Of a stretch of DNA of 64,000 bases, positions 1-64,000 are shown piece by piece. Each line of letters begins with the position of its first letter. Position 1 is the stretch's first letter. The notes beneath the pieces were generated by a model, which saw only the letters and a list, made by a program, of their open reading frames with translations, was not told where the DNA came from and did not search any database. The stretch is taken from contig NZ_KB217478.1 of the NCBI RefSeq assembly GCF_000331305.1, forward strand, positions 2,153,679 to 2,217,678. Reading direction: 5' to 3'. The stretch is from Calothrix sp. PCC 7103. GTDB taxonomy: Bacteria; Cyanobacteriota; Cyanobacteriia; Cyanobacteriales; Nostocaceae. A program made the position numbers and the translations under genes.

Positions 1-996
1 TTTATTGTTTGCATTCGCACGAATAATCCGCTTTACGTTCTCGTGTTCTTCACGGGTGATTATTCCTTCATGGGTATCCCAGTTACAGTCCCATTTATCA
101 AAATGCTTTAACTGCTTTCCTGATGGACTTTTAGTTGTTACATTAAAAGGAGTTCCACCAGCGTGTACTGGGTTTACCAAAAAGTTTTTTAATCCTGCTG
201 GAGACCATTGCAAACTCGCCCAAGGATATCTTTTATAAGTACTATTATTATTTGATACAAAATTTACATCGTCTATATTTTCTACATTTATTAAATGTTT
301 GCTTAAATGTTTGCTTAAATGTTTGCGATTTTCTTTATTACCGCGCGCTTCAACTTTACCAGGAGTTCCAAACATTTTATTAAGAGTGTCGCAGGTTTTA
401 CGAACGCTACCACATTCTTTAAATACCTCAAAAATAAACTTAGCTAATTCCCAAGCTCTAAAACTACGTTTTGCTTCCAGTAGTGAAACACACCAAGTTT
501 CATCTTTTTTATACTGGTCGTTTTCTACTTTCCATCCAAAAGGCGCCAGTCGATGACTTTTTCGTTGCACCATACGGAGTTTACGTTCTGCTGAAACGCG
601 ACTAGATAGCATTTTTATTTCAAATTTAGCAGCAGCTAATAATATATCTATCGTTAATTCTCCACCTAACGATTCAGTATCGATTGCTTGATCAAGCGCT
701 ACCAACTTAATACCTTTTTCTTTTAGTACTTCCAGCAAAGAATAAAATAGTCGAGAACTTGAACCAATTCTATCAATTCTTGTAACTACTAACTCAGTAA
801 CAGTTCCTGCTGATACTTTCAAATCATCTATTAATTGCTGCAACCCTTCTCGCACCTCAGTTGATCGAGATTGGATATCCCAGTAAAACCGGGAACACCC
901 TGCATTTTTGCCTCTCTCTAGTTGCTTTTTTAGGGCGCCTCGATCTTCTTGCTGTTCTATACTAGAAACTCTTCCGTAGAACCACTTTTCTGTCAT
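1..996 (-). CDS. Large serine recombinase of the hupS excision element (3' end outside window)
   Basis: Site-specific recombinase expected to excise the element that interrupts hupS. Translating the minus strand from ATG at 996 gives an uninterrupted frame to the window edge. The resolvase domain has the catalytic Ser in GRVSS (Ser11) and the VTRIDRIG motif near residues 71-78, followed by the recombinase domain (the LVNPVHAGGTPF stretch); the zinc-ribbon end is off the window. It is clearly homologous to the recombinase at 33143-34687 (shared GGELTID, K-E-K-ML and HAGGT/YAGGT blocks), so it belongs to the XisF/XisH-like group. It lies 135 bp from the hupS junction and reads away from hupS into the element. 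An internal triplicated KHLS unit is encoded by three 12-bp tandem copies at 291-326. Family assignment is firm; the hupS target is inferred from position. Confidence 0.85.
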   Translation of the reverse strand, partial: MTEKWFYGRVSSIEQQEDRGALKKQLERGKNAGCSRFYWDIQSRSTEVREGLQQLIDDLKVSAGTVTELVVTRIDRIGSSSRLFYSLLEVLKEKGIKLVALDQAIDTESLGGELTIDILLAAAKFEIKMLSSRVSAERKLRMVQRKSHRLAPFGWKVENDQYKKDETWCVSLLEAKRSFRAWELAKFIFEVFKECGSVRKTCDTLNKMFGTPGKVEARGNKENRKHLSKHLSKHLINVENIDDVNFVSNNNSTYKRYPWASLQWSPAGLKNFLVNPVHAGGTPFNVTTKSPSGKQLKHFDKWDCNWDTHEGIITREEHENVKRIIRANANNK

Positions 997-1125
997 AATC
1001 CAATACTTCTAATGCTGCTTAGTTAAGAATTTATTTGGTACGTACAAAACTAAAGACATAAACTGAAGCGTCTTTTATGTCGATAATCTATTTTATTTTA
1101 TTTTATTCTATTCTATTATGAATAT

Positions 1126-1140
1126 AGCACGTCCTTTCTA
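1126..1140. other. hupS/element junction (attachment site, approximate)
   Basis: HupS coding sequence becomes recognisable at the Ser codon at 1132 (SFLNAEEPTACDL). The preceding in-frame bases (codons for YST) do not fit the expected GNTM of HupS, and upstream the sequence becomes low-complexity TTTTA/TTCTA repeats. The crossover core therefore lies close to 1129-1137. The partner copy, with the first 17 or so hupS codons, must be left of the window, so the exact core cannot be fixed here. Confidence 0.6.
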
Positions 1141-2043
1141 AATGCAGAAGAACCAACTGCTTGCGATTTGATAGCTGACTTTGGTATCAATTTACTTTGG
1201 CATCCATCGCTAGGGTTGGAGTTAGGTGAGAACCTTCAAACGTTGTTATGGAATTGTGTATTGGGTAACACTCCTTTAGACATTTTGGTGTTTGAGGGTT
1301 CGGTTGTTAATGCACCAAATGGTACTGGTGAATGGAACAGATTCGCTGACCGCCCAATGAAAGACTGGTTAGCTGATTTATCTAAAGTTGCTAACTATGT
1401 TGTGGCTATCGGTGACTGCGCTACTTGGGGTGGTATACCAGCTATGGCGCCTAATCCCAGCGAATCCAAAGGGTTACAATTCCTTAAACGCTCTGAAGGT
1501 GGGTTTTTAGGTAAAGATTTTAAGGCTAAATCAGGATTACCTGTAATTAATATTCCTGGTTGTCCTGCTCACCCAGATTGGATAACTCAAATTTTAGTGG
1601 CAATAGCTACTGGACGTATTGGTGATATTGCCTTCGATGAACTTAATCGTCCACTGACTTTCTTCAAGACTTATACTCAAACTGGCTGTACTCGTAATAT
1701 CCACTTTGCTTACAAAGCTTCTACAGGTGAATTTGGTCAACGCAAAGGTTGTCTATTTTATGACCTTGGCTGTCGTGGGCCCATGACTCATTCTTCTTGT
1801 AACCGCATTCTCTGGAATCGTGTATCTTCTAAAACGCGCGCGGGAATGCCTTGTATTGGTTGTACTGAACCTGAGTTTCCTTTCTATGACCTCAAACCAG
1901 GAAGTGTGTTTAAAACGCAAACGCTTATGGGAGTTCCGAAAGATTTACCACCAGGTGTAAATAAAACTGGCTACGCAATATTAACAATGGTGTCAAAAGA
2001 CACGATGCCTGAATGGGCTGAAGAAGACTTTTTTACTGTCTAG
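1132..2043 (+). CDS. hupS: Uptake [NiFe]-hydrogenase small subunit, 3' portion (5' end displaced by element)
   Basis: Small Fe-S subunit of the uptake hydrogenase that recycles H2 from nitrogenase in heterocysts; it passes electrons from the HupL active site. Visible are 303 residues starting SFLNAEEPTACDL. Cysteine ligands appear in GDCATWGG, PGCPAHPDW, GCLFYDLGC, SSCNR and GMPCIGC. HupS of heterocystous strains is about 320 aa, so only about 17 N-terminal residues (the MTNVLWLQGGACSGNTM-like segment) are missing, which fits a precise insertion rather than decay. The TTG at 1168 is not a real start. hupL follows after 130 bp. A functional gene is expected only after the upstream element is excised. 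Confidence 0.93.
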   Translation, partial: SFLNAEEPTACDLIADFGINLLWHPSLGLELGENLQTLLWNCVLGNTPLDILVFEGSVVNAPNGTGEWNRFADRPMKDWLADLSKVANYVVAIGDCATWGGIPAMAPNPSESKGLQFLKRSEGGFLGKDFKAKSGLPVINIPGCPAHPDWITQILVAIATGRIGDIAFDELNRPLTFFKTYTQTGCTRNIHFAYKASTGEFGQRKGCLFYDLGCRGPMTHSSCNRILWNRVSSKTRAGMPCIGCTEPEFPFYDLKPGSVFKTQTLMGVPKDLPPGVNKTGYAILTMVSKDTMPEWAEEDFFTV

Positions 2044-2076
2044 TGCCACGAGGGCAACGAGGGCAACGGATGAGAG

Positions 2077-2118
2077 CGGATGTAACGGATATGCAATAAA
2101 TAACATCCGTTACATCCG
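2077..2118. repeat. hupS-hupL intergenic hairpin built from ATCCGTTAC repeats
   Basis: The 14-bp arm 2077-2090 (CGGATGTAACGGAT) is exactly complementary to 2105-2118, with a 14-base loop. Further GTTACATCC units follow to about 2135. A stem-loop between hupS and hupL is known in Nostoc and may set relative subunit expression. Related ATCCGTTACATC units occur at 24830, 25027 and 56777, so it also belongs to a dispersed short repeat family. Confidence 0.75.
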
Positions 2119-2173
2119 TTACATCCATTACATAATCCGTTGCCAGCAATATTACAAATAAGAGAGGAGAATA

Positions 2174-2192
2174 ATGGGAACTCAAATATTAG
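2174..2192 (+). CDS. hupL: hupL 5' portion (start codon and first six codons)
   Basis: An AGAGGAG Shine-Dalgarno at 2163-2169 precedes ATG at 2174, encoding M-G-T-Q-I-L up to the direct repeat ATATTAG. Continuing into the element gives V-V-C, unlike HupL. Joining to 16876 gives MGTQILDISPVGRVEGDL, the expected HupL N-terminus. The piece is too short to be found by ORF calling, but it holds the native start and ribosome binding site of hupL. Confidence 0.85.
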
Positions 2193-2216
2193 TGGTATGC
2201 TACAACGCAGGAAAAT
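2186..2216. other. Left attachment site of the hupL element
   Basis: Core ATATTAG (2186-2192) is followed 10 bp further in by the arm CAACGCAGGAAAAT (2203-2216). The right end carries the inverted counterpart at 16847-16860 with 13 of 14 positions matching. Inverted arms flanking a short core are the layout expected for a serine-recombinase attP split between the two ends. Confidence 0.75.
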
Positions 2217-2798
2217 ACTAACGGCACCCTGTCCTCAAAATGCCGTATTTTGTCGCATGAAAAGAAGCAAGCGCACAGCATAGCCAGCAAGACTTGCTTC
2301 ACCTCCTTAGTACCAACATTCTACTACCCTAATAAAACCCAACATTTTATTTACAACTAAATAGTTATATAGCGAGATACGTAAGTAATCGCCAAAATAA
2401 AAACAAAATTGTGTCAGTATTAAATATTGTATGGCACCGAAATTACTAAGAAAAGCTAAGTTGTAACACAATATGTCTACGTACTTATTTAGTGATATAG
2501 TGATTAATTTTATTTAACTCTTAGCTGTTGACACTGTATAAGCATCGCTTCTCTACTTAACATGTCAGTGTTAGAGCATACATCATAACTCTCGTGATAC
2601 TGATAAGAAAAGTAAGAAAAACCAACGCTGGGCACAAATGTTGCGCGGCAATAGCTACTCTAAAAACTTATGTAGCAACAGTTATGCTTCTACATAGCCA
2701 CTTAATTACTTATTTGTTTATTACTTTTTATATTTTGCAGTCAAAAAAATAAGAAAATACATTATTATTTTGCTAGATATAAAAAGCTAGGTGAAGCT
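2217..2798. other. Left-end non-coding region of the hupL element
   Basis: I see no convincing gene in about 580 bp of AT-rich sequence. It contains a TGTGTCAGTATT variant (2412-2423) of the 12-mer found near 11.2-11.8 kb, and may hold the promoter of the gene at 2799. In the excised circle it would lie next to the recombinase gene. Confidence 0.5.
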
Positions 2799-3554
2799 AT
2801 GCGACCTCAGTTAAATCTGTCGTTAGACGAATATCCCGAACTACCGGAGAAGTTGAAAAAATTTTGTAAAGTGCGAAGATACCGAATAAGCGATTTTTGC
2901 GCGCGTGTTTTGAACGAAGCGATAGATAAAGAACTTACACAAATGGCAGGTAATACGCCAGAACTAACGGTAAGTGATGTGAACAGTGCGGTTGAGGAAT
3001 TGCGCGCGCGGTTAGGAGTTTTAGAAAAAGGATTAAACAATCTAAATGATGGTTTCAACGAAAATGTACCCAACTTGATAAACGATACGTGGTTATTCAA
3101 AAAAGCAATATTCGAGTCTGCCGAACCATTGATAAAGTTGGTAGACCGAGTGAAGCAATTAGAAGCACAACCAGGAAACAATAGCCAGATGCAAGAAAGA
3201 TTAAATAAATTGAGTGATGAGTTACCGAGATTGGTACAAGATATTTGGATGCTAAAGGAAGCGTCACGCGAAAGCGGAGAGCCGCTATCAAAGCGAGTCG
3301 AGAGATTAGAGGCGTTACTTTCTGAGGTGAAAGCGGATATGGAGTATCTGAAAAAAACAGATTTTAGAAGTGAGGGCGATTTGGACACTCCCACTGATGC
3401 CCCAAAAATCGAATGTCCTCACTGTGGCGCCGTTGGATTTCTCCACAAAGGCTTTAAGCCTGCTGGCAGTTCAAAAGGGTTTAAGCGCTACCAATGCTCG
3501 AAATGCACTAAAAAGATTGTTCAACGTCCGGCGCCTGATATCCCTCAAAACTAA
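2799..3554 (+). CDS. Coiled-coil protein with N-terminal RHH-like and C-terminal zinc-ribbon segments
   Basis: I do not recognise a named family. The 251-aa product starts with an RHH-like segment (RPQLNLSLDEYPELPEKLKK, then RISDFCARVLNEAI). The middle (about 60-195) is coiled-coil with an internally repeated unit (NDTWLFKKAIFESAEPL versus QDIWMLKEASRESGEPL). The C-terminus has a zinc ribbon (CPHCG near 203, CSKC near 233) like those of InsA-type transposase accessory proteins. A DNA-binding regulator or plasmid accessory role is inferred. It is the first gene from the left end of the element, starts after AGGTGAAGCT, and is followed by a strong terminator. Confidence 0.6.
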   Translation: MRPQLNLSLDEYPELPEKLKKFCKVRRYRISDFCARVLNEAIDKELTQMAGNTPELTVSDVNSAVEELRARLGVLEKGLNNLNDGFNENVPNLINDTWLFKKAIFESAEPLIKLVDRVKQLEAQPGNNSQMQERLNKLSDELPRLVQDIWMLKEASRESGEPLSKRVERLEALLSEVKADMEYLKKTDFRSEGDLDTPTDAPKIECPHCGAVGFLHKGFKPAGSSKGFKRYQCSKCTKKIVQRPAPDIPQN

Positions 3555-3572
3555 AATATTTGTGTCACTAAA

Positions 3573-3610
3573 AAAGCCCCCTACCACCAATTAAGGCAGT
3601 AGGGGGCTTT
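3573..3610 (+). terminator. Rho-independent terminator after the coiled-coil gene
   Basis: Perfect 12-bp stem (3573-3584 with 3599-3610, GC-rich GCCCCCTAC core) with a 14-base loop. Runs of A before and T after let it act in both directions, also ending the minus-strand gene at 3614-3751. Confidence 0.8.
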
Positions 3611-3613
3611 AAG

Positions 3614-3751
3614 TTAGCCATTACTTTTAGTTGAGGTTTCTTGTTTTTCTTCTGGATTTTTTTCAAGTTCCTGCTTTTTCTCAGGATGTTTCTTAAGGTA
3701 GTTATCCAGCATCCGCCTTAAAAACGCTTTGCTCTGTTCGCTCAATCGCAT
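3614..3751 (-). CDS. Small charged protein, 45 aa
   Basis: ATG at 3751 follows AGGGAGAATAAT, a good ribosome binding site. The product is Lys/Glu-rich (starts MRLSEQSKAFLRRMLDNYLK) and probably a single amphipathic helix with a charged tail. No family recognised. It is the last of a run of small minus-strand genes in the element and ends at the terminator at 3573-3610. Confidence 0.5.
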   Translation of the reverse strand: MRLSEQSKAFLRRMLDNYLKKHPEKKQELEKNPEEKQETSTKSNG

Positions 3752-3830
3752 ATTATTCTCCCTAAAATCCTAATTTGAGATTACCTCTTTTTGTGACGCG
3801 ATGTTTATGTGACTGGCGCCAAGACTTTTA

Positions 3831-4037
3831 TTATAAATATTCTAGATGTGGTGGATTTTTTACCAAAAAGTCACCAATTGCGTTGAGCATGTCCTCTTGG
3901 TAATCCTGATGCATGAAAATCAGTCCGTTAGAAAAGAGGTAATGTGTTTTTTCATAAAACCCATATTGCGAGAGGATGACACGTAACCCATTTTGGGCGC
4001 CTTCGTTTATATAATCGTGCGTGGTTTCATTTTCCAT
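3831..4037 (-). CDS. Hypothetical protein, 68 aa
   Basis: I do not recognise this small acidic protein (MENETTHDYINEGAQNGLRV...). ATG at 4037 is preceded by AAGGAA ten bases upstream. Its codon use matches the neighbouring element genes. It belongs to a block of four short minus-strand genes (3614-4430) downstream of the membrane ATPase; such blocks are usual in plasmids and conjugative elements. No transmembrane segment or cysteine motif is seen. Confidence 0.5.
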   Translation of the reverse strand: MENETTHDYINEGAQNGLRVILSQYGFYEKTHYLFSNGLIFMHQDYQEDMLNAIGDFLVKNPPHLEYL

Positions 4038-4062
4038 CGTGTTAATATTCCTTGCGGTTATT

Positions 4063-4221
4063 TTATATTTCGCTAACTATTTCATTGCGGTATTCACTGC
4101 CGGCTAAACCTATCTCATTCCAAAGTTCTGATAGCACTTGGTATTCTTGAATCTCACCATTTAGGAGCATGTAGAACAATTCAGTAGGTGCCGTGTTAAT
4201 GAAAAATTCGTAACTGTACAT
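4063..4221 (-). CDS. Hypothetical protein, 52 aa
   Basis: ATG at 4221 has a strong AGGAGC ribosome binding site (GGTTAGGAGCAATCAAA before the start). The product begins MYSYEFFINTAPTELFYMLL and is acidic, with no recognised family. It lies between two similar small genes of the same strand, separated by 25 bp and 11 bp, so a single transcript is likely. Good start signals make it a probable real gene despite its length. Confidence 0.5.
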   Translation of the reverse strand: MYSYEFFINTAPTELFYMLLNGEIQEYQVLSELWNEIGLAGSEYRNEIVSEI

Positions 4222-4232
4222 TTTGATTGCTC

Positions 4233-4430
4233 CTAACCTAAACGTGAAAGACTTTTTATTACAATCGTGCTTCTAACAACTTTGGGGTTATTGCGTTGAA
4301 TGCAGGTTCTAACGTTTTGGTCAAGAAATATTAGGTCAGCATCCAGTGGTAGTGTCAATATTCCATCAGCAAGGTGTATTCTATTGTCACCATTGACATA
4401 AAACTCAGCATAGTAAAAAAAGTAAAGCAT
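4233..4430 (-). CDS. Hypothetical protein, 65 aa
   Basis: ATG at 4430 is preceded by TTAGGAAATATC. The product (MLYFFYYAEFYVNGDNRIHLADG...) looks like a small beta-rich soluble protein and matches no family I know. It starts 46 bp from the iteron-like array at 4476-4644, so that array could contain its promoter. Same-strand neighbours suggest co-transcription with 4063-4221. Confidence 0.5.
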   Translation of the reverse strand: MLYFFYYAEFYVNGDNRIHLADGILTLPLDADLIFLDQNVRTCIQRNNPKVVRSTIVIKSLSRLG

Positions 4431-4475
4431 GATATTTCCTAACAGTAACTTTTGATTTATAGGCTATCAAAATTT

Positions 4476-4644
4476 TGCACCCACCTTGTAACCATCCTGC
4501 ACCCACCTAAACTGGGTGCAAAAGTGGGTGCAAGCCAAAACCCTGATGGTGTAAGGTGGGTACACTGGGTGCAAATGCAGATGCACCCGCCTGCACCCAC
4601 CCAAAAAGGGTCTGTTTAATTTGGTTGCACCCACTTGCACCCAG
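4476..4644. repeat. Iteron-like array of TGCACCCAC / GTGGGTGCA
   Basis: About ten copies or near-copies of TGCACCCAC are packed into 170 bp in both orientations: 4476, 4498, 4582, 4592, 4626 and 4636 on plus; 4513, 4524, 4555 (variant GGTGGGTACA) and 4565 inverted. The array fills the gap between the ATPase gene and the small genes. Its density and mixed orientation resemble replication-origin or partition-site iterons, or a multi-site operator. Confidence 0.8.
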
Positions 4645-6231
4645 CTAATTATTATTAGTAAAAAAGAAACCTACTCCTTCATTGCCATTTACTAAACCTT
4701 CGTTTAGAAGTTCATATACAAAATCTTTTACAAGAGAGCGACTAGGACGGTTTATTCCTTTCTTGTCCCAAAATCTACTAGTTCTAATCGCGTTTAAGGA
4801 CATAGCATTATCAGAAGATTGTAATATATCTAGTATTCCATCTTTGTACATATCGTCGTCAGCTTGGGGTTTATCTTCCAGTAGGATGTCATCTTGTATT
4901 GTTGTTGGTTCGCTAATCGTAAAAGCATTTTCTAATTGCTCAACACTAGGAGGAAGGTCTTTAATAAACGTCCCGCTATCACGGTCATACGCTGAGTAGT
5001 TTATTAGTTTTGGCATCGAATACCATTTAGCAGTTCCACTCCAATAAACAGCACGATTGCATTCTGAATTATCAGCTAAATCCGCTACGTCATCAGGATT
5101 AAACTTTCTAAACATTCGAGCATACTTCCATTCATCAAGTACACCGATAGCGTCACCTTTTACTAATACAACCTTTTCCATCTGAGAAATAGCAGACTGG
5201 TTACTACCGTTGCCACCTGAGAAAGGTGTCTGAGCAAATATCCAAATAAATTTACTGTTGCTACCACCACAGGAAGTAATGCCGATTATCTTGTCATTTA
5301 GTGCGTTTGATTTGGCATCTTTAAGACGGGCGCCTATAATCGTCCCTTCATCAATTACTAGTAAGGCACCGTTATTTTGTGTTGCATAATCATCATATTC
5401 AGCAACAGAAGCTTCAAACCATGCTGCTACAGTGGAAGGCTTCGCGGTTTCGCAGTGTAGGCGCTTTTCAATATCAACAACATCAGCAAAATAACCATAT
5501 TCTTTTGGGTCATCTTTACCGTTAATCAGAAATATTTTTATGGAATGCTTCTCCTTAACAGCCCTTAAAGCATTAGCAAGCAACATCCCTTTACCACTAC
5601 CACCTTGACCTACACCAAAAATATTTCTAATCCTGTCGGTCATTTCGCCAACAATATTAATGTTGCTCTCTGCACTTGGGTTGTATGTTGAAACCTGTGT
5701 ACTGAAAGAAGGCGCATGTAGCGGTCGATGTTGTGCAAGCTCTGAAGTATCGCGGCTACGCTGTAATTGTCGCCCTTCCTGCATTGGGGATGGTGCAATA
5801 CTGCGGCTGTCTTGTTGCCCTGGACGTAGTTGCTGTCTTCCTTCGTAAGCGTTGAACCAATTTAGAGCAAACTTTGATACGTCCCACTTGCGGTCAATGG
5901 CAAAGCTTATTTGGTCGTAAACTTCTTTATCTCCGAACTGTTTAGCGAAACTACGGAAGTCCTGCTCATCTAGAACATGGGCCACACAACCAAAATCGCG
6001 CACTGCTTTTAAATCCTTGCCAGAACGCCGAATACGCTCGTAGGCACTGTAGCAAAGATAACCACCTGCCACGATTCCCAAGATTTCGAGGGATAGCGCA
6101 AACCCAACACCACCTGCAATAATTCCCCCTAGTATCCTCCATGAGGCGCCTGTTTCTAATGCTTTCTGCTCTGCTATTTGTTCCCATTGCTCGATTGGGA
6201 CTAAATCCGCATCTGGGTTAAATCTAGTCAT
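4645..6231 (-). CDS. Membrane-anchored P-loop ATPase (FtsK/TraG-like)
   Basis: The 528-aa protein has two adjacent hydrophobic helices near residues 32-65 (GGIIAGGVGFALSLEILGIV region). A low-complexity Gln/Arg-rich linker follows, then a P-loop ATPase domain with Walker A GQGGSGKGM, Walker B LLVIDEG, and a sensor-like IFAQTPFSGGNGSNQ segment. The C-terminus looks like a winged helix (SRSLVKDFVYELLNEGLV). Membrane anchor plus cytosolic ATPase matches conjugative coupling proteins and FtsK-type DNA pumps, but I cannot assign a subfamily. Neighbouring membrane proteins at 6321-7583 share its upstream motif CCATATAGGA, so all three are probably coexpressed as one membrane complex moving or partitioning DNA. 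Confidence 0.7.
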   Translation of the reverse strand: MTRFNPDADLVPIEQWEQIAEQKALETGASWRILGGIIAGGVGFALSLEILGIVAGGYLCYSAYERIRRSGKDLKAVRDFGCVAHVLDEQDFRSFAKQFGDKEVYDQISFAIDRKWDVSKFALNWFNAYEGRQQLRPGQQDSRSIAPSPMQEGRQLQRSRDTSELAQHRPLHAPSFSTQVSTYNPSAESNINIVGEMTDRIRNIFGVGQGGSGKGMLLANALRAVKEKHSIKIFLINGKDDPKEYGYFADVVDIEKRLHCETAKPSTVAAWFEASVAEYDDYATQNNGALLVIDEGTIIGARLKDAKSNALNDKIIGITSCGGSNSKFIWIFAQTPFSGGNGSNQSAISQMEKVVLVKGDAIGVLDEWKYARMFRKFNPDDVADLADNSECNRAVYWSGTAKWYSMPKLINYSAYDRDSGTFIKDLPPSVEQLENAFTISEPTTIQDDILLEDKPQADDDMYKDGILDILQSSDNAMSLNAIRTSRFWDKKGINRPSRSLVKDFVYELLNEGLVNGNEGVGFFFTNNN

Positions 6232-6237
6232 AGTTAG

Positions 6238-6251
6238 TTTCCTATATGGTT
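6238..6251 (-). promoter_or_regulatory. CCATATAGGA motif upstream of the ATPase gene
   Basis: The minus strand reads AACCATATAGGAAACTAACT before the ATG at 6231. The same AACCATATAGGAG-type box precedes the next two upstream genes (7051-7060 and 7593-7604). It contains the ribosome binding site (AGGA), and the conservation extends upstream of it, so a shared translational or regulator-binding role is possible. Confidence 0.5.
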
Positions 6252-6270
6252 AATTTGTTAATCGGTCAAA

Positions 6271-6306
6271 AGGTAGTGCAGGAATTGAACCTGCACAGAG
6301 CTACCT
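6271..6306 (-). other. tRNA T-arm/acceptor-like remnant (minihelix)
   Basis: On the minus strand AGGTAG (6306-6301) and CTACCT (6276-6271) form an outer stem. Directly stacked on the 3' strand is a T-arm, TGCAGG-TTCAATT-CCTGCA, with a canonical TTCRANT loop. The D and anticodon arms are absent, replaced by CTCTG. Three copies of the 8-mer CTACCTAG run from 6301 towards the neighbouring gene. This looks like a tRNA-derived fragment captured by the element, not a working tRNA. Confidence 0.55.
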
Positions 6307-6320
6307 AGCTACCTAGCTAC

Positions 6321-7040
6321 CTAGCTAATGTCATCGATAATTTCTTTCACCACACCTTGTAGTTTGATTAGAAACTCAACCGCGAACAGCACACAGAACG
6401 AAGTTAGTAAGTTAACCCAGTTAATTTTGTCCCATTGCGCGGTTTGTAGGATGTAGAGGAAATCTCCAAAATTACCCTTAACTGGCGGGTATACGGTCAA
6501 GATAAGCAAGAAGTCAAGAATATAAACACCAATTGCCATCAAAACCAAGAACCGCATCACTTCAGTACTGAGTGAGTTTCCTAGAAATTTAGCCGCTTTC
6601 GTTTCCCATGAATCATTCGCGCTTACCGCGTACTTGGCAGCATTCCCATGTTTACCAATTTGATTATTTAAAAACCGACCATGCCCGAACAATACTAAAG
6701 GTAATATTTCTAGTATTTGGAATATTGCCCATAATGCGGTTCCCAAGCCGAACGCAAAGAAATTAGTTAGGAACTTAATAAACCAACCGAGAATTGGAAT
6801 ACTATAGATAACTTGTGCTAATGCTGGATAGTTAAAACTACCGAGAAATTTACCAGCAATTAGCTCATACGGCTTGATGTTAGCGAAAATGAAGGCGCCG
6901 ATAACTAACGTGATACAAAACCCTAGTATTTTTAGTGGTAATGGTGCTTTAGAAGCTGACTTTGGTTTAGTTTTACTACTGGCGCCAGTGTTTTGATGCT
7001 GGTGATTGTTGCTGCTTTTTGTTCCTTCGTTTAATGCCAT
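6321..7040 (-). CDS. Polytopic membrane protein, 239 aa
   Basis: After a hydrophilic Ser/Lys/Asn-rich N-terminus (about 32 residues) come several hydrophobic segments: ILGFCITLVIGAFIFANI, VIYSIPILGWFIKFLTNFF, ALWAIFQILEILPLVLFG, FLVLMAIGVYILDFLLIL and VNLLTSFCVLFAVEFLI. I recognise no named family. It sits between the membrane ATPase and a single-pass membrane protein, each preceded by the CCATATAGGA box, so a joint membrane complex (transfer or segregation apparatus) is plausible. Its 3' end merges into the 8-bp tandem repeats next to the tRNA-like remnant. Confidence 0.6.
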   Translation of the reverse strand: MALNEGTKSSNNHQHQNTGASSKTKPKSASKAPLPLKILGFCITLVIGAFIFANIKPYELIAGKFLGSFNYPALAQVIYSIPILGWFIKFLTNFFAFGLGTALWAIFQILEILPLVLFGHGRFLNNQIGKHGNAAKYAVSANDSWETKAAKFLGNSLSTEVMRFLVLMAIGVYILDFLLILTVYPPVKGNFGDFLYILQTAQWDKINWVNLLTSFCVLFAVEFLIKLQGVVKEIIDDIS

Positions 7041-7050
7041 TTCTTTAACT

Positions 7051-7060
7051 CCTATATGGT
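7051..7060 (-). promoter_or_regulatory. Second CCATATAGGA box
   Basis: Minus strand ACCATATAGGAGTTAAAG just before ATG at 7040; it includes an AGGAG ribosome binding site and repeats the box of the two neighbouring genes. Confidence 0.5.
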
Positions 7061-7067
7061 CTGTGAA

Positions 7068-7583
7068 TTATTCTTGCGTAATTACAGGATTTGAGAATTG
7101 TGAACCGCGAAATCGGTTTAATCTAGATTGAATAACGTTTCGGTCGCCTGTGAATGCAAAATGATTTGGTGTACCGTCTTGACCGATAACAGCAGTTTGT
7201 CCAAATGCGTCGCAAATTACCGTACCTCTGACTAAAGGTCTTCCGGTTATACGGTCGTGAATGACCACACCTTTTTGAATCCCTGAGAAGTAATGAGTAC
7301 CATTTCGCATTGCTTCCCCCACCACTGGTAAACAAGTTTGGTAACGTTTATTAGCGATTTCGGCTTGCTCCTTCTCGGATTGAAACTGTATTTGTAGTTC
7401 CCGTCTCTGTGCGGTTGCTTGTTCGATTACCGCTTTATCTTGTTCGATGCGTGCCTGATGCCTAGCGAATGATGGATAGCTTAGACCCACTGCGATTACT
7501 CCAGCAGCAATGAAGAAACCTTGTGCAGGATTTAATCCGGTTCGATTCCACAGTTCTTGGATATCATCAAGATAGTTTTTCAT
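7068..7583 (-). CDS. Single-pass membrane protein with coiled coil, 171 aa
   Basis: A short N-terminal segment is followed by one hydrophobic helix (GFFIAAGVIAVGLSYPSF, near 23-40), then a coiled coil (about 45-80, Gln/Glu-rich) and a compact C-terminal domain (VIHDRITGRPLVRGTVIC). The layout is typical of small anchor proteins in phage or conjugation complexes, but I cannot name it. It is the first gene of the three-gene membrane block sharing the CCATATAGGA box and lies 27 bp from the next gene. Confidence 0.6.
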   Translation of the reverse strand: MKNYLDDIQELWNRTGLNPAQGFFIAAGVIAVGLSYPSFARHQARIEQDKAVIEQATAQRRELQIQFQSEKEQAEIANKRYQTCLPVVGEAMRNGTHYFSGIQKGVVIHDRITGRPLVRGTVICDAFGQTAVIGQDGTPNHFAFTGDRNVIQSRLNRFRGSQFSNPVITQE

Positions 7584-7592
7584 TTTGAAAGA

Positions 7593-7604
7593 CTCCTATA
7601 TGGT
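7593..7604 (-). promoter_or_regulatory. Third CCATATAGGA box
   Basis: Minus strand ACCATATAGGAGTC precedes ATG at 7583. It is the same box as at 7051-7060 and 6238-6251, with AGGAG serving as the ribosome binding site. Confidence 0.5.
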
Positions 7605-7636
7605 TTTGGTGCCTTCCAATAAATGGAAGGCTTTGA

Positions 7637-8155
7637 TTATTTGTTCGCTAAAGCTTGAATTAGCGCATAGATTTGATGTGCAGGTAAAGTAGGCATTCGT
7701 CTTACAACTTCATCAGCTTCGTCCGAGGAAGATACATCTTCATAGTTGAAGTTTATGAAATAGAAATCAGCACATTTCCCAAGTAACCAAGTTTGGTCTA
7801 TCTCGCTCATATCCTGCAATTCGTTGTAACTCTCTGCGATATCCAAGATTAGTTTGTACTCGTAATCGCAGTGCCAATACCCCATAGGCTTTGTAGAGGA
7901 TTTGTTAGCCAATGCCATAATTAAGGCGCCAAGTTGTCCTTGTGGTAATTCCTCTAGCCGTGCGTCTACTTCTTGTGCTAACTCCGTGGGTGCTTCGTCG
8001 CAATGTTGCATCCAGTAGTGACTCGATAAACGAGCTATTAACCAAACTTGGTCCAGTTCGGACATGTTTTCTAAGTTATCGCCCCAAGTTTCAGCGATAT
8101 CTTTGATTAATTCGTACTCGTAACGGCAGTCCCAATATTCTAATGGCTTAGACAT
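7637..8155 (-). CDS. Protein of two tandem ~85-aa repeats, 172 aa
   Basis: I do not recognise the family, but the protein is an internal duplication. Residues 3-84 (PLEYWDCRYEYELIKDIAET ... ALIMALANK) align with 90-172 (PMGYWHCDYEYKLILDIAES ... ALIQALANK), sharing the YW-C-YEY-LI-DIAE, L-MSE-DQ-WL and LANK positions. Predicted mainly helical, acidic and soluble. It lies upstream of the membrane-protein block on the same strand. Two degenerate copies suggest a domain pair, for instance an antirestriction-like or adaptor protein, but this is a guess. Confidence 0.55.
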   Translation of the reverse strand: MSKPLEYWDCRYEYELIKDIAETWGDNLENMSELDQVWLIARLSSHYWMQHCDEAPTELAQEVDARLEELPQGQLGALIMALANKSSTKPMGYWHCDYEYKLILDIAESYNELQDMSEIDQTWLLGKCADFYFINFNYEDVSSSDEADEVVRRMPTLPAHQIYALIQALANK

Positions 8156-8224
8156 GTTGTAAAATCCCTATTGTGTTTACGTTTGTAGAGTTCGTAGACA
8201 CACCCTGTTTTTAGAACAGGCGCC

Positions 8225-8383
8225 TTACTTTTTGACCAAGGTAGGCGCCTGTAATAATTCGACTATTAGCAATTCGGTAAGCTGGTCTAAGTTGGTAAGT
8301 TTTGGCAGCGCGCGCACTTGTGCCAGTATTTGCAAGTGGCGCCGGATTACCAGTAAGTGTTCGACTAATTCAACGTCACTCAC
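8225..8383 (-). CDS. Small Leu-rich protein, 52 aa
   Basis: The best start is GTG at 8383, because AAGGAGG lies just upstream and the GTGAGTGA overlap couples it to the stop of the preceding gene (8376-8378). The longer frame from 8413 lacks such signals. The product (MSDVELVEHLLVIRRHLQIL...) is probably a helical hairpin. No family recognised. It is translationally coupled to 8376-8561. Confidence 0.5.
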   Translation of the reverse strand: MSDVELVEHLLVIRRHLQILAQVRALPKLTNLDQLTELLIVELLQAPTLVKK

Positions 8384-8561
8384 TGTCCTCCTTGACGACT
8401 TTGGCGTATGCATTTTGTAGCGCGTTGTAGCCTTTTTCTAAGTCGGGGAAGCTTTGACGCAAGATATTCCATTCATCAGGACGATTTTTTATAAGCCTGT
8501 CACAAACCATTAATGAAATGTCTAGCATCTGTTTCACGCTCTGGCTAAAATTGTGTGTCAT
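8376..8561 (-). CDS. Hypothetical protein, 61 aa
   Basis: A small helical protein (MTHNFSQSVKQMLDISLMVC...) of unknown family. Its stop overlaps the GTG start of the next gene, indicating a real two-gene unit. The start has only a weak ribosome binding site. It lies in the run of small minus-strand genes downstream of the partition pair. Confidence 0.45.
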   Translation of the reverse strand: MTHNFSQSVKQMLDISLMVCDRLIKNRPDEWNILRQSFPDLEKGYNALQNAYAKVVKEDSE

Positions 8562-8679
8562 TTATTTACTCGAAAATTTTGACATTGCAGATTTTACGTC
8601 GATTTAAGTGTTAATACTGTTGTGTGTCAGTATTCAAAATCTCAATTTTCCTATGGACATGATTGGACACACGCCGGAA

Positions 8680-8841
8680 TTAATCATTTTTGCAATCCTT
8701 CAGTCGCCGAATTAGACAGTCACCATAGTTGACCACGAAGATTGAGAACAGTTGACTGAGATTATCTATTCCTGTCACCTCCAATATTTCCTGTGCTTTT
8801 GGTTGATGCTTCGGATTCAAAACGATTCTTGTTTGTGCCAT
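8680..8841 (-). CDS. Small RHH-like plasmid protein, 53 aa
   Basis: ATG at 8841 follows GAGGAATGCATCA. The product begins MAQTRIVLNPKHQPKAQEIL and continues with a helix-turn-helix-like VTGIDNLSQLFSIFVVNYG. This resembles short ribbon-helix-helix proteins common on cyanobacterial plasmids. A transcriptional regulator or centromere-binding role near the ParM/ParR pair is inferred. Confidence 0.5.
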   Translation of the reverse strand: MAQTRIVLNPKHQPKAQEILEVTGIDNLSQLFSIFVVNYGDCLIRRLKDCKND

Positions 8842-8852
8842 TGATGCATTCC

Positions 8853-9326
8853 TCATTGTTTGAGATTTTGTAGTAAACCTATACCACGTGACGTTTTGGG
8901 CTTGTCTGTATCAGATTTCGTCTTGCATGGCGTAATTTGTGCCACTTGTGAATTATCTGTGTCAGATTTAATGTTTTTGTGCTGAGGTGGATTACTTTCA
9001 GACTGAGACGGAGTATTTTGCGTCTCTTTTATGGCGTAATTTGTGCCACATCTGGAAGAAAAGTAGTCATTGAGGATTAAGTTTGCTGCCAGAGTCGAAG
9101 AAATATGCCTTTGTGAAGCATATTGTTCTACCAAAGTGAAATGCCGTTCAGCTAGGCGTATTTTGTGGCTGTCGCTGTTTATGGGGGAGTGAGGTATTTT
9201 TAACCCCCACTTGTAGACAATCGTGTCAAAAATTAAATCAACCACATACTTAGCAGTTGCACCCGTTAACACCGCTCTGATGCCTTCGACTTCCCCCATG
9301 TTGTGAGAATTGATAGTTACATACAT
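8853..9326 (-). CDS. Putative ParR-like partition adaptor
   Basis: The ATG overlaps the stop of the ParM-like gene (TAATG), so the two are translationally coupled in the order parM-parR typical of type II partition systems. The 157-aa protein has a structured N-terminal half (VTINSHNMGEVEGIRAVL..., LAERHFTLVEQYASQRHISS) and a disordered Ser/Thr/Lys-rich C-terminal half. ParR proteins bind centromere DNA through an RHH fold and the filament through a flexible tail; sequence similarity is too low for a firm call, so the assignment rests on gene order and size. Confidence 0.5.
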   Translation of the reverse strand: MYVTINSHNMGEVEGIRAVLTGATAKYVVDLIFDTIVYKWGLKIPHSPINSDSHKIRLAERHFTLVEQYASQRHISSTLAANLILNDYFSSRCGTNYAIKETQNTPSQSESNPPQHKNIKSDTDNSQVAQITPCKTKSDTDKPKTSRGIGLLQNLKQ

Positions 9327-10240
9327 TAGAGATTCATTAGCGCTGTAATGTTTGCCATTTGTGGGTTTTTAGGAATGTAGTATCCGTCTTGGCTTGCAAC
9401 GCGCGCTCGGATTAGTTCGGCATTACCACCCATGAACATCACGGTTGCAACATCAGCCATGTAATCGCGGCAATCCATCATGATTTTGTCAACCAGACGG
9501 TTAAACCAGTTATCTAGCAATGGCTTGAAAACTTCCGAAAAATCGTATCGGCGCCCGTAAGTTAAAGAACCGTCTGCAATTGCGTCCATTACCTTGCTTG
9601 CGTTGAAAGCATAGTTATAGCTTTGCATCCAATCGGAGTTGATAATGTCGTTTGCAAGCGAAATTCCTCCTACGTCAGGAATTGAATTGCGGTGTAGAAC
9701 TGTGTTATCGGAGGTCATAACTAGGTAATTTGTTGTCCCGCCTCCAATATCGACTGCCAAACAATCTCCGTCATCAGAAATGGCGCCAGTTAAAAAAGCA
9801 TGTTGAACTGCTACATCAGATTCAAGGAAAAACTGAATATCTGTAATAGTGTGCTTGTAAAACTTACCATTTACAGTGATTTCGTGAGTCCCGATAAGCT
9901 TACTGCGTAGTCCGTCCTCAACCCATCGGTCGCGTTTGGGTAAGAGATAATGCACAGAACCATTAAAAACGTCACGCAGTCCAGAAAGTAGATAAGGCTT
10001 AACAACATTAGGGTTGTGTTTACCTCGTTCCACAATGGATTGAACATTTTTTTGCTTCGTGGCATACTCTCCCAAAATCAACTTCCTACTGTCACATTGC
10101 ACTGTGGGGGAATCGTCCGTGTTTTTGGGTGTCACCGATTTAACCGTAACATCCGCTTCCACACTCCGAATCATCAAAGGCGTTCCACCTTCCAATGCCG
10201 TGATTGTCGAATAATTCCCAATATCAGCAAATAATTTCAT
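9326..10240 (-). CDS. parM: ParM/Alp-type actin-like ATPase
   Basis: A 304-aa actin-superfamily (ASKHA) protein. Phosphate-1 motif FADIGN is at residues 4-9, phosphate-2 is CLAVDIGGGTTN near 163-174, and the adenosine motif is MFMGGNAEL near 267-275. Plasmid ParM proteins form filaments that push sister plasmids apart. ATG at 10240 follows AAGGAGAAAA. The adaptor-like gene overlaps its 3' end. A chromosomal excision element does not need active segregation while integrated, so this points to plasmid origin or to life as a circle. Confidence 0.78.
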   Translation of the reverse strand: MKLFADIGNYSTITALEGGTPLMIRSVEADVTVKSVTPKNTDDSPTVQCDSRKLILGEYATKQKNVQSIVERGKHNPNVVKPYLLSGLRDVFNGSVHYLLPKRDRWVEDGLRSKLIGTHEITVNGKFYKHTITDIQFFLESDVAVQHAFLTGAISDDGDCLAVDIGGGTTNYLVMTSDNTVLHRNSIPDVGGISLANDIINSDWMQSYNYAFNASKVMDAIADGSLTYGRRYDFSEVFKPLLDNWFNRLVDKIMMDCRDYMADVATVMFMGGNAELIRARVASQDGYYIPKNPQMANITALMNL

Positions 10241-10649
10241 TTTTCTCCTTGTTTATGGCTAATTACTGCCAATTACGGCAGTAGAAAACCGAAATAGGAG
10301 TTGATTGATTTTCACAATCTCCCTTTCCGCGTGCCCTCGGATTGGTTCTCACGTGGTTGGGTAGCTATATTTCGCACTCGCAGGATGCGATTAATAAAAT
10401 AATGCGTCTTGTAATATCTGCTTTGCGAACACTGAAACAACCTTTAAGGATGACGCTGTGCGTTTTGCGTCTCTCTGTGTCCGTTAAATCTAATATAGCT
10501 TAGTGATATCACCTTGGCAACATGCTACACAAAGTTTTTCATTATTTTCTCGGAGTAAAATAACATCACCTTGATATAGGTTTGATTTGTAGGTGTTTAC
10601 GAGGTTAGTTATGCTTTGTATATTAAGGTGATATATTTTTGAGTGTATT
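10241..10649. promoter_or_regulatory. Divergent control region with ATCACCTT boxes
   Basis: A 400-bp region between the divergent parM-like and RHH genes. ATCACCTT occurs at 10508-10515 and 10565-10572 and inverted (AAGGTGAT) at 10625-10632, close to the RHH start. The same box pair flanks the primase start (11794-11820), so the RHH protein probably binds both. A parC-type centromere could also lie here, but no clean tandem array is visible. Confidence 0.55.
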
Positions 10650-10838
10650 ATGCCTACTACAAAAAAACGGATTCTAATACAAGTTGAGGATGATATGGAT
10701 GAGGCATTGAAAGCCTGTGCGGAGGCAGAAGACAGGTCAGTAAGCAACCTCGTAGTTACAACCATGCGTGACCTCCTAGAGCGCAAAGGCTTTTTGACCC
10801 CAAAAAAGTTGACGAAGAACACGAGCAAAAAAACTTAA
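10650..10838 (+). CDS. Ribbon-helix-helix (CopG-like) regulator, 62 aa
   Basis: The sequence KKRILIQVEDDMDEALKACA followed by SVSNLVVTTMRDLLERKGF gives the strand-helix-helix pattern of CopG/Arc repressors. It is probably an autorepressor and copy-number or partition regulator, acting at the ATCACCTT boxes upstream. Near its end is the slippery heptamer A-AAA-AAG (10801-10808 region), where a -1 shift would continue into the next frame and bypass the stop at 10836. Confidence 0.65.
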   Translation: MPTTKKRILIQVEDDMDEALKACAEAEDRSVSNLVVTTMRDLLERKGFLTPKKLTKNTSKKT

Positions 10839-10858
10839 CAGAAAAATCTTCCTCTGAA

Positions 10859-11095
10859 GTGGTACACAATGCCCCAAAGGTAAGGTATGCTGATGAGCAT
10901 ATTGACCGTGTACCACCAATAGAGGAATTAGAGATGATTTCATCTAGAGACGATAATGCAGAGCTAGTTAAAGTATTTCTCCACCGCGAAGAGAAAGAAA
11001 TTTTAAAGCAAGTCGCAGCGAAGCAAGGCATACCCGTTAGTCACTTAATGCGCGCGCTTGCGTTGCAGTGGCTAGAACAGAACGAATCAGCCTAA
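10859..11095 (+). CDS. Second RHH-like protein or frameshifted C-terminal extension
   Basis: The first usable start is GTG at 10859, without a visible ribosome binding site, but the frame is open upstream to 10767 and overlaps the end of the RHH gene. The C-terminal half (HREEKEILKQVAAKQGIPVS, then HLMRALALQWLEQ) is itself RHH-like. It could be expressed as a -1 frameshift fusion from the A-AAA-AAG heptamer, giving a two-headed RHH protein of about 137 aa. Alternatively it is a separate weakly translated gene. Confidence 0.5.
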   Translation: MVHNAPKVRYADEHIDRVPPIEELEMISSRDDNAELVKVFLHREEKEILKQVAAKQGIPVSHLMRALALQWLEQNESA

Positions 11096-11512
11096 CGCCC
11101 ATTTACCCACAGTGGTAGGTGGTTTATTTTTTTTGGCATCGGCGCCACTAGTCGCAACTTTTTACAGTTTTTAGTTCGACGCACAGGTGCCTGAGAGAAT
11201 AAACTATTAAATGATGTTGTCCTGTGTCATTAAATAAATATCGTTAACATCAACGGGAATAAAATAGTGACACAAAATAATAGGAATATAGACTGATATT
11301 TTCAAGCTTTACAAATCTTATTAATACAGTATGCAGTGTTTTTCTCTGTACTTGTTTTTGGCTGTAATGCTTACTCAGAGAGAAACACATGTTTTGATTC
11401 TATCTGTGTCACTATTGAAAAACTGTATTAAAATATCTCACGTTTGTTGGTTGCATCAAAGTAACTTTATACGTATGCTTTAAACAAGAGAATACGCACA
11501 GTAGTACTAATC
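11096..11512. other. Non-coding region with AATAGTGACACA boxes
   Basis: No gene seen in about 415 bp. The 12-mer AATAGTGACACA is at 11263-11274 and, inverted, at 11405-11416; a third exact copy lies at 11748-11759. Weaker forms occur at 11224 and elsewhere in the element. The boxes look like binding sites of an element-encoded regulator. Confidence 0.55.
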
Positions 11513-11674
11513 ATGAGAACCAAAGAACCAAAGCTAATTGTAACTACTATTCGCCTAAAAAATAGTGTTTTAGAAGGGTTGCAGCAAGAAGCATCTCTCC
11601 GTGGTTGCTATCTATCGGATGTAATCAGAGAAAGTTTAGCCGAGTACGATATTAAAAAATTGACAAAAAAATAG
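11513..11674 (+). CDS. Small RHH-like protein, 53 aa
   Basis: The ATG at 11513 opens a 53-codon frame beginning MRTKEPKLIVTTIRLKNSVL, followed by LEGLQQEASLRGCYLSDVIR, the beta-alpha-alpha pattern of ribbon-helix-helix repressors. No strong ribosome binding site is seen. It precedes the primase gene and lies among the AATAGTGACACA boxes, so a repressor role is likely. Confidence 0.55.
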   Translation: MRTKEPKLIVTTIRLKNSVLEGLQQEASLRGCYLSDVIRESLAEYDIKKLTKK

Positions 11675-11676
11675 GG

Positions 11677-11794
11677 TTTCGCGTAGCGCACAAACCCAAA
11701 ATATTTTTTATTTTAAAACCTGTTCATAAGAATACACCAAATCATTTAATAGTGACACAGTGTATTTGTACTAAGGTTTGTGCGCTATACGAAA
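11677..11794. repeat. 20-bp inverted repeat flanking a 78-bp AT-rich segment
   Basis: The arm 11677-11696 (TTTCGCGTAGCGCACAAACC) pairs with 11775-11794 at 18 of 20 positions. The segment between is AT-rich and contains one AATAGTGACACA box. It sits between a small RHH gene and the primase gene. It could be a long-range hairpin in RNA, a paired operator, or part of a replication origin. Confidence 0.75.
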
Positions 11795-11820
11795 TCACCT
11801 GAAAACTACACTAAGGTGAT
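11794..11820 (+). promoter_or_regulatory. Operator dyad overlapping the primase ribosome binding site
   Basis: ATCACCT (11794-11800) and AAGGTGAT (11813-11820) form an inverted pair directly before ATG at 11823. The second half-site doubles as the Shine-Dalgarno sequence. The boxes match those in front of the RHH gene at 10650, implying common repression. Confidence 0.5.
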
Positions 11821-11822
11821 TT

Positions 11823-14800
11823 ATGACAAATATAACACAACGTGCCGTTGCACAAAACAAAGTACAGGCACCAAAAATAAAGTTTGCAGTAAATACTGCT
11901 GGAAAAAATAAACACTGGGATTTTGAGCAGTTGGCTACCCAGTTCAAGGACGCAGAGGGGACGATTTATGAAGTAGCACAGCATGTGTTGAATGGACATG
12001 CTCTATGTGCTGGAGTTTTGAATAACAGGCGCCGTTCAAAATCAAATGTGGTAGGTAGTCATTGGGTGTTAGTGGATGTTGACAACAGTGATGCTAAACG
12101 CGACGAGAAGGGCAATCCAGTTAAGGGAGAAAAGGTTTATAAGCACCAAATGACGCTAGAGGAGGCGATTGAGAACCCCTTTGTTAAGCAATATTGTTCT
12201 TTAGTCTACACCACTTCGAGCCATAAGCCAGACTGGCATAAATTTAGACTAATATTCTTGCTTCCTCAATTTGTGGAAGGTGCGGATGTTGTAGAGCAGG
12301 CGATTAGGCTTTTACTAGAGCAGTTCCCCCATGACCCAGCATGTAAAGACAGTTCGCGCGTGTTTTATGGTTCGAGTAATGCCCAAATCCCGCTGTTAAA
12401 CCCTGACGTTACGTTGCCTAGTGATTGGATAGAACGGGCGAAACAGGGAGCAGAAGCGCAAAAAATAGAAACAGAGAAGCGCTTACAAGAAATTGGAGAA
12501 AACAGGGAGAAGTATCAGCAGCTTGCAACGAGTGAGGGGTGGGATACTGACGCATTAATCGAACAAGCTTTAAGCTACATTCCCCCTAGAAGTCCAGGGT
12601 CTAACAATTATCAGGAATGCACCCAAGTATTAATGGCACTTGTTAACCATTACGGTGCCGTGCAAGCCGAAGTGATTGGTGAGAGATGGAGTCCTAGTAT
12701 TAAGGGGGATACCTGGGACGTTGGAAAGAAAATCAGAAGTTACAAGCGTCGTGAGGGGGTGTCAATTGGAAGTTTATTTCATATCGCCAAACAATACGGT
12801 TTTAGATTTCCGGCGCCTAAGATGCCCACAGGTAGGAGTATAGGTAGTAGCAACCTACGTTTAATCAAAGGTGGAAGTTCTGGGGGAGATGACAACCCCC
12901 CAACAGCAGAAACGATACGCGCGCGTGTTCGGGAGATAGTAGAGCGGTCGGGAACAGATTTTGACAGAAGAGTTGCACTCAATACACTCTCGCAAGAAAC
13001 CGGGATAAGTATAAGGGAAATTGAAAAGTTAGCAGAGGCGCTACTAGCAGAAGTCGAACTTGGCGATTCGAGAAGCGACCATCAGCAAGAAGTTGAGCAA
13101 CTTCTCAAATTAGGACAAGGCACACTTAATTTATTTGACTACCTGCCAAACTGTTTAGCTGAAGCCTTGACGGCTTATGCTAGCTGGTTAAACCTTCGCC
13201 CTGAAGCTGTTTTACTTTCACTGTTAACTGCAACGTCCAGTTTGCACAAAGTGGGTACAGAGCTAGTTCTACATAAAACGCAAGGGTTCTCAGTACCACC
13301 AATTATTTTTGGAGCCGTGGTTGCAGAAAGTGGGCAGAAGAAAAGCCCGTTGACACGACAGATTGTGTCAAAACCGATACAGAAGCTACACCAAGAAGCT
13401 AAGGAGCGTCATAAGAAAGAGCTTGCAGCTTATGACGCTGAAATGAAGGAGTGGAAACCAGAACACGGAGATAAGCCAGAGAAACCGATACAGGAAGTGT
13501 TTTATTTTACTAATGCCACTGGGGAGGGGATTCAAAAGCAAGCGTCCCAATGCCCAGATAAATCGCTTCTAGCTTTAGTGGATGAACTTGCGGGCTTTTT
13601 TAACTCTCAAAACCAATATCGCGGCGGTCGTGGTTCTGATAAACAAGACATGTTAAGTTACTTTGACGGTTGGGGCACTGTTAGCTTACGGGCAAGTGGC
13701 GTAACAAACGATGCACAACATATATATTTAAGTGTTTTTGGAACAATTCAACCGGAAGTAATTAAAAGCATTATGGGAGACAGTTCAGACCCCGATGGTA
13801 GTTGGGCACGATTTTTATTTGCTCATCAGCCACTGGTTGCTTCGACACTCCCAGATGATGACGGTTCAGGAATCAACATTGTAGAGCGTCTTGCTAGCGT
13901 CTACCGGAGACTGTATCAAGTACCGCAACAACAGTACATATTATCCAGAGAAGCTTTCAAAGTTTATCAACCTTATTACAACAAACTTGAACAATTGCGG
14001 GTTTCTCATCACCAACCTGGGATGAGAGCGGTTTATTCAAAAGCAGAGGGATACACCGGGCGCCTTGCTCTTAATCTCCATGTCCTTAATGAATTAACCA
14101 GTGGGTATCACACCCCTTGCTTAGAAATTCCAGCAGAAACCATGAAGAAAGCAATCAAGCTAATGAATTTCTTTGTTGGTCAAACTAAATTGCTGTATTC
14201 CGCGTTCGATGAAGGACTGGCGCCGCATATCGCGAAACTTATTGAACTATCCAAGAACCGCGAAGCCACCACAGGCGACGGATGGATAAAAGCAAAAGAT
14301 GTTCAACTTTCCATAAATAAGAAAAGTAGACCCACTCCTGACACAGTTCGTTCGTGGATGCGCGAAGCTGAAGCCCTCGGTTTTGGTTCGACCCGTGGAA
14401 TAGGTAGAAATGCTGAGTTTTTAGCCAAAGTAGACAAAGTAGACGAAAGTAGACCCAAAGTAGACCCCCCGTCTACTTTCTCAAACAACGAAATATCAAT
14501 AGTTTCAAGTGTTAATAATCCCAAAGTAGACAAAGTAGACCAAAATCCACACCTTCCGAACGCGACTGAAAGCAATCTGCTCGAAGTAGTACAAAACAAC
14601 TTATCCTTAAAAGTAGACACTAAAGTAGACACCCCCCCGTCTACTGTCTACCAAAGCGACTCAAACGTAGATACAGCAAGCGATACAAAAGTAGACCCCC
14701 CGTCTACTTTTGGGTCTACTTTTGAAAAAAGGTCTACTTTGGTTGATGAGGAACTTGACTCTGAACAATTTAACCCCGTTGCGAACGCGAATTTGATGGT

Positions 14801-15152
14801 TAGTCACCTTGAAGCAAATGCGGGTGATTCACTTTTAAAACTTGTGGATGAACTTACCCCAGAGCAAAAAGCAGAAGTAAGAAAGCACTTGACCCCAGAG
14901 CAGTATAGGGATGTGCGGCGACTACTAGTAGACGCTCGAAATCAAAATTCTGATACCCAAAAAGAATCGGCGCCTGTTCAAACCGAAAAAATAAAAGTAG
15001 GTGCGCGCGTCAAAGTTGTGGAATCTGAAGATAAACGCTGCGGGGAGTGCGGAGAAGTGACACAAACCAGCGGACGCAGCTGCAAAGTAATTCTAGACTC
15101 TGACAAAAGCGTAATTCTCTACCATTTTGACGAACTGGAGGTGCGTCAGTGA
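11823..15152 (+). CDS. Plasmid-type primase/helicase-like replication protein (AEP-PriCT-DUF3987)
   Basis: The 1109-aa protein has an N-terminal archaeo-eukaryotic primase-like domain (WVLVDVDN near 80, KFRLIFLLP), then a PriCT-like segment (about 247-325, IPPRSPGSNNYQECTQVLMAL). A DUF3987 domain follows (about 430-790) with a degenerate P-loop ESGQKKSP and the ALVDELAGFF motif, then a linker with repeated K-V-D units (869-975) and a C-terminal SH3-like domain (KIKVGARVKVVE). Such proteins replicate plasmids and integrative elements. Start ATG at 11823 uses AAGGTGAT. A downstream gene overlaps its stop. The linker coincides with DNA repeats (separate entry). Confidence 0.75.
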   Translation: MTNITQRAVAQNKVQAPKIKFAVNTAGKNKHWDFEQLATQFKDAEGTIYEVAQHVLNGHALCAGVLNNRRRSKSNVVGSHWVLVDVDNSDAKRDEKGNPVKGEKVYKHQMTLEEAIENPFVKQYCSLVYTTSSHKPDWHKFRLIFLLPQFVEGADVVEQAIRLLLEQFPHDPACKDSSRVFYGSSNAQIPLLNPDVTLPSDWIERAKQGAEAQKIETEKRLQEIGENREKYQQLATSEGWDTDALIEQALSYIPPRSPGSNNYQECTQVLMALVNHYGAVQAEVIGERWSPSIKGDTWDVGKKIRSYKRREGVSIGSLFHIAKQYGFRFPAPKMPTGRSIGSSNLRLIKGGSSGGDDNPPTAETIRARVREIVERSGTDFDRRVALNTLSQETGISIREIEKLAEALLAEVELGDSRSDHQQEVEQLLKLGQGTLNLFDYLPNCLAEALTAYASWLNLRPEAVLLSLLTATSSLHKVGTELVLHKTQGFSVPPIIFGAVVAESGQKKSPLTRQIVSKPIQKLHQEAKERHKKELAAYDAEMKEWKPEHGDKPEKPIQEVFYFTNATGEGIQKQASQCPDKSLLALVDELAGFFNSQNQYRGGRGSDKQDMLSYFDGWGTVSLRASGVTNDAQHIYLSVFGTIQPEVIKSIMGDSSDPDGSWARFLFAHQPLVASTLPDDDGSGINIVERLASVYRRLYQVPQQQYILSREAFKVYQPYYNKLEQLRVSHHQPGMRAVYSKAEGYTGRLALNLHVLNELTSGYHTPCLEIPAETMKKAIKLMNFFVGQTKLLYSAFDEGLAPHIAKLIELSKNREATTGDGWIKAKDVQLSINKKSRPTPDTVRSWMREAEALGFGSTRGIGRNAEFLAKVDKVDESRPKVDPPSTFSNNEISIVSSVNNPKVDKVDQNPHLPNATESNLLEVVQNNLSLKVDTKVDTPPSTVYQSDSNVDTASDTKVDPPSTFGSTFEKRSTLVDEELDSEQFNPVANANLMVSHLEANAGDSLLKLVDELTPEQKAEVRKHLTPEQYRDVRRLLVDARNQNSDTQKESAPVQTEKIKVGARVKVVESEDKRCGECGEVTQTSGRSCKVILDSDKSVILYHFDELEVRQ
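14429..14745. repeat. AAAGTAGAC iterons and hairpins inside the primase gene
   Basis: About nine direct AGTAGAC units and five inverted GTCTACT units lie within 320 bp of coding sequence. Twice they form perfect hairpins around a CCCCC loop: 14457-14479 (9-bp stem) and 14687-14711 (10-bp stem). The units encode K-V-D on one strand and S-T-F on the other, so repetition is preserved at DNA level in more than one frame. A replication origin inside a replication gene has precedent in phage lambda gene O. Confidence 0.8.
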
Positions 15153-15367
15153 AATACACATCGTCTGACCCCGAAATAATAGGCGCCAATGCTGACCTAC
15201 TGCGGATGTGTATAGATGATTCTAGCTGGCAGATGGTCGAAGAACTAACCGAGAACTGGGCGCCTGAATTTAAAACCGCAGTATGGCGAATACTGACACA
15301 AAAAGAGCGGCTAGCTATCAAGAATTTGAAGTTAGCCGCTAACAGAAATTTTCAACCAAACAAATAA
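15149..15367 (+). CDS. Hypothetical protein, 72 aa, coupled to the primase
   Basis: GTG at 15149 overlaps the TGA of the primase gene (GTGA), a classic translational coupling. GGAGGTGCG just upstream supplies the ribosome binding site. The acidic helical product (MKYTSSDPEIIGANADLLRM..., then NWAPEFKTAVWRILTQKERL) is unknown to me. A replication accessory role is suggested by coupling only. Confidence 0.55.
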   Translation: MKYTSSDPEIIGANADLLRMCIDDSSWQMVEELTENWAPEFKTAVWRILTQKERLAIKNLKLAANRNFQPNK

Positions 15368-15392
15368 CCTTGAAATAGCGTTACAAAGCATT

Positions 15393-15563
15393 ATGAGTAC
15401 AGAATCATTACGTGTTCAGTTTCGTAAGCAAATAATCATGTATTGCAAAGTGAAACACCTGGATAAAGCTAGTATCAAGTTTTATTTAGAAAATATCGAC
15501 CAATTCGATTTGGATAACTTCACGGTTCCGGATAACAACGCGCCTCACAAACCTTCGGTATAG
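15393..15563 (+). CDS. Possible small protein, 56 aa
   Basis: An open frame MSTESLRVQFRKQIIMYCKV... ends at TAG 15561. It starts 26 bp after the preceding gene but has no clear ribosome binding site, and its last 78 bases overlap the end of the convergent recombinase gene. The composition is protein-like. Weakly supported. Confidence 0.35.
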   Translation: MSTESLRVQFRKQIIMYCKVKHLDKASIKFYLENIDQFDLDNFTVPDNNAPHKPSV

Positions 15564-16835
15564 TAAGCGCTTTACGTCTTCTTTCATCAGTCCTAAAAAA
15601 GTTAAATCGCTACATACAGATACCCATTCTTCAATCAATTTGAAGTTGGGTGTTTTTCCCTTGGTCTGCATTTGAGAAATACGAGATTTTAATCCTGCTA
15701 TGGCATCGTTGATAAATTCATTCGGCGCCAGTTTCTCTAAATTCTCCAAAGATTTTTTTAACTCTACCAATTCGGGGGAGTCTGGTACATCCGATGGGTC
15801 AAAAGCAAAATTACTTAATTCGACCGCACGCTTACTTAGCTCAATATCTACAAACTTTACGATATCACTTAACGGCGTAGCATATTTATTGCTACAGGTG
15901 TTTTTACCGTATACACTTCTTTTGTCACAAATAATAAGGTTATTATTTCTGCGGTTAATATAACACTTCCCGCCGCAACAACCACAAAATATTTGACCTG
16001 ATAATAAACTATTGCCTCTATTGGAATTAGAATTACTGCCCCATTTACGCCTATTTTCAGTCAATAGTTCTTGAAGTTGAGTATGCTTCTCGTCACTAAT
16101 CAAGGGGGTATGAGTGTTATATCTAATATCCCAGAGTTCGGGGTGGTCTTGATTGTTTCTCGTGTTGTAAGCCGTGTGACCACGTAGCACAGGATTGTGC
16201 AACCATGACCTAAACCCTCGCTTACTCCACCTAATACCATATTCTTCCTGTATCCAGTGGCAAGTTCCGCGTAGAGAAGCTTTTTCTTGCAGTATGTAAT
16301 CAATAATTTCTGAAGCGATAACCCAGTTCGTTTTTCGTGTGGCTTCGTTAACTCTATCATCAGGCGCAAATTTTTCGTTTAGGCGCCGATACCCAAAAGG
16401 GACTTTACCAGGCGCCTTACCTTGTTCCCTGAAATAATTGAATCCATGTTTTATTCGATTTTGTAATAAATCACTCTCAAATTGTGCCAGTGCGGACATT
16501 TGGTTGATACTAAATTTTGAAAACGGGTTTGATATATCTTGAATTGGTGCATCTAATATAGTTAATTTCACCTTGCATTCTTCAAGCAATGCAATCGTCT
16601 TACTCATTGACATCACGGAGCGGGCCAATCGGTCAATGCGTGTAATGACTATCTCTGACACATCGCCACGTTTTACGGCGCCTATTAATTTGTTAAATTC
16701 CTTACGGTCGCTCGACCTGCCCGTTTTGATGTCAGAATAAATTATTTGCACACCTGCCTTTTCTAGCCGTGCCACTTGTTGCTGTAGCGCGTCTTCCTGT
16801 TCGCCAGTAGAAACCCTTGCGTAGCCTGCTTTCAT
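15486..16835 (-). CDS. Large serine recombinase of the hupL element
   Basis: Catalyses excision between the ATATTAG repeats. I place the start at ATG 16835 (MKAGYARVSTGEQ), where the resolvase fold begins. An upstream in-frame GTG at 16865 would add ten residues encoded by the attachment-site arm. Catalytic Ser9 is in ARVST and the active-site segment is ITRIDRLARS. A recombinase domain follows, with a zinc-ribbon CGCCGGKC and a coiled coil (VELKKSLENLEKL). It diverges from the hupS and nifK enzymes (no GGELTID block), so the element was probably acquired independently. The gene reads inward from the right edge, and its promoter would be next to or within the attachment site. Confidence 0.87.
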   Translation of the reverse strand: MKAGYARVSTGEQEDALQQQVARLEKAGVQIIYSDIKTGRSSDRKEFNKLIGAVKRGDVSEIVITRIDRLARSVMSMSKTIALLEECKVKLTILDAPIQDISNPFSKFSINQMSALAQFESDLLQNRIKHGFNYFREQGKAPGKVPFGYRRLNEKFAPDDRVNEATRKTNWVIASEIIDYILQEKASLRGTCHWIQEEYGIRWSKRGFRSWLHNPVLRGHTAYNTRNNQDHPELWDIRYNTHTPLISDEKHTQLQELLTENRRKWGSNSNSNRGNSLLSGQIFCGCCGGKCYINRRNNNLIICDKRSVYGKNTCSNKYATPLSDIVKFVDIELSKRAVELSNFAFDPSDVPDSPELVELKKSLENLEKLAPNEFINDAIAGLKSRISQMQTKGKTPNFKLIEEWVSVCSDLTFLGLMKEDVKRLLYRRFVRRVVIRNREVIQIELVDIF

Positions 16836-16846
16836 GGATTTATCTA

Positions 16847-16876
16847 ATTTTCCTGTGTTGGACACTATTATATTAG
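16847..16876. other. Right attachment site of the hupL element
   Basis: The arm ATTTTCCTGTGTTG (16847-16860) is 9 bp from the core ATATTAG (16870-16876), mirroring the left end where the spacing is 10 bp. The recombinase's alternative GTG start (16865-16863) lies between arm and core, so the enzyme bound here could repress its own gene. Confidence 0.75.
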
Positions 16877-18453
16877 ATATTTCACCTGTTGGTAGAGTGG
16901 AAGGTGATTTAGATGTTCGGGTAGAAATAGAGGATGGACAAGTTGTTAATGCTTGGACACATGCTGAACTTTTTCGCGGTTTTGAAGTAATTTTACGCGG
17001 TAAAGACCCTCAAGCTGGGTTGATTGTAACACCTCGCGTTTGTGGTATTTGCGGCGCCTCTCATTTAACGAGTGCAGCATGGGCGCTGGATACTGCTTGG
17101 GGGACAGAGGTTCCACGTAATGCTATTTTGGCGCGCAATCTGGGACAATTAGCTGAGACGTTGCAAAGTATACCACGCTATTTCTACGGACTGTTTGCAA
17201 TTGACTTGACGCACGAAAAATATCGTCATAGTCCTTATTACCCTGAAGCAGTTAAGCGTTTTTCTGCTTTTACAGGAAAATCTTACGAAAAGGGTATAAC
17301 GCTTTCTGCCAAACCTGTAGAAATTTATGCGCTTTTTGGTGGACAGTGGCCACACTCCAGTTACATGGTACCAGGTGGTGTAATGTGCGCCCCAACTTTA
17401 ACTGATGTAACACGCGCATGGTCGATTTTAGAGTTTTTCCGACGTAATTGGATTGAGGAGGTGTGGCTGGGGTGTTCGTTGGAACGGTATGAAGAAATTC
17501 GTACCTACGATGATTTTATGGCTTGGTTGAATGAAAAGCCCGAACACTGGAATTCAGATTTGGGATTATATTGGCGAATGGGTTTAGATATTGGACTCGA
17601 CAAATTTGGCGCCGGTGTTGGACGGTATATTAGTTGGGGATATTTACCACACGAAACTAAATATCAAAAACCCACTATTGAAGGTCGAAATTCGGCGATG
17701 ATTATGAAGGGTGGTGTGTACGACAGCTTTAGTGATACTCACACTGCCATGAACCAAGAGTTTGTTCGTGAAAATATGACTCATTCTTGGTACGAAGAAA
17801 GCGAAACTGATATTCATCCTCTCGACCGCACTACCAAACCAAGCCCGAATAACAAGAAAGACTTTAATAACGCTTACTCTTGGTCAACTGCCGTACTACA
17901 TCAAAACCAAGGTAGACTTGAAGCTGGACCTCTAGCTCGTCAACTTGTTGCAGGTGGTAAACACGGTGAGTCTTGGCAGCATCGCGATGAATTTATTCTT
18001 GATGTTTTTAAGAAAATGAGTGGTGCCAATGTTCACTTACGACAACTCGCACGAATGCACGAAATCGTTAAACTTTATCGTCAAGCTGAACACTGCCTGC
18101 GGGAATTTCGTCTTAACGATGATTGGTACATTAAACCTACTGAAAAAGATGGACGTGGTTGGGGCGCCACTGAAGCTGCACGTGGCGCCTTATGTCATTG
18201 GATTGATGTTCAAGGTGGCAAAATTAAAAACTATCAAATTATCACACCTGGTAACTGGAACATTGGACCACGCGATAGTCAAGGAATGCGCGGTCCCATT
18301 GAAGAAGCATTAATTGGTACCCCAGTTCAAAACCCTACTGACCCAATAGAAGTTGGACATGTTGCACGTTCTTTCGACTCATGTCTTGTTTGTACAGTTC
18401 ATGCTCATGATGCAAAAACAGGTGAGGAACTAGCGCGCTTTAGAACTGCATAA
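16870..18453 (+). CDS. hupL: Uptake [NiFe]-hydrogenase large subunit, 3' portion
   Basis: Catalytic NiFe subunit that oxidises H2. From codon 7 (DISPVGRVEGDL) to the stop all of HupL is present: the N-terminal nickel motif RVCGICGASH and the C-terminal DSCLVCTVH, followed by the 15-residue tail AHDAKTGEELARFRT(A) that a protease removes after His. With the six codons at 2174 the length is about 531 aa, the usual size. The ATG at 16834 lies in the recombinase/att region and would give a false N-terminus in unrearranged cells. hupW, the processing protease, is 1.8 kb downstream. Confidence 0.95.
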   Translation: MLDISPVGRVEGDLDVRVEIEDGQVVNAWTHAELFRGFEVILRGKDPQAGLIVTPRVCGICGASHLTSAAWALDTAWGTEVPRNAILARNLGQLAETLQSIPRYFYGLFAIDLTHEKYRHSPYYPEAVKRFSAFTGKSYEKGITLSAKPVEIYALFGGQWPHSSYMVPGGVMCAPTLTDVTRAWSILEFFRRNWIEEVWLGCSLERYEEIRTYDDFMAWLNEKPEHWNSDLGLYWRMGLDIGLDKFGAGVGRYISWGYLPHETKYQKPTIEGRNSAMIMKGGVYDSFSDTHTAMNQEFVRENMTHSWYEESETDIHPLDRTTKPSPNNKKDFNNAYSWSTAVLHQNQGRLEAGPLARQLVAGGKHGESWQHRDEFILDVFKKMSGANVHLRQLARMHEIVKLYRQAEHCLREFRLNDDWYIKPTEKDGRGWGATEAARGALCHWIDVQGGKIKNYQIITPGNWNIGPRDSQGMRGPIEEALIGTPVQNPTDPIEVGHVARSFDSCLVCTVHAHDAKTGEELARFRTA

Positions 18454-19037
18454 TTCAAGCGTTAAGTTACTATAAATTTCAAAAAATTTAATTTTCTCCT
18501 GTATTGTGGAATGGGCATCCTTGCCCGTTCTATTCCAAGGGTGCAGGCGCCGCTTCTAAAATTAAGATTAACCGTAACCAGTAGTACTATTCAATCAGGA
18601 TTGTATTTGTTTAAATATATACTTATTTTTAAAATAAAAATCCGACTTTGGCTCAATATAAGTACTGAATTTCCAGTTTTAAGTAATTAAATTATACTAA
18701 TCTAAGCGTTAAGTTACTTAAAGTCAGGCAATTTGGTACTACTGGTTTGCGTTAACCAGTAGTACTATGCACCTCTGTGTACTCTGTGCCTAATGAGGTA
18801 AATATACTTATATGACTGCACAGTTCGTATGCCTGTGCTACAAGATGTTAAATTGGTAAGATTCCAAAAGTAAGAATTATAATTTTTCTCTTGACAAATT
18901 AATGAATTTGTACAGGTTTGCAGAAAATACAGAAAATGAAATTTGAATGATTAAAAATGGTATTTGATATTAGGGATTAAGCGTCGGTAAGACAAAGATT
19001 AACATCAAAAGCAAATTATAATCTAAAAGGAAAACTT
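18454..19037. other. Intergenic region with duplicated short segments
   Basis: No gene seen in about 580 bp after hupL. AAGCGTTAAGTTACT occurs twice (about 18460 and 18706), as does TAACCAGTAGTACTAT (about 18575 and 18756), showing an internal duplication. A dispersed palindrome, GAATGGGCATCCTTGCCCGTTC, lies near 18508 and is shared with 35812 and 53975. Part of it may serve as the hupL terminator. Confidence 0.5.
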
Positions 19038-19460
19038 GTGTCTAAATTAGAATTACATCCTTATCTCTCTCGTCTGAGTAGTGAAGCACTCAAAGAATTT
19101 ACCGAGTGGTGCGTGCTAGAACAAGCAGCAGAAGCAGGGTTTGAATTGATAACTGATAATAGTAAGTTAGTTGGTCTTGAAGCGCCATATTATATAGAAG
19201 AACTTGTTGACCAGTTTATTCAAGCAACAAGAAATACTATCGAAGGTGGTATAGCTGCCCTTGCAGCAGGTACACAAGCAGATAGTCACGGACTACAAGG
19301 AATACCAATAGTTGTTGATTTTATTTCGCTTTATATTAAATATTTAGTTCCCAAAGGTCCAAAAAATCTTCTTACAGCCGATGAAAAATTAGCCCAAGCT
19401 GAACAACAACAGTTTGATAAGTTAGGTGAAATCGCCAAGAAGTACAATATATCCCTATAA
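19038..19460 (+). CDS. Hypothetical protein, 140 aa
   Basis: GTG at 19038 is preceded by AAAAGG. The soluble acidic protein (SKLELHPYLSRLSSEALKEF..., IPIVVDFISLYIKYLVPKGP) belongs to no family I can name. It lies between hupL and the phosphatase/hupW pair on the same strand, so a link to hydrogenase maturation is possible but not shown by sequence. Confidence 0.55.
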   Translation: MSKLELHPYLSRLSSEALKEFTEWCVLEQAAEAGFELITDNSKLVGLEAPYYIEELVDQFIQATRNTIEGGIAALAAGTQADSHGLQGIPIVVDFISLYIKYLVPKGPKNLLTADEKLAQAEQQQFDKLGEIAKKYNISL

Positions 19461-19616
19461 AATACCTGTCGCCGGCGCCCGAAAACTTATCGACAGGCGC
19501 CGCGCATACAATAAAACAGTGTACTATAATAACTTCTTATGTGCTGTCTACCTAGCATACAAAACACACGACATCGTGATAACATTCCCTGACATATTAT
19601 TGGGGAATGGGATGCA

Positions 19617-20276
19617 ATGGCTACAGTATGGTTAATTAGACACGGAGAAAGCGAAGCAAATTCTGGATTGCCTACCGACGACCAGGTTAATATCAAGTTA
19701 ACCGAAAAGGGACACCAGCAAGCGAGACAAATTGCTGTATACATTGAGCAGCAACCTTCATTAATCGTGACTTCGCCATTTCTGCGAACTAAACAAACCG
19801 CTCAACCGAGTATCGAACGCTTTGCCTCAACTCCACATACTGAGTGGCAGGTGCAGGAATTTAATTATTTAGCGACCGCACGACGCAAAAATACCACTCT
19901 CGCTCAACGAATTCCAATGGCTGACGAATACTGGCAACGATGTGACCCTTTTTACGTTGACGGTGATGGCGCCGAGTCATTTGCCGAAATGGTGAGTCGT
20001 GTAAATAACTTAAAGAAGCAAATTCAAAATCTTGATGAAGGGTTTGTAGTTGTATTTACTCACGGAATGTTTATGCGATCTTTTTTATGGTCGCTATTAT
20101 TCAATGATATTGAAGCTAGTGTCGAGGGTATGCAACAAGTTAAAATTTTACTCGATTTATTCAAAATTCCTAATGGTGCGATTTTAAAATTATTTAACCG
20201 TAATCAGGAAATTTGGATGAGTGGCGTACAAACTTCGCATCTGGTAAATTTAACAGCTTTAAGTAATGTAGATTAA
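19617..20276 (+). CDS. Histidine phosphatase (phosphoglycerate mutase-like)
   Basis: The catalytic signature LIRHGESEAN is at residues 6-15, the second conserved region is VTSPFLRTKQTAQ, and the C-terminal catalytic His is in VVFTHGMFMR. At 219 aa it fits the SixA/PhoE-like branch, which dephosphorylates small metabolites or phosphoproteins; the substrate is unknown. It lies just upstream of hupW (14 bp), so the two are probably co-transcribed. GGGGAATGGGATGCA precedes the ATG. Confidence 0.8.
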   Translation: MATVWLIRHGESEANSGLPTDDQVNIKLTEKGHQQARQIAVYIEQQPSLIVTSPFLRTKQTAQPSIERFASTPHTEWQVQEFNYLATARRKNTTLAQRIPMADEYWQRCDPFYVDGDGAESFAEMVSRVNNLKKQIQNLDEGFVVVFTHGMFMRSFLWSLLFNDIEASVEGMQQVKILLDLFKIPNGAILKLFNRNQEIWMSGVQTSHLVNLTALSNVD

Positions 20277-20290
20277 TTTGGTGCGTTTTG

Positions 20291-20746
20291 ATGTTAGCAA
20301 TAATTGGTTGCGGAAACCTAAACCGTAGTGATGACGGTGTTGGTGTAATAGTTGCCCAACGCTTGCAACAGTATTTAATTCAAAACCCTAATTCTAACGT
20401 GCGTGCTTACGATTGTGGTACTGGTGGAATTGAGGTCATGTTTCTTGCCCGTGGTTGTACTCAATTGATAATTATTGATGCTAGTTCAATTAAACAGCAA
20501 CCAGGCGCCGTATATAAAGTTCCTGGAGAAGAATTAGCAGCAGTACCAAATCGTGGCTACACTTTGCATGATTTTCGTTGGGATAACGCTATTGCATCTG
20601 GGCGCCAAATTTTTCAAGATAGCTTTCCACAAGATGTAACTGTATACTTAATCGAAGCAGCATCGCTTAATTTTGGGTGGGAGTTAAGTCCAGCAGTACA
20701 ACGAGCAGCAGATTTTGTGTTTGAGGAGATAGTAAAAAGTTTGTAG
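20291..20746 (+). CDS. hupW: Hydrogenase maturation endopeptidase HupW
   Basis: Protease that cleaves the C-terminal tail of HupL after nickel insertion. The HybD-family pattern is visible: IIGCGNLNRSDDGVGV (residues 4-19, metal ligand region), YDCGTGGIE, and IIIDASS. I place the start at the ATG at 20291; a TTG directly before it is in frame but not needed. At 151 aa it is of normal size. Its substrate HupL is encoded upstream in the same direction. Confidence 0.9.
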   Translation: MLAIIGCGNLNRSDDGVGVIVAQRLQQYLIQNPNSNVRAYDCGTGGIEVMFLARGCTQLIIIDASSIKQQPGAVYKVPGEELAAVPNRGYTLHDFRWDNAIASGRQIFQDSFPQDVTVYLIEAASLNFGWELSPAVQRAADFVFEEIVKSL

Positions 20747-20765
20747 CCCCACCCGTTCTTTGCGT

Positions 20766-21143
20766 TTATGCACCTTCTTTATATTCTCTATAAACCCCTA
20801 ATTCATCTACACGCATTTCAAAAGGTAGTCCTTGACCTTCAGGTGGACAAACGCGGATTTTTGCACTAGTTACTACTTGTTTGAGTAATTTGGCCATTGG
20901 TACCATTTTTCGTAAAACCTGCCAATTAGTAATTTGGTCAGGACACTCAACAACTAAAGTTAAGACACCCGAAATTGTAGTTACATACCATCTACATGCT
21001 GATAACAAATCTATGATGGTTCGGTCGCAAGCATTATAGAAATATTTACCTATAGAATGCTCTAATTGCTGACGTAAAATAATATCTGCTGACGTGAGTT
21101 GAACTGGATGCGAATCGTCGTGGTTAAAAAAGTTTCTTGCCAT
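20766..21143 (-). CDS. Hypothetical protein, 125 aa
   Basis: Convergent with hupW, 19 bp apart. The protein (MARNFFNHDDSHPVQLTSAD... LLSACRWYVTTISGVLTLVV ... IRVCPPEGQGLPFEMRVDEL) has a beta-rich middle and no membrane helices. I do not recognise its family. A homologue near hup genes in related strains would be worth looking for. GAAAGTACAATGG gives a weak ribosome binding site. Confidence 0.55.
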   Translation of the reverse strand: MARNFFNHDDSHPVQLTSADIILRQQLEHSIGKYFYNACDRTIIDLLSACRWYVTTISGVLTLVVECPDQITNWQVLRKMVPMAKLLKQVVTSAKIRVCPPEGQGLPFEMRVDELGVYREYKEGA

Positions 21144-22116
21144 TGTACTTTCTCTTAAGGTTTAATATTCGTATAAATACACCCTTTGATTCATTTTTAA
21201 ATGAAAATATTTAGTTTTAATTTCAGCAAAAAAGCTTTAACTGCTTTACACATGAAATAAGATTCTATTTATTTATAGCAGCGCTCACTTCATATATTTT
21301 GTTCAAGATAATCAAATAAACTAACAATTTATTTACAAAATATATATTCGTTTTGCGTAGGTAGATTACCTTATTTCAGAAATAGCTGTTAAATATTCAT
21401 GCACTTACTATTTCAATACAGCTAGACAATATAATAAATGCAACTAATCAAAAAAAAGAATCCAATGATACTATTACATAGTTAAAAAAGATTCTTTTTT
21501 ATTTAAGACATAGATATATGTTTTACTACTAGAGAATTATTTGCAGGTATATAGATAATCATTGCTTGCAAATAAATTACCTACATCTTCAATCTTCATA
21601 TAAGCTTTATATTTATTTATATCTTTAATCTCTGTCTATCGATAGATTTAGAGACATTCAAAGAAAGATATTATGGTTTGTAGTAGTACAAGCTTTAAAT
21701 CAGTTACCCCTCTAATAAAAATGTAGGGGTGAAAATTAATTGAGAATATTTTTCATATATTTTTCATATATTTTCCAAATAAAAACTCCTATTGAGTAAA
21801 TGGCAAAGCATTATTACTGTCTTGGTTTCGAGCATTCGCATCTGCACCCGTATCAATTAATTCCTTGTAATTCAATACAACCATTTTGACCTGGCTTGTT
21901 TAAGTCAAGGTTATGGAATTCTTTAGTTATTAAGCAATATTTTGATGTTTCACTTAATTTGTATAAAATGCATGTAACTCCATGCATTTTTACCTAGTTA
22001 CTTATGTCTTTTTACTTACAAATGCAAAATATGTAGAGGGCAAGGCGCCTCTACATAACTCAATATACAGTGTTTTAGATTTTAGAATTAGTTGTCAGTA
22101 GCGACTAATTTAAACA
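21144..22116. other. Long AT-rich intergenic region
   Basis: About 970 bp with stop codons in all frames. I see no tRNA, no strong hairpin apart from short A/T palindromes, and no convincing small gene. It may hold the promoter of the minus-strand gene at 20766. Confidence 0.5.
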
Positions 22117-22734
22117 TTAGACACTTTGTGCAACTGTGGATGTAGGAAGTGTCTTACCTGCTAGCTCTGCAAATAGTTCGCGTGCGGATTTTTCTGGTTT
22201 TGGCGCCCCATAATAACCAGCTTCGCATTCGAGTTCGTCAACTAAGTCCCAAGCTTCGATAGCTCTTTTCGAGTCTGCACCATAGTTAGAGGTAATTGAG
22301 CGCGCGTCGGAGACTGCTTTGTGCAGTTCTTTTTGTAAGAACATCAATTTTGGTTTTTCGATAAAGTTACCTTTGGTAAGAATATCGGTGACAGAGATAA
22401 TACCAAGAAGTGTACCTTGAATAACAGGAGCGCGTCGTATTCCTGTATTCGCAAACAATCGAGCAACATACTCCAGGTCAAGGTCAGGATTGACGATGAC
22501 ACAAGGTTTGGTCATGATGTCATAAATATGAGTTCTTTGAGGGTCTTTGCCATGAGCAACAACTTTATATGCTATGTCTGTTTCGGTTACAATACCGTAA
22601 GCATCACCATCATGACGAGGTTCTACAATCAAAGCACGCAATCCTTTTAATCGCATTAATTGCACAGCTTCTGCAACGTTAATAGAACCACGAATGGTTG
22701 CTACCTCTTGGGTCATAATATGTTTAGCTTGCAT
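22117..22734 (-). CDS. CBS-CP12 fusion protein
   Basis: Two CBS motifs occupy about residues 1-125 (MTQEVATIRGSINVAEAVQL ... GIVTETDIAYK; IMTKPCVIVNPDLDLEYVAR ... GIISVTDIL) and would bind adenosine nucleotides. The C-terminus (about 130-190, LQKELHKAVSDARSITS, AIEAWDLVDELECEAGYY) is a CP12-like domain. CP12 normally bridges GAPDH and phosphoribulokinase to switch off the Calvin cycle; CBS-CP12 fusions are known in cyanobacteria and some are heterocyst-linked. Only one Cys is left in the core (ELECEAG), so the usual redox pair is missing and nucleotide sensing may replace redox control. Confidence 0.85.
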   Translation of the reverse strand: MQAKHIMTQEVATIRGSINVAEAVQLMRLKGLRALIVEPRHDGDAYGIVTETDIAYKVVAHGKDPQRTHIYDIMTKPCVIVNPDLDLEYVARLFANTGIRRAPVIQGTLLGIISVTDILTKGNFIEKPKLMFLQKELHKAVSDARSITSNYGADSKRAIEAWDLVDELECEAGYYGAPKPEKSARELFAELAGKTLPTSTVAQSV

Positions 22735-23568
22735 AAAACATGCTCCTTAAATTACGGTTAGTAAGCAAGTAAATGAGTAAAAAATTTGTGACAGAATCAA
22801 ACTACTATTTTAGAAAGGCTTAAATTTTTGTAACGCCTACAAATACTGACTTTTACAGGAGAATTTTACGCAATATGTATCTAAAAATTCCCGATAATTA
22901 TGGATTTTAACTCCCTATTTATCAGATGTATAGAGTGGCTTGAACCTGTCAACATTTAGTCAACGCTGAGGTTTATTTCAGCTTTTTAGCGACCACATTG
23001 CTCACCCTTTTATCCTATCATCAAAGGTTTTTTAAATCATAAATAAATTCTGAATATTTGGTTGCTATCATATTTATTTTCTTTGAGTCTATTACTTAAT
23101 AAAAAATTCCTAATTAAGTAAACAATTATTAATACTTGCCCTAAATAAATATTGTATATTTAGCAAACATAAACCTGGTTTCTTAGCAAAATCTTGATTT
23201 CTATTACAAGATATCAATCAGAAACCAGGTTTATGAAATTAAAAATGTGGATTATACCATTTTTGGCAAAATAGTAACACTGTTCTACTGATAGTATTTA
23301 TTTTTTTAAAAATTATTCCTTTGGGTACATTTATCAAAAACGGTAGCTAATTACTCTACGAATAGTTAGCTGTTTACATCCTCAATGGTGAAAGTCAACG
23401 GAATTAAACCACAGCTTCAAACTTGTTGTGTAGCGAAAGCTAGACGCTTCAAGGTTTTTATTGATTACAAATTTCAAGCAACTACCTGGACTGACACGAG
23501 GGTTTAATGCCTCAAAGTATGTTCCAGCATCGCTTGAAGTCCACATTTTTTAATGAGCAAACCTGAGA
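22735..23568. other. Intergenic region with a long-range inverted repeat
   Basis: About 830 bp without a convincing gene. A perfect 13-bp inverted repeat, AAACCTGGTTTCT (23171-23183) with its complement at 23220-23232, belongs to a dispersed AGAAACCAGGTTT family seen also near 26470-26550 and 59905. The promoter of the cyclase gene at 23569 should lie in the last 200 bp. Confidence 0.55.
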
Positions 23569-24822
23569 ATGAGTAACGTCCAAGCAACAGTTGTAGCTTC
23601 TGAAAACACCTTTCACGTAGAAGGGTACGAAAAAATCGAATTTACCTTTAATATCTTAGATGGGGTATTCGATATTGCAAATCCAGAACTAGCGGACAAG
23701 TATAGAAGTTTCGGTCGTTGTTTGGCAGTTGTTGACCATAATGTTAATCGACTTTATGGTAGTCGTATTAAAGAATACTTTCAACACTATGGCATCGATT
23801 TAAACATCTTTCCAATTTGGATAGAAGAAACCACAAAAAACATGGAGTCGTTTGAGAAAATCACTGATGCTTTTTGTGATTTTGGCTTAGTTCGCAAAGA
23901 ACCCGTGCTAGTAATTGGTGGTGGTTTAGTGCAAGATGTAGCGGGATTTGCGTGCGCTTCTTACCGTCGCAGTTCTAATTATATCCGTATTCCTACTACG
24001 CTAATTGGTTTAATTGATGCAGGTATTGCGATTAAAGTCGCAGTTAATCATGGAAAATTGAAGAATCGTTTAGGCGCCTATCATGCACCAAAACAAATTT
24101 TCTTAGATTTCTCGTTTTTAAGCACGCTTCCCACCGCACAAGTTCGTAATGGAATGGCGGAGCTAGTCAAAATAGCGGTTGTATCTAACTTAGAAGTATT
24201 CGAGTTGTTGGAAAACCACGGTGAAGCTTTACTATCAACACATTTCGGATATGTAAACGGTTCCAAAGAATTGCTAGAAGTTTCTCGTCAGGTTAATTAC
24301 GAGTCGATTAAAACAATGTTGGAATTAGAGGCGCCTAATCTCCACGAAATTATGCTTGACCGTATAATTGCATATGGGCATACATGGAGTCCAACATTAG
24401 AACTGGCGCCACCAGTTCCCTTACTGCACGGTCATGCAGTCAATATAGATATGGCACTTTCTGCCACCATTGCCGAACGTCGTGGATACATTACTACCGA
24501 CGAACGCGACCGTATTCTTGGATTAATGAGTCGAATAGGGCTTGCACTCGACCACCCTCTACTCGAAGTTGAATTGCTTTGGCGTGCAACCCAGTCTATA
24601 ACTTTAACTCGTGATGGTTTATTGCGCGCTGCGATGCCAAGACCAATTGGTAGCTGTTATTTTATGAATGACCTTGGTCGTGATGAACTAGAAGAAGCAC
24701 TTGCAGAACACAGACGTTTATGTGCAGACTATCCGCGTGCAGGTGCAGGTGTAGACCAATATATTGACTGTGCCGAAAATAGTAACCTCACAACCGAACC
24801 CGTATTAGTTGGCAACAGATAA
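23569..24822 (+). CDS. C7-cyclitol synthase (EEVS/DDGS-type sugar phosphate cyclase)
   Basis: A 417-aa member of the dehydroquinate-synthase-like superfamily that cyclises sedoheptulose 7-phosphate. Seen are the NAD-binding [18 protein letters not shown], the lysine-rich [19 protein letters not shown], the metal-site [10 protein letters not shown] and [12 protein letters not shown]. The length and these blocks match the cyanobacterial 2-epi-5-epi-valiolone / desmethyl-4-deoxygadusol synthases rather than AroB (about 360 aa). DDGS starts mycosporine-like sunscreen synthesis and usually precedes an O-methyltransferase and an ATP-grasp gene. None follows here (the next gene is convergent ctaB), so either EEVS activity or a scattered pathway is possible. 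Confidence 0.78.
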
Positions 24823-24828
24823 TGAACG

Positions 24829-25047
24829 GATGTAACGGTACCTCACATCTTGCACCAATAAAAATTGATGGATTTTAAACACTCAGTATTAAAGTTCAAG
24901 TGCTTGACTTAGCGATAAAAGACAAGAAAAGTAATGTAGCTTTATTGCGCTGATTATTACTTAGACTGAGTATATACGGAGAGGTGCAAGATATAAGGTA
25001 CTTGTTGTTTTACAAAACAAATAACTCATCCGTTACATCTGTTGTAT
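24829..25047. repeat. Imperfect inverted repeat, MITE-like, about 220 bp
   Basis: The left side carries GGATGTAACGG, CACATCTTGCACC and ACTCAGT in order. The right side carries the complements ACTGAGT, GGTGCAAGATAT and CCGTTACATC in mirror order, making a nested hairpin. The right arm runs into the last codons of ctaB. The GGATGTAACGG ends are shared with the hupS-hupL hairpin, and CACATC-TTGCA recurs at 48328. Confidence 0.6.
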
Positions 25048-25971
25048 CCATTGCAAGAGTTGATTTGTAATCGGCAAACTATCCACTACCATAGATAGGC
25101 ACAGCAGTATCATGTAATAAATTGAGTATGTAAAAAGATTATGTGCTGTTGTTTGATTATTGGGCTTTTCTAATACAGCCCAAGCTTTCTGGAGAAAAAT
25201 TGCTCCCAAGATAAAAGCGGCACACATATAAAAGGCGCCTGTTATTTGTAATGGGTCATACATCAAAAATGTACTGAGAATTAATAAGACTGTGTATGTA
25301 AATATTTGGCGCCCGGTTTCAATGTTTCCAGAGACAGCAGGAAGCATCGGTATACCAACTTTGGCATAGTCGTCGCGTAGTGTTAATGCGAGTGCCCAAA
25401 AATGTGGTGGTGTCCACAAAAACAAAATTAGAAATATCCACCATGCTGTTGAGCTTATTGTTCCTGTTACTGCTGCCCAACCTACTAAAGCACTCATTCC
25501 ACCAGCGGCGCCGCCAATTACAATATTTAATGGAGTATGACGCTTGAGAAAATGCGTGTAAACCACCACATAAAATACAATACCCAGCATTGCCAGCAGC
25601 GCACTAAATAAATTTACAAATGCTGCAAGTAAATAAAAAGAAGCGGCAGCAAGTACAATTCCAAAAATTAACGCATGAATTGGTTCTATTTTCCCCGATG
25701 GTATTGGTCGATGGCGTGTGCGTTCCATTGAATAATCAATATCACGGTCATAAATACAATTTAGCGTTTGCGCGCTAGCACATGCTAATGTACTACCAGT
25801 TAGCGTCCACAGTAACAACATGGGGTCAACTTTGCCATTACTTGCAATCCACATACTCGCCGCCGTTACTACTAATAACAATGGAATGATACGTGGTTGT
25901 GTTAGCTCGTAATAGTGAGCGATGACTGGCAGGATATTTCCATGTTCGCGCGCAATGCTTATACGTACCAT
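25033..25971 (-). CDS. ctaB: Protoheme IX farnesyltransferase (heme O synthase)
   Basis: Membrane prenyltransferase of the UbiA superfamily converting heme B to heme O for cytochrome oxidase. The 312-aa protein has about nine hydrophobic helices, the first Asp-rich motif NCIYDRDIDYSMERTRHRPI, and the second loop LRDDYAKVGIPMLP. The size is normal. The C-terminal LLQWIQQM is encoded within a dispersed repeat (24829-25047), which may have replaced the original end. Terminal oxidases protect nitrogenase in heterocysts, but the gene is also housekeeping. Confidence 0.92.
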   Translation of the reverse strand: MVRISIAREHGNILPVIAHYYELTQPRIIPLLLVVTAASMWIASNGKVDPMLLLWTLTGSTLACASAQTLNCIYDRDIDYSMERTRHRPIPSGKIEPIHALIFGIVLAAASFYLLAAFVNLFSALLAMLGIVFYVVVYTHFLKRHTPLNIVIGGAAGGMSALVGWAAVTGTISSTAWWIFLILFLWTPPHFWALALTLRDDYAKVGIPMLPAVSGNIETGRQIFTYTVLLILSTFLMYDPLQITGAFYMCAAFILGAIFLQKAWAVLEKPNNQTTAHNLFTYSIYYMILLCLSMVVDSLPITNQLLQWIQQM

Positions 25972-26551
25972 TTACTGATTCCTCATATACAAACAGTCAT
26001 TTCTCATAATTCTTATATTTATTAATACTTTCTTTTTCTGGTAGTTCTATTAAATTTACCTAACAATTTAATAAAGTGGAATCTATGCTTGTGTATAAAT
26101 ACCTAAATGTTTAAGAATAGCTTTGTTTCTAATGCATTCAATATTTCTCATGTACAGCAAGGGTTTGAGGCATTATCTGTACATCAAATAAACACAGTTG
26201 ATACACTTTTTTTATATATTCTATAACCAAGGTGAATAGCTATTTATTACTTTACTCATTTATATTAAGTACGCTTGCAAAAATTTTTATACTGAACGCT
26301 GCACTCATAATGAAACATAGCTTAATATAGGATTAACTTGTAACAATGTTAATATAATTAATTTTTTCAATAGTCAAATTCGCTACAAAATTAAAATTTT
26401 ATAAAAAGTTTAGCGGTTAATTAAATAAAACTTATGTTATTATAGATATTAGTTATAGATAAATAAGAAACCAAGTTTCTTTTGGATAGCTTGTAATAGA
26501 AATGTAGATTTGTCTGCGACAATGAATGGGTAGAAACCCGGTTTCTGGGGC
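25972..26551. other. Intergenic region between ctaB and the nif operon end
   Basis: About 580 bp, very AT-rich. GAAACCAAGTTTCTTTT (near 26467) and GAAACCCGGTTTCTGG (near 26533) are members of the dispersed GAAACC-GGTTTC repeat. I find no gene here; the minus-strand frame at 26421-26624 runs through repeats and the terminator. Confidence 0.5.
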
Positions 26552-26582
26552 GAAAAAAAAGCCATAGCTTGGTTAAGCTATG
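26552..26582 (-). terminator. Terminator of the nif-fdxH operon
   Basis: Read on the minus strand, CATAGCTT and AAGCTATG form a perfect 8-bp stem with a 4-base loop, followed by GGC and eight T residues. It lies 75 bp after the fdxH stop and is a textbook intrinsic terminator. Confidence 0.85.
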
Positions 26583-26656
26583 ACTATAAAAAATAAGCCA
26601 ACGTAAGAACAAAATCAAAAACACAAAATAAAAATATCAGTGATTACACCAATAAC

Positions 26657-26956
26657 TTAAACAAGGTAAGGTTCTTGATGAGTTTTGATAGTGCAGTTAG
26701 AACGAGGATAGGTAACACAAAGAAGTGCGAAACCTTTAGACATTTGCTCGTCATCTAAGAAAATTTGGTCAGACTGGTCAACCTCACCTTCAACTATTTT
26801 GCCCACGCAGCTAGAGCAAGAACCAGAGTGACACGAAAAAGGTAATTCTATACCAGCTTCTTCGGCGCCATCGAGGATGGTAGTATCTTCATCAACTTCG
26901 ATAACTGTGTCGAGTTCTTCTTTTTTGTTGATTAATCTAACTTGATAGGTAGCCAT
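26657..26956 (-). CDS. fdxH: Heterocyst [2Fe-2S] ferredoxin
   Basis: Plant-type ferredoxin that delivers electrons to nitrogenase reductase. Cluster ligands are in CHSGSCSSC and LLCVTYP. It has the Lys-rich N-terminal region (INKKEELD) and the [19 protein letters not shown] stretch typical of FdxH rather than vegetative PetF. At 99 aa and as last gene after hesB, it holds the position fdxH has in Anabaena. AGGAAAACGTGAA precedes the ATG. Confidence 0.95.
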
Positions 26957-27058
26957 TTCACGTTTTCCTGTTTAGTAAAAAAATTGACAAGTTATATCCG
27001 CGTGTTGATTGGCTAATAGCTATTTTTAATCAGCTACTAGCAATCGATGCGGGATGAA

Positions 27059-27433
27059 TTATGTACAAGGTGTTCCCTTGGGAGTGCAATCACCTGCGCT
27101 GAATGATTTACCGCAGCTGCAAGTATTTGTGGCATTTGGATTGGTAAATTTGAAACCACTCTCCATTACGCCTTCAACAAAATCGATTACCATTCCTTCT
27201 AATAACGGTGCGCTTTTGGCATCAAGGTAAATAAGCACATTACCTTGCAATAGAACGACATCATCGGGTTTGGGTGAGGAAGTGACTTCCATTCCGTATT
27301 CGTAACCATTACAACCACCATCCTTAGCTGAGACGCGGATACCTTTGTTTGTAGGCGCCGATATATCAGGTGTCGAACCAAGCAAAAACGTGCGTAAACG
27401 TGATTCTGCTTTTTCTGTTAAGGTAACTGCCAT
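27059..27433 (-). CDS. hesB: HesB/IscA-type Fe-S assembly protein
   Basis: A-type iron-sulfur carrier. The start is ATG 27433, four bases after GGAGG; an in-frame TTG just upstream is too close to the ribosome binding site. The three conserved cysteines are in DGGCNGYEYGM and TCSCGKSF. A short Cys-containing tail (GDCTPKGTPC) is typical of the nif-linked HesB. It lies between hesA and fdxH and supports nitrogenase cluster assembly. Confidence 0.92.
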   Translation of the reverse strand: MAVTLTEKAESRLRTFLLGSTPDISAPTNKGIRVSAKDGGCNGYEYGMEVTSSPKPDDVVLLQGNVLIYLDAKSAPLLEGMVIDFVEGVMESGFKFTNPNATNTCSCGKSFSAGDCTPKGTPCT

Positions 27434-27509
27434 CAATCCTCCGTGGGTTTAGATAAGATAGTTCTTTTTTGTGAGATGCGCGTGAAGAGAAAAGGGAATA
27501 TAACTAGAC

Positions 27510-28307
27510 TTATTTACAATTGCTGGTAGTTTCTACTTGTTTAGAGCAAGAGTAGCGCCACGGTGCATTATTTCCGCATACTGGACATTCGCGGTCGCGA
27601 TACGAACGTCGTTTGGCAAACTCCATTCGGTGTAGGTCTATTGTCAACAATTGGGATAGTAAAGGTTGACTAAAGCCTGTAATTAATTTCACCGCTTCCA
27701 GTGCAGTTAAACATGCTAGTGTTCCCGAAACGGCGCCGAGAACTGAAAACGCACGCTTATCCCAAACAGGTTTTTCAGGGAACAAACACGATAAACAAGG
27801 GGTCACACCAGGAATAATCGTAGTTAAGTAAGCCTCCATTCCATCCATTGCCGCTTCAACCATTGGCTTACGCCAGCGCACGCACGCTTCGTTGAGTAAG
27901 TCGCGTTCTGCAAAATTGTGCGCGCAGTCGAGTGCCATATCAGCAGATTGCACCAAAGAGTCTACGTTGTCTGGGGTGATGTAATCGAAGACCGCTTCTA
28001 TTTGCACATCAGGGTTGATAGCTTGGAGCGTTTCCTTCGCTTTGAACACTCTTGGCTTGTTGACCCAATCATCCGTCATTAAAACTTGACGGTTCATATC
28101 ATCAAGCCGTAAGTCACCACCTCGAACTAAAATCAGCTTTCCAACGCCTGCAACAGCCAGATATAATGCTGCTGTACCGCCTAGTCCTCCCACACCCGTA
28201 ACTAGTACTGTGGCTGACTTCAGACGCTTCTGTGCCATTTCGCCAAAGTTAGGAAGCATCATTTGGCGCCGATAACGTTCCAATTCGGTAGGCGTTAGGT
28301 CAATCAC
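27510..28307 (-). CDS. hesA: HesA, ThiF/MoeB-family adenylyltransferase
   Basis: E1-like enzyme with the nucleotide loop VTGVGGLGGTAALYLA, the RGGDLRLDDMNRQVL acceptor region, and zinc-binding CLSCLFP and CPVCG pairs. HesA is found in nif clusters of heterocystous strains; the protein it adenylates is uncertain, with a molybdenum or sulfur transfer role suggested. At 265 aa it is of normal size. It lies 10 bp after nifW in the operon. Confidence 0.92.
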   Translation of the reverse strand: MIDLTPTELERYRRQMMLPNFGEMAQKRLKSATVLVTGVGGLGGTAALYLAVAGVGKLILVRGGDLRLDDMNRQVLMTDDWVNKPRVFKAKETLQAINPDVQIEAVFDYITPDNVDSLVQSADMALDCAHNFAERDLLNEACVRWRKPMVEAAMDGMEAYLTTIIPGVTPCLSCLFPEKPVWDKRAFSVLGAVSGTLACLTALEAVKLITGFSQPLLSQLLTIDLHRMEFAKRRSYRDRECPVCGNNAPWRYSCSKQVETTSNCK

Positions 28308-28317
28308 TTTGTACCTC

Positions 28318-28635
28318 CTAATCAGACGTGATTTCTGTCAGCGTGACTACATTTTTAGGCTTCTGATTAAACACTTTGAACAGCTTTTGTTCTTGAGGTG
28401 TTGAGTCAAGGAAAACCTCATAAGCTTTATTTAATGCAGCGCTATATAAATCGAGTTTTTCAGCAAAGCTCAAACTCGGATTTTGTTCGTCTATTTCTTT
28501 AATGTATAAAGAAAACTTTTTCAAAATATGTAAACGGTTAACATTTACAAGTTTTGCGTCGTAGGGAAGCTCAAAAAACTTAAAATATTCTTCCGCGTCA
28601 GAAATTTGTTTAAAGGTTTCAAAATCTTTACTCAT
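28318..28635 (-). CDS. nifW: Nitrogenase stabilising protein NifW
   Basis: A 105-aa protein with the NifW pattern (FKQISDAEEYFKFFELPYD, NVNRLHILKKFSLYI, AYEVFLDSTPQEQKLFKVF). NifW binds and protects the MoFe protein. Its ATG overlaps the stop of the DUF683 gene (ATGA), so translation is coupled. The size and gene order match other Nostocales. Confidence 0.93.
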   Translation of the reverse strand: MSKDFETFKQISDAEEYFKFFELPYDAKLVNVNRLHILKKFSLYIKEIDEQNPSLSFAEKLDLYSAALNKAYEVFLDSTPQEQKLFKVFNQKPKNVVTLTEITSD

Positions 28636-28844
28636 TTTCCCTCCATCTGTTTTAGTTGTTGCTTCATTTCATCTAATTTCCGAAAAATCTCATAAGTCTC
28701 TGCTGCAACATCCATAAGTTGCTGGTAATTTGTCGGCAAACCCTCAGCTAGGTCATGTAAATCCATTTTCATTTGACCAGCTTTACTATTTAGGCGCCGA
28801 ATTTGTGTCTTTAATTCTTCTACATCTACACTAGCTTGAGTCAT
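28632..28844 (-). CDS. DUF683 (CCE_0567-like) nif-associated protein
   Basis: A 70-aa helical hairpin protein (VDVEELKTQIRRLNSKAGQM ... YEIFRKLDEMKQQLKQMEGK) typical between the DUF269 gene and nifW in cyanobacterial nif clusters. Its role is unresolved; structures of the family show a coiled-coil hairpin. GGGAGGTG precedes the ATG at 28844. Confidence 0.9.
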   Translation of the reverse strand: MTQASVDVEELKTQIRRLNSKAGQMKMDLHDLAEGLPTNYQQLMDVAAETYEIFRKLDEMKQQLKQMEGK

Positions 28845-28897
28845 TTACACCTCCCTACTCAGCACGAGCGCACGTACAGACACGATTAATCGCGTCT

Positions 28898-29374
28898 CTA
28901 CAGTTTTGCGACTTCGGCGAATTGCTTTGCTATATCTACGGCTTTTGTAACTAGCTTCTCGCCTTCTTCAGCGGTTTTTTCTAGAGAATCAAAACCAAAG
29001 CGATGAGCGTCGCGCATTGTTTTGCGAATTAGGATAAGATGACCTGCAAAAACTAATATCCAGCCAAAACCTTCATGATTTATATCTACGACGACTTGCG
29101 ATAAAAATCCTGTTTCTTTTTCAATACAGGCAGCAGCCGCACGGTAGAATGCATTAATCCGACTTATGGTCATCGGGTCAACGTCACCATCGACAGGTAT
29201 TTCGCGCTTTTTAGGTTTACTAACTATATAAGGTTTTAGCAGTAATTCATCTGACCAACTACGGTAAACACCATAAGTATCTTGACCGCGAATTTGTTGG
29301 GCAATAGCTTGTAGAAATGGTGAGTTTTTAACTTCAAAGGTACTATCTGGTTTAACGCTATTTGTATCGCTCAT
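28898..29374 (-). CDS. NifX-associated protein (DUF269)
   Basis: A 158-aa DUF269 protein (PFLQAIAQQIRGQDTYGVYR, KPKKREIPVDGDVDPMTISR, INHEGFGWILVFAGHLILIR), always beside nifX in diazotrophs and linked to cofactor traffic. Its start overlaps the nifX stop by 4 bp (ATGA). Confidence 0.92.
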   Translation of the reverse strand: MSDTNSVKPDSTFEVKNSPFLQAIAQQIRGQDTYGVYRSWSDELLLKPYIVSKPKKREIPVDGDVDPMTISRINAFYRAAAACIEKETGFLSQVVVDINHEGFGWILVFAGHLILIRKTMRDAHRFGFDSLEKTAEEGEKLVTKAVDIAKQFAEVAKL

Positions 29375-29799
29375 ACTACTGTTTCCTCTTCTAAGTCATC
29401 CTCAAAGCTAGTTGGTTTTTGCTGTAATGCTTTGCGTAACCAAGGTGGTGGACTGCCTTTAAGAGTTAGTACTAATTTATCTAATACGTCACGAATTTTA
29501 TCGTCATCTGATTTGGCTTTAACTGGTGTTACACCGTTTTTAATCAATTTTGCTGCGGCTGTACCACCAATGGCAGAAACGTATACAATGGTGCAATCGT
29601 ATAGTGCTTCGAGTTTTGGTGTAACTTTATCTTCGTTACCGTCTTGTTTGAGGTCTCCTTCAAATTTCAGTGTTTCGATAAATTCATATCCATTATCTGA
29701 AATTTCGTAGACATCTATTTGTTTTGCCCACCCGAAGTGAGCATTAATATGTACGTTGTCACTTGTTGTAAAAGCAATCTTCACTGGCAACCTCATCAT
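29371..29799 (-). CDS. nifX: FeMo-cofactor carrier NifX
   Basis: A 142-aa NifX/NafY-type protein: VKIAFTTSDNVHINAHFGWA, then a Rossmann-like core (CTIVYVSAIGGTAAAKLIKN) and a charged C-terminus. It holds FeMo-co precursors between NifEN and NifDK. It starts 5 bp after nifN and overlaps the DUF269 gene. Confidence 0.92.
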   Translation of the reverse strand: MMRLPVKIAFTTSDNVHINAHFGWAKQIDVYEISDNGYEFIETLKFEGDLKQDGNEDKVTPKLEALYDCTIVYVSAIGGTAAAKLIKNGVTPVKAKSDDDKIRDVLDKLVLTLKGSPPPWLRKALQQKPTSFEDDLEEETVV

Positions 29800-29804
29800 A
29801 ACAA

Positions 29805-31124
29805 TTACATTTCGTAACTTAATTCTCTGGCTTTTCTTTCTTCTGTTTCTAGCAAGATGTTACCAATATCGAATAAAATATCCATTGTGCCTTTGTAACC
29901 AATTTTTGTAACTTGACCGTTGCCTAGACGGTCATAAATTGGAATACCTTGGCGATATAATGGAATTCCTAAACGTCTAGCAACATTTCCTGCATGAGAG
30001 TTACCAATTAATAAATCGGAACCTGCTGCTAGTTGTTCAAAGTCTTCATAGTCTCCAATAACTACGTTGTCAATTGGTAGGTTCTCTAAAAGTGGAGAAC
30101 GTGTTGTAGTTACTGCTGCCTGAATTTCTGCCCCCATTGATTGTAAGAACAAAACTGTTGACCACAACAAATCTGGCTCTAATGCTAAAGATATACGTTT
30201 GCGTCCAAAATAAAAGTGCGTGTCTAACATCGCATCTTGTAATTGGCGCCTTTGCCATCTAAATTTATCTGGTACACTAAGTCCACTTAAGTCAGATAGT
30301 GCCTGCATAAATTCATCGACAGGTTGCAAACCAGTTAATTCGGTAAAAACTTCATATGGAATTTGAAAACGTTCTTCTAATATAGATGCTGCGGTGCGTA
30401 CACTTTCACCTAATGCCAAAGTAAAAGCAGAACTTCCAATGTTTCGCAGTTCTTCTACAGTTGTACCACCAACGGTAATTGGACTCCAAGAATCAGCCAA
30501 ATGTCCATCCATCGAAGCTGATAAGTCGGGTACAACAATAGGTACTAATCCAAACTCAGTAACAATATCTTTAACTTGTTGAATATCACCAGGTGTAAAC
30601 GCCGAACTCGCTAATATATTAACTTGTTGCGGTATTGTTCTTCCTGGTTGTGGTAATTCACGAACAATCGCTTCTACTGCTGCCGCAAAACCATCTTGTA
30701 AGGCGCCTTTAAAATCTGGCGAAGATACTAATACAATAGGTAAATCATTCAATTCAGGATGACGCTTACGAAAATCTTTGAGGATACCTTGCATATCATC
30801 ACCGCGCGTTTCTGTAAGTGCAGTAGTACACAACCCAATAATTTCGGGTTGAGACTTTTGCATCAACGTCAAAATTGCCTGGGTAATATTTTCTTCACCA
30901 CCAAGAATAGTAGTAACTTCGGTCATTGCAGTAGTCGCAAGCGGTATTGCCTCACGAAAGTGTCGCACCATAATTACTTTCGCAAACGCAGTACATCCTT
31001 GGGAACCATGTAAAAGTGGTATCATCCCCTTGAGTCCTAAAAAAGCCATCGCTGCACCTAACGTCTGACTTTGCTTAAGAGGATTAACAACAACGGGTTT
31101 ATTTGGATTTGATACTATCGCCAT
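29805..31124 (-). CDS. nifN: Nitrogenase cofactor scaffold NifN
   Basis: Beta subunit of the NifEN scaffold on which FeMo-co is completed. It is 439 aa with the NifK-like cluster motifs HGSQGCTAFAK and CTTALTETRGDD, and the NPLKQSQTLGAAMAFLG N-terminus. It follows nifE by 26 bp. No truncation or missing ligand is seen. Confidence 0.95.
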   Translation of the reverse strand: MAIVSNPNKPVVVNPLKQSQTLGAAMAFLGLKGMIPLLHGSQGCTAFAKVIMVRHFREAIPLATTAMTEVTTILGGEENITQAILTLMQKSQPEIIGLCTTALTETRGDDMQGILKDFRKRHPELNDLPIVLVSSPDFKGALQDGFAAAVEAIVRELPQPGRTIPQQVNILASSAFTPGDIQQVKDIVTEFGLVPIVVPDLSASMDGHLADSWSPITVGGTTVEELRNIGSSAFTLALGESVRTAASILEERFQIPYEVFTELTGLQPVDEFMQALSDLSGLSVPDKFRWQRRQLQDAMLDTHFYFGRKRISLALEPDLLWSTVLFLQSMGAEIQAAVTTTRSPLLENLPIDNVVIGDYEDFEQLAAGSDLLIGNSHAGNVARRLGIPLYRQGIPIYDRLGNGQVTKIGYKGTMDILFDIGNILLETEERKARELSYEM

Positions 31125-31150
31125 AATTTCAGTGAGGAATGAGGAGTGTT

Positions 31151-32581
31151 TTAAACTAAAACTTCTTCTGACAAATCAAATATATCGAAATCAATCGAAT
31201 CAGAAAGAATTTCATTTTCCATGTCCCAAGGCGCCGGTCTGCGTATTTGTTCCCATACAGGACTATGCAACGCTTCATCTAATTCGCGTGCCATTTCTAC
31301 CATTCCACTGTAGCCAGCATAGGTATGATGGCGTTCTTGGTTGATATCTAAGAAAGGAATTCGAGCTTTGAGCGCAGTATATTGGTTGCGACCTCCCGCA
31401 ATCAACATTTCGGCATTTGTATCTCTAATAACTCGCAGAATTTCTTGGGGATTACCTTTTTCTAGAGTAATACCATCTGTTCCTAATAACTGTTTAATAC
31501 GAGCTTTGTCTTCTTCTGTACTCTTTTTAGTACTAGTTGCTACAACGTCCATTCCTAAGTCTTGAGCGGCTGAAATAATAGACCAACTTTTTACGCCCCC
31601 AGTATATATAACAACACGTCTACCTTTGAGGCGAGCGCGATATGGCGCCAGTTCAACATTAAGTCTTGCGGTTTCTTCGGCAATTAATTGTTCTGCACGT
31701 TCTTGTAATTTGGGGTCTCCGAGTTTAGCTGCGATATTCCGTAAACAACGGTTCATATCCTCAACACCGTAGAATGACTCTTCGATGTAAGAAATACCAT
31801 AGCGTTCTTCCATTTTTCGTGCCATGTTGATTAATGCTTTCGAGCAAATCATTACATTTAACTTGGCACGGTGAGCGTAACAAATTTCTTGATAGCGCGC
31901 GTCACCTGTAATTTTTGATAAAACGCGAACACCTAATTTTTTAAGCAGTGGTAAAATGTTCCACATCTCACCAGCGATATTATATTCACCAATGATGTTA
32001 ATATCATATGGTGTGGTATATTCAGGTTCCGCAGTACCGATAACATATTCGAGTAAAGCTTCACCACCAATACGATTACCTAGGTTTTTGCTGCCTACGA
32101 AGCCAGCAGCATTAACTGGAATAATGGGTATGTTAATTTTCTTTGCTGCCGCTTGACACACCGCATCCATATCTTCGCCGATGAGCGCTGTGACACAGGT
32201 CGAATATACGAATATTGCTGCGGGGTTGTAGCGACTATGAATATCCAAGATAGCTTTATAGAGCTTTTTTTCGGCGCCGAATATGACATCGTTTTCACTT
32301 AAATCGGTTGTAAAGCCCATTTTATAAAGTGTAGGGCCAGATGATAAACTGCCACGACTGCCCCAAGAATTACCAGCACAAGCAATGGGTCCATGAACTA
32401 AATGAGCAGCATCGGTAATAGGTACAAGAGCAATCATGGCGCCATCAAAAGCACAACCACCTTGCGCGGCGCCGGGTTGAGCTTGTTGACTACAAGCCTT
32501 TTTCTTCTCTCCAATTTTTTGATTATGCTCGCAACCTGGTTCGCTCAAAAGTTCGTTAATTTTTGCTTGAGTAATTTTCAT
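31151..32581 (-). CDS. nifE: Nitrogenase cofactor scaffold NifE
   Basis: Alpha subunit of the NifEN scaffold. It is 476 aa with [23 protein letters not shown], the cluster motifs CAGNSW and [12 protein letters not shown], and the conserved IGGEALLEY and GGRNQY stretches. It is intact, unlike nifK and nifD upstream. The 240-bp gap to nifK is filled with dispersed repeats. Confidence 0.95.
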
Positions 32582-32820
32582 AGATTTGATGAGATAGGAA
32601 TATTTTTATACGTAGGTTGGGTGGAGCGACAGCGCAACCCAACATAAACAAATACTTAAAAGAAAAAAGGTAAAGGAAAGTAATTGGTTAACAGTAATTG
32701 GTAAGTGGTAATAGGTAAGAGAGTGAATATTCTGTGATTTACCTATTACCGATTACCCATTACTTATTGCCTCAAACTATTTCCTTTGCCTTATTCGGCA
32801 CGCTGCATTTTAACTAATTC
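32582..32820. repeat. nifK-nifE intergenic repeats
   Basis: CGTAGGTTGGGTGGAGCG with GTTGGGTTGCGC complement forms a hairpin near 32612-32645. It belongs to a dispersed family also at 45485 and 61785. A second inverted repeat pairs GTAATAGGTAA (near 32709) with TTACCTATTAC (near 32740). These may stabilise or process the nif mRNA. Confidence 0.6.
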
Positions 32821-33080
32821 TTAACGAATTAAGTCGAAGGAGATATCTGTTACACCAGTAATATTGCTATTACGATCCATTTCATCGAGCAATGTATTAA
32901 CAACCCAGTTGAGGAGATTTAAGCCACCTTGGTAGCCAAGGGTTGCATAGCGGTGTAAGTGGTGACGGTCAAACAAAGGATAACCAATGCGAACCATAGG
33001 AATTTTGGTGTCACGCCACAAGTACTTACCGTAGGAGTTACCAACGAAGAAGTCAACAGGCTCGGTGAACAACAGTGAAC
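32821..33080 (-). CDS. nifK: Nitrogenase MoFe protein beta subunit, 3' portion
   Basis: The C-terminal 85 or so residues of NifK, beginning S-L-L-FTEPVDFFVGNSYGKYLW and ending ITGVTDISFDLIR, in frame with the 5' part at 61840-63120. The TTG at 33072 would be an artificial start. Ahead of the Ser codon (33078-33076) homology stops and the element begins. Joined, the protein is about 511 aa, the normal NifK length. Confidence 0.95.
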
Positions 33081-33103
33081 CAATGCGCTCACAATCAGGT
33101 AAT
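33074..33103. other. Left attachment site of the nifK element
   Basis: The core AGTGAAC is followed inside the element by AATGCGCT-N4-ATCAGGTAA. The right end carries the inverted counterpart TTACTTGAT-N4-ACACATT before AGGGAAC. Conserved positions AATG-G-T and ATCA-GT-A make a symmetric site around the core once the ends are joined in the circle. Confidence 0.65.
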
Positions 33104-33142
33104 ATTGGTTAATATTAAAATATTCCTCTCCAAGATTGATAT

Positions 33143-34687
33143 ATGGATGTTTGGGCTTACGCGCGCGTATCGACAGACGAACAAGCCGAAGATGAAGGCG
33201 CCTTAATTAAACAAATGCGTCGTTTGCGTACTGCTGGCGCCACCAAGATATATTATGATGTTGAAAGTCGTACCAGCGATAAACGCAAAGGACTTACCCA
33301 GTTAATCGAAGACATTAATGCATTGGTACCAGGAAAAGTCTCAAAACTATTATTTATTAGAATAGACCGTTTAACATCCTCATCAATGACCTTTTATCGT
33401 TTGATGGATGCCTTAAAAAAGAAAAGCATACAGCCAACAGCGATAGATGAACCATTTGATATATCAAGCATAGGTGGAGAATTAACAATAGATGTACGAC
33501 TAGCAGCGAGTAAATATGAGGTAAAAATGTTAGGTATGCGAGTAAAAAAAGAACGAGATACCCGCAAAGCAAATAAAAAACCTCACTGGAATACTCCACT
33601 AGGATATGCAATTGAAAACGACAAATATATAATAGATAACAGCCCTTGTGTTTGTTTAATCGAGACAAAGCAAGAATTAACAAGAGCGCAACTAATGCGA
33701 TTAGTATTCGACACATTCTTAGAAGTAGGCACAGTATCGCAAACCGTGAGAAAATTGCACGATATATTTGGCATTCAAGCCAACGCCACACCAAAAGACA
33801 GCAACAGTAAAATTAACTTATTAACCGAAGAAGACGAAATAGTATTTGAGAATATCAACAAAACCCGTAGTACTAGCTTACGTTATCCCCACACAGGATT
33901 AAAATGGTCTGTATCTGGTTTACGCTCTATATTAGTAAACCCAATTTACGCAGGAGGAACACTCTATGACACAGTAGTTCGTCCCAAAGGACATCGTAAA
34001 CCCTTCGACGAATGGGAAATAGCATGGGGAACCCACACCGATGAATCCATTATTACCCGTGAAGAACACGAACAAATCAAAGCCATAATACGCGGCAACC
34101 GTAATAACCGTTGGGCAAACGAGCAAAAATACACAAACCCATTCGCCAATTTAGTAAAATGCGCTCATTGTGGCGCCGCATATAGTCGTCAGTGTAAAAA
34201 ACTAGTTAAGAAAAAGAACTTCGTCAGACATCACTACCAATGTAGCTTTTATAGAACAGGCGCCTGTACTAACGGACGCATGATATCCTCAGACGAACTA
34301 GAAAAACAAGTTATAAACCACATCATAGTTGAAGCCGAACAACTAGCTACCATAGTCGAACAAGAAGTAACAATAACAGCAGAATCTCCACAAGTAAAAA
34401 CACTTAGAGCATCATTAACCACCCTCGAAGCACTACCATCCAACCCAGCAATAGAAACAGCCAAACAAGACATTAGAATGCAAATAGCAGAAGCAATTGC
34501 AACCACAAACAACAACTCTAAACAATATTTAATAGCCAAAGAACGAGTAACACGTGCCTTTGCCAACCCAAAATATTGGGAAGGACTAGAAACAGAAGAC
34601 AAAAAAACCCTACTACAAGGCTGTGTAAAAAAAATAGTCGTAGATGGCAACCTAGTCACAACAGTTGAACTACTACACCTACATTAA
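33143..34687 (+). CDS. Large serine recombinase of the nifK element
   Basis: A 514-aa enzyme. The resolvase domain has catalytic Ser10 in ARVSTDEQ and the FIRIDRLTSSS motif; the GGELTIDVRLAASKYEVKML block is shared with the hupS-element enzyme. A recombinase domain follows (LVNPIYAGGTLYDTVV), then a zinc ribbon (CAHCGAAYSRQC ... CSFYRTGAC) and a coiled coil. It is XisF/XisH-like. It starts just inside the left end and reads inward. It should act on the core GTTC(A/C)CT as read in nifK. Intact, with a full-length C-terminus. Confidence 0.9.
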   Translation: MDVWAYARVSTDEQAEDEGALIKQMRRLRTAGATKIYYDVESRTSDKRKGLTQLIEDINALVPGKVSKLLFIRIDRLTSSSMTFYRLMDALKKKSIQPTAIDEPFDISSIGGELTIDVRLAASKYEVKMLGMRVKKERDTRKANKKPHWNTPLGYAIENDKYIIDNSPCVCLIETKQELTRAQLMRLVFDTFLEVGTVSQTVRKLHDIFGIQANATPKDSNSKINLLTEEDEIVFENINKTRSTSLRYPHTGLKWSVSGLRSILVNPIYAGGTLYDTVVRPKGHRKPFDEWEIAWGTHTDESIITREEHEQIKAIIRGNRNNRWANEQKYTNPFANLVKCAHCGAAYSRQCKKLVKKKNFVRHHYQCSFYRTGACTNGRMISSDELEKQVINHIIVEAEQLATIVEQEVTITAESPQVKTLRASLTTLEALPSNPAIETAKQDIRMQIAEAIATTNNNSKQYLIAKERVTRAFANPKYWEGLETEDKKTLLQGCVKKIVVDGNLVTTVELLHLH

Positions 34688-34699
34688 ATAGAACATCTT

Positions 34700-34770
34700 A
34701 TCTTGTGGAACAGGCATCCCTGCCTGTCACATATTCAACAGGGCAGGCAAGGATGCCTACCCTACAAGAA
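34700..34770. repeat. Dispersed GGCATCC palindrome downstream of the recombinase
   Basis: CTTGTGGAACAGGCATCC... and GGATGCCTACCCTACAAG form an inverted pair, with an inner GGCAGG repeat. The same family occurs near 18508, 35812 and inside the MITE at 53915-54022. It probably acts as a terminator for the recombinase gene. Confidence 0.6.
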
Positions 34771-34915
34771 AATATTAGCTAATCAACAAATTAGCTAATC
34801 AACAAAAATGATCTAGCATTAGCATATCTATATAAATATAGATATAGCCCATTATGACGCAAATCTAAATTCCATCCGTTCGCAACATGAGAAATAAGTA
34901 CACATGTTTCTTTAT

Positions 34916-35171
34916 CTACGTATTTTTGGTCTTCAACTTGGTATCATGCGCGGATGGGTAGGTGTGGGAAAAGAGGCTTGAACGAAAATGGCTGTATCCA
35001 AGTCCCCACAAGCATTTGCGGACTCGTTAGAGAAAAACCATCCGCGCACCTTACCCAGAGCGGCTTTCAGCGATTTTGACCTTGCACAACCACCATTTCT
35101 CATGCTACAATTGACCCATCCGCGCAACCGAACCATGAAAACTAAATATATCAAGGCTTTCAGGTGCCCGC
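34916..35171 (+). promoter_or_regulatory. Leader of CRISPR array 1
   Basis: The region is nearly identical to the leader of array 2 (48514-48774), including the last 100 bp (GATTTTGACCTTGCACAACC... to ATCAAGGCTTTCAGG). It lies directly before the first repeat and fixes the array's orientation. It contains a conserved short frame from ATG 34988. Confidence 0.8.
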
Positions 35172-35710
35172 ATTACAATTTCATTTACTCCCTAATAGGG
35201 ATTGAAACAACAGAGAAAGCTACGGCGCCACCTGAACTAGTCTTACAATTTCATTTACTCCCTAATAGGGATTGAAACTTTTACTGACACTACTATAATA
35301 ATACTGACACAACAATTACAATTTCATTTACTCCCTAATAGGGATTGAAACAGGGGTAACTATATGATAACACACTTTTGAAACAAATTACAATTTCATT
35401 TACTCCCTAATAGGGATTGAAACGCTCCTACATAACCTCCATCTGTTCTATATTCTTCATTACAATTTCATTTACTCCCTAATAGGGATTGAAACAAAGA
35501 ATTGCTCCCAGATTGCAATCAAAAAGTAATTACAATTTCATTTACTCCCTAATAGGGATTGAAACTTCAGTGAAAAAGGTTCCCCCCTACCCTGGCATCC
35601 AAGATTACAATTTCATTTACTCCCTAATAGGGATTGAAACTAACTGATACTCAGCAAACATGGAAGAAACAATATTACAATTTCATTTACTCCCTAATAG
35701 GGATTGAAAC
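35172..35710 (+). CRISPR. CRISPR array 1: 8 repeats, 7 spacers
   Basis: 37-bp repeats beginning ATTACAATTTCATTTACTCC and ending GGGATTGAAAC start at 35172, 35242, 35315, 35387, 35459, 35529, 35604 and 35674. The second copy has C in place of the first A. Spacers are about 33-38 bp. The repeat differs from that of array 2 only in the ATTTCATTT versus ATTTCTCTT segment, so the same Cas6 may process both. The array lies 2 kb upstream of the cas genes, next to the recombinase. Confidence 0.97.
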
Positions 35711-35830
35711 GGTTTTATTATTGTGCCGCGCGTGCTATTTTCATAAAACCCTTGCTATATATAGAATTTTGGAATGTGCAAGTTAGGAGCTAGCTCAAAT
35801 TTGAAACGAGCAAGGATGCCCATTCCACTT

Positions 35831-36667
35831 TTATAGAAAATTTAAGCTTTGAACTTCTTGGACTGTTAATGAAAGAATTTGTGCAATTTGTTCGATGCTC
35901 ATTCCTGTTTGTAGTAGCTGAGATGCTGCGTTTAATCTTGCTTGCCGCTCAGTATCCGCACGTTGCTGTTCGGCATCTGCGCGTTGTTGTTCGGCATTAG
36001 CACGTTGCTGTTCAGCGTCAGCACGTTGTTGTTCAGCGTCAGCACGTTGTTGTTCGGCATCTGCGCGTTGTTGTTCACGTTGGTATAATTCGTCGAGTTC
36101 TACAGGAGTTACAAACTTGCGACCGTCTGGACGATAAATTTCTAGTGTTGTTGGCGCCAACACAAATTTGATTTGCAAACGTGGACTCACCCAATTGTTT
36201 ATATTTTTAATAGGTTTGAGAGTTTTGTTTGAGCGTAACCAGCCTTTTAAAATATTTTTATCTGGGTCATATATATAGTATTCTTCGGCGCCGTATTTTT
36301 GGTAAAAGTCGAACTTGTCGTCCATTTCTTGTTTCCTGTTACCAGGTGACAAGATTTCAAATATTACCTGTGGTGCAATATTATCCTCACGCGCTTGTAC
36401 ATATGAGCCTCTATGACCTTTTGTTCTACCAAATACTACCATTGCATCAGGAGCATATCTTGTATTAATATCGCCTGCAATTGGATACCAAAACAGGTCT
36501 CCAGCGACGAATACATCTGGATTTGATGTAAATAGTATCTCTAAACCTTCTTTGATGATTACAATCCAAATAAACTGTAATGTATTTTGTGCCATCGGTT
36601 CACCGTCGGTTTCTGGGTAAATAACCAAGTCATCGGCGGCATCAAATTCTGTAACTTGTCGTACCAT
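35831..36667 (-). CDS. Uma2-family (DUF820) PD-(D/E)XK protein with heptad repeats
   Basis: The N-terminal domain has the Uma2 nuclease pattern (NTRYAPDAMVVFG, PQVIFEILSPGNRKQE, EYYIYDP). After about residue 190 come six AEQQRAD/AEQQRAN heptads, a highly charged coiled coil, then LLQTGMSIEQIAQILSLTVQ, a small helix-turn-helix-like end. Uma2 genes are abundant in cyanobacteria and their role is not settled. The 21-bp DNA repeats behind the heptads are prone to length change. Confidence 0.8.
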   Translation of the reverse strand: MVRQVTEFDAADDLVIYPETDGEPMAQNTLQFIWIVIIKEGLEILFTSNPDVFVAGDLFWYPIAGDINTRYAPDAMVVFGRTKGHRGSYVQAREDNIAPQVIFEILSPGNRKQEMDDKFDFYQKYGAEEYYIYDPDKNILKGWLRSNKTLKPIKNINNWVSPRLQIKFVLAPTTLEIYRPDGRKFVTPVELDELYQREQQRADAEQQRADAEQQRADAEQQRANAEQQRADAEQQRADTERQARLNAASQLLQTGMSIEQIAQILSLTVQEVQSLNFL

Positions 36668-36834
36668 GTTGCAGCACCTCTAAGCTAAGTGAGGTAGTTA
36701 CCCCCAGTTTAAATCGTAGACGTGGTAGATTTCCACCGCTTTAATAAGTTATAAGGTACTATAAGCAGCTTAAGTACTAGTTAGTCACCTGTGACACATT
36801 TTTAACTGTACATACTTTAAATGTCATAGTACGT

Positions 36835-37713
36835 TCACTTTTCGTTGGTCTCTGTATTGTCCAAATTGTAGTGTTGGTAAAGAGATGTGATTTTGTCGCG
36901 TACAAGCGCGCGCACGTTTTCCGGCGCCATAATTACGCAGTCTGGGGTGTATTGCATAACTTCGCGAATGAACCAGAAGGTGAAAGATACCTGCCTAACT
37001 ACTTGTCGCACGCGCGGTTTATCTTGTAGCCATTGATTTATTTTGTCTTCGGGTTTTGCTTGGTAGGCAAATGCTAAACCTCCAAATAAATGCATTTCTA
37101 CTTCAATTTCTGCTAAACTTGGGCACCATTCACCAGAAACTGACATTACTGCTGCGTCTTGAATGCGGTCTAAACGCAAACACCAATTATGTCTTAATTC
37201 CTCAATATCTTGATTTCCTTCTGTCTCTTCGCACCAACAATCAAGGTATTGACGCTTTTCGTGTGGTGTAACTCTGGCATGACGAACTGTAAAATTCCAT
37301 ACACGTTGTGCTGCATCTTGATAAGAAATTTGAAATGGCTGCTTTTGTTTTATATAGCGGTCAACTGCTAAACGCCATTCTGGTAAGGGATTTCCTAAAA
37401 TGACTTTTATATCATTTCGTAACGGTGTTGATAACTCACTCCGTTCTAAAAGTAACTTTGCGACTTCCTGCGCTTGCTCGTTTTGCCCAATATCTGTCAG
37501 CGCGCGCATAGCTCTATCTAATGCTCGAATGCGGGACTCTGACCAATCATTATTATTGCCGAGAAGAAGCCGGCGCCGTGCTATCGCTTCAACTAACCTA
37601 GATACATTGGGACGCTCACCCCATGTCATCCCAAATTCAAGCGCTAAGTTTTCTAACTCGGCTTTATCACGCTCTGATATAGATAAAGTTATTGATTGAC
37701 CTTTTCGACTCAT
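36835..37713 (-). CDS. WYL-domain transcription regulator of the type I-D locus
   Basis: I start at ATG 37713 (MSRKGQSITLSISERDKAEL), an RHH-like DNA-binding N-terminus; upstream codons in the longer frame are unlikely to be coding. The rest contains a WYL-type sensor domain (QISYQDAAQRVWNFTVRHAR, then CWCEETEG ... LRLDRIQDAAV). WYL regulators are regular partners of cyanobacterial type I-D systems and can repress them. It is divergent from cas3 with repeated TACGGACAC boxes in the 97-bp gap, so autoregulation and cas control are likely. Confidence 0.85.
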   Translation of the reverse strand: MSRKGQSITLSISERDKAELENLALEFGMTWGERPNVSRLVEAIARRRLLLGNNNDWSESRIRALDRAMRALTDIGQNEQAQEVAKLLLERSELSTPLRNDIKVILGNPLPEWRLAVDRYIKQKQPFQISYQDAAQRVWNFTVRHARVTPHEKRQYLDCWCEETEGNQDIEELRHNWCLRLDRIQDAAVMSVSGEWCPSLAEIEVEMHLFGGLAFAYQAKPEDKINQWLQDKPRVRQVVRQVSFTFWFIREVMQYTPDCVIMAPENVRALVRDKITSLYQHYNLDNTETNEK

Positions 37714-37810
37714 ATTTATACGGACACTTTTATACGGATATATCTTGCCAATAACTATTTTGAATGCCAAGATATAAAACAACAAGGAGTTACGGACACT
37801 ATTTAAGCAT
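37714..37810. promoter_or_regulatory. Divergent operator between the WYL regulator and cas3
   Basis: TATACGGACAC (37717-37727), TATACGGATA (37731-37740) and TTACGGACAC (37790-37799) are three similar boxes in a 97-bp bidirectional promoter. Two abut the regulator start and one the cas3 ribosome binding site (ACAAGGAG), as expected for a repressor acting on both genes. Confidence 0.65.
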
Positions 37811-39919
37811 ATGTCCAATTACGAAATTTCGCTTAAGTCAGTTTACTCTCTAACAGCACCAACGCCTGAAGGGTTGAAAGTTCCAAGTATTTTCTCGCTT
37901 CATTGGCATCAAGTCGAGACTTATAAAGCACTGTGCGACCCAGATATAGAAGTAATCATCAATACGGCGCTCACTGGTGATGGTAAGAGTTTGGCGGCTT
38001 TTCTAGCTGCAATGACAAATCGTACTTACACTTTGTCCATGTACCCGACGAATGAACTTGCGCGCGACCAGTTAAAACAAGTACAGGGTTATAAGGACAA
38101 GTTTAAGCCGAAGTATGACCCGCAAATTCAACGGTTGACAGCAGCAATTTTGGAAGAGTATGTAAATACGGGCAAATTGCCGTCTAAACTTGAGGCATTA
38201 GAAAATGTTTCTAGCCAGTTTGAGATTTTACTAACAAACCCCGACCTTTTCCACTACATCCATAATTTTTATTACTTGCGAGGAAAGATTGATAACCCTG
38301 ATAGATTATTTCGCCGCATTGATGAAAAATATAAGTTGTTCGTTTACGATGAATTCCATATATTTTCATCGCCACAGGTTGCAAGCGTAATTAATACAAT
38401 AGTATTGATGAAGCATACTGCAAACAATAAGCGTAAATTTCTCTTTCTGTCTGCGACTCCAAATGAGTTATTAAACGGTTTTTTGGAAAATGCTGGAATT
38501 AAGTATAAAATTATTAACCCAGTTGAAGCAGGCGCCTACAAGTTTGAGTCTAATGGTAATAATGAAGGTTGGCGCCAGATTAGTCAACCGATAAATTTAA
38601 GTTTTCCTCAAGGGCTAGAACCTAACATGCGTTCGAGCTATACTTGGATAGAAGAAAATGCCGAAACGGTAATTTTAAAGTTTTTTCAAGATAACCCAAA
38701 TAGTAAAGGCGCCATTATCCTGAATTCTATTGCCTCTGTCAAAAAATTGCTGCCTAAATTTAAGGCACTGTTTGAACCACGGTGGCAAGTTAGAGAAAAT
38801 ACAGGTTTAACAGGAGAAACCGAAAAATCTAACTCTGTTGCAGAAGCTGATTTATTGCTTGGCACTTCCACTATAGATGTAGGTGTTGACTTTCAAATTA
38901 ACTTCTTGGTTTTTGAAGCTTCGGACGCTGGTAATTTTATTCAGCGCTTTGGTAGACTTGGTAGACACCCAGGTTTTACAACATATCAAGCTTATGCTTT
39001 AATACCAAATTTCTTAGTTGCAAGGCTATTTGAAGATAAATCACATCTTTTAGAAGCGGGTGAAACATATGACAGAATCACTTTCACCCATGCAATTCGA
39101 GATTCTTGGATATTTAGGAATCAGTTTACACGATATCCACAGCGATGGGGTGGTTTACAATCATATTACATCTATAATACACTGAAGAGTAATTCCCATA
39201 TCAAGGATAAGTACTTAGATATTGATAAAAAGTTTGGTACTAGCATCCAAAGAGGTTTAGGAATCAAACTGGAACACATGAAAGCTCAGTACTACCGTTG
39301 TAAAAGCGAAACGAAGGAAAAAATCATTAATGAAGCAAGGAGTTTTCGTGGTAGCAGTCAGTTAGATTGTGCAATCTACGATTTAACAAATCCCTACGAA
39401 CCCGAAGCTGAGAGGTTTAAAATGTATAATCTTACAGGTATTCTCAGCAACTTTGTTTTTGAGTTGTGGGATAAGGACAGTTTTATCGAAAAAGCGAAAG
39501 ACGTAGGGATAAGTACCAAGCGGTTTGACAAAGCTTTGTGCTATTTAAAATTAAGAGACTTTCGTGAAGTTCGGGAAGACTGGTATTTTTACTACCCTGG
39601 CAATATTCGCGAGTTTGCGGCAACTGCAAAAGTTCAACTACTCAAAAATTTAGAAATTTGTCAACCACATGGTTCTGGTATCCAGAAAATAAGCGATGCA
39701 GTCAGTCGAAGAAATCTTGTTTGCTACGTTTGCGACCGAGACAGAAATTTTCTGCGCGCGACTCTTGGACTGCCTATGCACTTACAAATTTATCCTCTCA
39801 CGAATGAACCTGAAGACCGTAAACCATCATACTCAATAGCATTTGGGCAAGATGCGCTTTTACTCGAAACGGTTACTTGGCACTTGAAACCTAAAGACGA
39901 TGAGGGATGGATATGTTAA
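37811..39919 (+). CDS. cas3: Type I-D CRISPR helicase Cas3
   Basis: A 702-aa superfamily-2 helicase without the HD nuclease, as in type I-D where the HD sits on Cas10d. Seen are Walker A TALTGDGKSLAA, motif II YDEFHIF, motif III LSATP, and motif VI QRFGRLGRHPG. It unwinds target DNA for degradation. It is the first gene of the cas operon and is controlled from the divergent WYL promoter. No missing motif. Confidence 0.92.
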   Translation: MSNYEISLKSVYSLTAPTPEGLKVPSIFSLHWHQVETYKALCDPDIEVIINTALTGDGKSLAAFLAAMTNRTYTLSMYPTNELARDQLKQVQGYKDKFKPKYDPQIQRLTAAILEEYVNTGKLPSKLEALENVSSQFEILLTNPDLFHYIHNFYYLRGKIDNPDRLFRRIDEKYKLFVYDEFHIFSSPQVASVINTIVLMKHTANNKRKFLFLSATPNELLNGFLENAGIKYKIINPVEAGAYKFESNGNNEGWRQISQPINLSFPQGLEPNMRSSYTWIEENAETVILKFFQDNPNSKGAIILNSIASVKKLLPKFKALFEPRWQVRENTGLTGETEKSNSVAEADLLLGTSTIDVGVDFQINFLVFEASDAGNFIQRFGRLGRHPGFTTYQAYALIPNFLVARLFEDKSHLLEAGETYDRITFTHAIRDSWIFRNQFTRYPQRWGGLQSYYIYNTLKSNSHIKDKYLDIDKKFGTSIQRGLGIKLEHMKAQYYRCKSETKEKIINEARSFRGSSQLDCAIYDLTNPYEPEAERFKMYNLTGILSNFVFELWDKDSFIEKAKDVGISTKRFDKALCYLKLRDFREVREDWYFYYPGNIREFAATAKVQLLKNLEICQPHGSGIQKISDAVSRRNLVCYVCDRDRNFLRATLGLPMHLQIYPLTNEPEDRKPSYSIAFGQDALLLETVTWHLKPKDDEGWIC

Positions 39920-40012
39920 CAATGATATGGATGTTATGGAGAGTTTGGACGGTTCAGGATGCCCATCCCACAAGAGTTATATAAGAAGTACATTCAAACT
40001 GGAGGGAAATTA

Positions 40013-40231
40013 ATGGATGGTAATCAAAATTTACTTTCTCGCATTTCTGTTGACCCTAATATCTGTTCGGGTAAACCTTGTATAAAGGGACATCGTATTT
40101 GGGTATCTTTAATTTTAGGCTATTTAGCTGGTGGTGAAAGTATTGAGACGATTTTAGAAGAATACCCAGGTGTAGAGAAAAAGGATATTCTTGCCTGCAT
40201 AGCTTATGGCACCGAAATGTCAAGAAATTGA
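40013..40231 (+). CDS. DUF433 protein (antitoxin-like) inside the cas operon
   Basis: I choose ATG 40013 because GGAGGG lies 7 bases upstream; the frame is open from 39959 but without signals. The 72-aa product has the DUF433 signature (RISVDPNICSGKPCIKGHRIWV, LAGGESIETILEEYPGVEKKDILACIAYG). DUF433 proteins are usually antitoxins paired with a PIN-like DUF5615 toxin, but no toxin gene adjoins. It lies between cas3 and cas10d as an orphan, possibly an addiction remnant. Confidence 0.75.
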   Translation: MDGNQNLLSRISVDPNICSGKPCIKGHRIWVSLILGYLAGGESIETILEEYPGVEKKDILACIAYGTEMSRN

Positions 40232-40272
40232 TTTGTATAAATTCTGCTTGAGATGCATAAGGAAGCAAAGAA

Positions 40273-43200
40273 GTGAATATAGAACTCGCAAGTGAATTAG
40301 AAAATACTTTTGATGACGACTTACCGGAAGAAGTCGCTGATTTTGATGGTGATGATGACAATGATGATTCAGAGGCGCCTGTCAAGCGAGTATTACTAAT
40401 AATTCGCTTGTTTAAGGAAGCTATCAAAAAAGCGCAGGGTAATCAACACGATAAAATTATTGAGAAGTTCGCAGAGTTTGTTCTGCCTAATTTAATCCAA
40501 CAACTTGCAGGTGCCACTGCGAAAGGTGGTAAGTTTTTTGAAGTTACAATTGAAAAAATCAATGCTAAACGCGCGACAGAGGGTAAAAAACCAGTTCGTC
40601 GAGATAACGCAGGAGACCAGTCTGTACTTGCACACCTGCTAAACGGGTTTCTTCCTACCTACCGAATTTTAAAGCGACTATTGCAAGATGATTTGGAAAC
40701 TACCCCGGTGCGTCGTAGTTGTGAAGAGTTGCAAATCTGTATATTTATAGTTTGTTATTTACTCCATGACTATGAAAAATTCCCTGATTATCTAGAATGG
40801 TTAATCGCTAATGATAAAGATAATCAATTTAAGGATAGAGACTGGGAGTTGGAACCACTCAAAAAAGAAGATGCTCCTAATTTAGGACGTGATTATGTAA
40901 CCAAGAAGATTTTAGATTTTGGTTTACAGCACTTACTTGATAACGACTGGGGCCTGCTAATAGATGATATTATTTTCATTAGCAGCAATTCTGGTGTTAA
41001 GAATGACTCTGATTTAGGTCTTGTCACTCGTGGTTTAAAGCTTCTAGAAGATGAACGACTTGATGACAGGATTCGACAGAACTTAATTGACCTTGTTTCA
41101 CTTGCTGATTGTTTCGCATCTATTATCAAGCATCCTAGAGACATAGAGAATGGGCGCCTGCCGCTTTTACTTGGTCGATTAAGCAATCATCAGTTAAAAT
41201 TTACATATCATTCGCTATCAGAAAATCGCGGTGTTTTGACGAATATTCTCAATAATGTCTTAATTGAAGCGCATCCAGAAGAATTTTATACACCCCTGCT
41301 TTATTTACCCGATGGTGTCGTTTACTTGGCAACTTCCAATGCACCTGCGGTTGAGACGAAAGATATATCAGAAAAAGTTGTGAGTAAAATCAAAAGTCTT
41401 TGTGCAGAGAAACTTCGACAAAGACAAACAGGTTTTAACCGTGATGGCAAAGGATTGAAGTTTGCTGAGTACTACTGGTTATTTTTTGATGTAGTTGGAT
41501 TGATGGAAGTTAGTGTTGATGCTGCTTGTAGATTGCTTCCTGATTCTAAAACTGCTTCGAGTGGTAAACGTAGTGATAGCTTGAAAAATTATCAAGCACA
41601 AGGTGAATTACCTGCTAGTCTCAATTTAGAATTGAAGAATGAAATTCGTGCTGACCGTTTAGCTGAGTTTGGGGACATTATTTGTCGAGGTATATGGGAT
41701 GATTGGTGTGAGAGAGTTGCACAATCACAAAAGCAACTACCAAAAGCACAGCGAAAGAATCTTCCAAACTTGGATTTAACCGAAAAGCTGGCAGAGTTTT
41801 TAGGGTTAGCAGCAGAAATTCCCGCTATCAAACAAATTCAATCATTAAAGAAAACTGGTGGTGTTCCTTTAGATTGGTATTATCTGGCATCAGTATATTT
41901 CAGTAATCATCCTGGTAAGGATTTTACGCAAGTTCTCGAAGTTATGAAAGCAATGGTTAATCATGCTGCTAGTTTGATTCAACCAATTTTATTAGAGTTT
42001 CAAGATATACCTGATGGCTGGAATGATTTACGCACTTATGTTAACCGTGTAATTACTTTACCAACAGGTGCAGTAGTGGCGCCGGAAACTGAGCCATTTA
42101 TACTAGAGTTACAGCGTTATAATTCAGCTAAAGTAACTGGTAGAGGTCGAGAAAATGTATGCGCGATGTCGAGTTCTAGTTACACCGTAACAGAACAGAT
42201 GGAATCAGCCACACTATTTGCACCGCAAGTCTACAGTAATAGACAGATTTTATTTAATGTTCAAGCTGCAAAGCGTCAAATCTGTGCTATTTGGTCGATT
42301 GAAATTATGTTGCGACAAATTTTAATGAACCAAACTAATGCAGTGGGTGGAGATTTTGAAAGTCGTAAATATCGTTATTTATATCTCTACCCTGCTTATT
42401 TCTTCACACCCGAAACAAATAAGTTTTTACAGCTTGTTTATAATCAGTTTGCTAGAACGCGATTTGACGCAGAACTACGTAAGCATTTTATTACCGAGAA
42501 TCAAGTTGCTGACCTTAGTATTCAAAACTATCAACGAGTCGATAGCTTATTAATTAAGGAAGATTTACAACCAGACGATGACCGAACTTTTAAAATTAGC
42601 TTTCCTGAAAAAGAAACGTTGACATTTTTCTTTTTAGGTTTACCTCCAGGACGCGAACCAACAGATACTGAATCTTGGGTGGCGCCTGCATGGTTAGCTT
42701 TTAGTTTACCATTAATAATGGATATCAAAGTAGTTGCTTCTGAATCACCTGTACCACCTTTTTTAAGCGGCGCCGATTTTGAAGAAACAGTATTATTAGA
42801 TGGGACACATCAAGCAATTCGGAGTTTGATTAAAAAAGATAACTATCGCCTCGATAGTATTTTACCTTATTCGTCGCACAAACACGAATTTTCACCTTTA
42901 AATGCACTCACCGCAGCATATGCTATACATTTGGAAGCTAATCGTAAAAAAGATGGAGATCCAGATTGGGGAAAACTAGCAGATTTTGCCAGAGATATAG
43001 AAACAAATCCTTTATATGTTTTCCACTACCTGAATAAATGGCTAAGAAAACAAGACAAAATCGAATCTGTCCCAACTGTAAAAATTCGTCTTTACGAAAG
43101 TTTGTATTACTACTTTGAACCAACAGGAGAACGCATGAATCAATTACGAAAATTAACAGAATTATATCGACGCTTTTACCGCGCGAAAAGTTCTTACGCA

Positions 43201-43632
43201 AAAGCTAACGCAATTCTCAAGCCAATAGACGAAGCTGCGGATGTAATTTTAAAAATCGATAAAGCTATAGCTAACGATGCTGAAAGTTTAACAGATGTAG
43301 TTGCCGCACGTTTAGCAAAATTGATGAATAACGTTCGTCGCAGAGCAGCAGAAGGAAAACCAACTTTAACTATAGTAGATGGCAAGTGGAAACCAGCACT
43401 AACTTCAGAAGAAGAACGACAAGCAGTGTATGAATTTGCTAAATACTTCGTCAAAGAAATATTTGAGGAAAACTTTAAATGCGACCGTGCGCGTTTAGCT
43501 GGTACACAGCTTAACCTTATTCGTGACACATGCGAATATCTTTATCGTTTAGCAGAAGATGAAGAACGTAAAAACCGCAGTCAAGAAGAACCAGATGAAA
43601 TAGCAGAAATCGAAGTTGTCGATGCTGCTTAG
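40273..43632 (+). CDS. cas10d: Type I-D large subunit Cas10d (Csc3)
   Basis: A 1119-aa effector subunit. An HD-nuclease motif is seen at LLHDYEKF (near 160), and the protein ends with a charged helical region (RAEGK-, EEERQAVYEFAKYFVKEIFE). Length and gene order (after cas3, before csc2) match Cas10d. The N-terminus is unusually acidic (DDDLPEEVADFDGDDDNDD). The start is GTG at 40273 after AAGGAAG. The HD here supplies the target-cleaving activity missing from Cas3. Confidence 0.9.
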   Translation: MNIELASELENTFDDDLPEEVADFDGDDDNDDSEAPVKRVLLIIRLFKEAIKKAQGNQHDKIIEKFAEFVLPNLIQQLAGATAKGGKFFEVTIEKINAKRATEGKKPVRRDNAGDQSVLAHLLNGFLPTYRILKRLLQDDLETTPVRRSCEELQICIFIVCYLLHDYEKFPDYLEWLIANDKDNQFKDRDWELEPLKKEDAPNLGRDYVTKKILDFGLQHLLDNDWGLLIDDIIFISSNSGVKNDSDLGLVTRGLKLLEDERLDDRIRQNLIDLVSLADCFASIIKHPRDIENGRLPLLLGRLSNHQLKFTYHSLSENRGVLTNILNNVLIEAHPEEFYTPLLYLPDGVVYLATSNAPAVETKDISEKVVSKIKSLCAEKLRQRQTGFNRDGKGLKFAEYYWLFFDVVGLMEVSVDAACRLLPDSKTASSGKRSDSLKNYQAQGELPASLNLELKNEIRADRLAEFGDIICRGIWDDWCERVAQSQKQLPKAQRKNLPNLDLTEKLAEFLGLAAEIPAIKQIQSLKKTGGVPLDWYYLASVYFSNHPGKDFTQVLEVMKAMVNHAASLIQPILLEFQDIPDGWNDLRTYVNRVITLPTGAVVAPETEPFILELQRYNSAKVTGRGRENVCAMSSSSYTVTEQMESATLFAPQVYSNRQILFNVQAAKRQICAIWSIEIMLRQILMNQTNAVGGDFESRKYRYLYLYPAYFFTPETNKFLQLVYNQFARTRFDAELRKHFITENQVADLSIQNYQRVDSLLIKEDLQPDDDRTFKISFPEKETLTFFFLGLPPGREPTDTESWVAPAWLAFSLPLIMDIKVVASESPVPPFLSGADFEETVLLDGTHQAIRSLIKKDNYRLDSILPYSSHKHEFSPLNALTAAYAIHLEANRKKDGDPDWGKLADFARDIETNPLYVFHYLNKWLRKQDKIESVPTVKIRLYESLYYYFEPTGERMNQLRKLTELYRRFYRAKSSYAKANAILKPIDEAADVILKIDKAIANDAESLTDVVAARLAKLMNNVRRRAAEGKPTLTIVDGKWKPALTSEEERQAVYEFAKYFVKEIFEENFKCDRARLAGTQLNLIRDTCEYLYRLAEDEERKNRSQEEPDEIAEIEVVDAA

Positions 43633-43678
43633 GAACTCAATATCAACCAATTTTCACATATACAGGAGTCATACCACA

Positions 43679-44704
43679 ATGCAATTTCTCAAAACAGTAG
43701 ATGCTAAATTCTTCCACGCTGAAATCCCTGCAAAACCAATGGGTAAATATGCTCACTTTATTACCATCCGCATAACAGAATCTTACCCATTATTCCAAAC
43801 CGACGGTGAACTAAATAAAGCTAAAGTACGTGCTGGTATACAGCATCAAGAACCAATTAGTCGCTTGGCAATGTTCAAACGCAAACAATCTACACCTGAA
43901 CGTTTAACTGGACGTGAACTACTGCGTAACTATCAAATTGGTGAATGGGATAAATGCGACTATAACGTTGAATTTAGCAAAACAACACCCGATTGTATTC
44001 TTTACGGATTTGCTATTGGTGATTCTGGTTCCGAGAAATCTAAAGTAGTTGTCGATACGGCTTATTCAATAACTCCTTTTGAAGACTCGCACCTTAATTT
44101 TACCCTGAATGCGCCCTTTGAAAATGGAACGATGAGCCGTAATGGAGAAGTTACAAGTAGAATCAACAGCCAAGACCATATTCTACCTCAAACATTCTTT
44201 CCTAGCATCGTCACATTAAAAGACCCAACAGAAGCAGGTTTTCTCTATGTATTTAATAATATCCTGAGAACTCGTCACTACGGCGCCCAAACTACAAGAA
44301 CTGGACGTGTTAGAAATGAATTAATTGGGGTTATTTTCGCAGACGGTGAAACTGTTAGTAACCTGCGTTGGACACAAAAAATATACGACTTACTAAGCTT
44401 TGACGGCAAAATTAATCCACCTGACCCATTGAACGAAGACGATGTAAAAGATGCTGCAACCAAAGCTATTGCAGAACTAATGACGCAAGAGTTTATTTCT
44501 CATACCGATTTTATTGCAGATGCATTTCAACCGCTATTAACAGAAGTTAAATCTATTACCAGCGATGAAACCAAATTAAAAGAAATGCTCACGCTTGCCA
44601 ATACTGAATCTAGTGCTTATGCTGAGAAATACGTATCAAAAAAATCAGCAGACAAAGACAAGAAAGATAAAAAGCCTAAAAAAGCTTCAGCAGCAACGGA
44701 GTAA
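43679..44704 (+). CDS. csc2: Type I-D backbone subunit Csc2 (Cas7d)
   Basis: The start is ATG 43679 (MQFLKTVDAKFFHAEIPAKP) after CAGGAG; upstream codons of the longer frame overlap cas10d. The 341-aa product matches Csc2 (DHILPQTFFPSIVTLKDPTEAGFLY, RHYGAQTTRTGRVRNELIGV), the Cas7-type protein that coats crRNA. The C-terminal tail is Lys-rich (KKSADKDKKDKKPKKA). csc1 follows after 5 bp. Confidence 0.92.
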   Translation: MQFLKTVDAKFFHAEIPAKPMGKYAHFITIRITESYPLFQTDGELNKAKVRAGIQHQEPISRLAMFKRKQSTPERLTGRELLRNYQIGEWDKCDYNVEFSKTTPDCILYGFAIGDSGSEKSKVVVDTAYSITPFEDSHLNFTLNAPFENGTMSRNGEVTSRINSQDHILPQTFFPSIVTLKDPTEAGFLYVFNNILRTRHYGAQTTRTGRVRNELIGVIFADGETVSNLRWTQKIYDLLSFDGKINPPDPLNEDDVKDAATKAIAELMTQEFISHTDFIADAFQPLLTEVKSITSDETKLKEMLTLANTESSAYAEKYVSKKSADKDKKDKKPKKASAATE

Positions 44705-44709
44705 AAGCA

Positions 44710-45459
44710 ATGGTGTTTATTTATCACTGCCAGCTTGAGTTACATGATAGCTTATATTTTGCAACTCGTGAAATCGGGCGCCTTTACGAAACCGAACCTG
44801 TGATTCACAATTACGCTTTGTGTTATGCTTTGAACTTTGTTGACAGCGAGGTTTATTCAACTACCGTTGCAGAAGAATATGGGTATCGTTACTTTTGTTC
44901 TGAACAAGTCCCATTGTACGACACACATTTAACCCCACTGAACCAGCAAGATATTTACGTAACTCCCGCGCGCGTGATTAATTATACTTCTATTTTAAAT
45001 ACTTGGAAGTATGCAAATAATAACTATCATGTGGAAATGGAGAAGACTCAAAAGAATATTCCTAGTTTTGGTAGAACAAAAGAGATTGCCGCAGAAAGTA
45101 AATTTGAATTTTTTGTTATTTCTAAACAATCTCTGACAGAAAAACCAAAAAAATTACCAAAATGGATTCGTTTGGGTAAATGGATGAGTAAAGCAGAGCT
45201 AACGGTTGAAGAGTTACCATCACCCAAAACTGCGGAAGGTGTTTTTACTTGTACTCATCCATTAAATCCTTTAGATGTTATGTTCACAAATCAAGTCATG
45301 AGTTACGACGTTGTGAATATGCCACCTGTTAGTTTAATTCAAAATGTGCAAATGCGCGGTAGTTATTATCGGTTTGAAGCTCAGAAAGGTGAAAAAATTT
45401 CAAACTGGCTAAAACAATTAAACATTCCCGTACACATGGAATACCGCTTCCAAGGTTAA
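44710..45459 (+). CDS. csc1: Type I-D subunit Csc1 (Cas5d-like)
   Basis: A 249-aa Csc1 protein (HCQLELHDSLYFATREIGRLYETEPVIHN at the N-terminus, NTWKYANNNYHVEMEKTQKN, KWIRLGKWMSKAEL), the Cas5-type subunit capping the 5' handle of crRNA. It is tightly packed behind csc2. No anomaly seen. Confidence 0.92.
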   Translation: MVFIYHCQLELHDSLYFATREIGRLYETEPVIHNYALCYALNFVDSEVYSTTVAEEYGYRYFCSEQVPLYDTHLTPLNQQDIYVTPARVINYTSILNTWKYANNNYHVEMEKTQKNIPSFGRTKEIAAESKFEFFVISKQSLTEKPKKLPKWIRLGKWMSKAELTVEELPSPKTAEGVFTCTHPLNPLDVMFTNQVMSYDVVNMPPVSLIQNVQMRGSYYRFEAQKGEKISNWLKQLNIPVHMEYRFQG

Positions 45460-45558
45460 TTGTACTTAATTTTGGTAATCAATTGTAGGTTGGCTTTGCT
45501 TTGCCAACCCAACATTTGTATAATTAACCACTGTAATGTTAGTACGAACAAATACAAA

Positions 45559-46377
45559 ATGCCTTACAGCTTAGTTCTCAACCTACTTCCTCAGTCACCT
45601 ATCTATCCCAATTTCCTAACTGGCAGACACTATCATGCATTATTCCTCAACCTAATTAGTTCTGTCGATAAAAGCTTAGGAGATTATTTACACGAGTCAA
45701 ACGCAGAAAAAGCTTTTACTATATCTCCTTTACAAGTTCGTCAGCACAAACAACACAATAACTATATACTCCAATCATCGCAGCAAAAACCCATTCCCCC
45801 AAATACTGCATGTTGGTGGCGCCTGTCTCTACTCGATGATACGCTGTTTGGTAAGCTCACACCTTTGTGGTTAAACCTTAACCCAGAACATCCTTGGCAT
45901 TTAGGTTCAGCGAATTTATTTATTACTAGTGTTCTTGGTACATCGCAACCAATGCAACCGTGGGCAAATGTTTGTACTTATGAACAACTGTACGAACAAG
46001 CTAGCGAAATAAACCGCACGATTAACTTCTGTTTTGCAACACCTGTAGCTTTTCGTCAGGGAAAATACGATAACGTTCTCCCTGTTAAAGAGTCTGTTTT
46101 TAATAGCTTACTCACACGTTGGAATAAATATAGTGGAATAGAAATTGCTGATATTCCAATGGAGTCAATTTATCCCAGCTTTTTAAAAATTAATACCGAA
46201 ATTGTCAATAACTATGATAGCAAATTTATTGGTTGTATCGGTGAAATTAGCTATCGGCTTCTTGGAGATATTGAAGCAGCAAAAATTAAACAAATTAATG
46301 CTCTCGCTGATTTTGCATTATACGCCGGAGTCGGGAGAAAAACAACAATGGGCATGGGTATGACGAGAAGAATGTAG
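45559..46377 (+). CDS. cas6: CRISPR RNA endonuclease Cas6 (copy 1, I-D operon)
   Basis: The start is ATG 45559 (MPYSLVLNLLPQSPIYPNFL). The frame is open from 45460, but that region holds a dispersed GTAGGTTGGC-GCCAACCCAAC hairpin. The 272-aa protein has the Cas6 C-terminal glycine-rich loop GVGRKTTMGMGM and the YPNFLTGRHYHALFL N-terminal segment with candidate catalytic His residues. It cleaves pre-crRNA of arrays 1 and 2. A paralogue lies at 52559-53386. Confidence 0.9.
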   Translation: MPYSLVLNLLPQSPIYPNFLTGRHYHALFLNLISSVDKSLGDYLHESNAEKAFTISPLQVRQHKQHNNYILQSSQQKPIPPNTACWWRLSLLDDTLFGKLTPLWLNLNPEHPWHLGSANLFITSVLGTSQPMQPWANVCTYEQLYEQASEINRTINFCFATPVAFRQGKYDNVLPVKESVFNSLLTRWNKYSGIEIADIPMESIYPSFLKINTEIVNNYDSKFIGCIGEISYRLLGDIEAAKIKQINALADFALYAGVGRKTTMGMGMTRRM

Positions 46378-46422
46378 AGACGTGACATGTCGCGTCTATT
46401 ATTAAATTAGGAGTTAGGAGTT

Positions 46423-47010
46423 ATGGATGAATATATTCCAATAGCAGCATTGAATCAATATACATATTGTCCACATCGTAGCTGGCGGATGTTTTGTGCG
46501 GGTGAGTTTGTCGATAATCATTATACAATTGAAGGTACATCTTTACATGAGCGCGCGCATACAATTAGCGAAGAATTTCGTGATGAAATCCGGCAAATTA
46601 GAGCGATATGGTTGAAATCAGAGAAATATAAATTAATTGGCAAATCAGATTTAATTGAACTTCAAAATGGAGAATGGTATCCTGTTGAATATAAACGTGG
46701 GCGCCGGGGTGAATGGGACAACGATGAACTACAAGTGTGCGCGCAAGCATTATGTTTAGAGGAAATGACAGGGAAAACCATTAATACTGGTTATGTTTAC
46801 TATGCTCATTCTCATCAGCGTCAGCTAGTAGAAATAACTCCAGAATTACGTCAAACTGTTGCCGATACTATTGATGCAATACAAACGCTAATGTTTACAG
46901 GCGCCATGCCAAAAGCAGTTAAAACAAAAAAATGTGATGGATGCAGTTTATTTTCTCAGTGTTTACCACAAGCAGGTGAGAAAGTAGAAAGATATCGCGA
47001 AGAATTTTAA
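46423..47010 (+). CDS. cas4: CRISPR-associated exonuclease Cas4
   Basis: A 195-aa RecB-like nuclease. The N-terminal cysteine is in YTYCPHRSWR, the catalytic PD-(D/E)XK residues are in LIGKSDLIE and YPVEYKRG, and the C-terminal Fe-S cysteines are in KKCDGCSLFSQC. Cas4 trims prespacers and selects PAMs during adaptation. It is followed by cas1 and cas2. GGAGTTAGGAGTT precedes the ATG. Confidence 0.93.
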   Translation: MDEYIPIAALNQYTYCPHRSWRMFCAGEFVDNHYTIEGTSLHERAHTISEEFRDEIRQIRAIWLKSEKYKLIGKSDLIELQNGEWYPVEYKRGRRGEWDNDELQVCAQALCLEEMTGKTINTGYVYYAHSHQRQLVEITPELRQTVADTIDAIQTLMFTGAMPKAVKTKKCDGCSLFSQCLPQAGEKVERYREEF

Positions 47011-47022
47011 ATAAAGGTAATT

Positions 47023-48024
47023 ATGGGAACACTATACATCACTCAAGAAGACTCATTTATAGGTAAAATTGACGAACGTCTCACAGTCAAATTTGACAAG
47101 AAAATACTGCAAGACATACCCTTAATTAAAATCGATGGTATTGTCATTTTAGGACGTGCAACTATTTCACCTGCCACTGTATCAGAACTTCTCGAACGAA
47201 ATATCCCCTTAACATTTTTAACAGAATACGGTCGTTATTTAGGACGTTTAGAACCAGAAGTTACCAAAAACATCTTCGTTCGTAAAGCGCAATGGGCAGC
47301 AGCAGGAGAGTCACCGCAAGCTATTCATATAGTAAAAGGGTTTGTGCGTGGCAAGCTCAAAAACTACCGTAACGTTATGTTTCGGCGCCAGCGTGAGGCA
47401 AACTTAGATTTATCTAAGAGCATTGAACGTATAGAGCAAGTAATAACATCAATAGATACAACGCATAACATTAATTCTTTACGAGGATTAGAAGGTGCTG
47501 GTAGTGCAGTATACTTCGGCTGTCTTAATCAAATGATTCGCAACGTAGAATTTCAATTTGACTACCGTAACAGACGACCACCAAAAGACCCCGTTAATTC
47601 TTTGCTTAGTTTTGGATATTCTTTACTACGTCACGATATTCAAGGCGCCGTTAATATAGCAGGTTTTGACCCATACTTAGGATATTTACACTTTGAACGT
47701 TACGGTAGAGCATCATTAGCATTTGACTTAATGGAAGAATTTCGTCCTTTAATAGTCGATGCACTAGTATTAAGCACCATCAATAAATCTTTATTAACAC
47801 CCAGCGACTTTTTCACAGAACCATTAAGTGGCGCCGTGTATATGACTCCCGAAGGGAGAAAAGCATATTTAAAACTATACACACAAAAAAAACAATCAGA
47901 ATTTAAACATCCAGTCATGGGACGTAAATGTACCTACCAAGAAGCATTTGAAATACAAGCGCGGTTACTAGCAAAATACCTCATGGGAGAAATAGAGAAA
48001 TATCCACCACTGATTTTAAAATAA
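47023..48024 (+). CDS. cas1: CRISPR integrase Cas1
   Basis: A 333-aa integrase subunit. Metal ligands are recognisable at RGLEGAGSAVYF (Glu), YLHFERYGRASLAFDLME (His, Asp), and the GYLH and DLMEEFRP blocks. It inserts new spacers at the leader end together with Cas2. It sits between cas4 and cas2 and is intact, so adaptation should be functional. Confidence 0.95.
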   Translation: MGTLYITQEDSFIGKIDERLTVKFDKKILQDIPLIKIDGIVILGRATISPATVSELLERNIPLTFLTEYGRYLGRLEPEVTKNIFVRKAQWAAAGESPQAIHIVKGFVRGKLKNYRNVMFRRQREANLDLSKSIERIEQVITSIDTTHNINSLRGLEGAGSAVYFGCLNQMIRNVEFQFDYRNRRPPKDPVNSLLSFGYSLLRHDIQGAVNIAGFDPYLGYLHFERYGRASLAFDLMEEFRPLIVDALVLSTINKSLLTPSDFFTEPLSGAVYMTPEGRKAYLKLYTQKKQSEFKHPVMGRKCTYQEAFEIQARLLAKYLMGEIEKYPPLILK

Positions 48025-48034
48025 CCACTTAAAA

Positions 48035-48319
48035 ATGAAACTCACCAAAAACGTAGTTATTTCATACGACATTTCCGAAGATAACCGTCGCACCAAAATC
48101 CATAAAATTCTCAAATCATACGGACAGTGGGTACAATACAGCGTCTTCGAGTGTCAGCTTACCGATACTCAGTATGCCAAACTGCGTGCGCGGTTAAGCA
48201 AACTAATAAAACCAGACACCGACAGCATTCGCTTCTACTTCTTATGTGCCTGCTGTTTCGGTAAAATAGAACGTATTGGTGGTGAACCAGTCCGCGACGA
48301 CTCAATTTTCTTTGCTTAA
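48035..48319 (+). CDS. cas2: CRISPR adaptation protein Cas2
   Basis: A 94-aa ferredoxin-fold protein: VVISYDISEDNRRTKIHKIL with the conserved Asp, then GQWVQYSVFECQLTDTQY, and SIRFYFLCACC. It forms the Cas1-Cas2 integrase. Last gene of the operon, 10 bp after cas1, followed by repeats and the leader of array 2. Confidence 0.95.
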   Translation: MKLTKNVVISYDISEDNRRTKIHKILKSYGQWVQYSVFECQLTDTQYAKLRARLSKLIKPDTDSIRFYFLCACCFGKIERIGGEPVRDDSIFFA

Positions 48320-48513
48320 CAGGTGCCTCACATCCTGCAAACTTGTAAGATATAGACTTTTGTCATGCTGAGTAACAAATGTCATGCTGAGGAACGTAAA
48401 CGGAGTTTTCCCGCAGGTAGCATCTTATAGATTGGCGACTGTTTAAAAGTAAAGTTTTAACTCAATTGCAGTACATATATAATTATCGATAGGGATATGG
48501 TAAAACCATATCC
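48320..48513. other. Repeat-rich gap between cas2 and leader 2
   Basis: Contains two TGTCATGCTGAG units (near 48362 and 48381), a dispersed family also present near 56496, and GGTGCCTCACATCCTGCA resembling the repeat at 24850. No gene seen. Confidence 0.5.
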
Positions 48514-48774
48514 CTATCTACGTATTTTGGCTCCTGTACTTGGTATCATGCGCGGAGGGGTAGGTGTGGAAAAAGAGGTGTTAACAAAAATGGCTGTATT
48601 CAAGTCCCCACAAGCGTTTGAAGAATTAGCGAAACAAAACCACCCGCGCACCTTACACAGCAAGCGTTTCAGGGATTTTGACCTTGCACAACCACCATTT
48701 CTCATGCTACAATTGACCCATCCGCGCAACCGAACCATGAAAACTAAATATATCAAGGCTTTCAGGCGCCCGCT
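48514..48774 (+). promoter_or_regulatory. Leader of CRISPR array 2
   Basis: A near-copy of leader 1 (34916-35171), with identical 3' segments GATTTTGACCTTGCACAACC and ATCAAGGCTTTCAGG before the first repeat. The two leaders show that the arrays derive from a duplication and are both oriented for addition at the left. Confidence 0.82.
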
Positions 48775-51129
48775 ATTACAATTTCTCTTACTCCCTAATA
48801 GGGATTGAAACTTGACCCTTTTCTGAAGCAGCCGCTTGCTCTTTGTAATTACAATTTCTCTTACTCCCTAATAGGGATTGAAACTAATGCTTTAAAGGAG
48901 AACAACGAACGTGAAAATAATTACAATTTCTCTTACTCCCTAATAGGGATTGAAACTTAGTAACTTCCCGCTCAACCTTCCAGCCGAGAAATTACAATTT
49001 CTCTTACTCCCTAATAGGGATTGAAACAACAATTCAAACCAGCAAGCTACGCTTGTATTTGATTACAATTTCTCTTACTCCCTAATAGGGATTGAAACCC
49101 TGTTCTGTTCCACATTTAATTTTGTCAAGCTGGGGTTGTAATTACAATTTCTCTTACTCCCTAATAGGGATTGAAACGGCGCCTTTCTTGCTCAAATAGG
49201 GCAATATAAATTATTACAATTTCTCTTACTCCCTAATAGGGATTGAAACTTCAAATTCAAATTGCGCGCGCTCTTTATACAAAATTACAATTACAATTTC
49301 TCTTACTCCCTAATAGGGATTGAAACCTGGAAACGGGATTGAGGCAGAAATCAAAAACGCTGATATTACAATTTCTCTTACTCCCTAATAGGGATTGAAA
49401 CAAGCTGATTTCGATTCCTGCGAATTTGGCTAAAATTACAATTTCTCTTACTCCCTAATAGGGATTGAAACCCCTTCTGGCGTGACGTTCTAACCATTCG
49501 CCACTGCATTACAATTTCTCTTACTCCCTAATAGGGATTGAAACGGCTTTGGTATCTCATCCGGAATAAATACGATTATTACAATTTCTCTTACTCCCTA
49601 ATAGGGATTGAAACTTTAAATAAAGCGGCATACATCGGCTCTTGAGCTTGCATTACAATTTCTCTTACTCCCTAATAGGGATTGAAACGCTTGTGTTCAC
49701 GCTGTCTATTACCAATATTCGATATTACAATTTCTCTTACTCCCTAATAGGGATTGAAACTAATATCTTAGATACTCTATCTTTAATGTTGCCCGGATTA
49801 CAATTTCTCTTACTCCCTAATAGGGATTGAAACTACCTTTTGTACACAATACAGATACTCACCTGCTACATCAAATTACAATTTCTCTTACTCCCTAATA
49901 GGGATTGAAACAACACTAGCTGAATATCTATGTGACTTACTAGGAATTACAATTTCTCTTACTCCCTAATAGGGATTGAAACGTTATCAGCTACCTCTAA
50001 GGGTAAGTCCATAGTTATTACAATTTCTCTTACTCCCTAATAGGGATTGAAACTCATAGCTATGTCAACCCTATTTACAAAATAGTTATTACAATTTCTC
50101 TTACTCCCTAATAGGGATTGAAACGAGATAGAGGCGCCTCTGGAATTAGAGAGGAGGAAATTACAATTTCTCTTACTCCCTAATAGGGATTGAAACGGCT
50201 CAAGTACCGCTACATCAGCTTCCAAAGATAATTACAATTTCTCTTACTCCCTAATAGGGATTGAAACTTTTGAGTCTAACTTCCCTATCACACCTAGAAT
50301 GATTACAATTTCTCTTACTCCCTAATAGGGATTGAAACTAACTATAGCGGTAGCTCCTCACTACTCAATAATTACAATTTCTCTTACTCCCTAATAGGGA
50401 TTGAAACAGCCCAGCTAACTACATCTCCTGAGTCATCTACTACGATTACAATTTCTCTTACTCCCTAATAGGGATTGAAACTCCCTACCTGAGAAATAGC
50501 ATTCTGGGCGCCTTGGGCTAATTACAATTTCTCTTACTCCCTAATAGGGATTGAAACTAATGCCAATGCTATAATCTTCGGCAGCAATAGGATTACAATT
50601 TCTCTTACTCCCTAATAGGGATTGAAACAACTAAAGGGGCTACTTATTAGATAACTTCCTGGTATTACAATTTCTCTTACTCCCTAATAGGGATTGAAAC
50701 GTGAAGTGTATATAGCTGCACTCAAGGTACGCTCATTACAATTTCTCTTACTCCCTAATAGGGATTGAAACCGGGAGCAATTACCATCTACGAACTTCAA
50801 TCAGATTACAATTTCTCTTACTCCCTAATAGGGATTGAAACGCCCCCGATACTGAGGCAACAAACGATAGAAATAATTACAATTTCTCTTACTCCCTAAT
50901 AGGGATTGAAACTTTTTTGACTAAGTATGCTGTGCTACGAGCTGATTATTACAATTTCTCTTACTCCCTAATAGGGATTGAAACTCGCTTCGCTTGTACA
51001 AAAGTATTCGGGGGCTATTTATTACAATTTCTCTTACTCCCTAATAGGGATTGAAACTAGCTTCGATATCTCAGGTGAAGCACTACTTGAAGATTACAAT
51101 TTCTCTTACTCCCTAATAGGGATTGAAAC
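48775..51129 (+). CRISPR. CRISPR array 2: 33 repeats, 32 spacers
   Basis: 37-bp repeats begin ATTACAATTTCTCTTACTCC and end GGGATTGAAAC. I counted 33 starts, from 48775 to 51093, with no internal degeneration seen and spacers of about 33-42 bp. The perfect last repeat suggests a young or well-maintained array. Directly downstream of cas2, it is the main array. Three spacers contain GGCGCC, the genome's own over-represented palindrome (near 49178, 50130, 50508). Confidence 0.98.
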
Positions 51130-51556
51130 GTACACTTTATAAAGTGCATACACATAAGTACTGATTGGGTACTAGTTTGTATATCTAACTTATCATGTTT
51201 CTTGTTACACTTGTACACCCTACCGTATTATCCAGTAGTCTTGTTCACAAATCAAATAGGAATCCTATATATATAATTTCGTATTAATAAAATTAAGACG
51301 AATGTTACAATATAATAACACTGAATTGACTAATGATTTATGAGTTAGCCAATTCCTGAAGAATACAGAAATCTTTTAGTAGAAATTAAACGGCTCTTCC
51401 GTAGGTGTTATGCTGAACTTAAAACTAAAAATCAGAAATTTCCTTTCAAATCAAGGCTTTCAGGCAGTTATAGTCTAGATTGCACACAAAAGGGAGAACG
51501 TTAAGACTAATGGCTACTATCTTTGTCCAGTAAAGGTTTCAAGCTTATTTTTAGAG
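51130..51556. other. Region after array 2 with a leader remnant
   Basis: No gene is clear. ATCAAGGCTTTCAGGC at 51450-51465, preceded by GAACTTAAAACTAAAAATC, matches the 3' end of leaders 1 and 2 but is not followed by a repeat. It may be the trace of a deleted array or a rearranged leader. The 5' end of the nuclease gene at 51557 may be eroded here. Confidence 0.5.
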
Positions 51557-52525
51557 GTGTTTAGCATAACAAGTAAGGAAGAACCAATTAAACAGCGTAT
51601 TCGTTCTGCTCAATATGAAGCATTGAAAGTTGTAAATAAAGAGCTAATTACCCTTTACTGGGATATTGGCAAGATGATTGTTAGGCGCCAGCAGGGTAAT
51701 AGCTGGGGTAAATCAGTCGTTGAGCAATTAGCAAAGGACTTACAAGCTGAGTTTCCTGGGATTAGCGGATTTTCTGCTCGTAATATTTGGAATATGCGTA
51801 TTTTTTACGTAACATACCATCAAAATGAAAAACTGCAACCAATGGTTGCAGAAATTGGTTGGACTCATAATATAGTCATTTTAGAAAAGTGTAAAGATGA
51901 TTTAAAACGAGAATTTTATATTAGAATGACTAAAAAGTTTGGATGGACTAAAAATGTTTTAATTCACCAAATAGAGAACCAAACTTATGAAAAAACTTTA
52001 CTTAACCAAACTAATTTTCAGCAGACTGTTTCAGAAGAAATTCGCAATCAAGCAAAGTTAGCTGTTAAGGATGAGTATATTTTCGATTTTTTAGAGCTAG
52101 GAGACGAGCATAGCGAATCTCAACTAGAAAAAGCTATTTTAGCAAGAGTTGAGCCATTTTTACAGGAAATGGGGGGAATGTTTGCTTTTATGGGTAGTCA
52201 ATATCGGCTTGAGATTGATGATGAAGAATATTTTATTGACATTTTATTATACCATAGGCTCTTGAAATGCTTGGTGGCTGTAGAACTGAAGATTGGTAAG
52301 TTTTTACCTGAGTATGTAGGGAAAATGCAATTTTATTTAGCTGCTTTAGATGACACAGTAAAACAACCAGATGAAAATCCATCGATTGGAATTATTCTTT
52401 GTAAGTCGAAAAATAAACCAATTGGTGTAGCAACTTATCAAATAGTTTCTACTGTCCCGCAAGAACTAAAAAATAAACTTCCTGCTCCAGAACAAGTTTC
52501 TAAGCGATTGGAGGGAATTGAGTAA
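51557..52525 (+). CDS. DUF1016 (YhcG-type) PD-(D/E)XK nuclease
   Basis: A 322-aa protein with the DUF1016 N-terminal domain (IKQRIRSAQYEALKVVNKEL, LYWDIGKMIVRRQQGNSWGK, FSARNIWNMRIFY) and the C-terminal nuclease domain (RLEIDDEEYFIDILLYHRLL, then VAVELKIGKFLPEY with the E-x-K motif). YhcG-like nucleases are common in defence islands and next to restriction systems. The GTG start leaves an N-terminus shorter than usual, so a few residues may have been lost. Confidence 0.85.
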   Translation: MFSITSKEEPIKQRIRSAQYEALKVVNKELITLYWDIGKMIVRRQQGNSWGKSVVEQLAKDLQAEFPGISGFSARNIWNMRIFYVTYHQNEKLQPMVAEIGWTHNIVILEKCKDDLKREFYIRMTKKFGWTKNVLIHQIENQTYEKTLLNQTNFQQTVSEEIRNQAKLAVKDEYIFDFLELGDEHSESQLEKAILARVEPFLQEMGGMFAFMGSQYRLEIDDEEYFIDILLYHRLLKCLVAVELKIGKFLPEYVGKMQFYLAALDDTVKQPDENPSIGIILCKSKNKPIGVATYQIVSTVPQELKNKLPAPEQVSKRLEGIE

Positions 52526-52558
52526 AATTAAATTTAAAGTCTAAAAATTTTAAGCCAA

Positions 52559-53386
52559 ATGCCTCACAGTTTAGTTCTCAACCTACTACCTCAATCAAGC
52601 ATCTATCCACAATTTTTAACTGGTAGACATTATCATGCTTTATTTCTCAACCTTGTTAGTTCGGTAGATAAGAGTTTAGGCGCTATTCTTCATGATACAA
52701 CGACAGATAAAGCTTTTACGCTTTCCCCGATACAAATACACCGTAGACAACCAGCACTTAAAAACAATATTCTACAATGGCAGCACCAAGAACCTATACT
52801 ACCTGAGACACCTTGCTGGTGGCGCCTGTCTTTACTTGATGACACTTTATTTGGTAAGCTCACACAGCTTTGGTTAAACATAAATCCTGAAAAAGCTTGG
52901 CATTTAGGTTCTGCTGACTTGTTTATTACTAGCATCCAAGTCACACCTCAGTCAAACCAACCTTGGGCAAACGCCTGTACTTATACCCAGCTATTTGAAC
53001 AAGCAAGTGGCGCCGAACGAAGCATCAACTTTACATTTGCCACGCCTACAGCTTTTCGGCAAGGAAACTTCGATACAGCATTACCCAGTAAAGAATCAGT
53101 ATTCAAAAGTTTACTACAGCGCTGGAACAAATATAGTGGCATAGAAATATCGCCTGAAATAATAGATTGCATTTTTCCCAGCTTTTTCAACATCCGCACA
53201 GAAATAGCGAGTGACTCCCGCAGTAAATTCATAGGTTGTGTTGGGCAGGTAAGCTATAAAATTATGGGAGAAGTCGAACCAGAAGTCATTAAACAAATTA
53301 ACGCCATAGCTGATTTTGCTATGTACGCAGGAGTCGGAAGGAAAACACCAATGGGAATGGGAATGGTACGCAGGCAAACTAACTAG
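52559..53386 (+). CDS. cas6: Second Cas6 (paralogue) next to array 3
   Basis: A 275-aa close paralogue of the Cas6 at 45559: the N-termini MPHSLVLNLLPQSSIYPQFL and MPYSLVLNLLPQSPIYPNFL correspond, as do WWRLSLLDDTLFGKL and the glycine loop GVGRKTPMGMGM. It stands alone, without other cas genes, 280 bp before array 3, whose repeat differs from arrays 1 and 2. It probably specialises in that repeat. Intact reading frame. Confidence 0.88.
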   Translation: MPHSLVLNLLPQSSIYPQFLTGRHYHALFLNLVSSVDKSLGAILHDTTTDKAFTLSPIQIHRRQPALKNNILQWQHQEPILPETPCWWRLSLLDDTLFGKLTQLWLNINPEKAWHLGSADLFITSIQVTPQSNQPWANACTYTQLFEQASGAERSINFTFATPTAFRQGNFDTALPSKESVFKSLLQRWNKYSGIEISPEIIDCIFPSFFNIRTEIASDSRSKFIGCVGQVSYKIMGEVEPEVIKQINAIADFAMYAGVGRKTPMGMGMVRRQTN

Positions 53387-53664
53387 ACAGCATTTTGGCT
53401 AATTTTTCCCATATCACCGCGAACCATAGGGTGTTTTTTAGGTAGAACATCAATTTATGCCCGAAACGCTTATTCAATCAAGCTTTGAAGCATTTGGCGC
53501 CTGTAAGAGGTTCGCGGTAACTCTGAAACCCTTGTCAGTTAAGCATTACAGGAATTTTAACCTATGCAAATCTTGACACACCAACGCCTGAAACGCTATT
53601 CTTATTCTAGATTCGCGGTACAGCACCTTGAAAACCAAATACAGCAAAGCTTCCACAGCGAGCC
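53387..53664 (+). promoter_or_regulatory. Leader-like region of array 3
   Basis: Non-coding. Its end (GAAAACCAAATACAGCAAAGC then TTCC) is a diverged version of the leader 1/2 end (GAAAACTAAATATATCAAGG). This marks it as a related but older leader. TTCGCGGTA occurs twice (near 53513 and 53611). Confidence 0.5.
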
Positions 53665-54040
53665 ATTGCAATTTCTAATAATCCCTTTAAGGGATTGAAA
53701 CATAGAAGAAATGATAGAAATAGTATCTTGATAAATATCAGGAGAATTGCAATTTCTAATAATCCCTTTAAGGAATTGAAACCTAAATTATGTAGAGAAA
53801 TTTTATAAAAAGCACAAATTGCAATTTATAATAATCCCTGAAAGGTATTGAAACAGGCTAATGTAGCCCAAATTAGGCTAATTTTGGATTGCAATTTCTA
53901 ATAATCCTTTTAGCGACTTCCAAATAAAAAAATCTCCAAAATTTTCTTGTGGAGAGGTGCCAATACTTGGAACGGGCAAGGATGCCCATTCCACAAGATG
54001 GAGAATTAAATTTTTGGAAGTCCCTTAAGGGATTGAAATA
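53665..54040 (+). CRISPR. CRISPR array 3: decaying, 4 repeats, last one split
   Basis: 37-bp repeats begin ATTGCAATTTCTAATAATCC and end GGGATTGAAAC. Copies are at 53665 (consensus), 53746 (one change near the end), 53818 (several changes) and 53888. The last is interrupted by a 108-bp MITE and resumes at about 54023 (CCTTAAGGGATTGAAAT). Three spacers, the first 44 bp. Progressive degeneration towards the distal end is typical of an inactive array. Confidence 0.88.
53915..54022. mobile_element. MITE inserted in the terminal repeat of array 3
   Basis: The 10-bp terminal inverted repeats GACTTCCAAA (53915-53924) and TTTGGAAGTC (54013-54022) enclose 88 bp. Inside, CTTGTGGA and TCCACAAG and the GGGCAAGGATGCCC palindrome form nested hairpins. 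Flanks CCTTTTA and CCTTAA could be the duplicated target within the CRISPR repeat. No transposase is encoded. Confidence 0.7.
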
Positions 54041-54043
54041 TTT

Positions 54044-55681
54044 TCAATTTTCAAATACACAATCTGGTGTAAAATCAGGGGAGTCAAAATAGTACCTGCC
54101 TTCAGCTTTTAATATACGTTCAAAAAGCTGTGGAATACTTGTTGCTATGACCTTAGTATTTTCAATTGAGAAAATAACATGTTCTCTGGAAAACATATCT
54201 TTTTCATCTGATGTGATGGGTGTACTAATAACAACCCACCATTCTGCCCACTTTTTCAATGTTCCATCTTCTTGACTACCAGATTTTCTACGCTGATATT
54301 TATAGGCAAGGCAGCGACCGTCTTTTAAATTAGCAAATTGATAAAAACTCATATTATCTGTATCTATAATTTCATCAACATAAACATAGTCACGTAATGG
54401 TCGAATAAACCAAGGATGTTCGCTATTTGCAAAAAGAGTTCCACCGTCAAATTGCTCAAGCATTTGAAATATTTCTTTGGGCATTTCTTCAACAAATTTA
54501 CTCTGAGACCAATCAACAGCAGGTTGTAAATTGTGCTTTGCTTCTTGTGAATTTTTAAAAGTATTTAAAATCTGAGTAAATTTATTCTCTCTAACTGCCC
54601 AACCAATTTCTGGGTATAAGCAACCATTTTCTTGCTTTTGACATACACCAACGAAACCTGCTATTAGTTCTAATTCTTTTTTGTTTTTGTCTGTTTCTAA
54701 AGTAAAAGAAACTTGTGAAAGACCACCTGGTAATGACTCTGGTCTCACAGCTTGATCTACACTACCAAAAAAGGTGTGTATGGGGGTATTCGTAAACATC
54801 GGATTTTTAACTGTGTAAGTATTGGTAACAGTGTCTTCTACATAGGGAAATAAATAACCTAGCCACCCAGTTATTAGCTCTGTGGCATACATTTGTTTTG
54901 GTTTGTAAATCGATTGCCAAAAGTTTATATCTGGTTTGCCTTTAATGGTGTCTATAAATTTATCGCAGATGGGTAATACTTTTGTTGTCCACCAACTTAA
55001 ATCATATTCTGCTATCAACTCAACGCGCGCGCGAATTTTGCGCCAATCGTCTTCGGTTCCTTGTAAAGTAATCCAGGGAATACCACAAACACAAACAGCC
55101 CGAAAATCAAAAAAGCAGCGAAAAGCATCCATTATTACTATTTGGCTTGCTGTACGTATTGTAGGAGTTGTGGTGCTAAAATCGCATTGCATTAACGAGT
55201 AAATATCAGGGTTTATATATTCACCCATCAAAAAAGCCCATTGTTTTACAACTTCTGCCCAATGTGATGATGTATTAAGTTCTTCTATTGTTGCTTTTAA
55301 TGAGAGTTTACCTGAGTGAGCAACTAAAGATTGACGTAATTGTTCAGCGTTGTTATTCACATGCATTGCAAATCCCTGAGCAATTGTCATCCAGATAGCA
55401 TCAGGAGTCAATAGCAAAGGACGGTGTTCGCTAAATGACATGTGAACGGCATTAAAAAGTGGATGCAAGTAAACTGCATCAATTAAGCCACTATTAGATG
55501 ATGGCTGAACTACCTTGAATGTGTCACTATGGCTAAATCCTATTAGGGGTGTATCAACTCGTTCTTCTAGTTGCGTTTTAGCAGTTTGTACAGGTAAGGG
55601 GCTTTCGCATATTTCCAAGTCTTCTACTTGAAAGCTGATTTCGCTTGAAGTTTGATTGAGGATTAACGCGATTTTATCCAT
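54044..55681 (-). CDS. DUF4419 protein, 545 aa
   Basis: Recognisable by HPLFNAVHMSFSEHRPLLLT, PDAIWMTIAQGFAMHVNNNA, IVIMDAFRCFFDF and GIPWITLQGTEDDWRKIR. The family is known from fungi and scattered bacteria without an established function. The C-terminal half (about 300-545) is not recognised. Its gene abuts the split CRISPR repeat, which lies just beyond its stop codon. Probably a transferred cargo gene; it is transcribed alone or with the GNAT gene upstream (21 bp). Confidence 0.75.
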   Translation of the reverse strand: MDKIALILNQTSSEISFQVEDLEICESPLPVQTAKTQLEERVDTPLIGFSHSDTFKVVQPSSNSGLIDAVYLHPLFNAVHMSFSEHRPLLLTPDAIWMTIAQGFAMHVNNNAEQLRQSLVAHSGKLSLKATIEELNTSSHWAEVVKQWAFLMGEYINPDIYSLMQCDFSTTTPTIRTASQIVIMDAFRCFFDFRAVCVCGIPWITLQGTEDDWRKIRARVELIAEYDLSWWTTKVLPICDKFIDTIKGKPDINFWQSIYKPKQMYATELITGWLGYLFPYVEDTVTNTYTVKNPMFTNTPIHTFFGSVDQAVRPESLPGGLSQVSFTLETDKNKKELELIAGFVGVCQKQENGCLYPEIGWAVRENKFTQILNTFKNSQEAKHNLQPAVDWSQSKFVEEMPKEIFQMLEQFDGGTLFANSEHPWFIRPLRDYVYVDEIIDTDNMSFYQFANLKDGRCLAYKYQRRKSGSQEDGTLKKWAEWWVVISTPITSDEKDMFSREHVIFSIENTKVIATSIPQLFERILKAEGRYYFDSPDFTPDCVFEN

Positions 55682-55702
55682 AAAATTTTTTAGAAAATTC
55701 TA

Positions 55703-56218
55703 TCATTTAATTTGCAGAAGCATGTACTCTATATCAAAGTATTGATTATTAAATTTATACGCCATTTTTTCGATTCCGTATATTTTAAAGCCAAATGATA
55801 GATACAATTGTTTTGCTGGTAAATTATTTGTTACGACATCGAGTAATAGTATTTCTATCTCGTTAGTAGCTTTTGCTTTTTCAATTAGTTCATTGAGTAG
55901 TAATTCACCTATACCTTGGCGCCGATATTCTGGTTTGACGTACATACTACGTATGTATGCTTTATGCTTTGTTTTTATTCTGGATTCTTGATGAAATTTT
56001 ATTATTCCAATTATTTTTTTATCGTCGTAGCAGCCTAAAATAAAGTTATTATCTACTGGTATTTTATCTCTAAAGTCATGTATTGTCTTGGTTGCTTCTT
56101 CTTGATACGTTGTGCCATATGAGTCTGGATTATTATATAAGGCTTCTAATCTGATTTGACGGTAATCTTCTCCATCGTGTTTTGTTAGTTTTTTTATTAT
56201 CATTTGGTTAAATGCCAA
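55703..56218 (-). CDS. GNAT-family N-acetyltransferase
   Basis: A 171-aa acetyltransferase: acetyl-CoA loop VKPEYRRQGIGELLLNELIE, the preceding strand KAYIRSMY, and the C-terminal LPAKQLYLSFGFKIYGIEK (motif B). The substrate is unknown. It lies 21 bp upstream of the DUF4419 gene on the same strand, likely co-transcribed. Confidence 0.85.
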   Translation of the reverse strand: MAFNQMIIKKLTKHDGEDYRQIRLEALYNNPDSYGTTYQEEATKTIHDFRDKIPVDNNFILGCYDDKKIIGIIKFHQESRIKTKHKAYIRSMYVKPEYRRQGIGELLLNELIEKAKATNEIEILLLDVVTNNLPAKQLYLSFGFKIYGIEKMAYKFNNQYFDIEYMLLQIK

Positions 56219-56230
56219 TAATGAACTTTA

Positions 56231-56455
56231 CTAAGATTGAGGGAAAACGTTTTGCCGCAGTTGTTGATAAGATTCTAATGCTCTAGCTATTAATTTACAA
56301 GGCGCCTGACTTGGTGTTACATCTGTTTGAGTTAATCCTCCCCCTACACCAATCTTATAGTACAAAAAGCCTATATTCATCAAAAGACTAACTTCTAAAT
56401 TACGCTGACGCAATATATCATCACCTGTACCATTGGCTTTACGTACAGCAACCAA
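56231..56455 (-). CDS. Hypothetical protein or gene fragment, 74 aa
   Basis: Starts only with TTG (VAVRKANGTGDDILRQRNLEV...) without a clear ribosome binding site and ends 12 bp before the GNAT gene. The helical sequence looks protein-like but begins abruptly behind repeats, so it may be the remnant of a larger gene. No family recognised. Confidence 0.35.
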   Translation of the reverse strand: MVAVRKANGTGDDILRQRNLEVSLLMNIGFLYYKIGVGGGLTQTDVTPSQAPCKLIARALESYQQLRQNVFPQS

Positions 56456-56616
56456 AGCTTATTCTATACTGCTAATGGGTAAAATATAAACTTTGTCATG
56501 CTGAACGAAACGTAGTGCAGTGAAGCATCTTAGAGATTCTAGCCTGCGGCAAATGCTCCGCCGGAGCGCTACGCTCAGAATGACATTTCTTACCCGTGTT
56601 AAGTATACATCCGTTG

Positions 56617-56729
56617 CAATACTGCTCGGTTAACGTATGTAGAGACGTGATTAATCACGTCTCTACAGGGGTTTAGCTACGCTACACTACGTGAACACGT
56701 TTCGCAATTGGCTTAACCGAGCAGTATTG
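56617..56729. mobile_element. MITE-like element with 17-bp terminal inverted repeats
   Basis: CAATACTGCTCGGTTAA (56617-56633) is perfectly complementary to 56713-56729. Inside is a second palindrome, TGTAGAGACGTGATTAAT with its complement. Preceding sequence (56490-56585) carries the TGTCATGCTGA dispersed repeat. Non-coding. Confidence 0.7.
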
Positions 56730-56817
56730 AGTCCAGCACGTTTTCATGCTGAGAGATTGTTTTAACGAATCATTATCCGTTACATCCGTTGTATCCGTTG
56801 CTAACTGGCCTATTATT

Positions 56818-56946
56818 TTAAGCTGCTTTAGACTTACGACGCTTCGGTTTGTGTTGTATCGATGAGGCTTGTTGTAGCTGTGCCTCGCGTTTTTCAAACT
56901 CAATTACAGTCCGAGCTACCAATTCAGCTAGGGTTTCACGTTTCAT
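56818..56946 (-). CDS. Small basic protein, 42 aa
   Basis: A short frame from ATG 56946 (MKRETLAELVARTVIEFEKR ...) ends in a Lys/Arg-rich tail (KPKRRKSKAA). Such a helical-basic peptide could bind nucleic acid. No good ribosome binding site. Uncertain as a gene. Confidence 0.4.
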   Translation of the reverse strand: MKRETLAELVARTVIEFEKREAQLQQASSIQHKPKRRKSKAA

Positions 56947-57082
56947 ACTTGATTGTTATCGCTTCTAGTACAATAGCTGCGATGCCGAAAAATTCTGTTA
57001 GCGCCAAGCTTTTGCATGACTTTACATGAATTAAAACAGCTAAAAACGATAAACTAAGGGAAATTGCTAGAGGGAAGCATTA

Positions 57083-57472
57083 ATGGCAAAGTCAAATGGG
57101 GCTAAAAGCGAAACATCTACTGTGGAGTCTGAGGTTTCAGATGCAGAAGACCTGGCACCTGTTAAAGATTCGTCTGAACTAGTAGAGGGCGCCCAAGATA
57201 TTGGCGCCCAAGATATTGACGAAATATTAAACTCGCTAAAAGCTTTACTGAGTGCGTTAGAAAAACTCCAAAAAGCTCGACTAGAAGTAGGCGATATTAA
57301 ACCTTTAATTGGACGAATGCTCGATGGAGAACTGCTGGAAGGGGAAGAACTTGAGCAACTTAAGTCAGGTGTAAATGGTCTTTCTCGCCTTGTTCGTACT
57401 TATACTGACCACCAAGCGGCACTTACTAAAGCACAACCTGCAAGACAACTACTAGATCAAGTTATTAAATAG
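57083..57472 (+). CDS. Hypothetical acidic protein, 129 aa
   Basis: AGAGGGAAGCATTA precedes the ATG at 57083. The N-terminal 45 residues are acidic and disordered, with a duplicated GAQDI unit encoded by a tandem GGCGCCCAAGATATTG repeat. The rest is helical (ILNSLKALLSALEKLQKARL, LSRLVRTYTDHQAALTK). No family recognised. It is followed by a GC-rich hairpin and then the EF-G gene. Confidence 0.55.
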   Translation: MAKSNGAKSETSTVESEVSDAEDLAPVKDSSELVEGAQDIGAQDIDEILNSLKALLSALEKLQKARLEVGDIKPLIGRMLDGELLEGEELEQLKSGVNGLSRLVRTYTDHQAALTKAQPARQLLDQVIK

Positions 57473-57478
57473 TAATTT

Positions 57479-57522
57479 GATCCCCCAACCCCCCCCGAAG
57501 AGAGCGGCGGGCTAGGGGGATC
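57479..57522 (+). terminator. GC-rich hairpin after the 129-aa gene
   Basis: GATCCCCC (57479-57486) pairs with GGGGGATC (57515-57522), 6 bp after the stop codon. No long T-run follows, so it may be a repeat-derived terminator. Confidence 0.6.
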
Positions 57523-57809
57523 ATTTCACCTTTAGCACAAAATGCCCCACATTGGAGAAAATTTATGCTAGCTTAATCCGAGACATAAATTAAGCCCCTT
57601 AGCTTTTTTATGCCCGAACCAACCTGTGGAACACAGGTTAGCTTATAATTAATGTGTAATTATTAAGTTTTCTCAAAACATCAGGACTACTTCCGGTGTT
57701 CTATGTTAAGGAAATCCAGCCCTTGCTGGCGCTCACAGGCAACTCAAGTTAATTCTATAGTGCCATTTTAGAGCTATTCGCCAACGGTTTCTAGTAGTTT
57801 AGTTAAAAC
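57523..57809. other. Upstream region of the EF-G paralogue
   Basis: About 290 bp without a gene. CACATTGGAG and GTGGAACACAGG segments suggest a structured leader, but no known riboswitch or regulatory RNA is recognised. The ATG at 57810 lacks a strong Shine-Dalgarno sequence. Confidence 0.4.
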
Positions 57810-59900
57810 ATGAAAGACCTCACTCGTTATCGGAATATCGGTATCTTCGCCCACGTAGACGCTGGTAAAACCACCACAACAGAAAGAATCCTGAAGCTGA
57901 CAGGAAAAATCCACAAAATTGGTGAGGTGCATGAAGGTGCGGCGACGACCGACTTCATGGAACAAGAACAAGAGCGAGGCATTACGATTCAATCTGCTGC
58001 AACCACCTGTTTTTGGAACGACCACCAATTCAATATTATTGATACCCCTGGACACGTTGACTTTACAATTGAAGTTTACCGTTCGCTGAAAGTGCTTGAT
58101 GGTGGTGTCGGTGTATTTTGCGCTAGTGGTGGTGTAGAACCTCAATCTGAAACCAACTGGCGTTATGCCAATGACTCTAAGGTCGCTCGCGTCGTTTACA
58201 TTAACAAACTTGACCGTATTGGCGCCGATTTTTACCGAGTTGTTAAGCAAATTAATGATGTCCTAGCAGCGAAACCGTTGGTGATGGTACTACCAATTGG
58301 TACAGAGAACGATTTTGTAGGCGTGGTAGATTTATTAACCCGTAAAGCATGGGTATGGGATGATTCCGGCGACCCAATGAACTATGAAATCAAAGAAGTT
58401 CCCGCCGAAATGAAAGATGACGTCGAAAAGTACCGCGAGATGCTGATTGAAACAGCTGTCGAGCAAGACGACACATTGATGGAAAAATATTTAGAAGGCG
58501 AAGAACTTTCCATCGACGAAATTAAGCATTGTATTCGTAAGGGCACTATCAATCTGTCCTTCTTCCCCACCTATTGCGGTTCTTCGTTTAAAAACAAAGG
58601 TGTGCAGTTAGTACTCGATGCTGTTGTTGACTACTTGCCCAACCCAACTGAAGTAAAACCACAACCAGAAGTAGATTTAGAAGGTAACGAAACTGGCGAA
58701 TTTGCTATTGTTGACCCAACGAAACCGTTGCGTGCATTAGCATTTAAAATTATGGATGACCGTTTCGGCGCCCTCACCTTTACCCGCCTTTACTCCGGTG
58801 TATTAAATAAGGGTGATACAATTCTCAATACCGCAACAGGTAAAACCGAACGTATTAGCCGTTTGGTTGAGATGCACGCTAACGACCGTCAAGAAATTGA
58901 TTCCGCTCAAGCTGGGGACATTGTAGCTATTGTAGGGATGAAAAACGTCCAAACCGGACATACTCTTTGTGACCCCAAAGCTCCTGCAACCTTAGAACCA
59001 ATGGTCTTCCCAGAGCCAGTTATTTCCATCTCGGTGACACCTACTAAGAAAGGTACCTCCGAAAAAATGGGGATTGCACTTGGTAAAATGGTACAGGAAG
59101 ACCCATCATTCCGCGTCGAAACTGATTCCGAAAGTGGCGAAACCATCATTAAAGGGATGGGTGAGTTACATTTGGATATTAAAGTTGATATTCTCAGACG
59201 TACCCACGGTGTTGAAGTCGAAGTTGGTAAACCTCAAGTTGCTTACCGTGAGTCTGTTACTAAGCGCGTTGAAGATGGCTATGTCCACAAGAAACAATCT
59301 GGTGGTTCTGGTCAATACGCTAAAATCGATTACATTGTTGAACCTGGTGAACCTGGTAGTGGTTTCCAATTTGAGACCAAGGTAACTGGTGGTAGCGTAC
59401 CTAGAGAATACTGGCCCGCAGTTCAAAAAGGTTTTGCGAGCAGTATCGATAAAGGTGTGTTAGCAGGATTCCCTTGTGTCGATTTGAAATTTACCTTGGT
59501 TGATGGTGGTTTCCACCCTGTTGACTCATCAGCAATTGCTTTTGAAATCGCTGCTAAAGCTGCTTATCGTCAAACCTTGCCTAAAGCTTCTCCTCAGTTG
59601 CTTGAACCCATTATGAAAGTCGATGTGTTTACACCTGAAGATTATATGGGTGATGCAATTGGTGACTTAAACCGTCGTCGTGGACTCATTAAATCGCAAG
59701 AAACAGGCCCTACTGGCGCCCGTATTAAAGCGGATGTACCATTGAGCGAAATGTTTGGTTACATTGGCGATCTACGAACCATGACTTCCGGTCGTGGTCA
59801 GTTTTCTATGGAATTTTCTCATTACGCACCATGTCCTGCAAACGTAGCAGAGACCGTAATTAAGGAAACCAAAGAACGCGAAGCTGCTGCTGCGAAATAG
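57810..59900 (+). CDS. Translation elongation factor G paralogue
   Basis: A 696-aa translational GTPase: G1 [12 protein letters not shown] (near 14-25), switch-[14 protein letters not shown], and the EF-G domains to the end ([20 protein letters not shown]). The N-terminus [20 protein letters not shown] differs from canonical cyanobacterial FusA (which begins MART-PLE), and it is not next to rpsL, rpsG or tuf. It is therefore the second-type EF-G that many cyanobacteria carry. Its place inside an excision element is odd for a translation factor and means heterocysts would lose this copy from the chromosome. Confidence 0.85.
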
Positions 59901-59974
59901 TAAAGAAACCAGGTTTATAGGCGGAAAATTTTCTGTTCCAATTGAACCGATTTAGTACTTACACATAGAATAAT

Positions 59975-60008
59975 AGAAGCCCGGTTTATTGGTAATAACC
60001 GGGCTTCT
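59975..60008 (+). terminator. Hairpin after the EF-G gene
   Basis: AGAAGCCCGGTT (59975-59986) pairs perfectly with 59997-60008 around a 10-base loop, followed by GTTTG. It belongs to the dispersed AGAAACC-GGTTTCT repeat family and can act as a terminator just ahead of the KAP gene. Confidence 0.65.
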
Positions 60009-60030
60009 GTTTGTAAATTCTAAAAGTGTT

Positions 60031-61776
60031 ATGACCGATACAACCGATATTAACGATATATCAACAGATAGCTCCTTAATCGATCCAGAAAATGACTTGC
60101 TAGGTCATGCGAGCTTTGCGAAGTATCTAGCAGACAGCATTTGCGAAATGACCTTTCCTGAAGGTTTCATAATTGGTATTTACGGTTCTTGGAACTCTGG
60201 CAAATCAACACTATTAAACTTTATAGGTCATTATCTTCAGCAAAAGTCAGAGGACGAGCAACCAATTATTGTTCCTTTTAATCCCTGGCTATTTTCTGGA
60301 CATCAGAATATTGTAAGGCGCTTTTTTGAGCAATTACAAAATGTTTTAAGCAAAGAAAAAGCCGTGCCAAGAGGTATAAGAAAGACAATAGCTGATTTCG
60401 CCGGAATTATTTCAGAAATTCCTTTACCTTATGCTCAAACTGGCAAGGCATTAGTAACATTATTAGATGATAAAGAAAAGGAAGCTTCGCAATTTAAAGA
60501 AGAAGTAGAAAAGACGCTGGCAAAACAGGATAGACGCATAGTTATAACAGTTGATGATATAGATAGGTTGCCTGGTGAGGATATTAAGCAGTTATTTCGC
60601 ATTTTTAAAGCTATTCCGAATTTTTCTAACGTTGTTTATGTTTTAGCTTTTAATAAAGAAGCTGTAATCGAAACAATTACAGAAACCGATACAGTATCCA
60701 AAGAATCATACTTGCAACAAATTATTCAAGCAGAGTTTGAGTTACCTACTCCAAGTAAGACCTTACTTCGCAAGCTATTTTTTAAAAAACTTAATAGAGT
60801 ATTTACTGACATACCAAAAGAACAATTTAATCAAACACGTTGGAGTAGTATTTACTTCCAAGGAATAGACCATTTTATTAATAACATACCCGGCATTACT
60901 CGTTTAACTAACACTTTAACAGTTACATATTCAGCAGTAAAAGGCGAAGTGAATCCAATTGATTTTATTGCTATCGAGTGTTTGCGAATCTTTTGCCCAG
61001 CCATATATGACATAATCTACCAAAATCCTTATGCTTTCGCAGGTGAGGTTAACACTTCCACAGACGAATTGAAAAATTTACTTAATACCTGGATTGCTCA
61101 ACTACCCCCCAAAGATAAGCAACCTGTACAAAATCTCCTCATGCAGCTTTTTCCAAAATTAAAAGCTGTTTGGAGTAATAGCTCTGCTGATGAGAAAGAG
61201 TCTGAATGGCATAAGCAAATGCGTGTGTGTAGTTTAGAAATATTTCCAATCTACTTCCGTCTAGCGTTGTCAGCATATGAATTATCTAACACTCAAATAA
61301 AAGCTATGCTTGCTTTAGCTTACGATACAGAAAGGTTTAAAGAACATTTAATAGAACTTGTTAAGCAAAAACGTACTGAAGGCATCGCACAAACTAGCAT
61401 TTTTTTAGAACAGCTTGAAAGCACCGCTCAAGAAATTCCTGTAAATGCCATTGCCTCGGTTGTGGAAGCTTTATTTGATGCCAGCGAAGAATTCTTGTTG
61501 GGTCAAGAAGATGAGTATAATAATGACATTTTCGATTTGAGCAACGAAGTTATAGTTAGTCGTTATATCTCACAACTGTTGCGTCGAATTGAAGAACCAC
61601 AACGATTTGAATTGTTAAAAACAGCAATTAGTCAAGCTAAAGCATTACCAATAATTAATCAACAAATAGCAACAGTAAAAGAACAGCAAATTCAGTCTAG
61701 TTCCGAGCAGGACTCAAATGAGGAAAGCCTACTGAACGCAGAACACCTCGAAGAACTAGAACAAATAGTCGCTTGA
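60031..61776 (+). CDS. KAP-family P-loop NTPase
   Basis: The start is ATG 60031 (MTDTTDINDISTDSSLIDPE); the frame is open from 59989 but that part lies in a hairpin. The 581-aa protein has Walker A GIYGSWNSGKSTLL, the VPFNPWLFSGHQN segment, and Walker B VITVDDIDRL, all KAP hallmarks. KAP NTPases occur in antiphage systems and mobile elements, often membrane-associated; no clear membrane helix is visible here. It is the last cargo gene before the right end of the element. Confidence 0.85.
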   Translation: MTDTTDINDISTDSSLIDPENDLLGHASFAKYLADSICEMTFPEGFIIGIYGSWNSGKSTLLNFIGHYLQQKSEDEQPIIVPFNPWLFSGHQNIVRRFFEQLQNVLSKEKAVPRGIRKTIADFAGIISEIPLPYAQTGKALVTLLDDKEKEASQFKEEVEKTLAKQDRRIVITVDDIDRLPGEDIKQLFRIFKAIPNFSNVVYVLAFNKEAVIETITETDTVSKESYLQQIIQAEFELPTPSKTLLRKLFFKKLNRVFTDIPKEQFNQTRWSSIYFQGIDHFINNIPGITRLTNTLTVTYSAVKGEVNPIDFIAIECLRIFCPAIYDIIYQNPYAFAGEVNTSTDELKNLLNTWIAQLPPKDKQPVQNLLMQLFPKLKAVWSNSSADEKESEWHKQMRVCSLEIFPIYFRLALSAYELSNTQIKAMLALAYDTERFKEHLIELVKQKRTEGIAQTSIFLEQLESTAQEIPVNAIASVVEALFDASEEFLLGQEDEYNNDIFDLSNEVIVSRYISQLLRRIEEPQRFELLKTAISQAKALPIINQQIATVKEQQIQSSSEQDSNEESLLNAEHLEELEQIVA

Positions 61777-61782
61777 TAGTAT

Positions 61783-61815
61783 GTAGGTTGCGTGGAGGAA
61801 CGGAACCCAACATAA
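61783..61815. repeat. Dispersed GTAGGTTG-hairpin at the element end
   Basis: TGTAGGTTGCGTGGAGGAACGGAACCCAACATAA is the same family as in 32612-32645 and near 45485. It lies just inside the right attachment site and may terminate transcription leaving the element. Confidence 0.55.
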
Positions 61816-61844
61816 GTAACTTGATACCCAACACATTAGGGAAC
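61815..61844. other. Right attachment site of the nifK element
   Basis: The core AGGGAAC (61838-61844) is preceded inside the element by TAACTTGAT-N4-AACACATT, the inverted counterpart of the left arm. The core differs from the left copy at one base, and the crossover falls within an Arg-Ser-Leu codon stretch of nifK. Confidence 0.65.
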
Positions 61845-63120
61845 GGAAGTGCCACAAGTCTTTTTGAATCCAAACAGTGGCGCCTTGACCAAATGGGCTA
61901 GCTTTGAGCATTTCTTCCATTTCAGCCTTAAATTCTTGGTCACCGTTGTTGCAAAGAATGTGAACAGGTTCGGCGCCCATTTCGAGCAAGAATGAAGTAA
62001 CGCTGTAAATAAGGTCAGGGTCGCCGTAGATAGCGAACTTCTTACCGTGAATCCACGCATAAGAGTCAGTCATCGCGTCAACTAAACGACCGCGTTCAAC
62101 TTCCAACTCTTTAGGAATAGCCTTACCAGTAATTTCTGATATAGCCATCAAGAATTCGTCAGTACCCTTAACACCGAAAGGACGAAGAACTTTTGTTTCT
62201 TGCTTCCAGGTTTTCTCGATGTATTCGCGAGTTTTCTGTGTAGTGTAGCGTTGTAAACAAACAGTTGCTTTCGCGTTGATGGTATCAGCTACATCTTCAA
62301 TCTTGGTACCACCTGGGTACATTTGGTACTCACCATCGTTAGGAGCATCAAAGTAATCGCTGGTGTCAGAAACGATGGTATGCTCAACTCCCATTAAGCC
62401 AAGCATATGCTTAACTTCACGGTTGTTACCTACATAGGTATCAAAACCAGAGATAATATTTACTTTACCGTTGGCTTTGCCCTTCTTACCTTCAGTAAGG
62501 TTAAGAAGAATACCCTTCATCATGTTGTCGTAGCCAGTGGTGTGTGAACCAACAAAGCTAGGAGTATGAGCGAAAGGAATTGGTAAATCTTGGGGTACAG
62601 CACCAGCACCTTTAGCGTTGGTAATAAAGGCGCCAAGGTCATCTCCAATAACCTCAGCCATACAGGTTGTGCAAACAGCAATCATTTTGGGCTTATAAAG
62701 TTTGTAAGAAACTTCCAAACCTTCAATCATGTTGTTCAAACCACCGAATACAGCCGCGTCTTCAGTCATCGAAGAAGAAACAGCAGAGCAAGGCTCTTTG
62801 TAGTGACGGCTAAGGTGTGTACGGAAATATGCCACACAACCTTGTGAACCTTGAACGAAAGGAAGAGTTCCTTCAATACCCAGTGCTGCGAACATGGCGC
62901 CTACTGGTTGGCAACCCTTAGCTGGGTTAACAGTTAATGCTTCACGAGCAAAGTTCTTTTCGCGGTATTCCCAACCTTTAGTCCACTCAGAAACACGTTC
63001 AACTTCTGCTGCTGGGTGGGCGCCTTCAAATTGTTCGTGCTTGTTCTTGAAAAGCTTTGTGTATTCTTCTTGCTTGAATAGCTCTAAGTGGTCAACGATT
63101 CTTTCTGGATTCTGTGGCAT
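61840..63120 (-). CDS. nifK: Nitrogenase MoFe protein beta subunit, 5' portion
   Basis: 427 residues of NifK from MPQNPERIVDHLELFKQEEY to WIQKDLWHFRS. P-cluster ligands are at GCQPVGA, GSQGCVAYFRTHLSRHYKEP and TTCMAEVIGDD. Beyond the Ser codon at 61842-61840 the reading frame continues 28 codons into the element and ends at 61756, giving a truncated protein in unrearranged cells. Joined to 32821-33080 the protein is about 511 aa. Confidence 0.95.
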
Positions 63121-63289
63121 TTTCTTTATCTCTTTTGTAGCGTAATGGGTTGATGAGGAAAGTTAGGAGTTATGAGTTATGAGTTTTGTAGAGTTAGGGG
63201 AGTTAGGAGCCACAGATAAACAAACTAGCTGTTAACTCTTAACTCCTCACTCCTCACTCCTAACTCTTAACTAATTCTTAACTTTTTGA
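63121..63289. repeat. nifD-nifK intergenic STRR-type repeats
   Basis: GTTAGGAGTTATGAGTTATGAG (63162-63183) and later TTAACTCCTCACTCCTCACTCC (63239-63260) are heptameric short tandem repeats in opposite orientation, forming a large hairpin in the nifDK transcript. Such repeats are common between Nostocales genes. Confidence 0.65.
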
Positions 63290-63424
63290 TTAAGCAGCTT
63301 TAGCTGTAACTTCAGCTTTTTTCCAAGGAGTGTTGATTAATCCCCAGGTTGGGCTGTTGAGTGCTAAGTCCATATCACGTGCGAAGATTGCAAATCCGTC
63401 ATAACCGTGATAAGGGCCGGAGTA
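63290..63424 (-). CDS. nifD: Nitrogenase MoFe protein alpha subunit, 3' portion
   Basis: The C-terminal 44 residues of Nif[21 protein letters not shown] to the stop. Upstream of TAC (63424-63422) the codons read MHFLE instead of the expected HSWD, so homology ends at the XisA-type core. The rest of nifD lies beyond the right window edge, past the nifD element. The upstream ATG at 63439 is not a native start. Confidence 0.93.
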
Positions 63425-63427
63425 TTC
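63417..63427. other. nifD element attachment core
   Basis: Read on the minus strand the site is GAATACTCCGG. It matches the known nifD element core (GGATTACTCCG) in the TACTCCG part, with changes on the element side. It marks the point where nifD homology stops. Confidence 0.75.
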
Positions 63428-64000
63428 TAAGAAATGCATTAGTATTTTATGTTAGATGTTAGCAATGTTTATCTAATACATTGTTTATTGATAACACATA
63501 TATTTCTAAACTGAATGTAGGCTAAATTGATTATTAGGCGAATCACATCTACTCTTCAAATGATGTGTTAAAGTCATTTCTGCATTTTTAAAAAGGCGCC
63601 ACATTTCTATTTCATTTTTTCAACGAGTGTATGCAAGCAAAAATACAGCAAGAATTAGAAATAATTAATCAACGTTTAAAATCAGCAAAAGCAAAAGTAA
63701 CAATTCGCGAATCAAATGGAAGCTTACAGTTACGCGCAACACTACCACTCAAACCAGGTGATAAGAACACAAACGGCGCCGATAGAAAACAGTATAATAT
63801 TAGCTTGAATATTCCCGCTAACTTAGACGGATTAAAAACCGCAGAAGAAGAAGCATATGAACTAGGTAAGTTAATCGCGCGTAAAACCTTTGAATGGAAT
63901 CATAAATATTTAGGTAACGAAGCAATAAAAAAAGACTATAAAAAAATCGGTGAATTATTAGAAAAATTTGAACACGAGTATTTTAAAACACATAAACGCA
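63425..64000. mobile_element. Start of the nifD excision element (continues beyond window)
   Basis: The element begins at the TACTCCGG core. About 200 bp without a gene precede xisA. Only the recombinase end is in the window, so size and cargo are unknown. Confidence 0.85.
63631..64000 (+). CDS. xisA: XisA-type tyrosine recombinase, 5' part
   Basis: 123 codons are visible: MQAKIQQELEIINQRLKSAK, then ESNGSLQLRATLPLKPGDKN, LNIPANLDGLKTAEEEAYEL and GKLIARKTFEWNHKYLG. These match XisA of Anabaena, the enzyme that excises the nifD element. The N-terminus begins about 40 residues later than the long form of XisA, near its internal methionine. The catalytic C-terminal domain is outside the window. 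It reads inward from the element end, and its expression is normally confined to differentiating heterocysts. Confidence 0.92.
   Translation, partial: MQAKIQQELEIINQRLKSAKAKVTIRESNGSLQLRATLPLKPGDKNTNGADRKQYNISLNIPANLDGLKTAEEEAYELGKLIARKTFEWNHKYLGNEAIKKDYKKIGELLEKFEHEYFKTHKR

Follow-up and report, generated by a model that had tools for sequence, protein, structure and literature searches.

Elements that interrupt nifK in heterocyst-forming cyanobacteria were described by Hilton et al. in 2016, when eight were known, in two variants (PMC4874684). Those of Calothrix PCC 7103 and C. desertica PCC 7102 were reported to carry a paralogue of EF-G, and the main text of that paper contains no occurrence of CRISPR, defense or immun- (PMC4874684). 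The titles, abstract openings and passages of the literature searched likewise hold no description of CRISPR within an interruption element. One strain has been reported to have excision elements and, separately, a plasmid-borne type I-D system (PMC3542288). A cargo gene of the Anabaena 7120 nifD element, cyp110, has been followed at the protein level: its product was found in vegetative cells and not detected in heterocysts (PMC1079853).

Here we describe the nifK element of Calothrix sp. PCC 7103 in a window of 64,000 nucleotides, the whole stretch of DNA that was analysed. We found its borders, the frame-perfect rejoining of nifK across them, a recombinase and a complete type I-D CRISPR-Cas system. 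Relatives share the insertion site, but their cas loci differ and have non-overlapping spacers.

The interrupted nifK gene and its recombinase

The nifK gene is split at a 4-bp crossover core, GAAC (33077–33080 and 61841–61844), and the element between the halves measures 28,764 bp. The features of the interruption are:

61839–63120, minus strand: first half of nifK, N-terminal 427 codons; the only match of such strength in the genome
About 32824–33080, minus strand: second half of nifK, C-terminal part; 100% identity by tblastn with the nifK of G001, residues 428–512
33077–33102, plus strand: attachment site adjoining the nifK C-half, GAAC core and element-side arm CAATGCGCTCACAATCAGGTAA; similar arms in nine genomes
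61819–61844, minus strand: attachment site adjoining the nifK N-half, GTTC core (GAAC on the plus strand) and element-side arm CCTAATGTGTTGGGTATCAAGT
33143–34687, plus strand: xisF-type large serine recombinase; NCBIfam NF041201, 524.9 bits (cut-off 375)

The core is a direct repeat at which the nifK halves rejoin in frame, giving 511 codons when joined in silico; the rejoined frame is 511–512 aa in all nine genomes tested. Seven rejoined proteins were compared with the uninterrupted nifK of G001 (512 aa) and align over its full extent, and identity to uninterrupted nifK is 94–96% in six genus genomes. The matching empty-site sequence, GAAC included, is present in another uninterrupted nifK, that of G021 (L064). 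The genome search found no second functional nifK; its remaining four matches are 26–28% identical.

The recombinase belongs to the XisF family and sits at the element edge, with an open reading frame that starts 62 bp inward of the core. The same site is occupied in relatives: the nifK C-half is present at 32 of 33 xisF loci of named relatives, and xisF lies 54–208 bp downstream of it in 29 of the 33 (elsewhere in three, with one locus cut off). Genes of the XisH family occur in all seven genus genomes, the source genome included. The attachment core and arms are similar across nine genomes, and the arms are kept although the adjoining interior sequence differs. Within the element, the CCTAATGTGTTGGGTATCAAGT arm is an imperfect inverted copy of the CAATGCGCTCACAATCAGGTAA arm, matching at 12 of 22 positions, which 19 of 5000 shuffles reached. 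In other genomes, from 0 of 5000 (G017 and G027) to 532 of 5000 (G002) shuffles reached the corresponding match, and by this test the inverted arms have no significance in G002 and weak significance in G006 and G005. A scan near xisF gave 12 promoter-like sites against 8.6 expected (s.d. 3.3) and three terminator-like sites against 2.9. The predicted circle junction had one pattern match in the viral collection, in an unrelated AT-rich phage, which we ascribe to chance.

The type I-D locus and other cargo of the element

As the original prediction had it, a complete type I-D cas set lies between the nifK half-sites:

36835–37818, minus strand: WYL/WCX-type regulator, weak match; Pfam WCX 24.0 bits (cut-off 23.9), PADLOC WYL 37.7 bits
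37811–39919, plus strand: cas3', the type I-D helicase; TIGR03158, 289.5 bits
39959–40231, plus strand: DUF433 ORF between cas3' and cas10d
40273–43632, plus strand: cas10d/csc3; TIGR03174, 637.6 bits
43616–44704, plus strand: csc2/cas7d; TIGR03157, 336.5 bits
44710–45459, plus strand: csc1/cas5d; TIGR03159, 239.3 bits
45460–46377, plus strand: cas6, first copy; TIGR01877, 82.3 bits
46423–47010, plus strand: cas4; TIGR00372, 164.2 bits
47023–48024, plus strand: cas1d; TIGR04093, 436.1 bits (cut-off 385)
48035–48319, plus strand: cas2; TIGR01573, 71.3 bits
52559–53386, plus strand: second cas6
35172–35711, plus strand: CRISPR array 1, eight repeats ATTACAATTTCATTTACTCCCTAATAGGGATTGAAAC
48775–51129, plus strand: CRISPR array 2, 33 repeats ATTACAATTTCTCTTACTCCCTAATAGGGATTGAAAC
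53665–53854, plus strand: CRISPR array 3, three repeats, degenerate or decaying; Rfam CRISPR-DR5

The genes cas3', cas10d, csc2, csc1, cas6, cas4, cas1d and cas2 pass their NCBIfam cut-offs, and none of the twelve element ORFs checked has an internal stop. The type I-D set (cas10d, csc2, csc1 and the I-D cas3') is thus present and intact, and the adaptation module of cas4, cas1d and cas2 is complete, with arrays of 8, 33 and 3 repeats. The prediction had also placed three arrays and a WYL regulator in the element; the arrays are there, the last of them degenerate, while the regulator stands as a weak match, with relatives in all six elements compared (37–98% identical). The 21-nt core of the main repeat has 41 exact copies in the genome, all within the element. 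In type I-D systems the HD nuclease resides in Cas10d and not in Cas3; the Cas10d encoded here contains an HD dipeptide (YLLHDYEKF), a match at the level of the dipeptide. The second cas6 is 94–99% identical in G002, G004 (as a shorter ORF), G005 and G006, and its nearest relative in G003 is a 74% match beside cas4.

Three spacers were searched as 21-nt pieces against the viral collection and gave no protospacer. Two had no match at all, and the match of the third, in four near-identical contigs, is treated as chance because 13 mismatches fall in the last 15 of its 36 positions. A comparison of 294 spacers with 126 sequences, made up of 125 loci plus the window, for targeting between elements returned only chance-level matches of 15–19 nt besides the array's own copy.

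The remaining cargo includes further candidate defence genes:

35831–36667, minus strand: putative nuclease of the Uma2 family; PADLOC candidate PDC-S03, weak at 43 bits; in five of six elements
51557–52525, plus strand: YhcG/DUF1016 nuclease; PADLOC candidate PDC-S02, 464 bits; in four of six elements
54044–55681, minus strand: DUF4419 protein, for which the compared elements have no match
55703–56218, minus strand: GNAT acetyltransferase; in five of six elements
57083–57472, plus strand: 129-aa protein with no Pfam match; in six of six elements
57810–59900, plus strand: EF-G paralogue; in six of six elements, 97–100% identical
59989–61776, plus strand: KAP P-loop NTPase, PifA-like; Pfam KAP_NTPase, PADLOC PifA 287.5 bits; in six of six elements, 82–94% identical

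The second cas6, the DUF433 ORF, the YhcG and Uma2 nucleases, the EF-G paralogue and the PifA-like KAP NTPase are additions to the inventory first drawn up from this DNA. The KAP NTPase gene lies within about 0.3 kb of the border in five of six elements, G004 being the exception. From the coordinates, the EF-G and PifA-like genes would come to lie upstream of xisF on the circle, co-directional with it and across a gap of 130 bp, an order that would arise only after excision.

Two other classes of mobile element were considered. A Pfam scan covering 20 of the 23 ORFs called in the element found no structural or transfer genes among those 20, and a prophage or conjugative element was rejected on this ground. 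CRISPR-associated transposons pair transposition genes of the Tn7 type with a Cas effector that lacks cleavage; this class was also rejected, the 20 scanned ORFs containing no Tn7 genes and both cas3' and cas1-cas2 being present.

Different cas loci within a shared frame

The element is common to the source genome and five more genus genomes, with the same borders, and in each of the six copies the corresponding position is taken by a CRISPR-Cas locus. The six represent four different loci, namely three I-D lineages and one I-B, in a surrounding frame that is 80–97% identical at the DNA level. The DNA is a mosaic: relative to G000, the aligned frame is 82–97% identical in G002 and G005 and 80–89% in G003, and the cas region is 66–75% identical in its aligned parts and unalignable in the remainder. 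None of the 294 spacers is common to different elements, which suggests recent independent adaptation; fast array turnover could also produce such sets. Because cas1 of G005 is broken into two ORFs, adaptation may have been lost there.

CRISPR is no general feature of nifK elements, because outside the clade cas1 lies within none of the nine elements whose two ends share one contig (G017, G018, G027, G060, G065, G067, G068, G080 and G086). This search started from 28 loci and covered 27 genomes (all but that of L104), and systems that lack cas1 would escape it. To be counted, an element had to have its two ends on a single contig and directly oriented; contig identity was checked by length for G060, G065, G067, G068, G080 and G086. 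The count leaves aside G009, G061 and G071, which have an inverted half, and genomes in which the ends fall on separate contigs or on contigs that could not be matched. Three of the genomes left aside, G069, G074 and G076, have no cas1 match anywhere. The order WYL-cas3-DUF433-cas10d...cas2 recurs in G008 (L131), a genome with no intact close XisF match. Dpd genes were found inside the nifK element of G018, which belongs to another genus.

Taken together, we consider it likely that this is an XisF-class interruption element resident in nifK of this Calothrix clade, whose defence cargo has as its core an exchangeable CRISPR-Cas locus, of type I-D here. The impression of a resident element that carries defence genes comes from the PifA-like NTPase and candidate nucleases in the frame, and from the Dpd genes found in the element of another genus.

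Probable consequences for the heterocyst and comparison with known systems

In vegetative cells the element would remain in nifK and the I-D system would operate from the chromosome. Excision in heterocysts is inferred by homology: in the differentiating cell XisF would recombine the two GAAC cores, nifK would be restored and the I-D system would depart on a 28.8-kb circle. Since the element has to be excised before nifK can be read through, the nitrogen-fixing cell should hold the I-D locus off the chromosome, probably on a separate DNA circle. Heterocysts do not divide, so the circle would not be diluted and immunity would be moved rather than deleted, possibly with lower expression. The CRISPR genes located outside the element would stay. 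Outside the element the same genome has three other cas1 loci and nine RAMP-family matches, so that the element-borne I-D locus is rejected as its sole immune system, and the prediction that the heterocyst drops its adaptive immunity proves too strong. In G006 the sole cas1 match lies in the element, yet RAMP-family genes occur elsewhere too. A tentative proposal, which we rate well below an even chance, is that programmed DNA rearrangement gives the two kinds of cell in a filament different immune repertoires: vegetative cells would use the chromosomal nifK-borne CRISPR-Cas, and heterocysts would have it on a circle only, with falling or changed expression. Any consequence for the cell type is probably a side effect of how well the element houses defence genes, since its imprecise loss would destroy nifK.

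Selection for immune partitioning offers a different account, in which CRISPR is kept in the element since a heterocyst benefits from losing or down-regulating it (a terminal cell might, for example, avoid autoimmunity or cost) and vegetative cells, which divide, retain it. It would fit the presence of CRISPR-Cas at this place in six of six clade elements despite four different loci, and the nifD element protein of Anabaena that was not detected in heterocysts (PMC1079853). The cas1 loci and RAMP-family genes that the source genome has beyond the element, the RAMP-family genes that G006 retains outside its own, and the PifA-like NTPase and nucleases, which point to a general defence cargo, make this account unlikely. 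We regard as more improbable still an inert element that no longer excises, leaving nifK a relic and the CRISPR locus simply chromosomal. Long-kept laboratory strains can indeed lose heterocyst function, but in six genus genomes the rejoined nifK is intact and close to an uninterrupted nifK, the attachment arms are conserved beside unlike interior sequence, and xisF is open.

The element might instead travel between strains via nifK and spread CRISPR-Cas, given its serine recombinase and att-like sites and the GAAC empty site in an uninterrupted nifK. XisF divergence, however, tracks nifE divergence (Mantel r 0.65, a value reached by 0 of 2000 permutations, for the 20 of 34 sequences with nifE and XisF both long enough). 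A coefficient of 0.65 rather than 1 leaves room for some transfer, but no close XisF relative was found in the viral collection, the best-ranked plasmid match has 26.6% identity and the scanned ORFs include no transfer genes. We therefore hold such a vehicle to be very improbable, and the mobility through a nif site that was first proposed is unsupported, recent movement included; the visible change is of the cas cassette within the element. An assembly or binning artefact, finally, has a negligible chance and assembly error was rejected, as six genus genomes show identical borders, two of them on contigs above 11 Mb, and because five of these are other genomes that share both borders and a CRISPR-Cas locus, neither coincidence nor misassembly accounts for the arrangement.

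The preferred reading, a resident element with exchangeable defence cargo, brings together, in one bacterium, adaptive immunity and a DNA rearrangement programmed by development, and poses a testable question, how the CRISPR repertoire of a terminally differentiated bacterial cell compares with that of its dividing siblings. It offers a possible reason for the persistence of the element, which has defence genes aboard and whose careless deletion would break nitrogenase, and the six strains form a natural experiment in the exchange of CRISPR type at one fixed locus.

By annotation, the gene set equals that of the type I-D loci on cyanobacterial chromosomes and plasmids (Anabaena sp. 90 plasmid B, Dolichospermum, Stanieria and Synechocystis), and the plasmids of Anabaena 90 and Dolichospermum carry a csc1 that is 73% identical; unlike those loci, this one sits in a developmental interruption element. 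The recombinase is of the same family as XisF of the fdxN element of Anabaena 7120, and XisH-family genes accompany it in the source genome, whereas the target gene and the core, TATTC in the fdxN element, differ. Like the cyp110 of the Anabaena 7120 nifD element, the I-D system is cargo on a nif element, but cyp110 is a metabolic gene and the cargo here is an immune system (PMC1079853). Developmental excision also restores a host gene in the case of SP-beta, which differs in being a prophage that restores spsM during Bacillus sporulation (PMC4191935). The closest counterparts are the nifK elements of Hilton et al., which share the interrupted nifK, the XisF-like serine recombinase and, in the two strains named above, the EF-G paralogue; what sets the present account apart from the one given there is the occurrence of differing CRISPR-Cas types within one shared frame (PMC4874684).

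A split nifK and the ends of its element

The window covers 2153679–2217678 of contig C7 in Calothrix sp. PCC 7103 (G000; 11.58 Mb in 12 contigs). Its two nifK halves meet at a GAAC core, and in silico joining after taking out 28,764 bp restores a 511-residue protein that is 95.9% identical to the uninterrupted nifK of the genus relative G001, with the full 512 aa aligned. A search of the genome turned up a single nifK, the four remaining matches being 26–28% identical. A matching empty site, GTGAACAACAGTGAACG..GTGCCACA, is present in the uninterrupted nifK of genome G021 (locus L064).

Features in the window:
11823–15152, DUF3987/primase protein
15486–16865, serine recombinase
about 32824–33080, minus strand, nifK C-half
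33143–34687, XisF, a large serine recombinase
57810–59900, EF-G paralogue
59989–61776, plus strand, PifA-like KAP NTPase
61839–63120, minus strand, nifK N-half

The element-side arms are imperfect inverted copies of each other (about TAATGYGYTnGnTATCARG) and are similar across the nine genomes compared, whereas the deeper element sequence is unlike. Measured against 5000 shuffles, the arm-to-arm likeness is clear in G003, G004, G017, G018, and G027 (reached by 0 to 12), moderate in G000 (19), and weak or absent in G005 (116), G006 (260), and G002 (532). The nifK halves are oppositely oriented in three genomes (L091 in G009, L099, and L110), which suggests site-specific inversion or misassembly.

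The XisF ORF is an equivalog at 524.9 bits (cut-off 375). Among the named genomes, the nifK C-half is present in 32 of the 33 loci with close XisF relatives, the one other (L124) being cut off; it lies 54–208 bp upstream of xisF in 29 of the 33 and elsewhere in L104, L116, and L117. Because the C-half recurs at its loci, this XisF group belongs to this nifK site. Its close relatives come from strains named Calothrix and Dulcicalothrix, while the viral collection yielded none. Each of the seven genus genomes has XisH-family genes.

Elsewhere in the window (1168–2043 and 11823–18453), a hydrogenase small-subunit ORF and a large-subunit ORF stand about 15 kb apart with the serine recombinase at 15486–16865 and the DUF3987 protein between them, and the hup genes probably hold a second interruption element. 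In the stretch 63295–64000, nifD seems interrupted too: its C-terminal end stops near 63440 and gives way to unlike sequence, and a third element may start at the window edge.

CRISPR-Cas and other cargo across the genus

The original prediction of a complete type I-D set with three arrays inside the nifK element is borne out: cas3', cas10d, csc2, csc1, cas6, cas4, cas1d, and cas2 each exceed their curated cut-offs and are free of internal stops, and the arrays hold 8, 33, and 3 repeats. The accompanying WYL-type regulator is also there, with a weak match. The system looks self-contained, since all 41 exact genome copies of the main repeat core lie inside the element. Further cargo comprises a second cas6, a DUF433 ORF, GNAT, EF-G, the KAP NTPase, the candidate nucleases YhcG (PADLOC PDC-S02) and Uma2 (weak PDC-S03), and a few uncharacterised ORFs.

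The element is present in six of the seven genus genomes (28.1 to 64.6 kb), G001 having an uninterrupted nifK. EF-G, the KAP NTPase, and a 129-aa protein occur in all six elements, Uma2 and GNAT in five, and YhcG in four. A CRISPR-Cas locus sits at the corresponding place in all six, yet it is not the same locus throughout: one I-D locus is common to G000, G004, and G006 (cas proteins 95–99%), that of G002 is a divergent I-D (cas10d 47%), a third I-D lineage occupies G005 (PADLOC Cas10_Id 1657 bits), where cas1 is broken into two ORFs, and G003 has type I-B (Cas8b 1032 bits). Compared with G000, the aligned DNA of the shared non-cas frame is 82–97% identical in G002 and G005 and 80–89% in G003, whereas the aligned cas parts of these three reach 66–75% and the rest is unalignable. 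G002 and G005 are 87% identical ahead of the effector block and, beyond it, 93% in cas4–cas1–cas2, with one 410-bp match (74%) between those flanks. We read these alignments as cas cassettes swapped in place, with at least three changes, one nested within another.

Of the 294 spacers in the six elements, none is shared, even at Cas1 identities of 98–99%; this suggests recent independent adaptation, but fast array turnover would give the same pattern. No protospacer was established with the 294 spacers against the window and the relatives' loci, or with three spacers against the viral collection. The 64.6-kb element of Dulcicalothrix desertica (G004, L076–L078) has extra cargo, including PD-T4-6 kinase-like and TPR matches, and a 1,043-aa protein common to the G004, G002, and G003 elements survives as a remnant in the window.

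The EF-G paralogue is 97–100% identical in all six elements, a conservation about equal to that of nifK. G001 has no nifK element, and the same paralogue (93%) occurs there too (L126 13308–15398, and L127). Its neighbours look ordinary (RtcB, methyltransferases, transporters), a divergent type I-D locus lies about 7 kb away, and 38 kb of sequence holds no match to XisF, the only recombinase sought. This context is hard to square with a suggestion, made in published passages, that interruption elements may be the only place where the paralogue occurs.

History of the element and its predicted fate in heterocysts

XisF distance correlates with nifE distance (Mantel r 0.65, reached by 0 of 2000 permutations, on 20 of 34 sequences), so that horizontal mobility through the nif site, part of the original prediction, is not borne out; these distances favour an old resident over a recent arrival. 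Recruitment of CRISPR into the pre-existing element probably took place within this clade, because cas1 lies inside none of nine outside-clade elements whose two ends sit, directly oriented, on a single contig (G017, G018, G027, G060, G065, G067, G068, G080, and G086), and type I-D is found on many cyanobacterial plasmids and in G008 (L131), where the I-D locus has the gene order of that in G000 and the genome lacks an intact close match to XisF. In Cyanomargarita calcarea (G018, L085–L086), the element at this nifK site carries another kind of defence cargo, namely DpdE, DpdH, and DpdJ.

By homology with interruption elements described in passages of an earlier paper (PMC4874684), XisF would excise the nifK element during heterocyst differentiation, and the I-D system would pass onto a circle, on which, by the coordinates, xisF would lie downstream of the KAP gene, 130 bp away and in the same direction. 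No circle junction was found in the viral collection. It does not follow that the heterocyst drops all its CRISPR immunity, as the original prediction allowed, since G000 has three cas1 loci and nine RAMP-family matches, the latter probably type III, beyond the element. In G006 the sole cas1 match is in the element, and RAMP-family genes lie elsewhere in the genome.

Relation to known interruption elements

Passages of the 2016 paper describe nifK elements, an XisF-like recombinase, and an EF-G paralogue in the nifK elements of PCC 7103 and PCC 7102 (PMC4874684); its main text does not mention CRISPR (PMC4874684). No report of CRISPR in such an interruption element was found in the titles, abstract openings, and passages of the open-licence papers searched.
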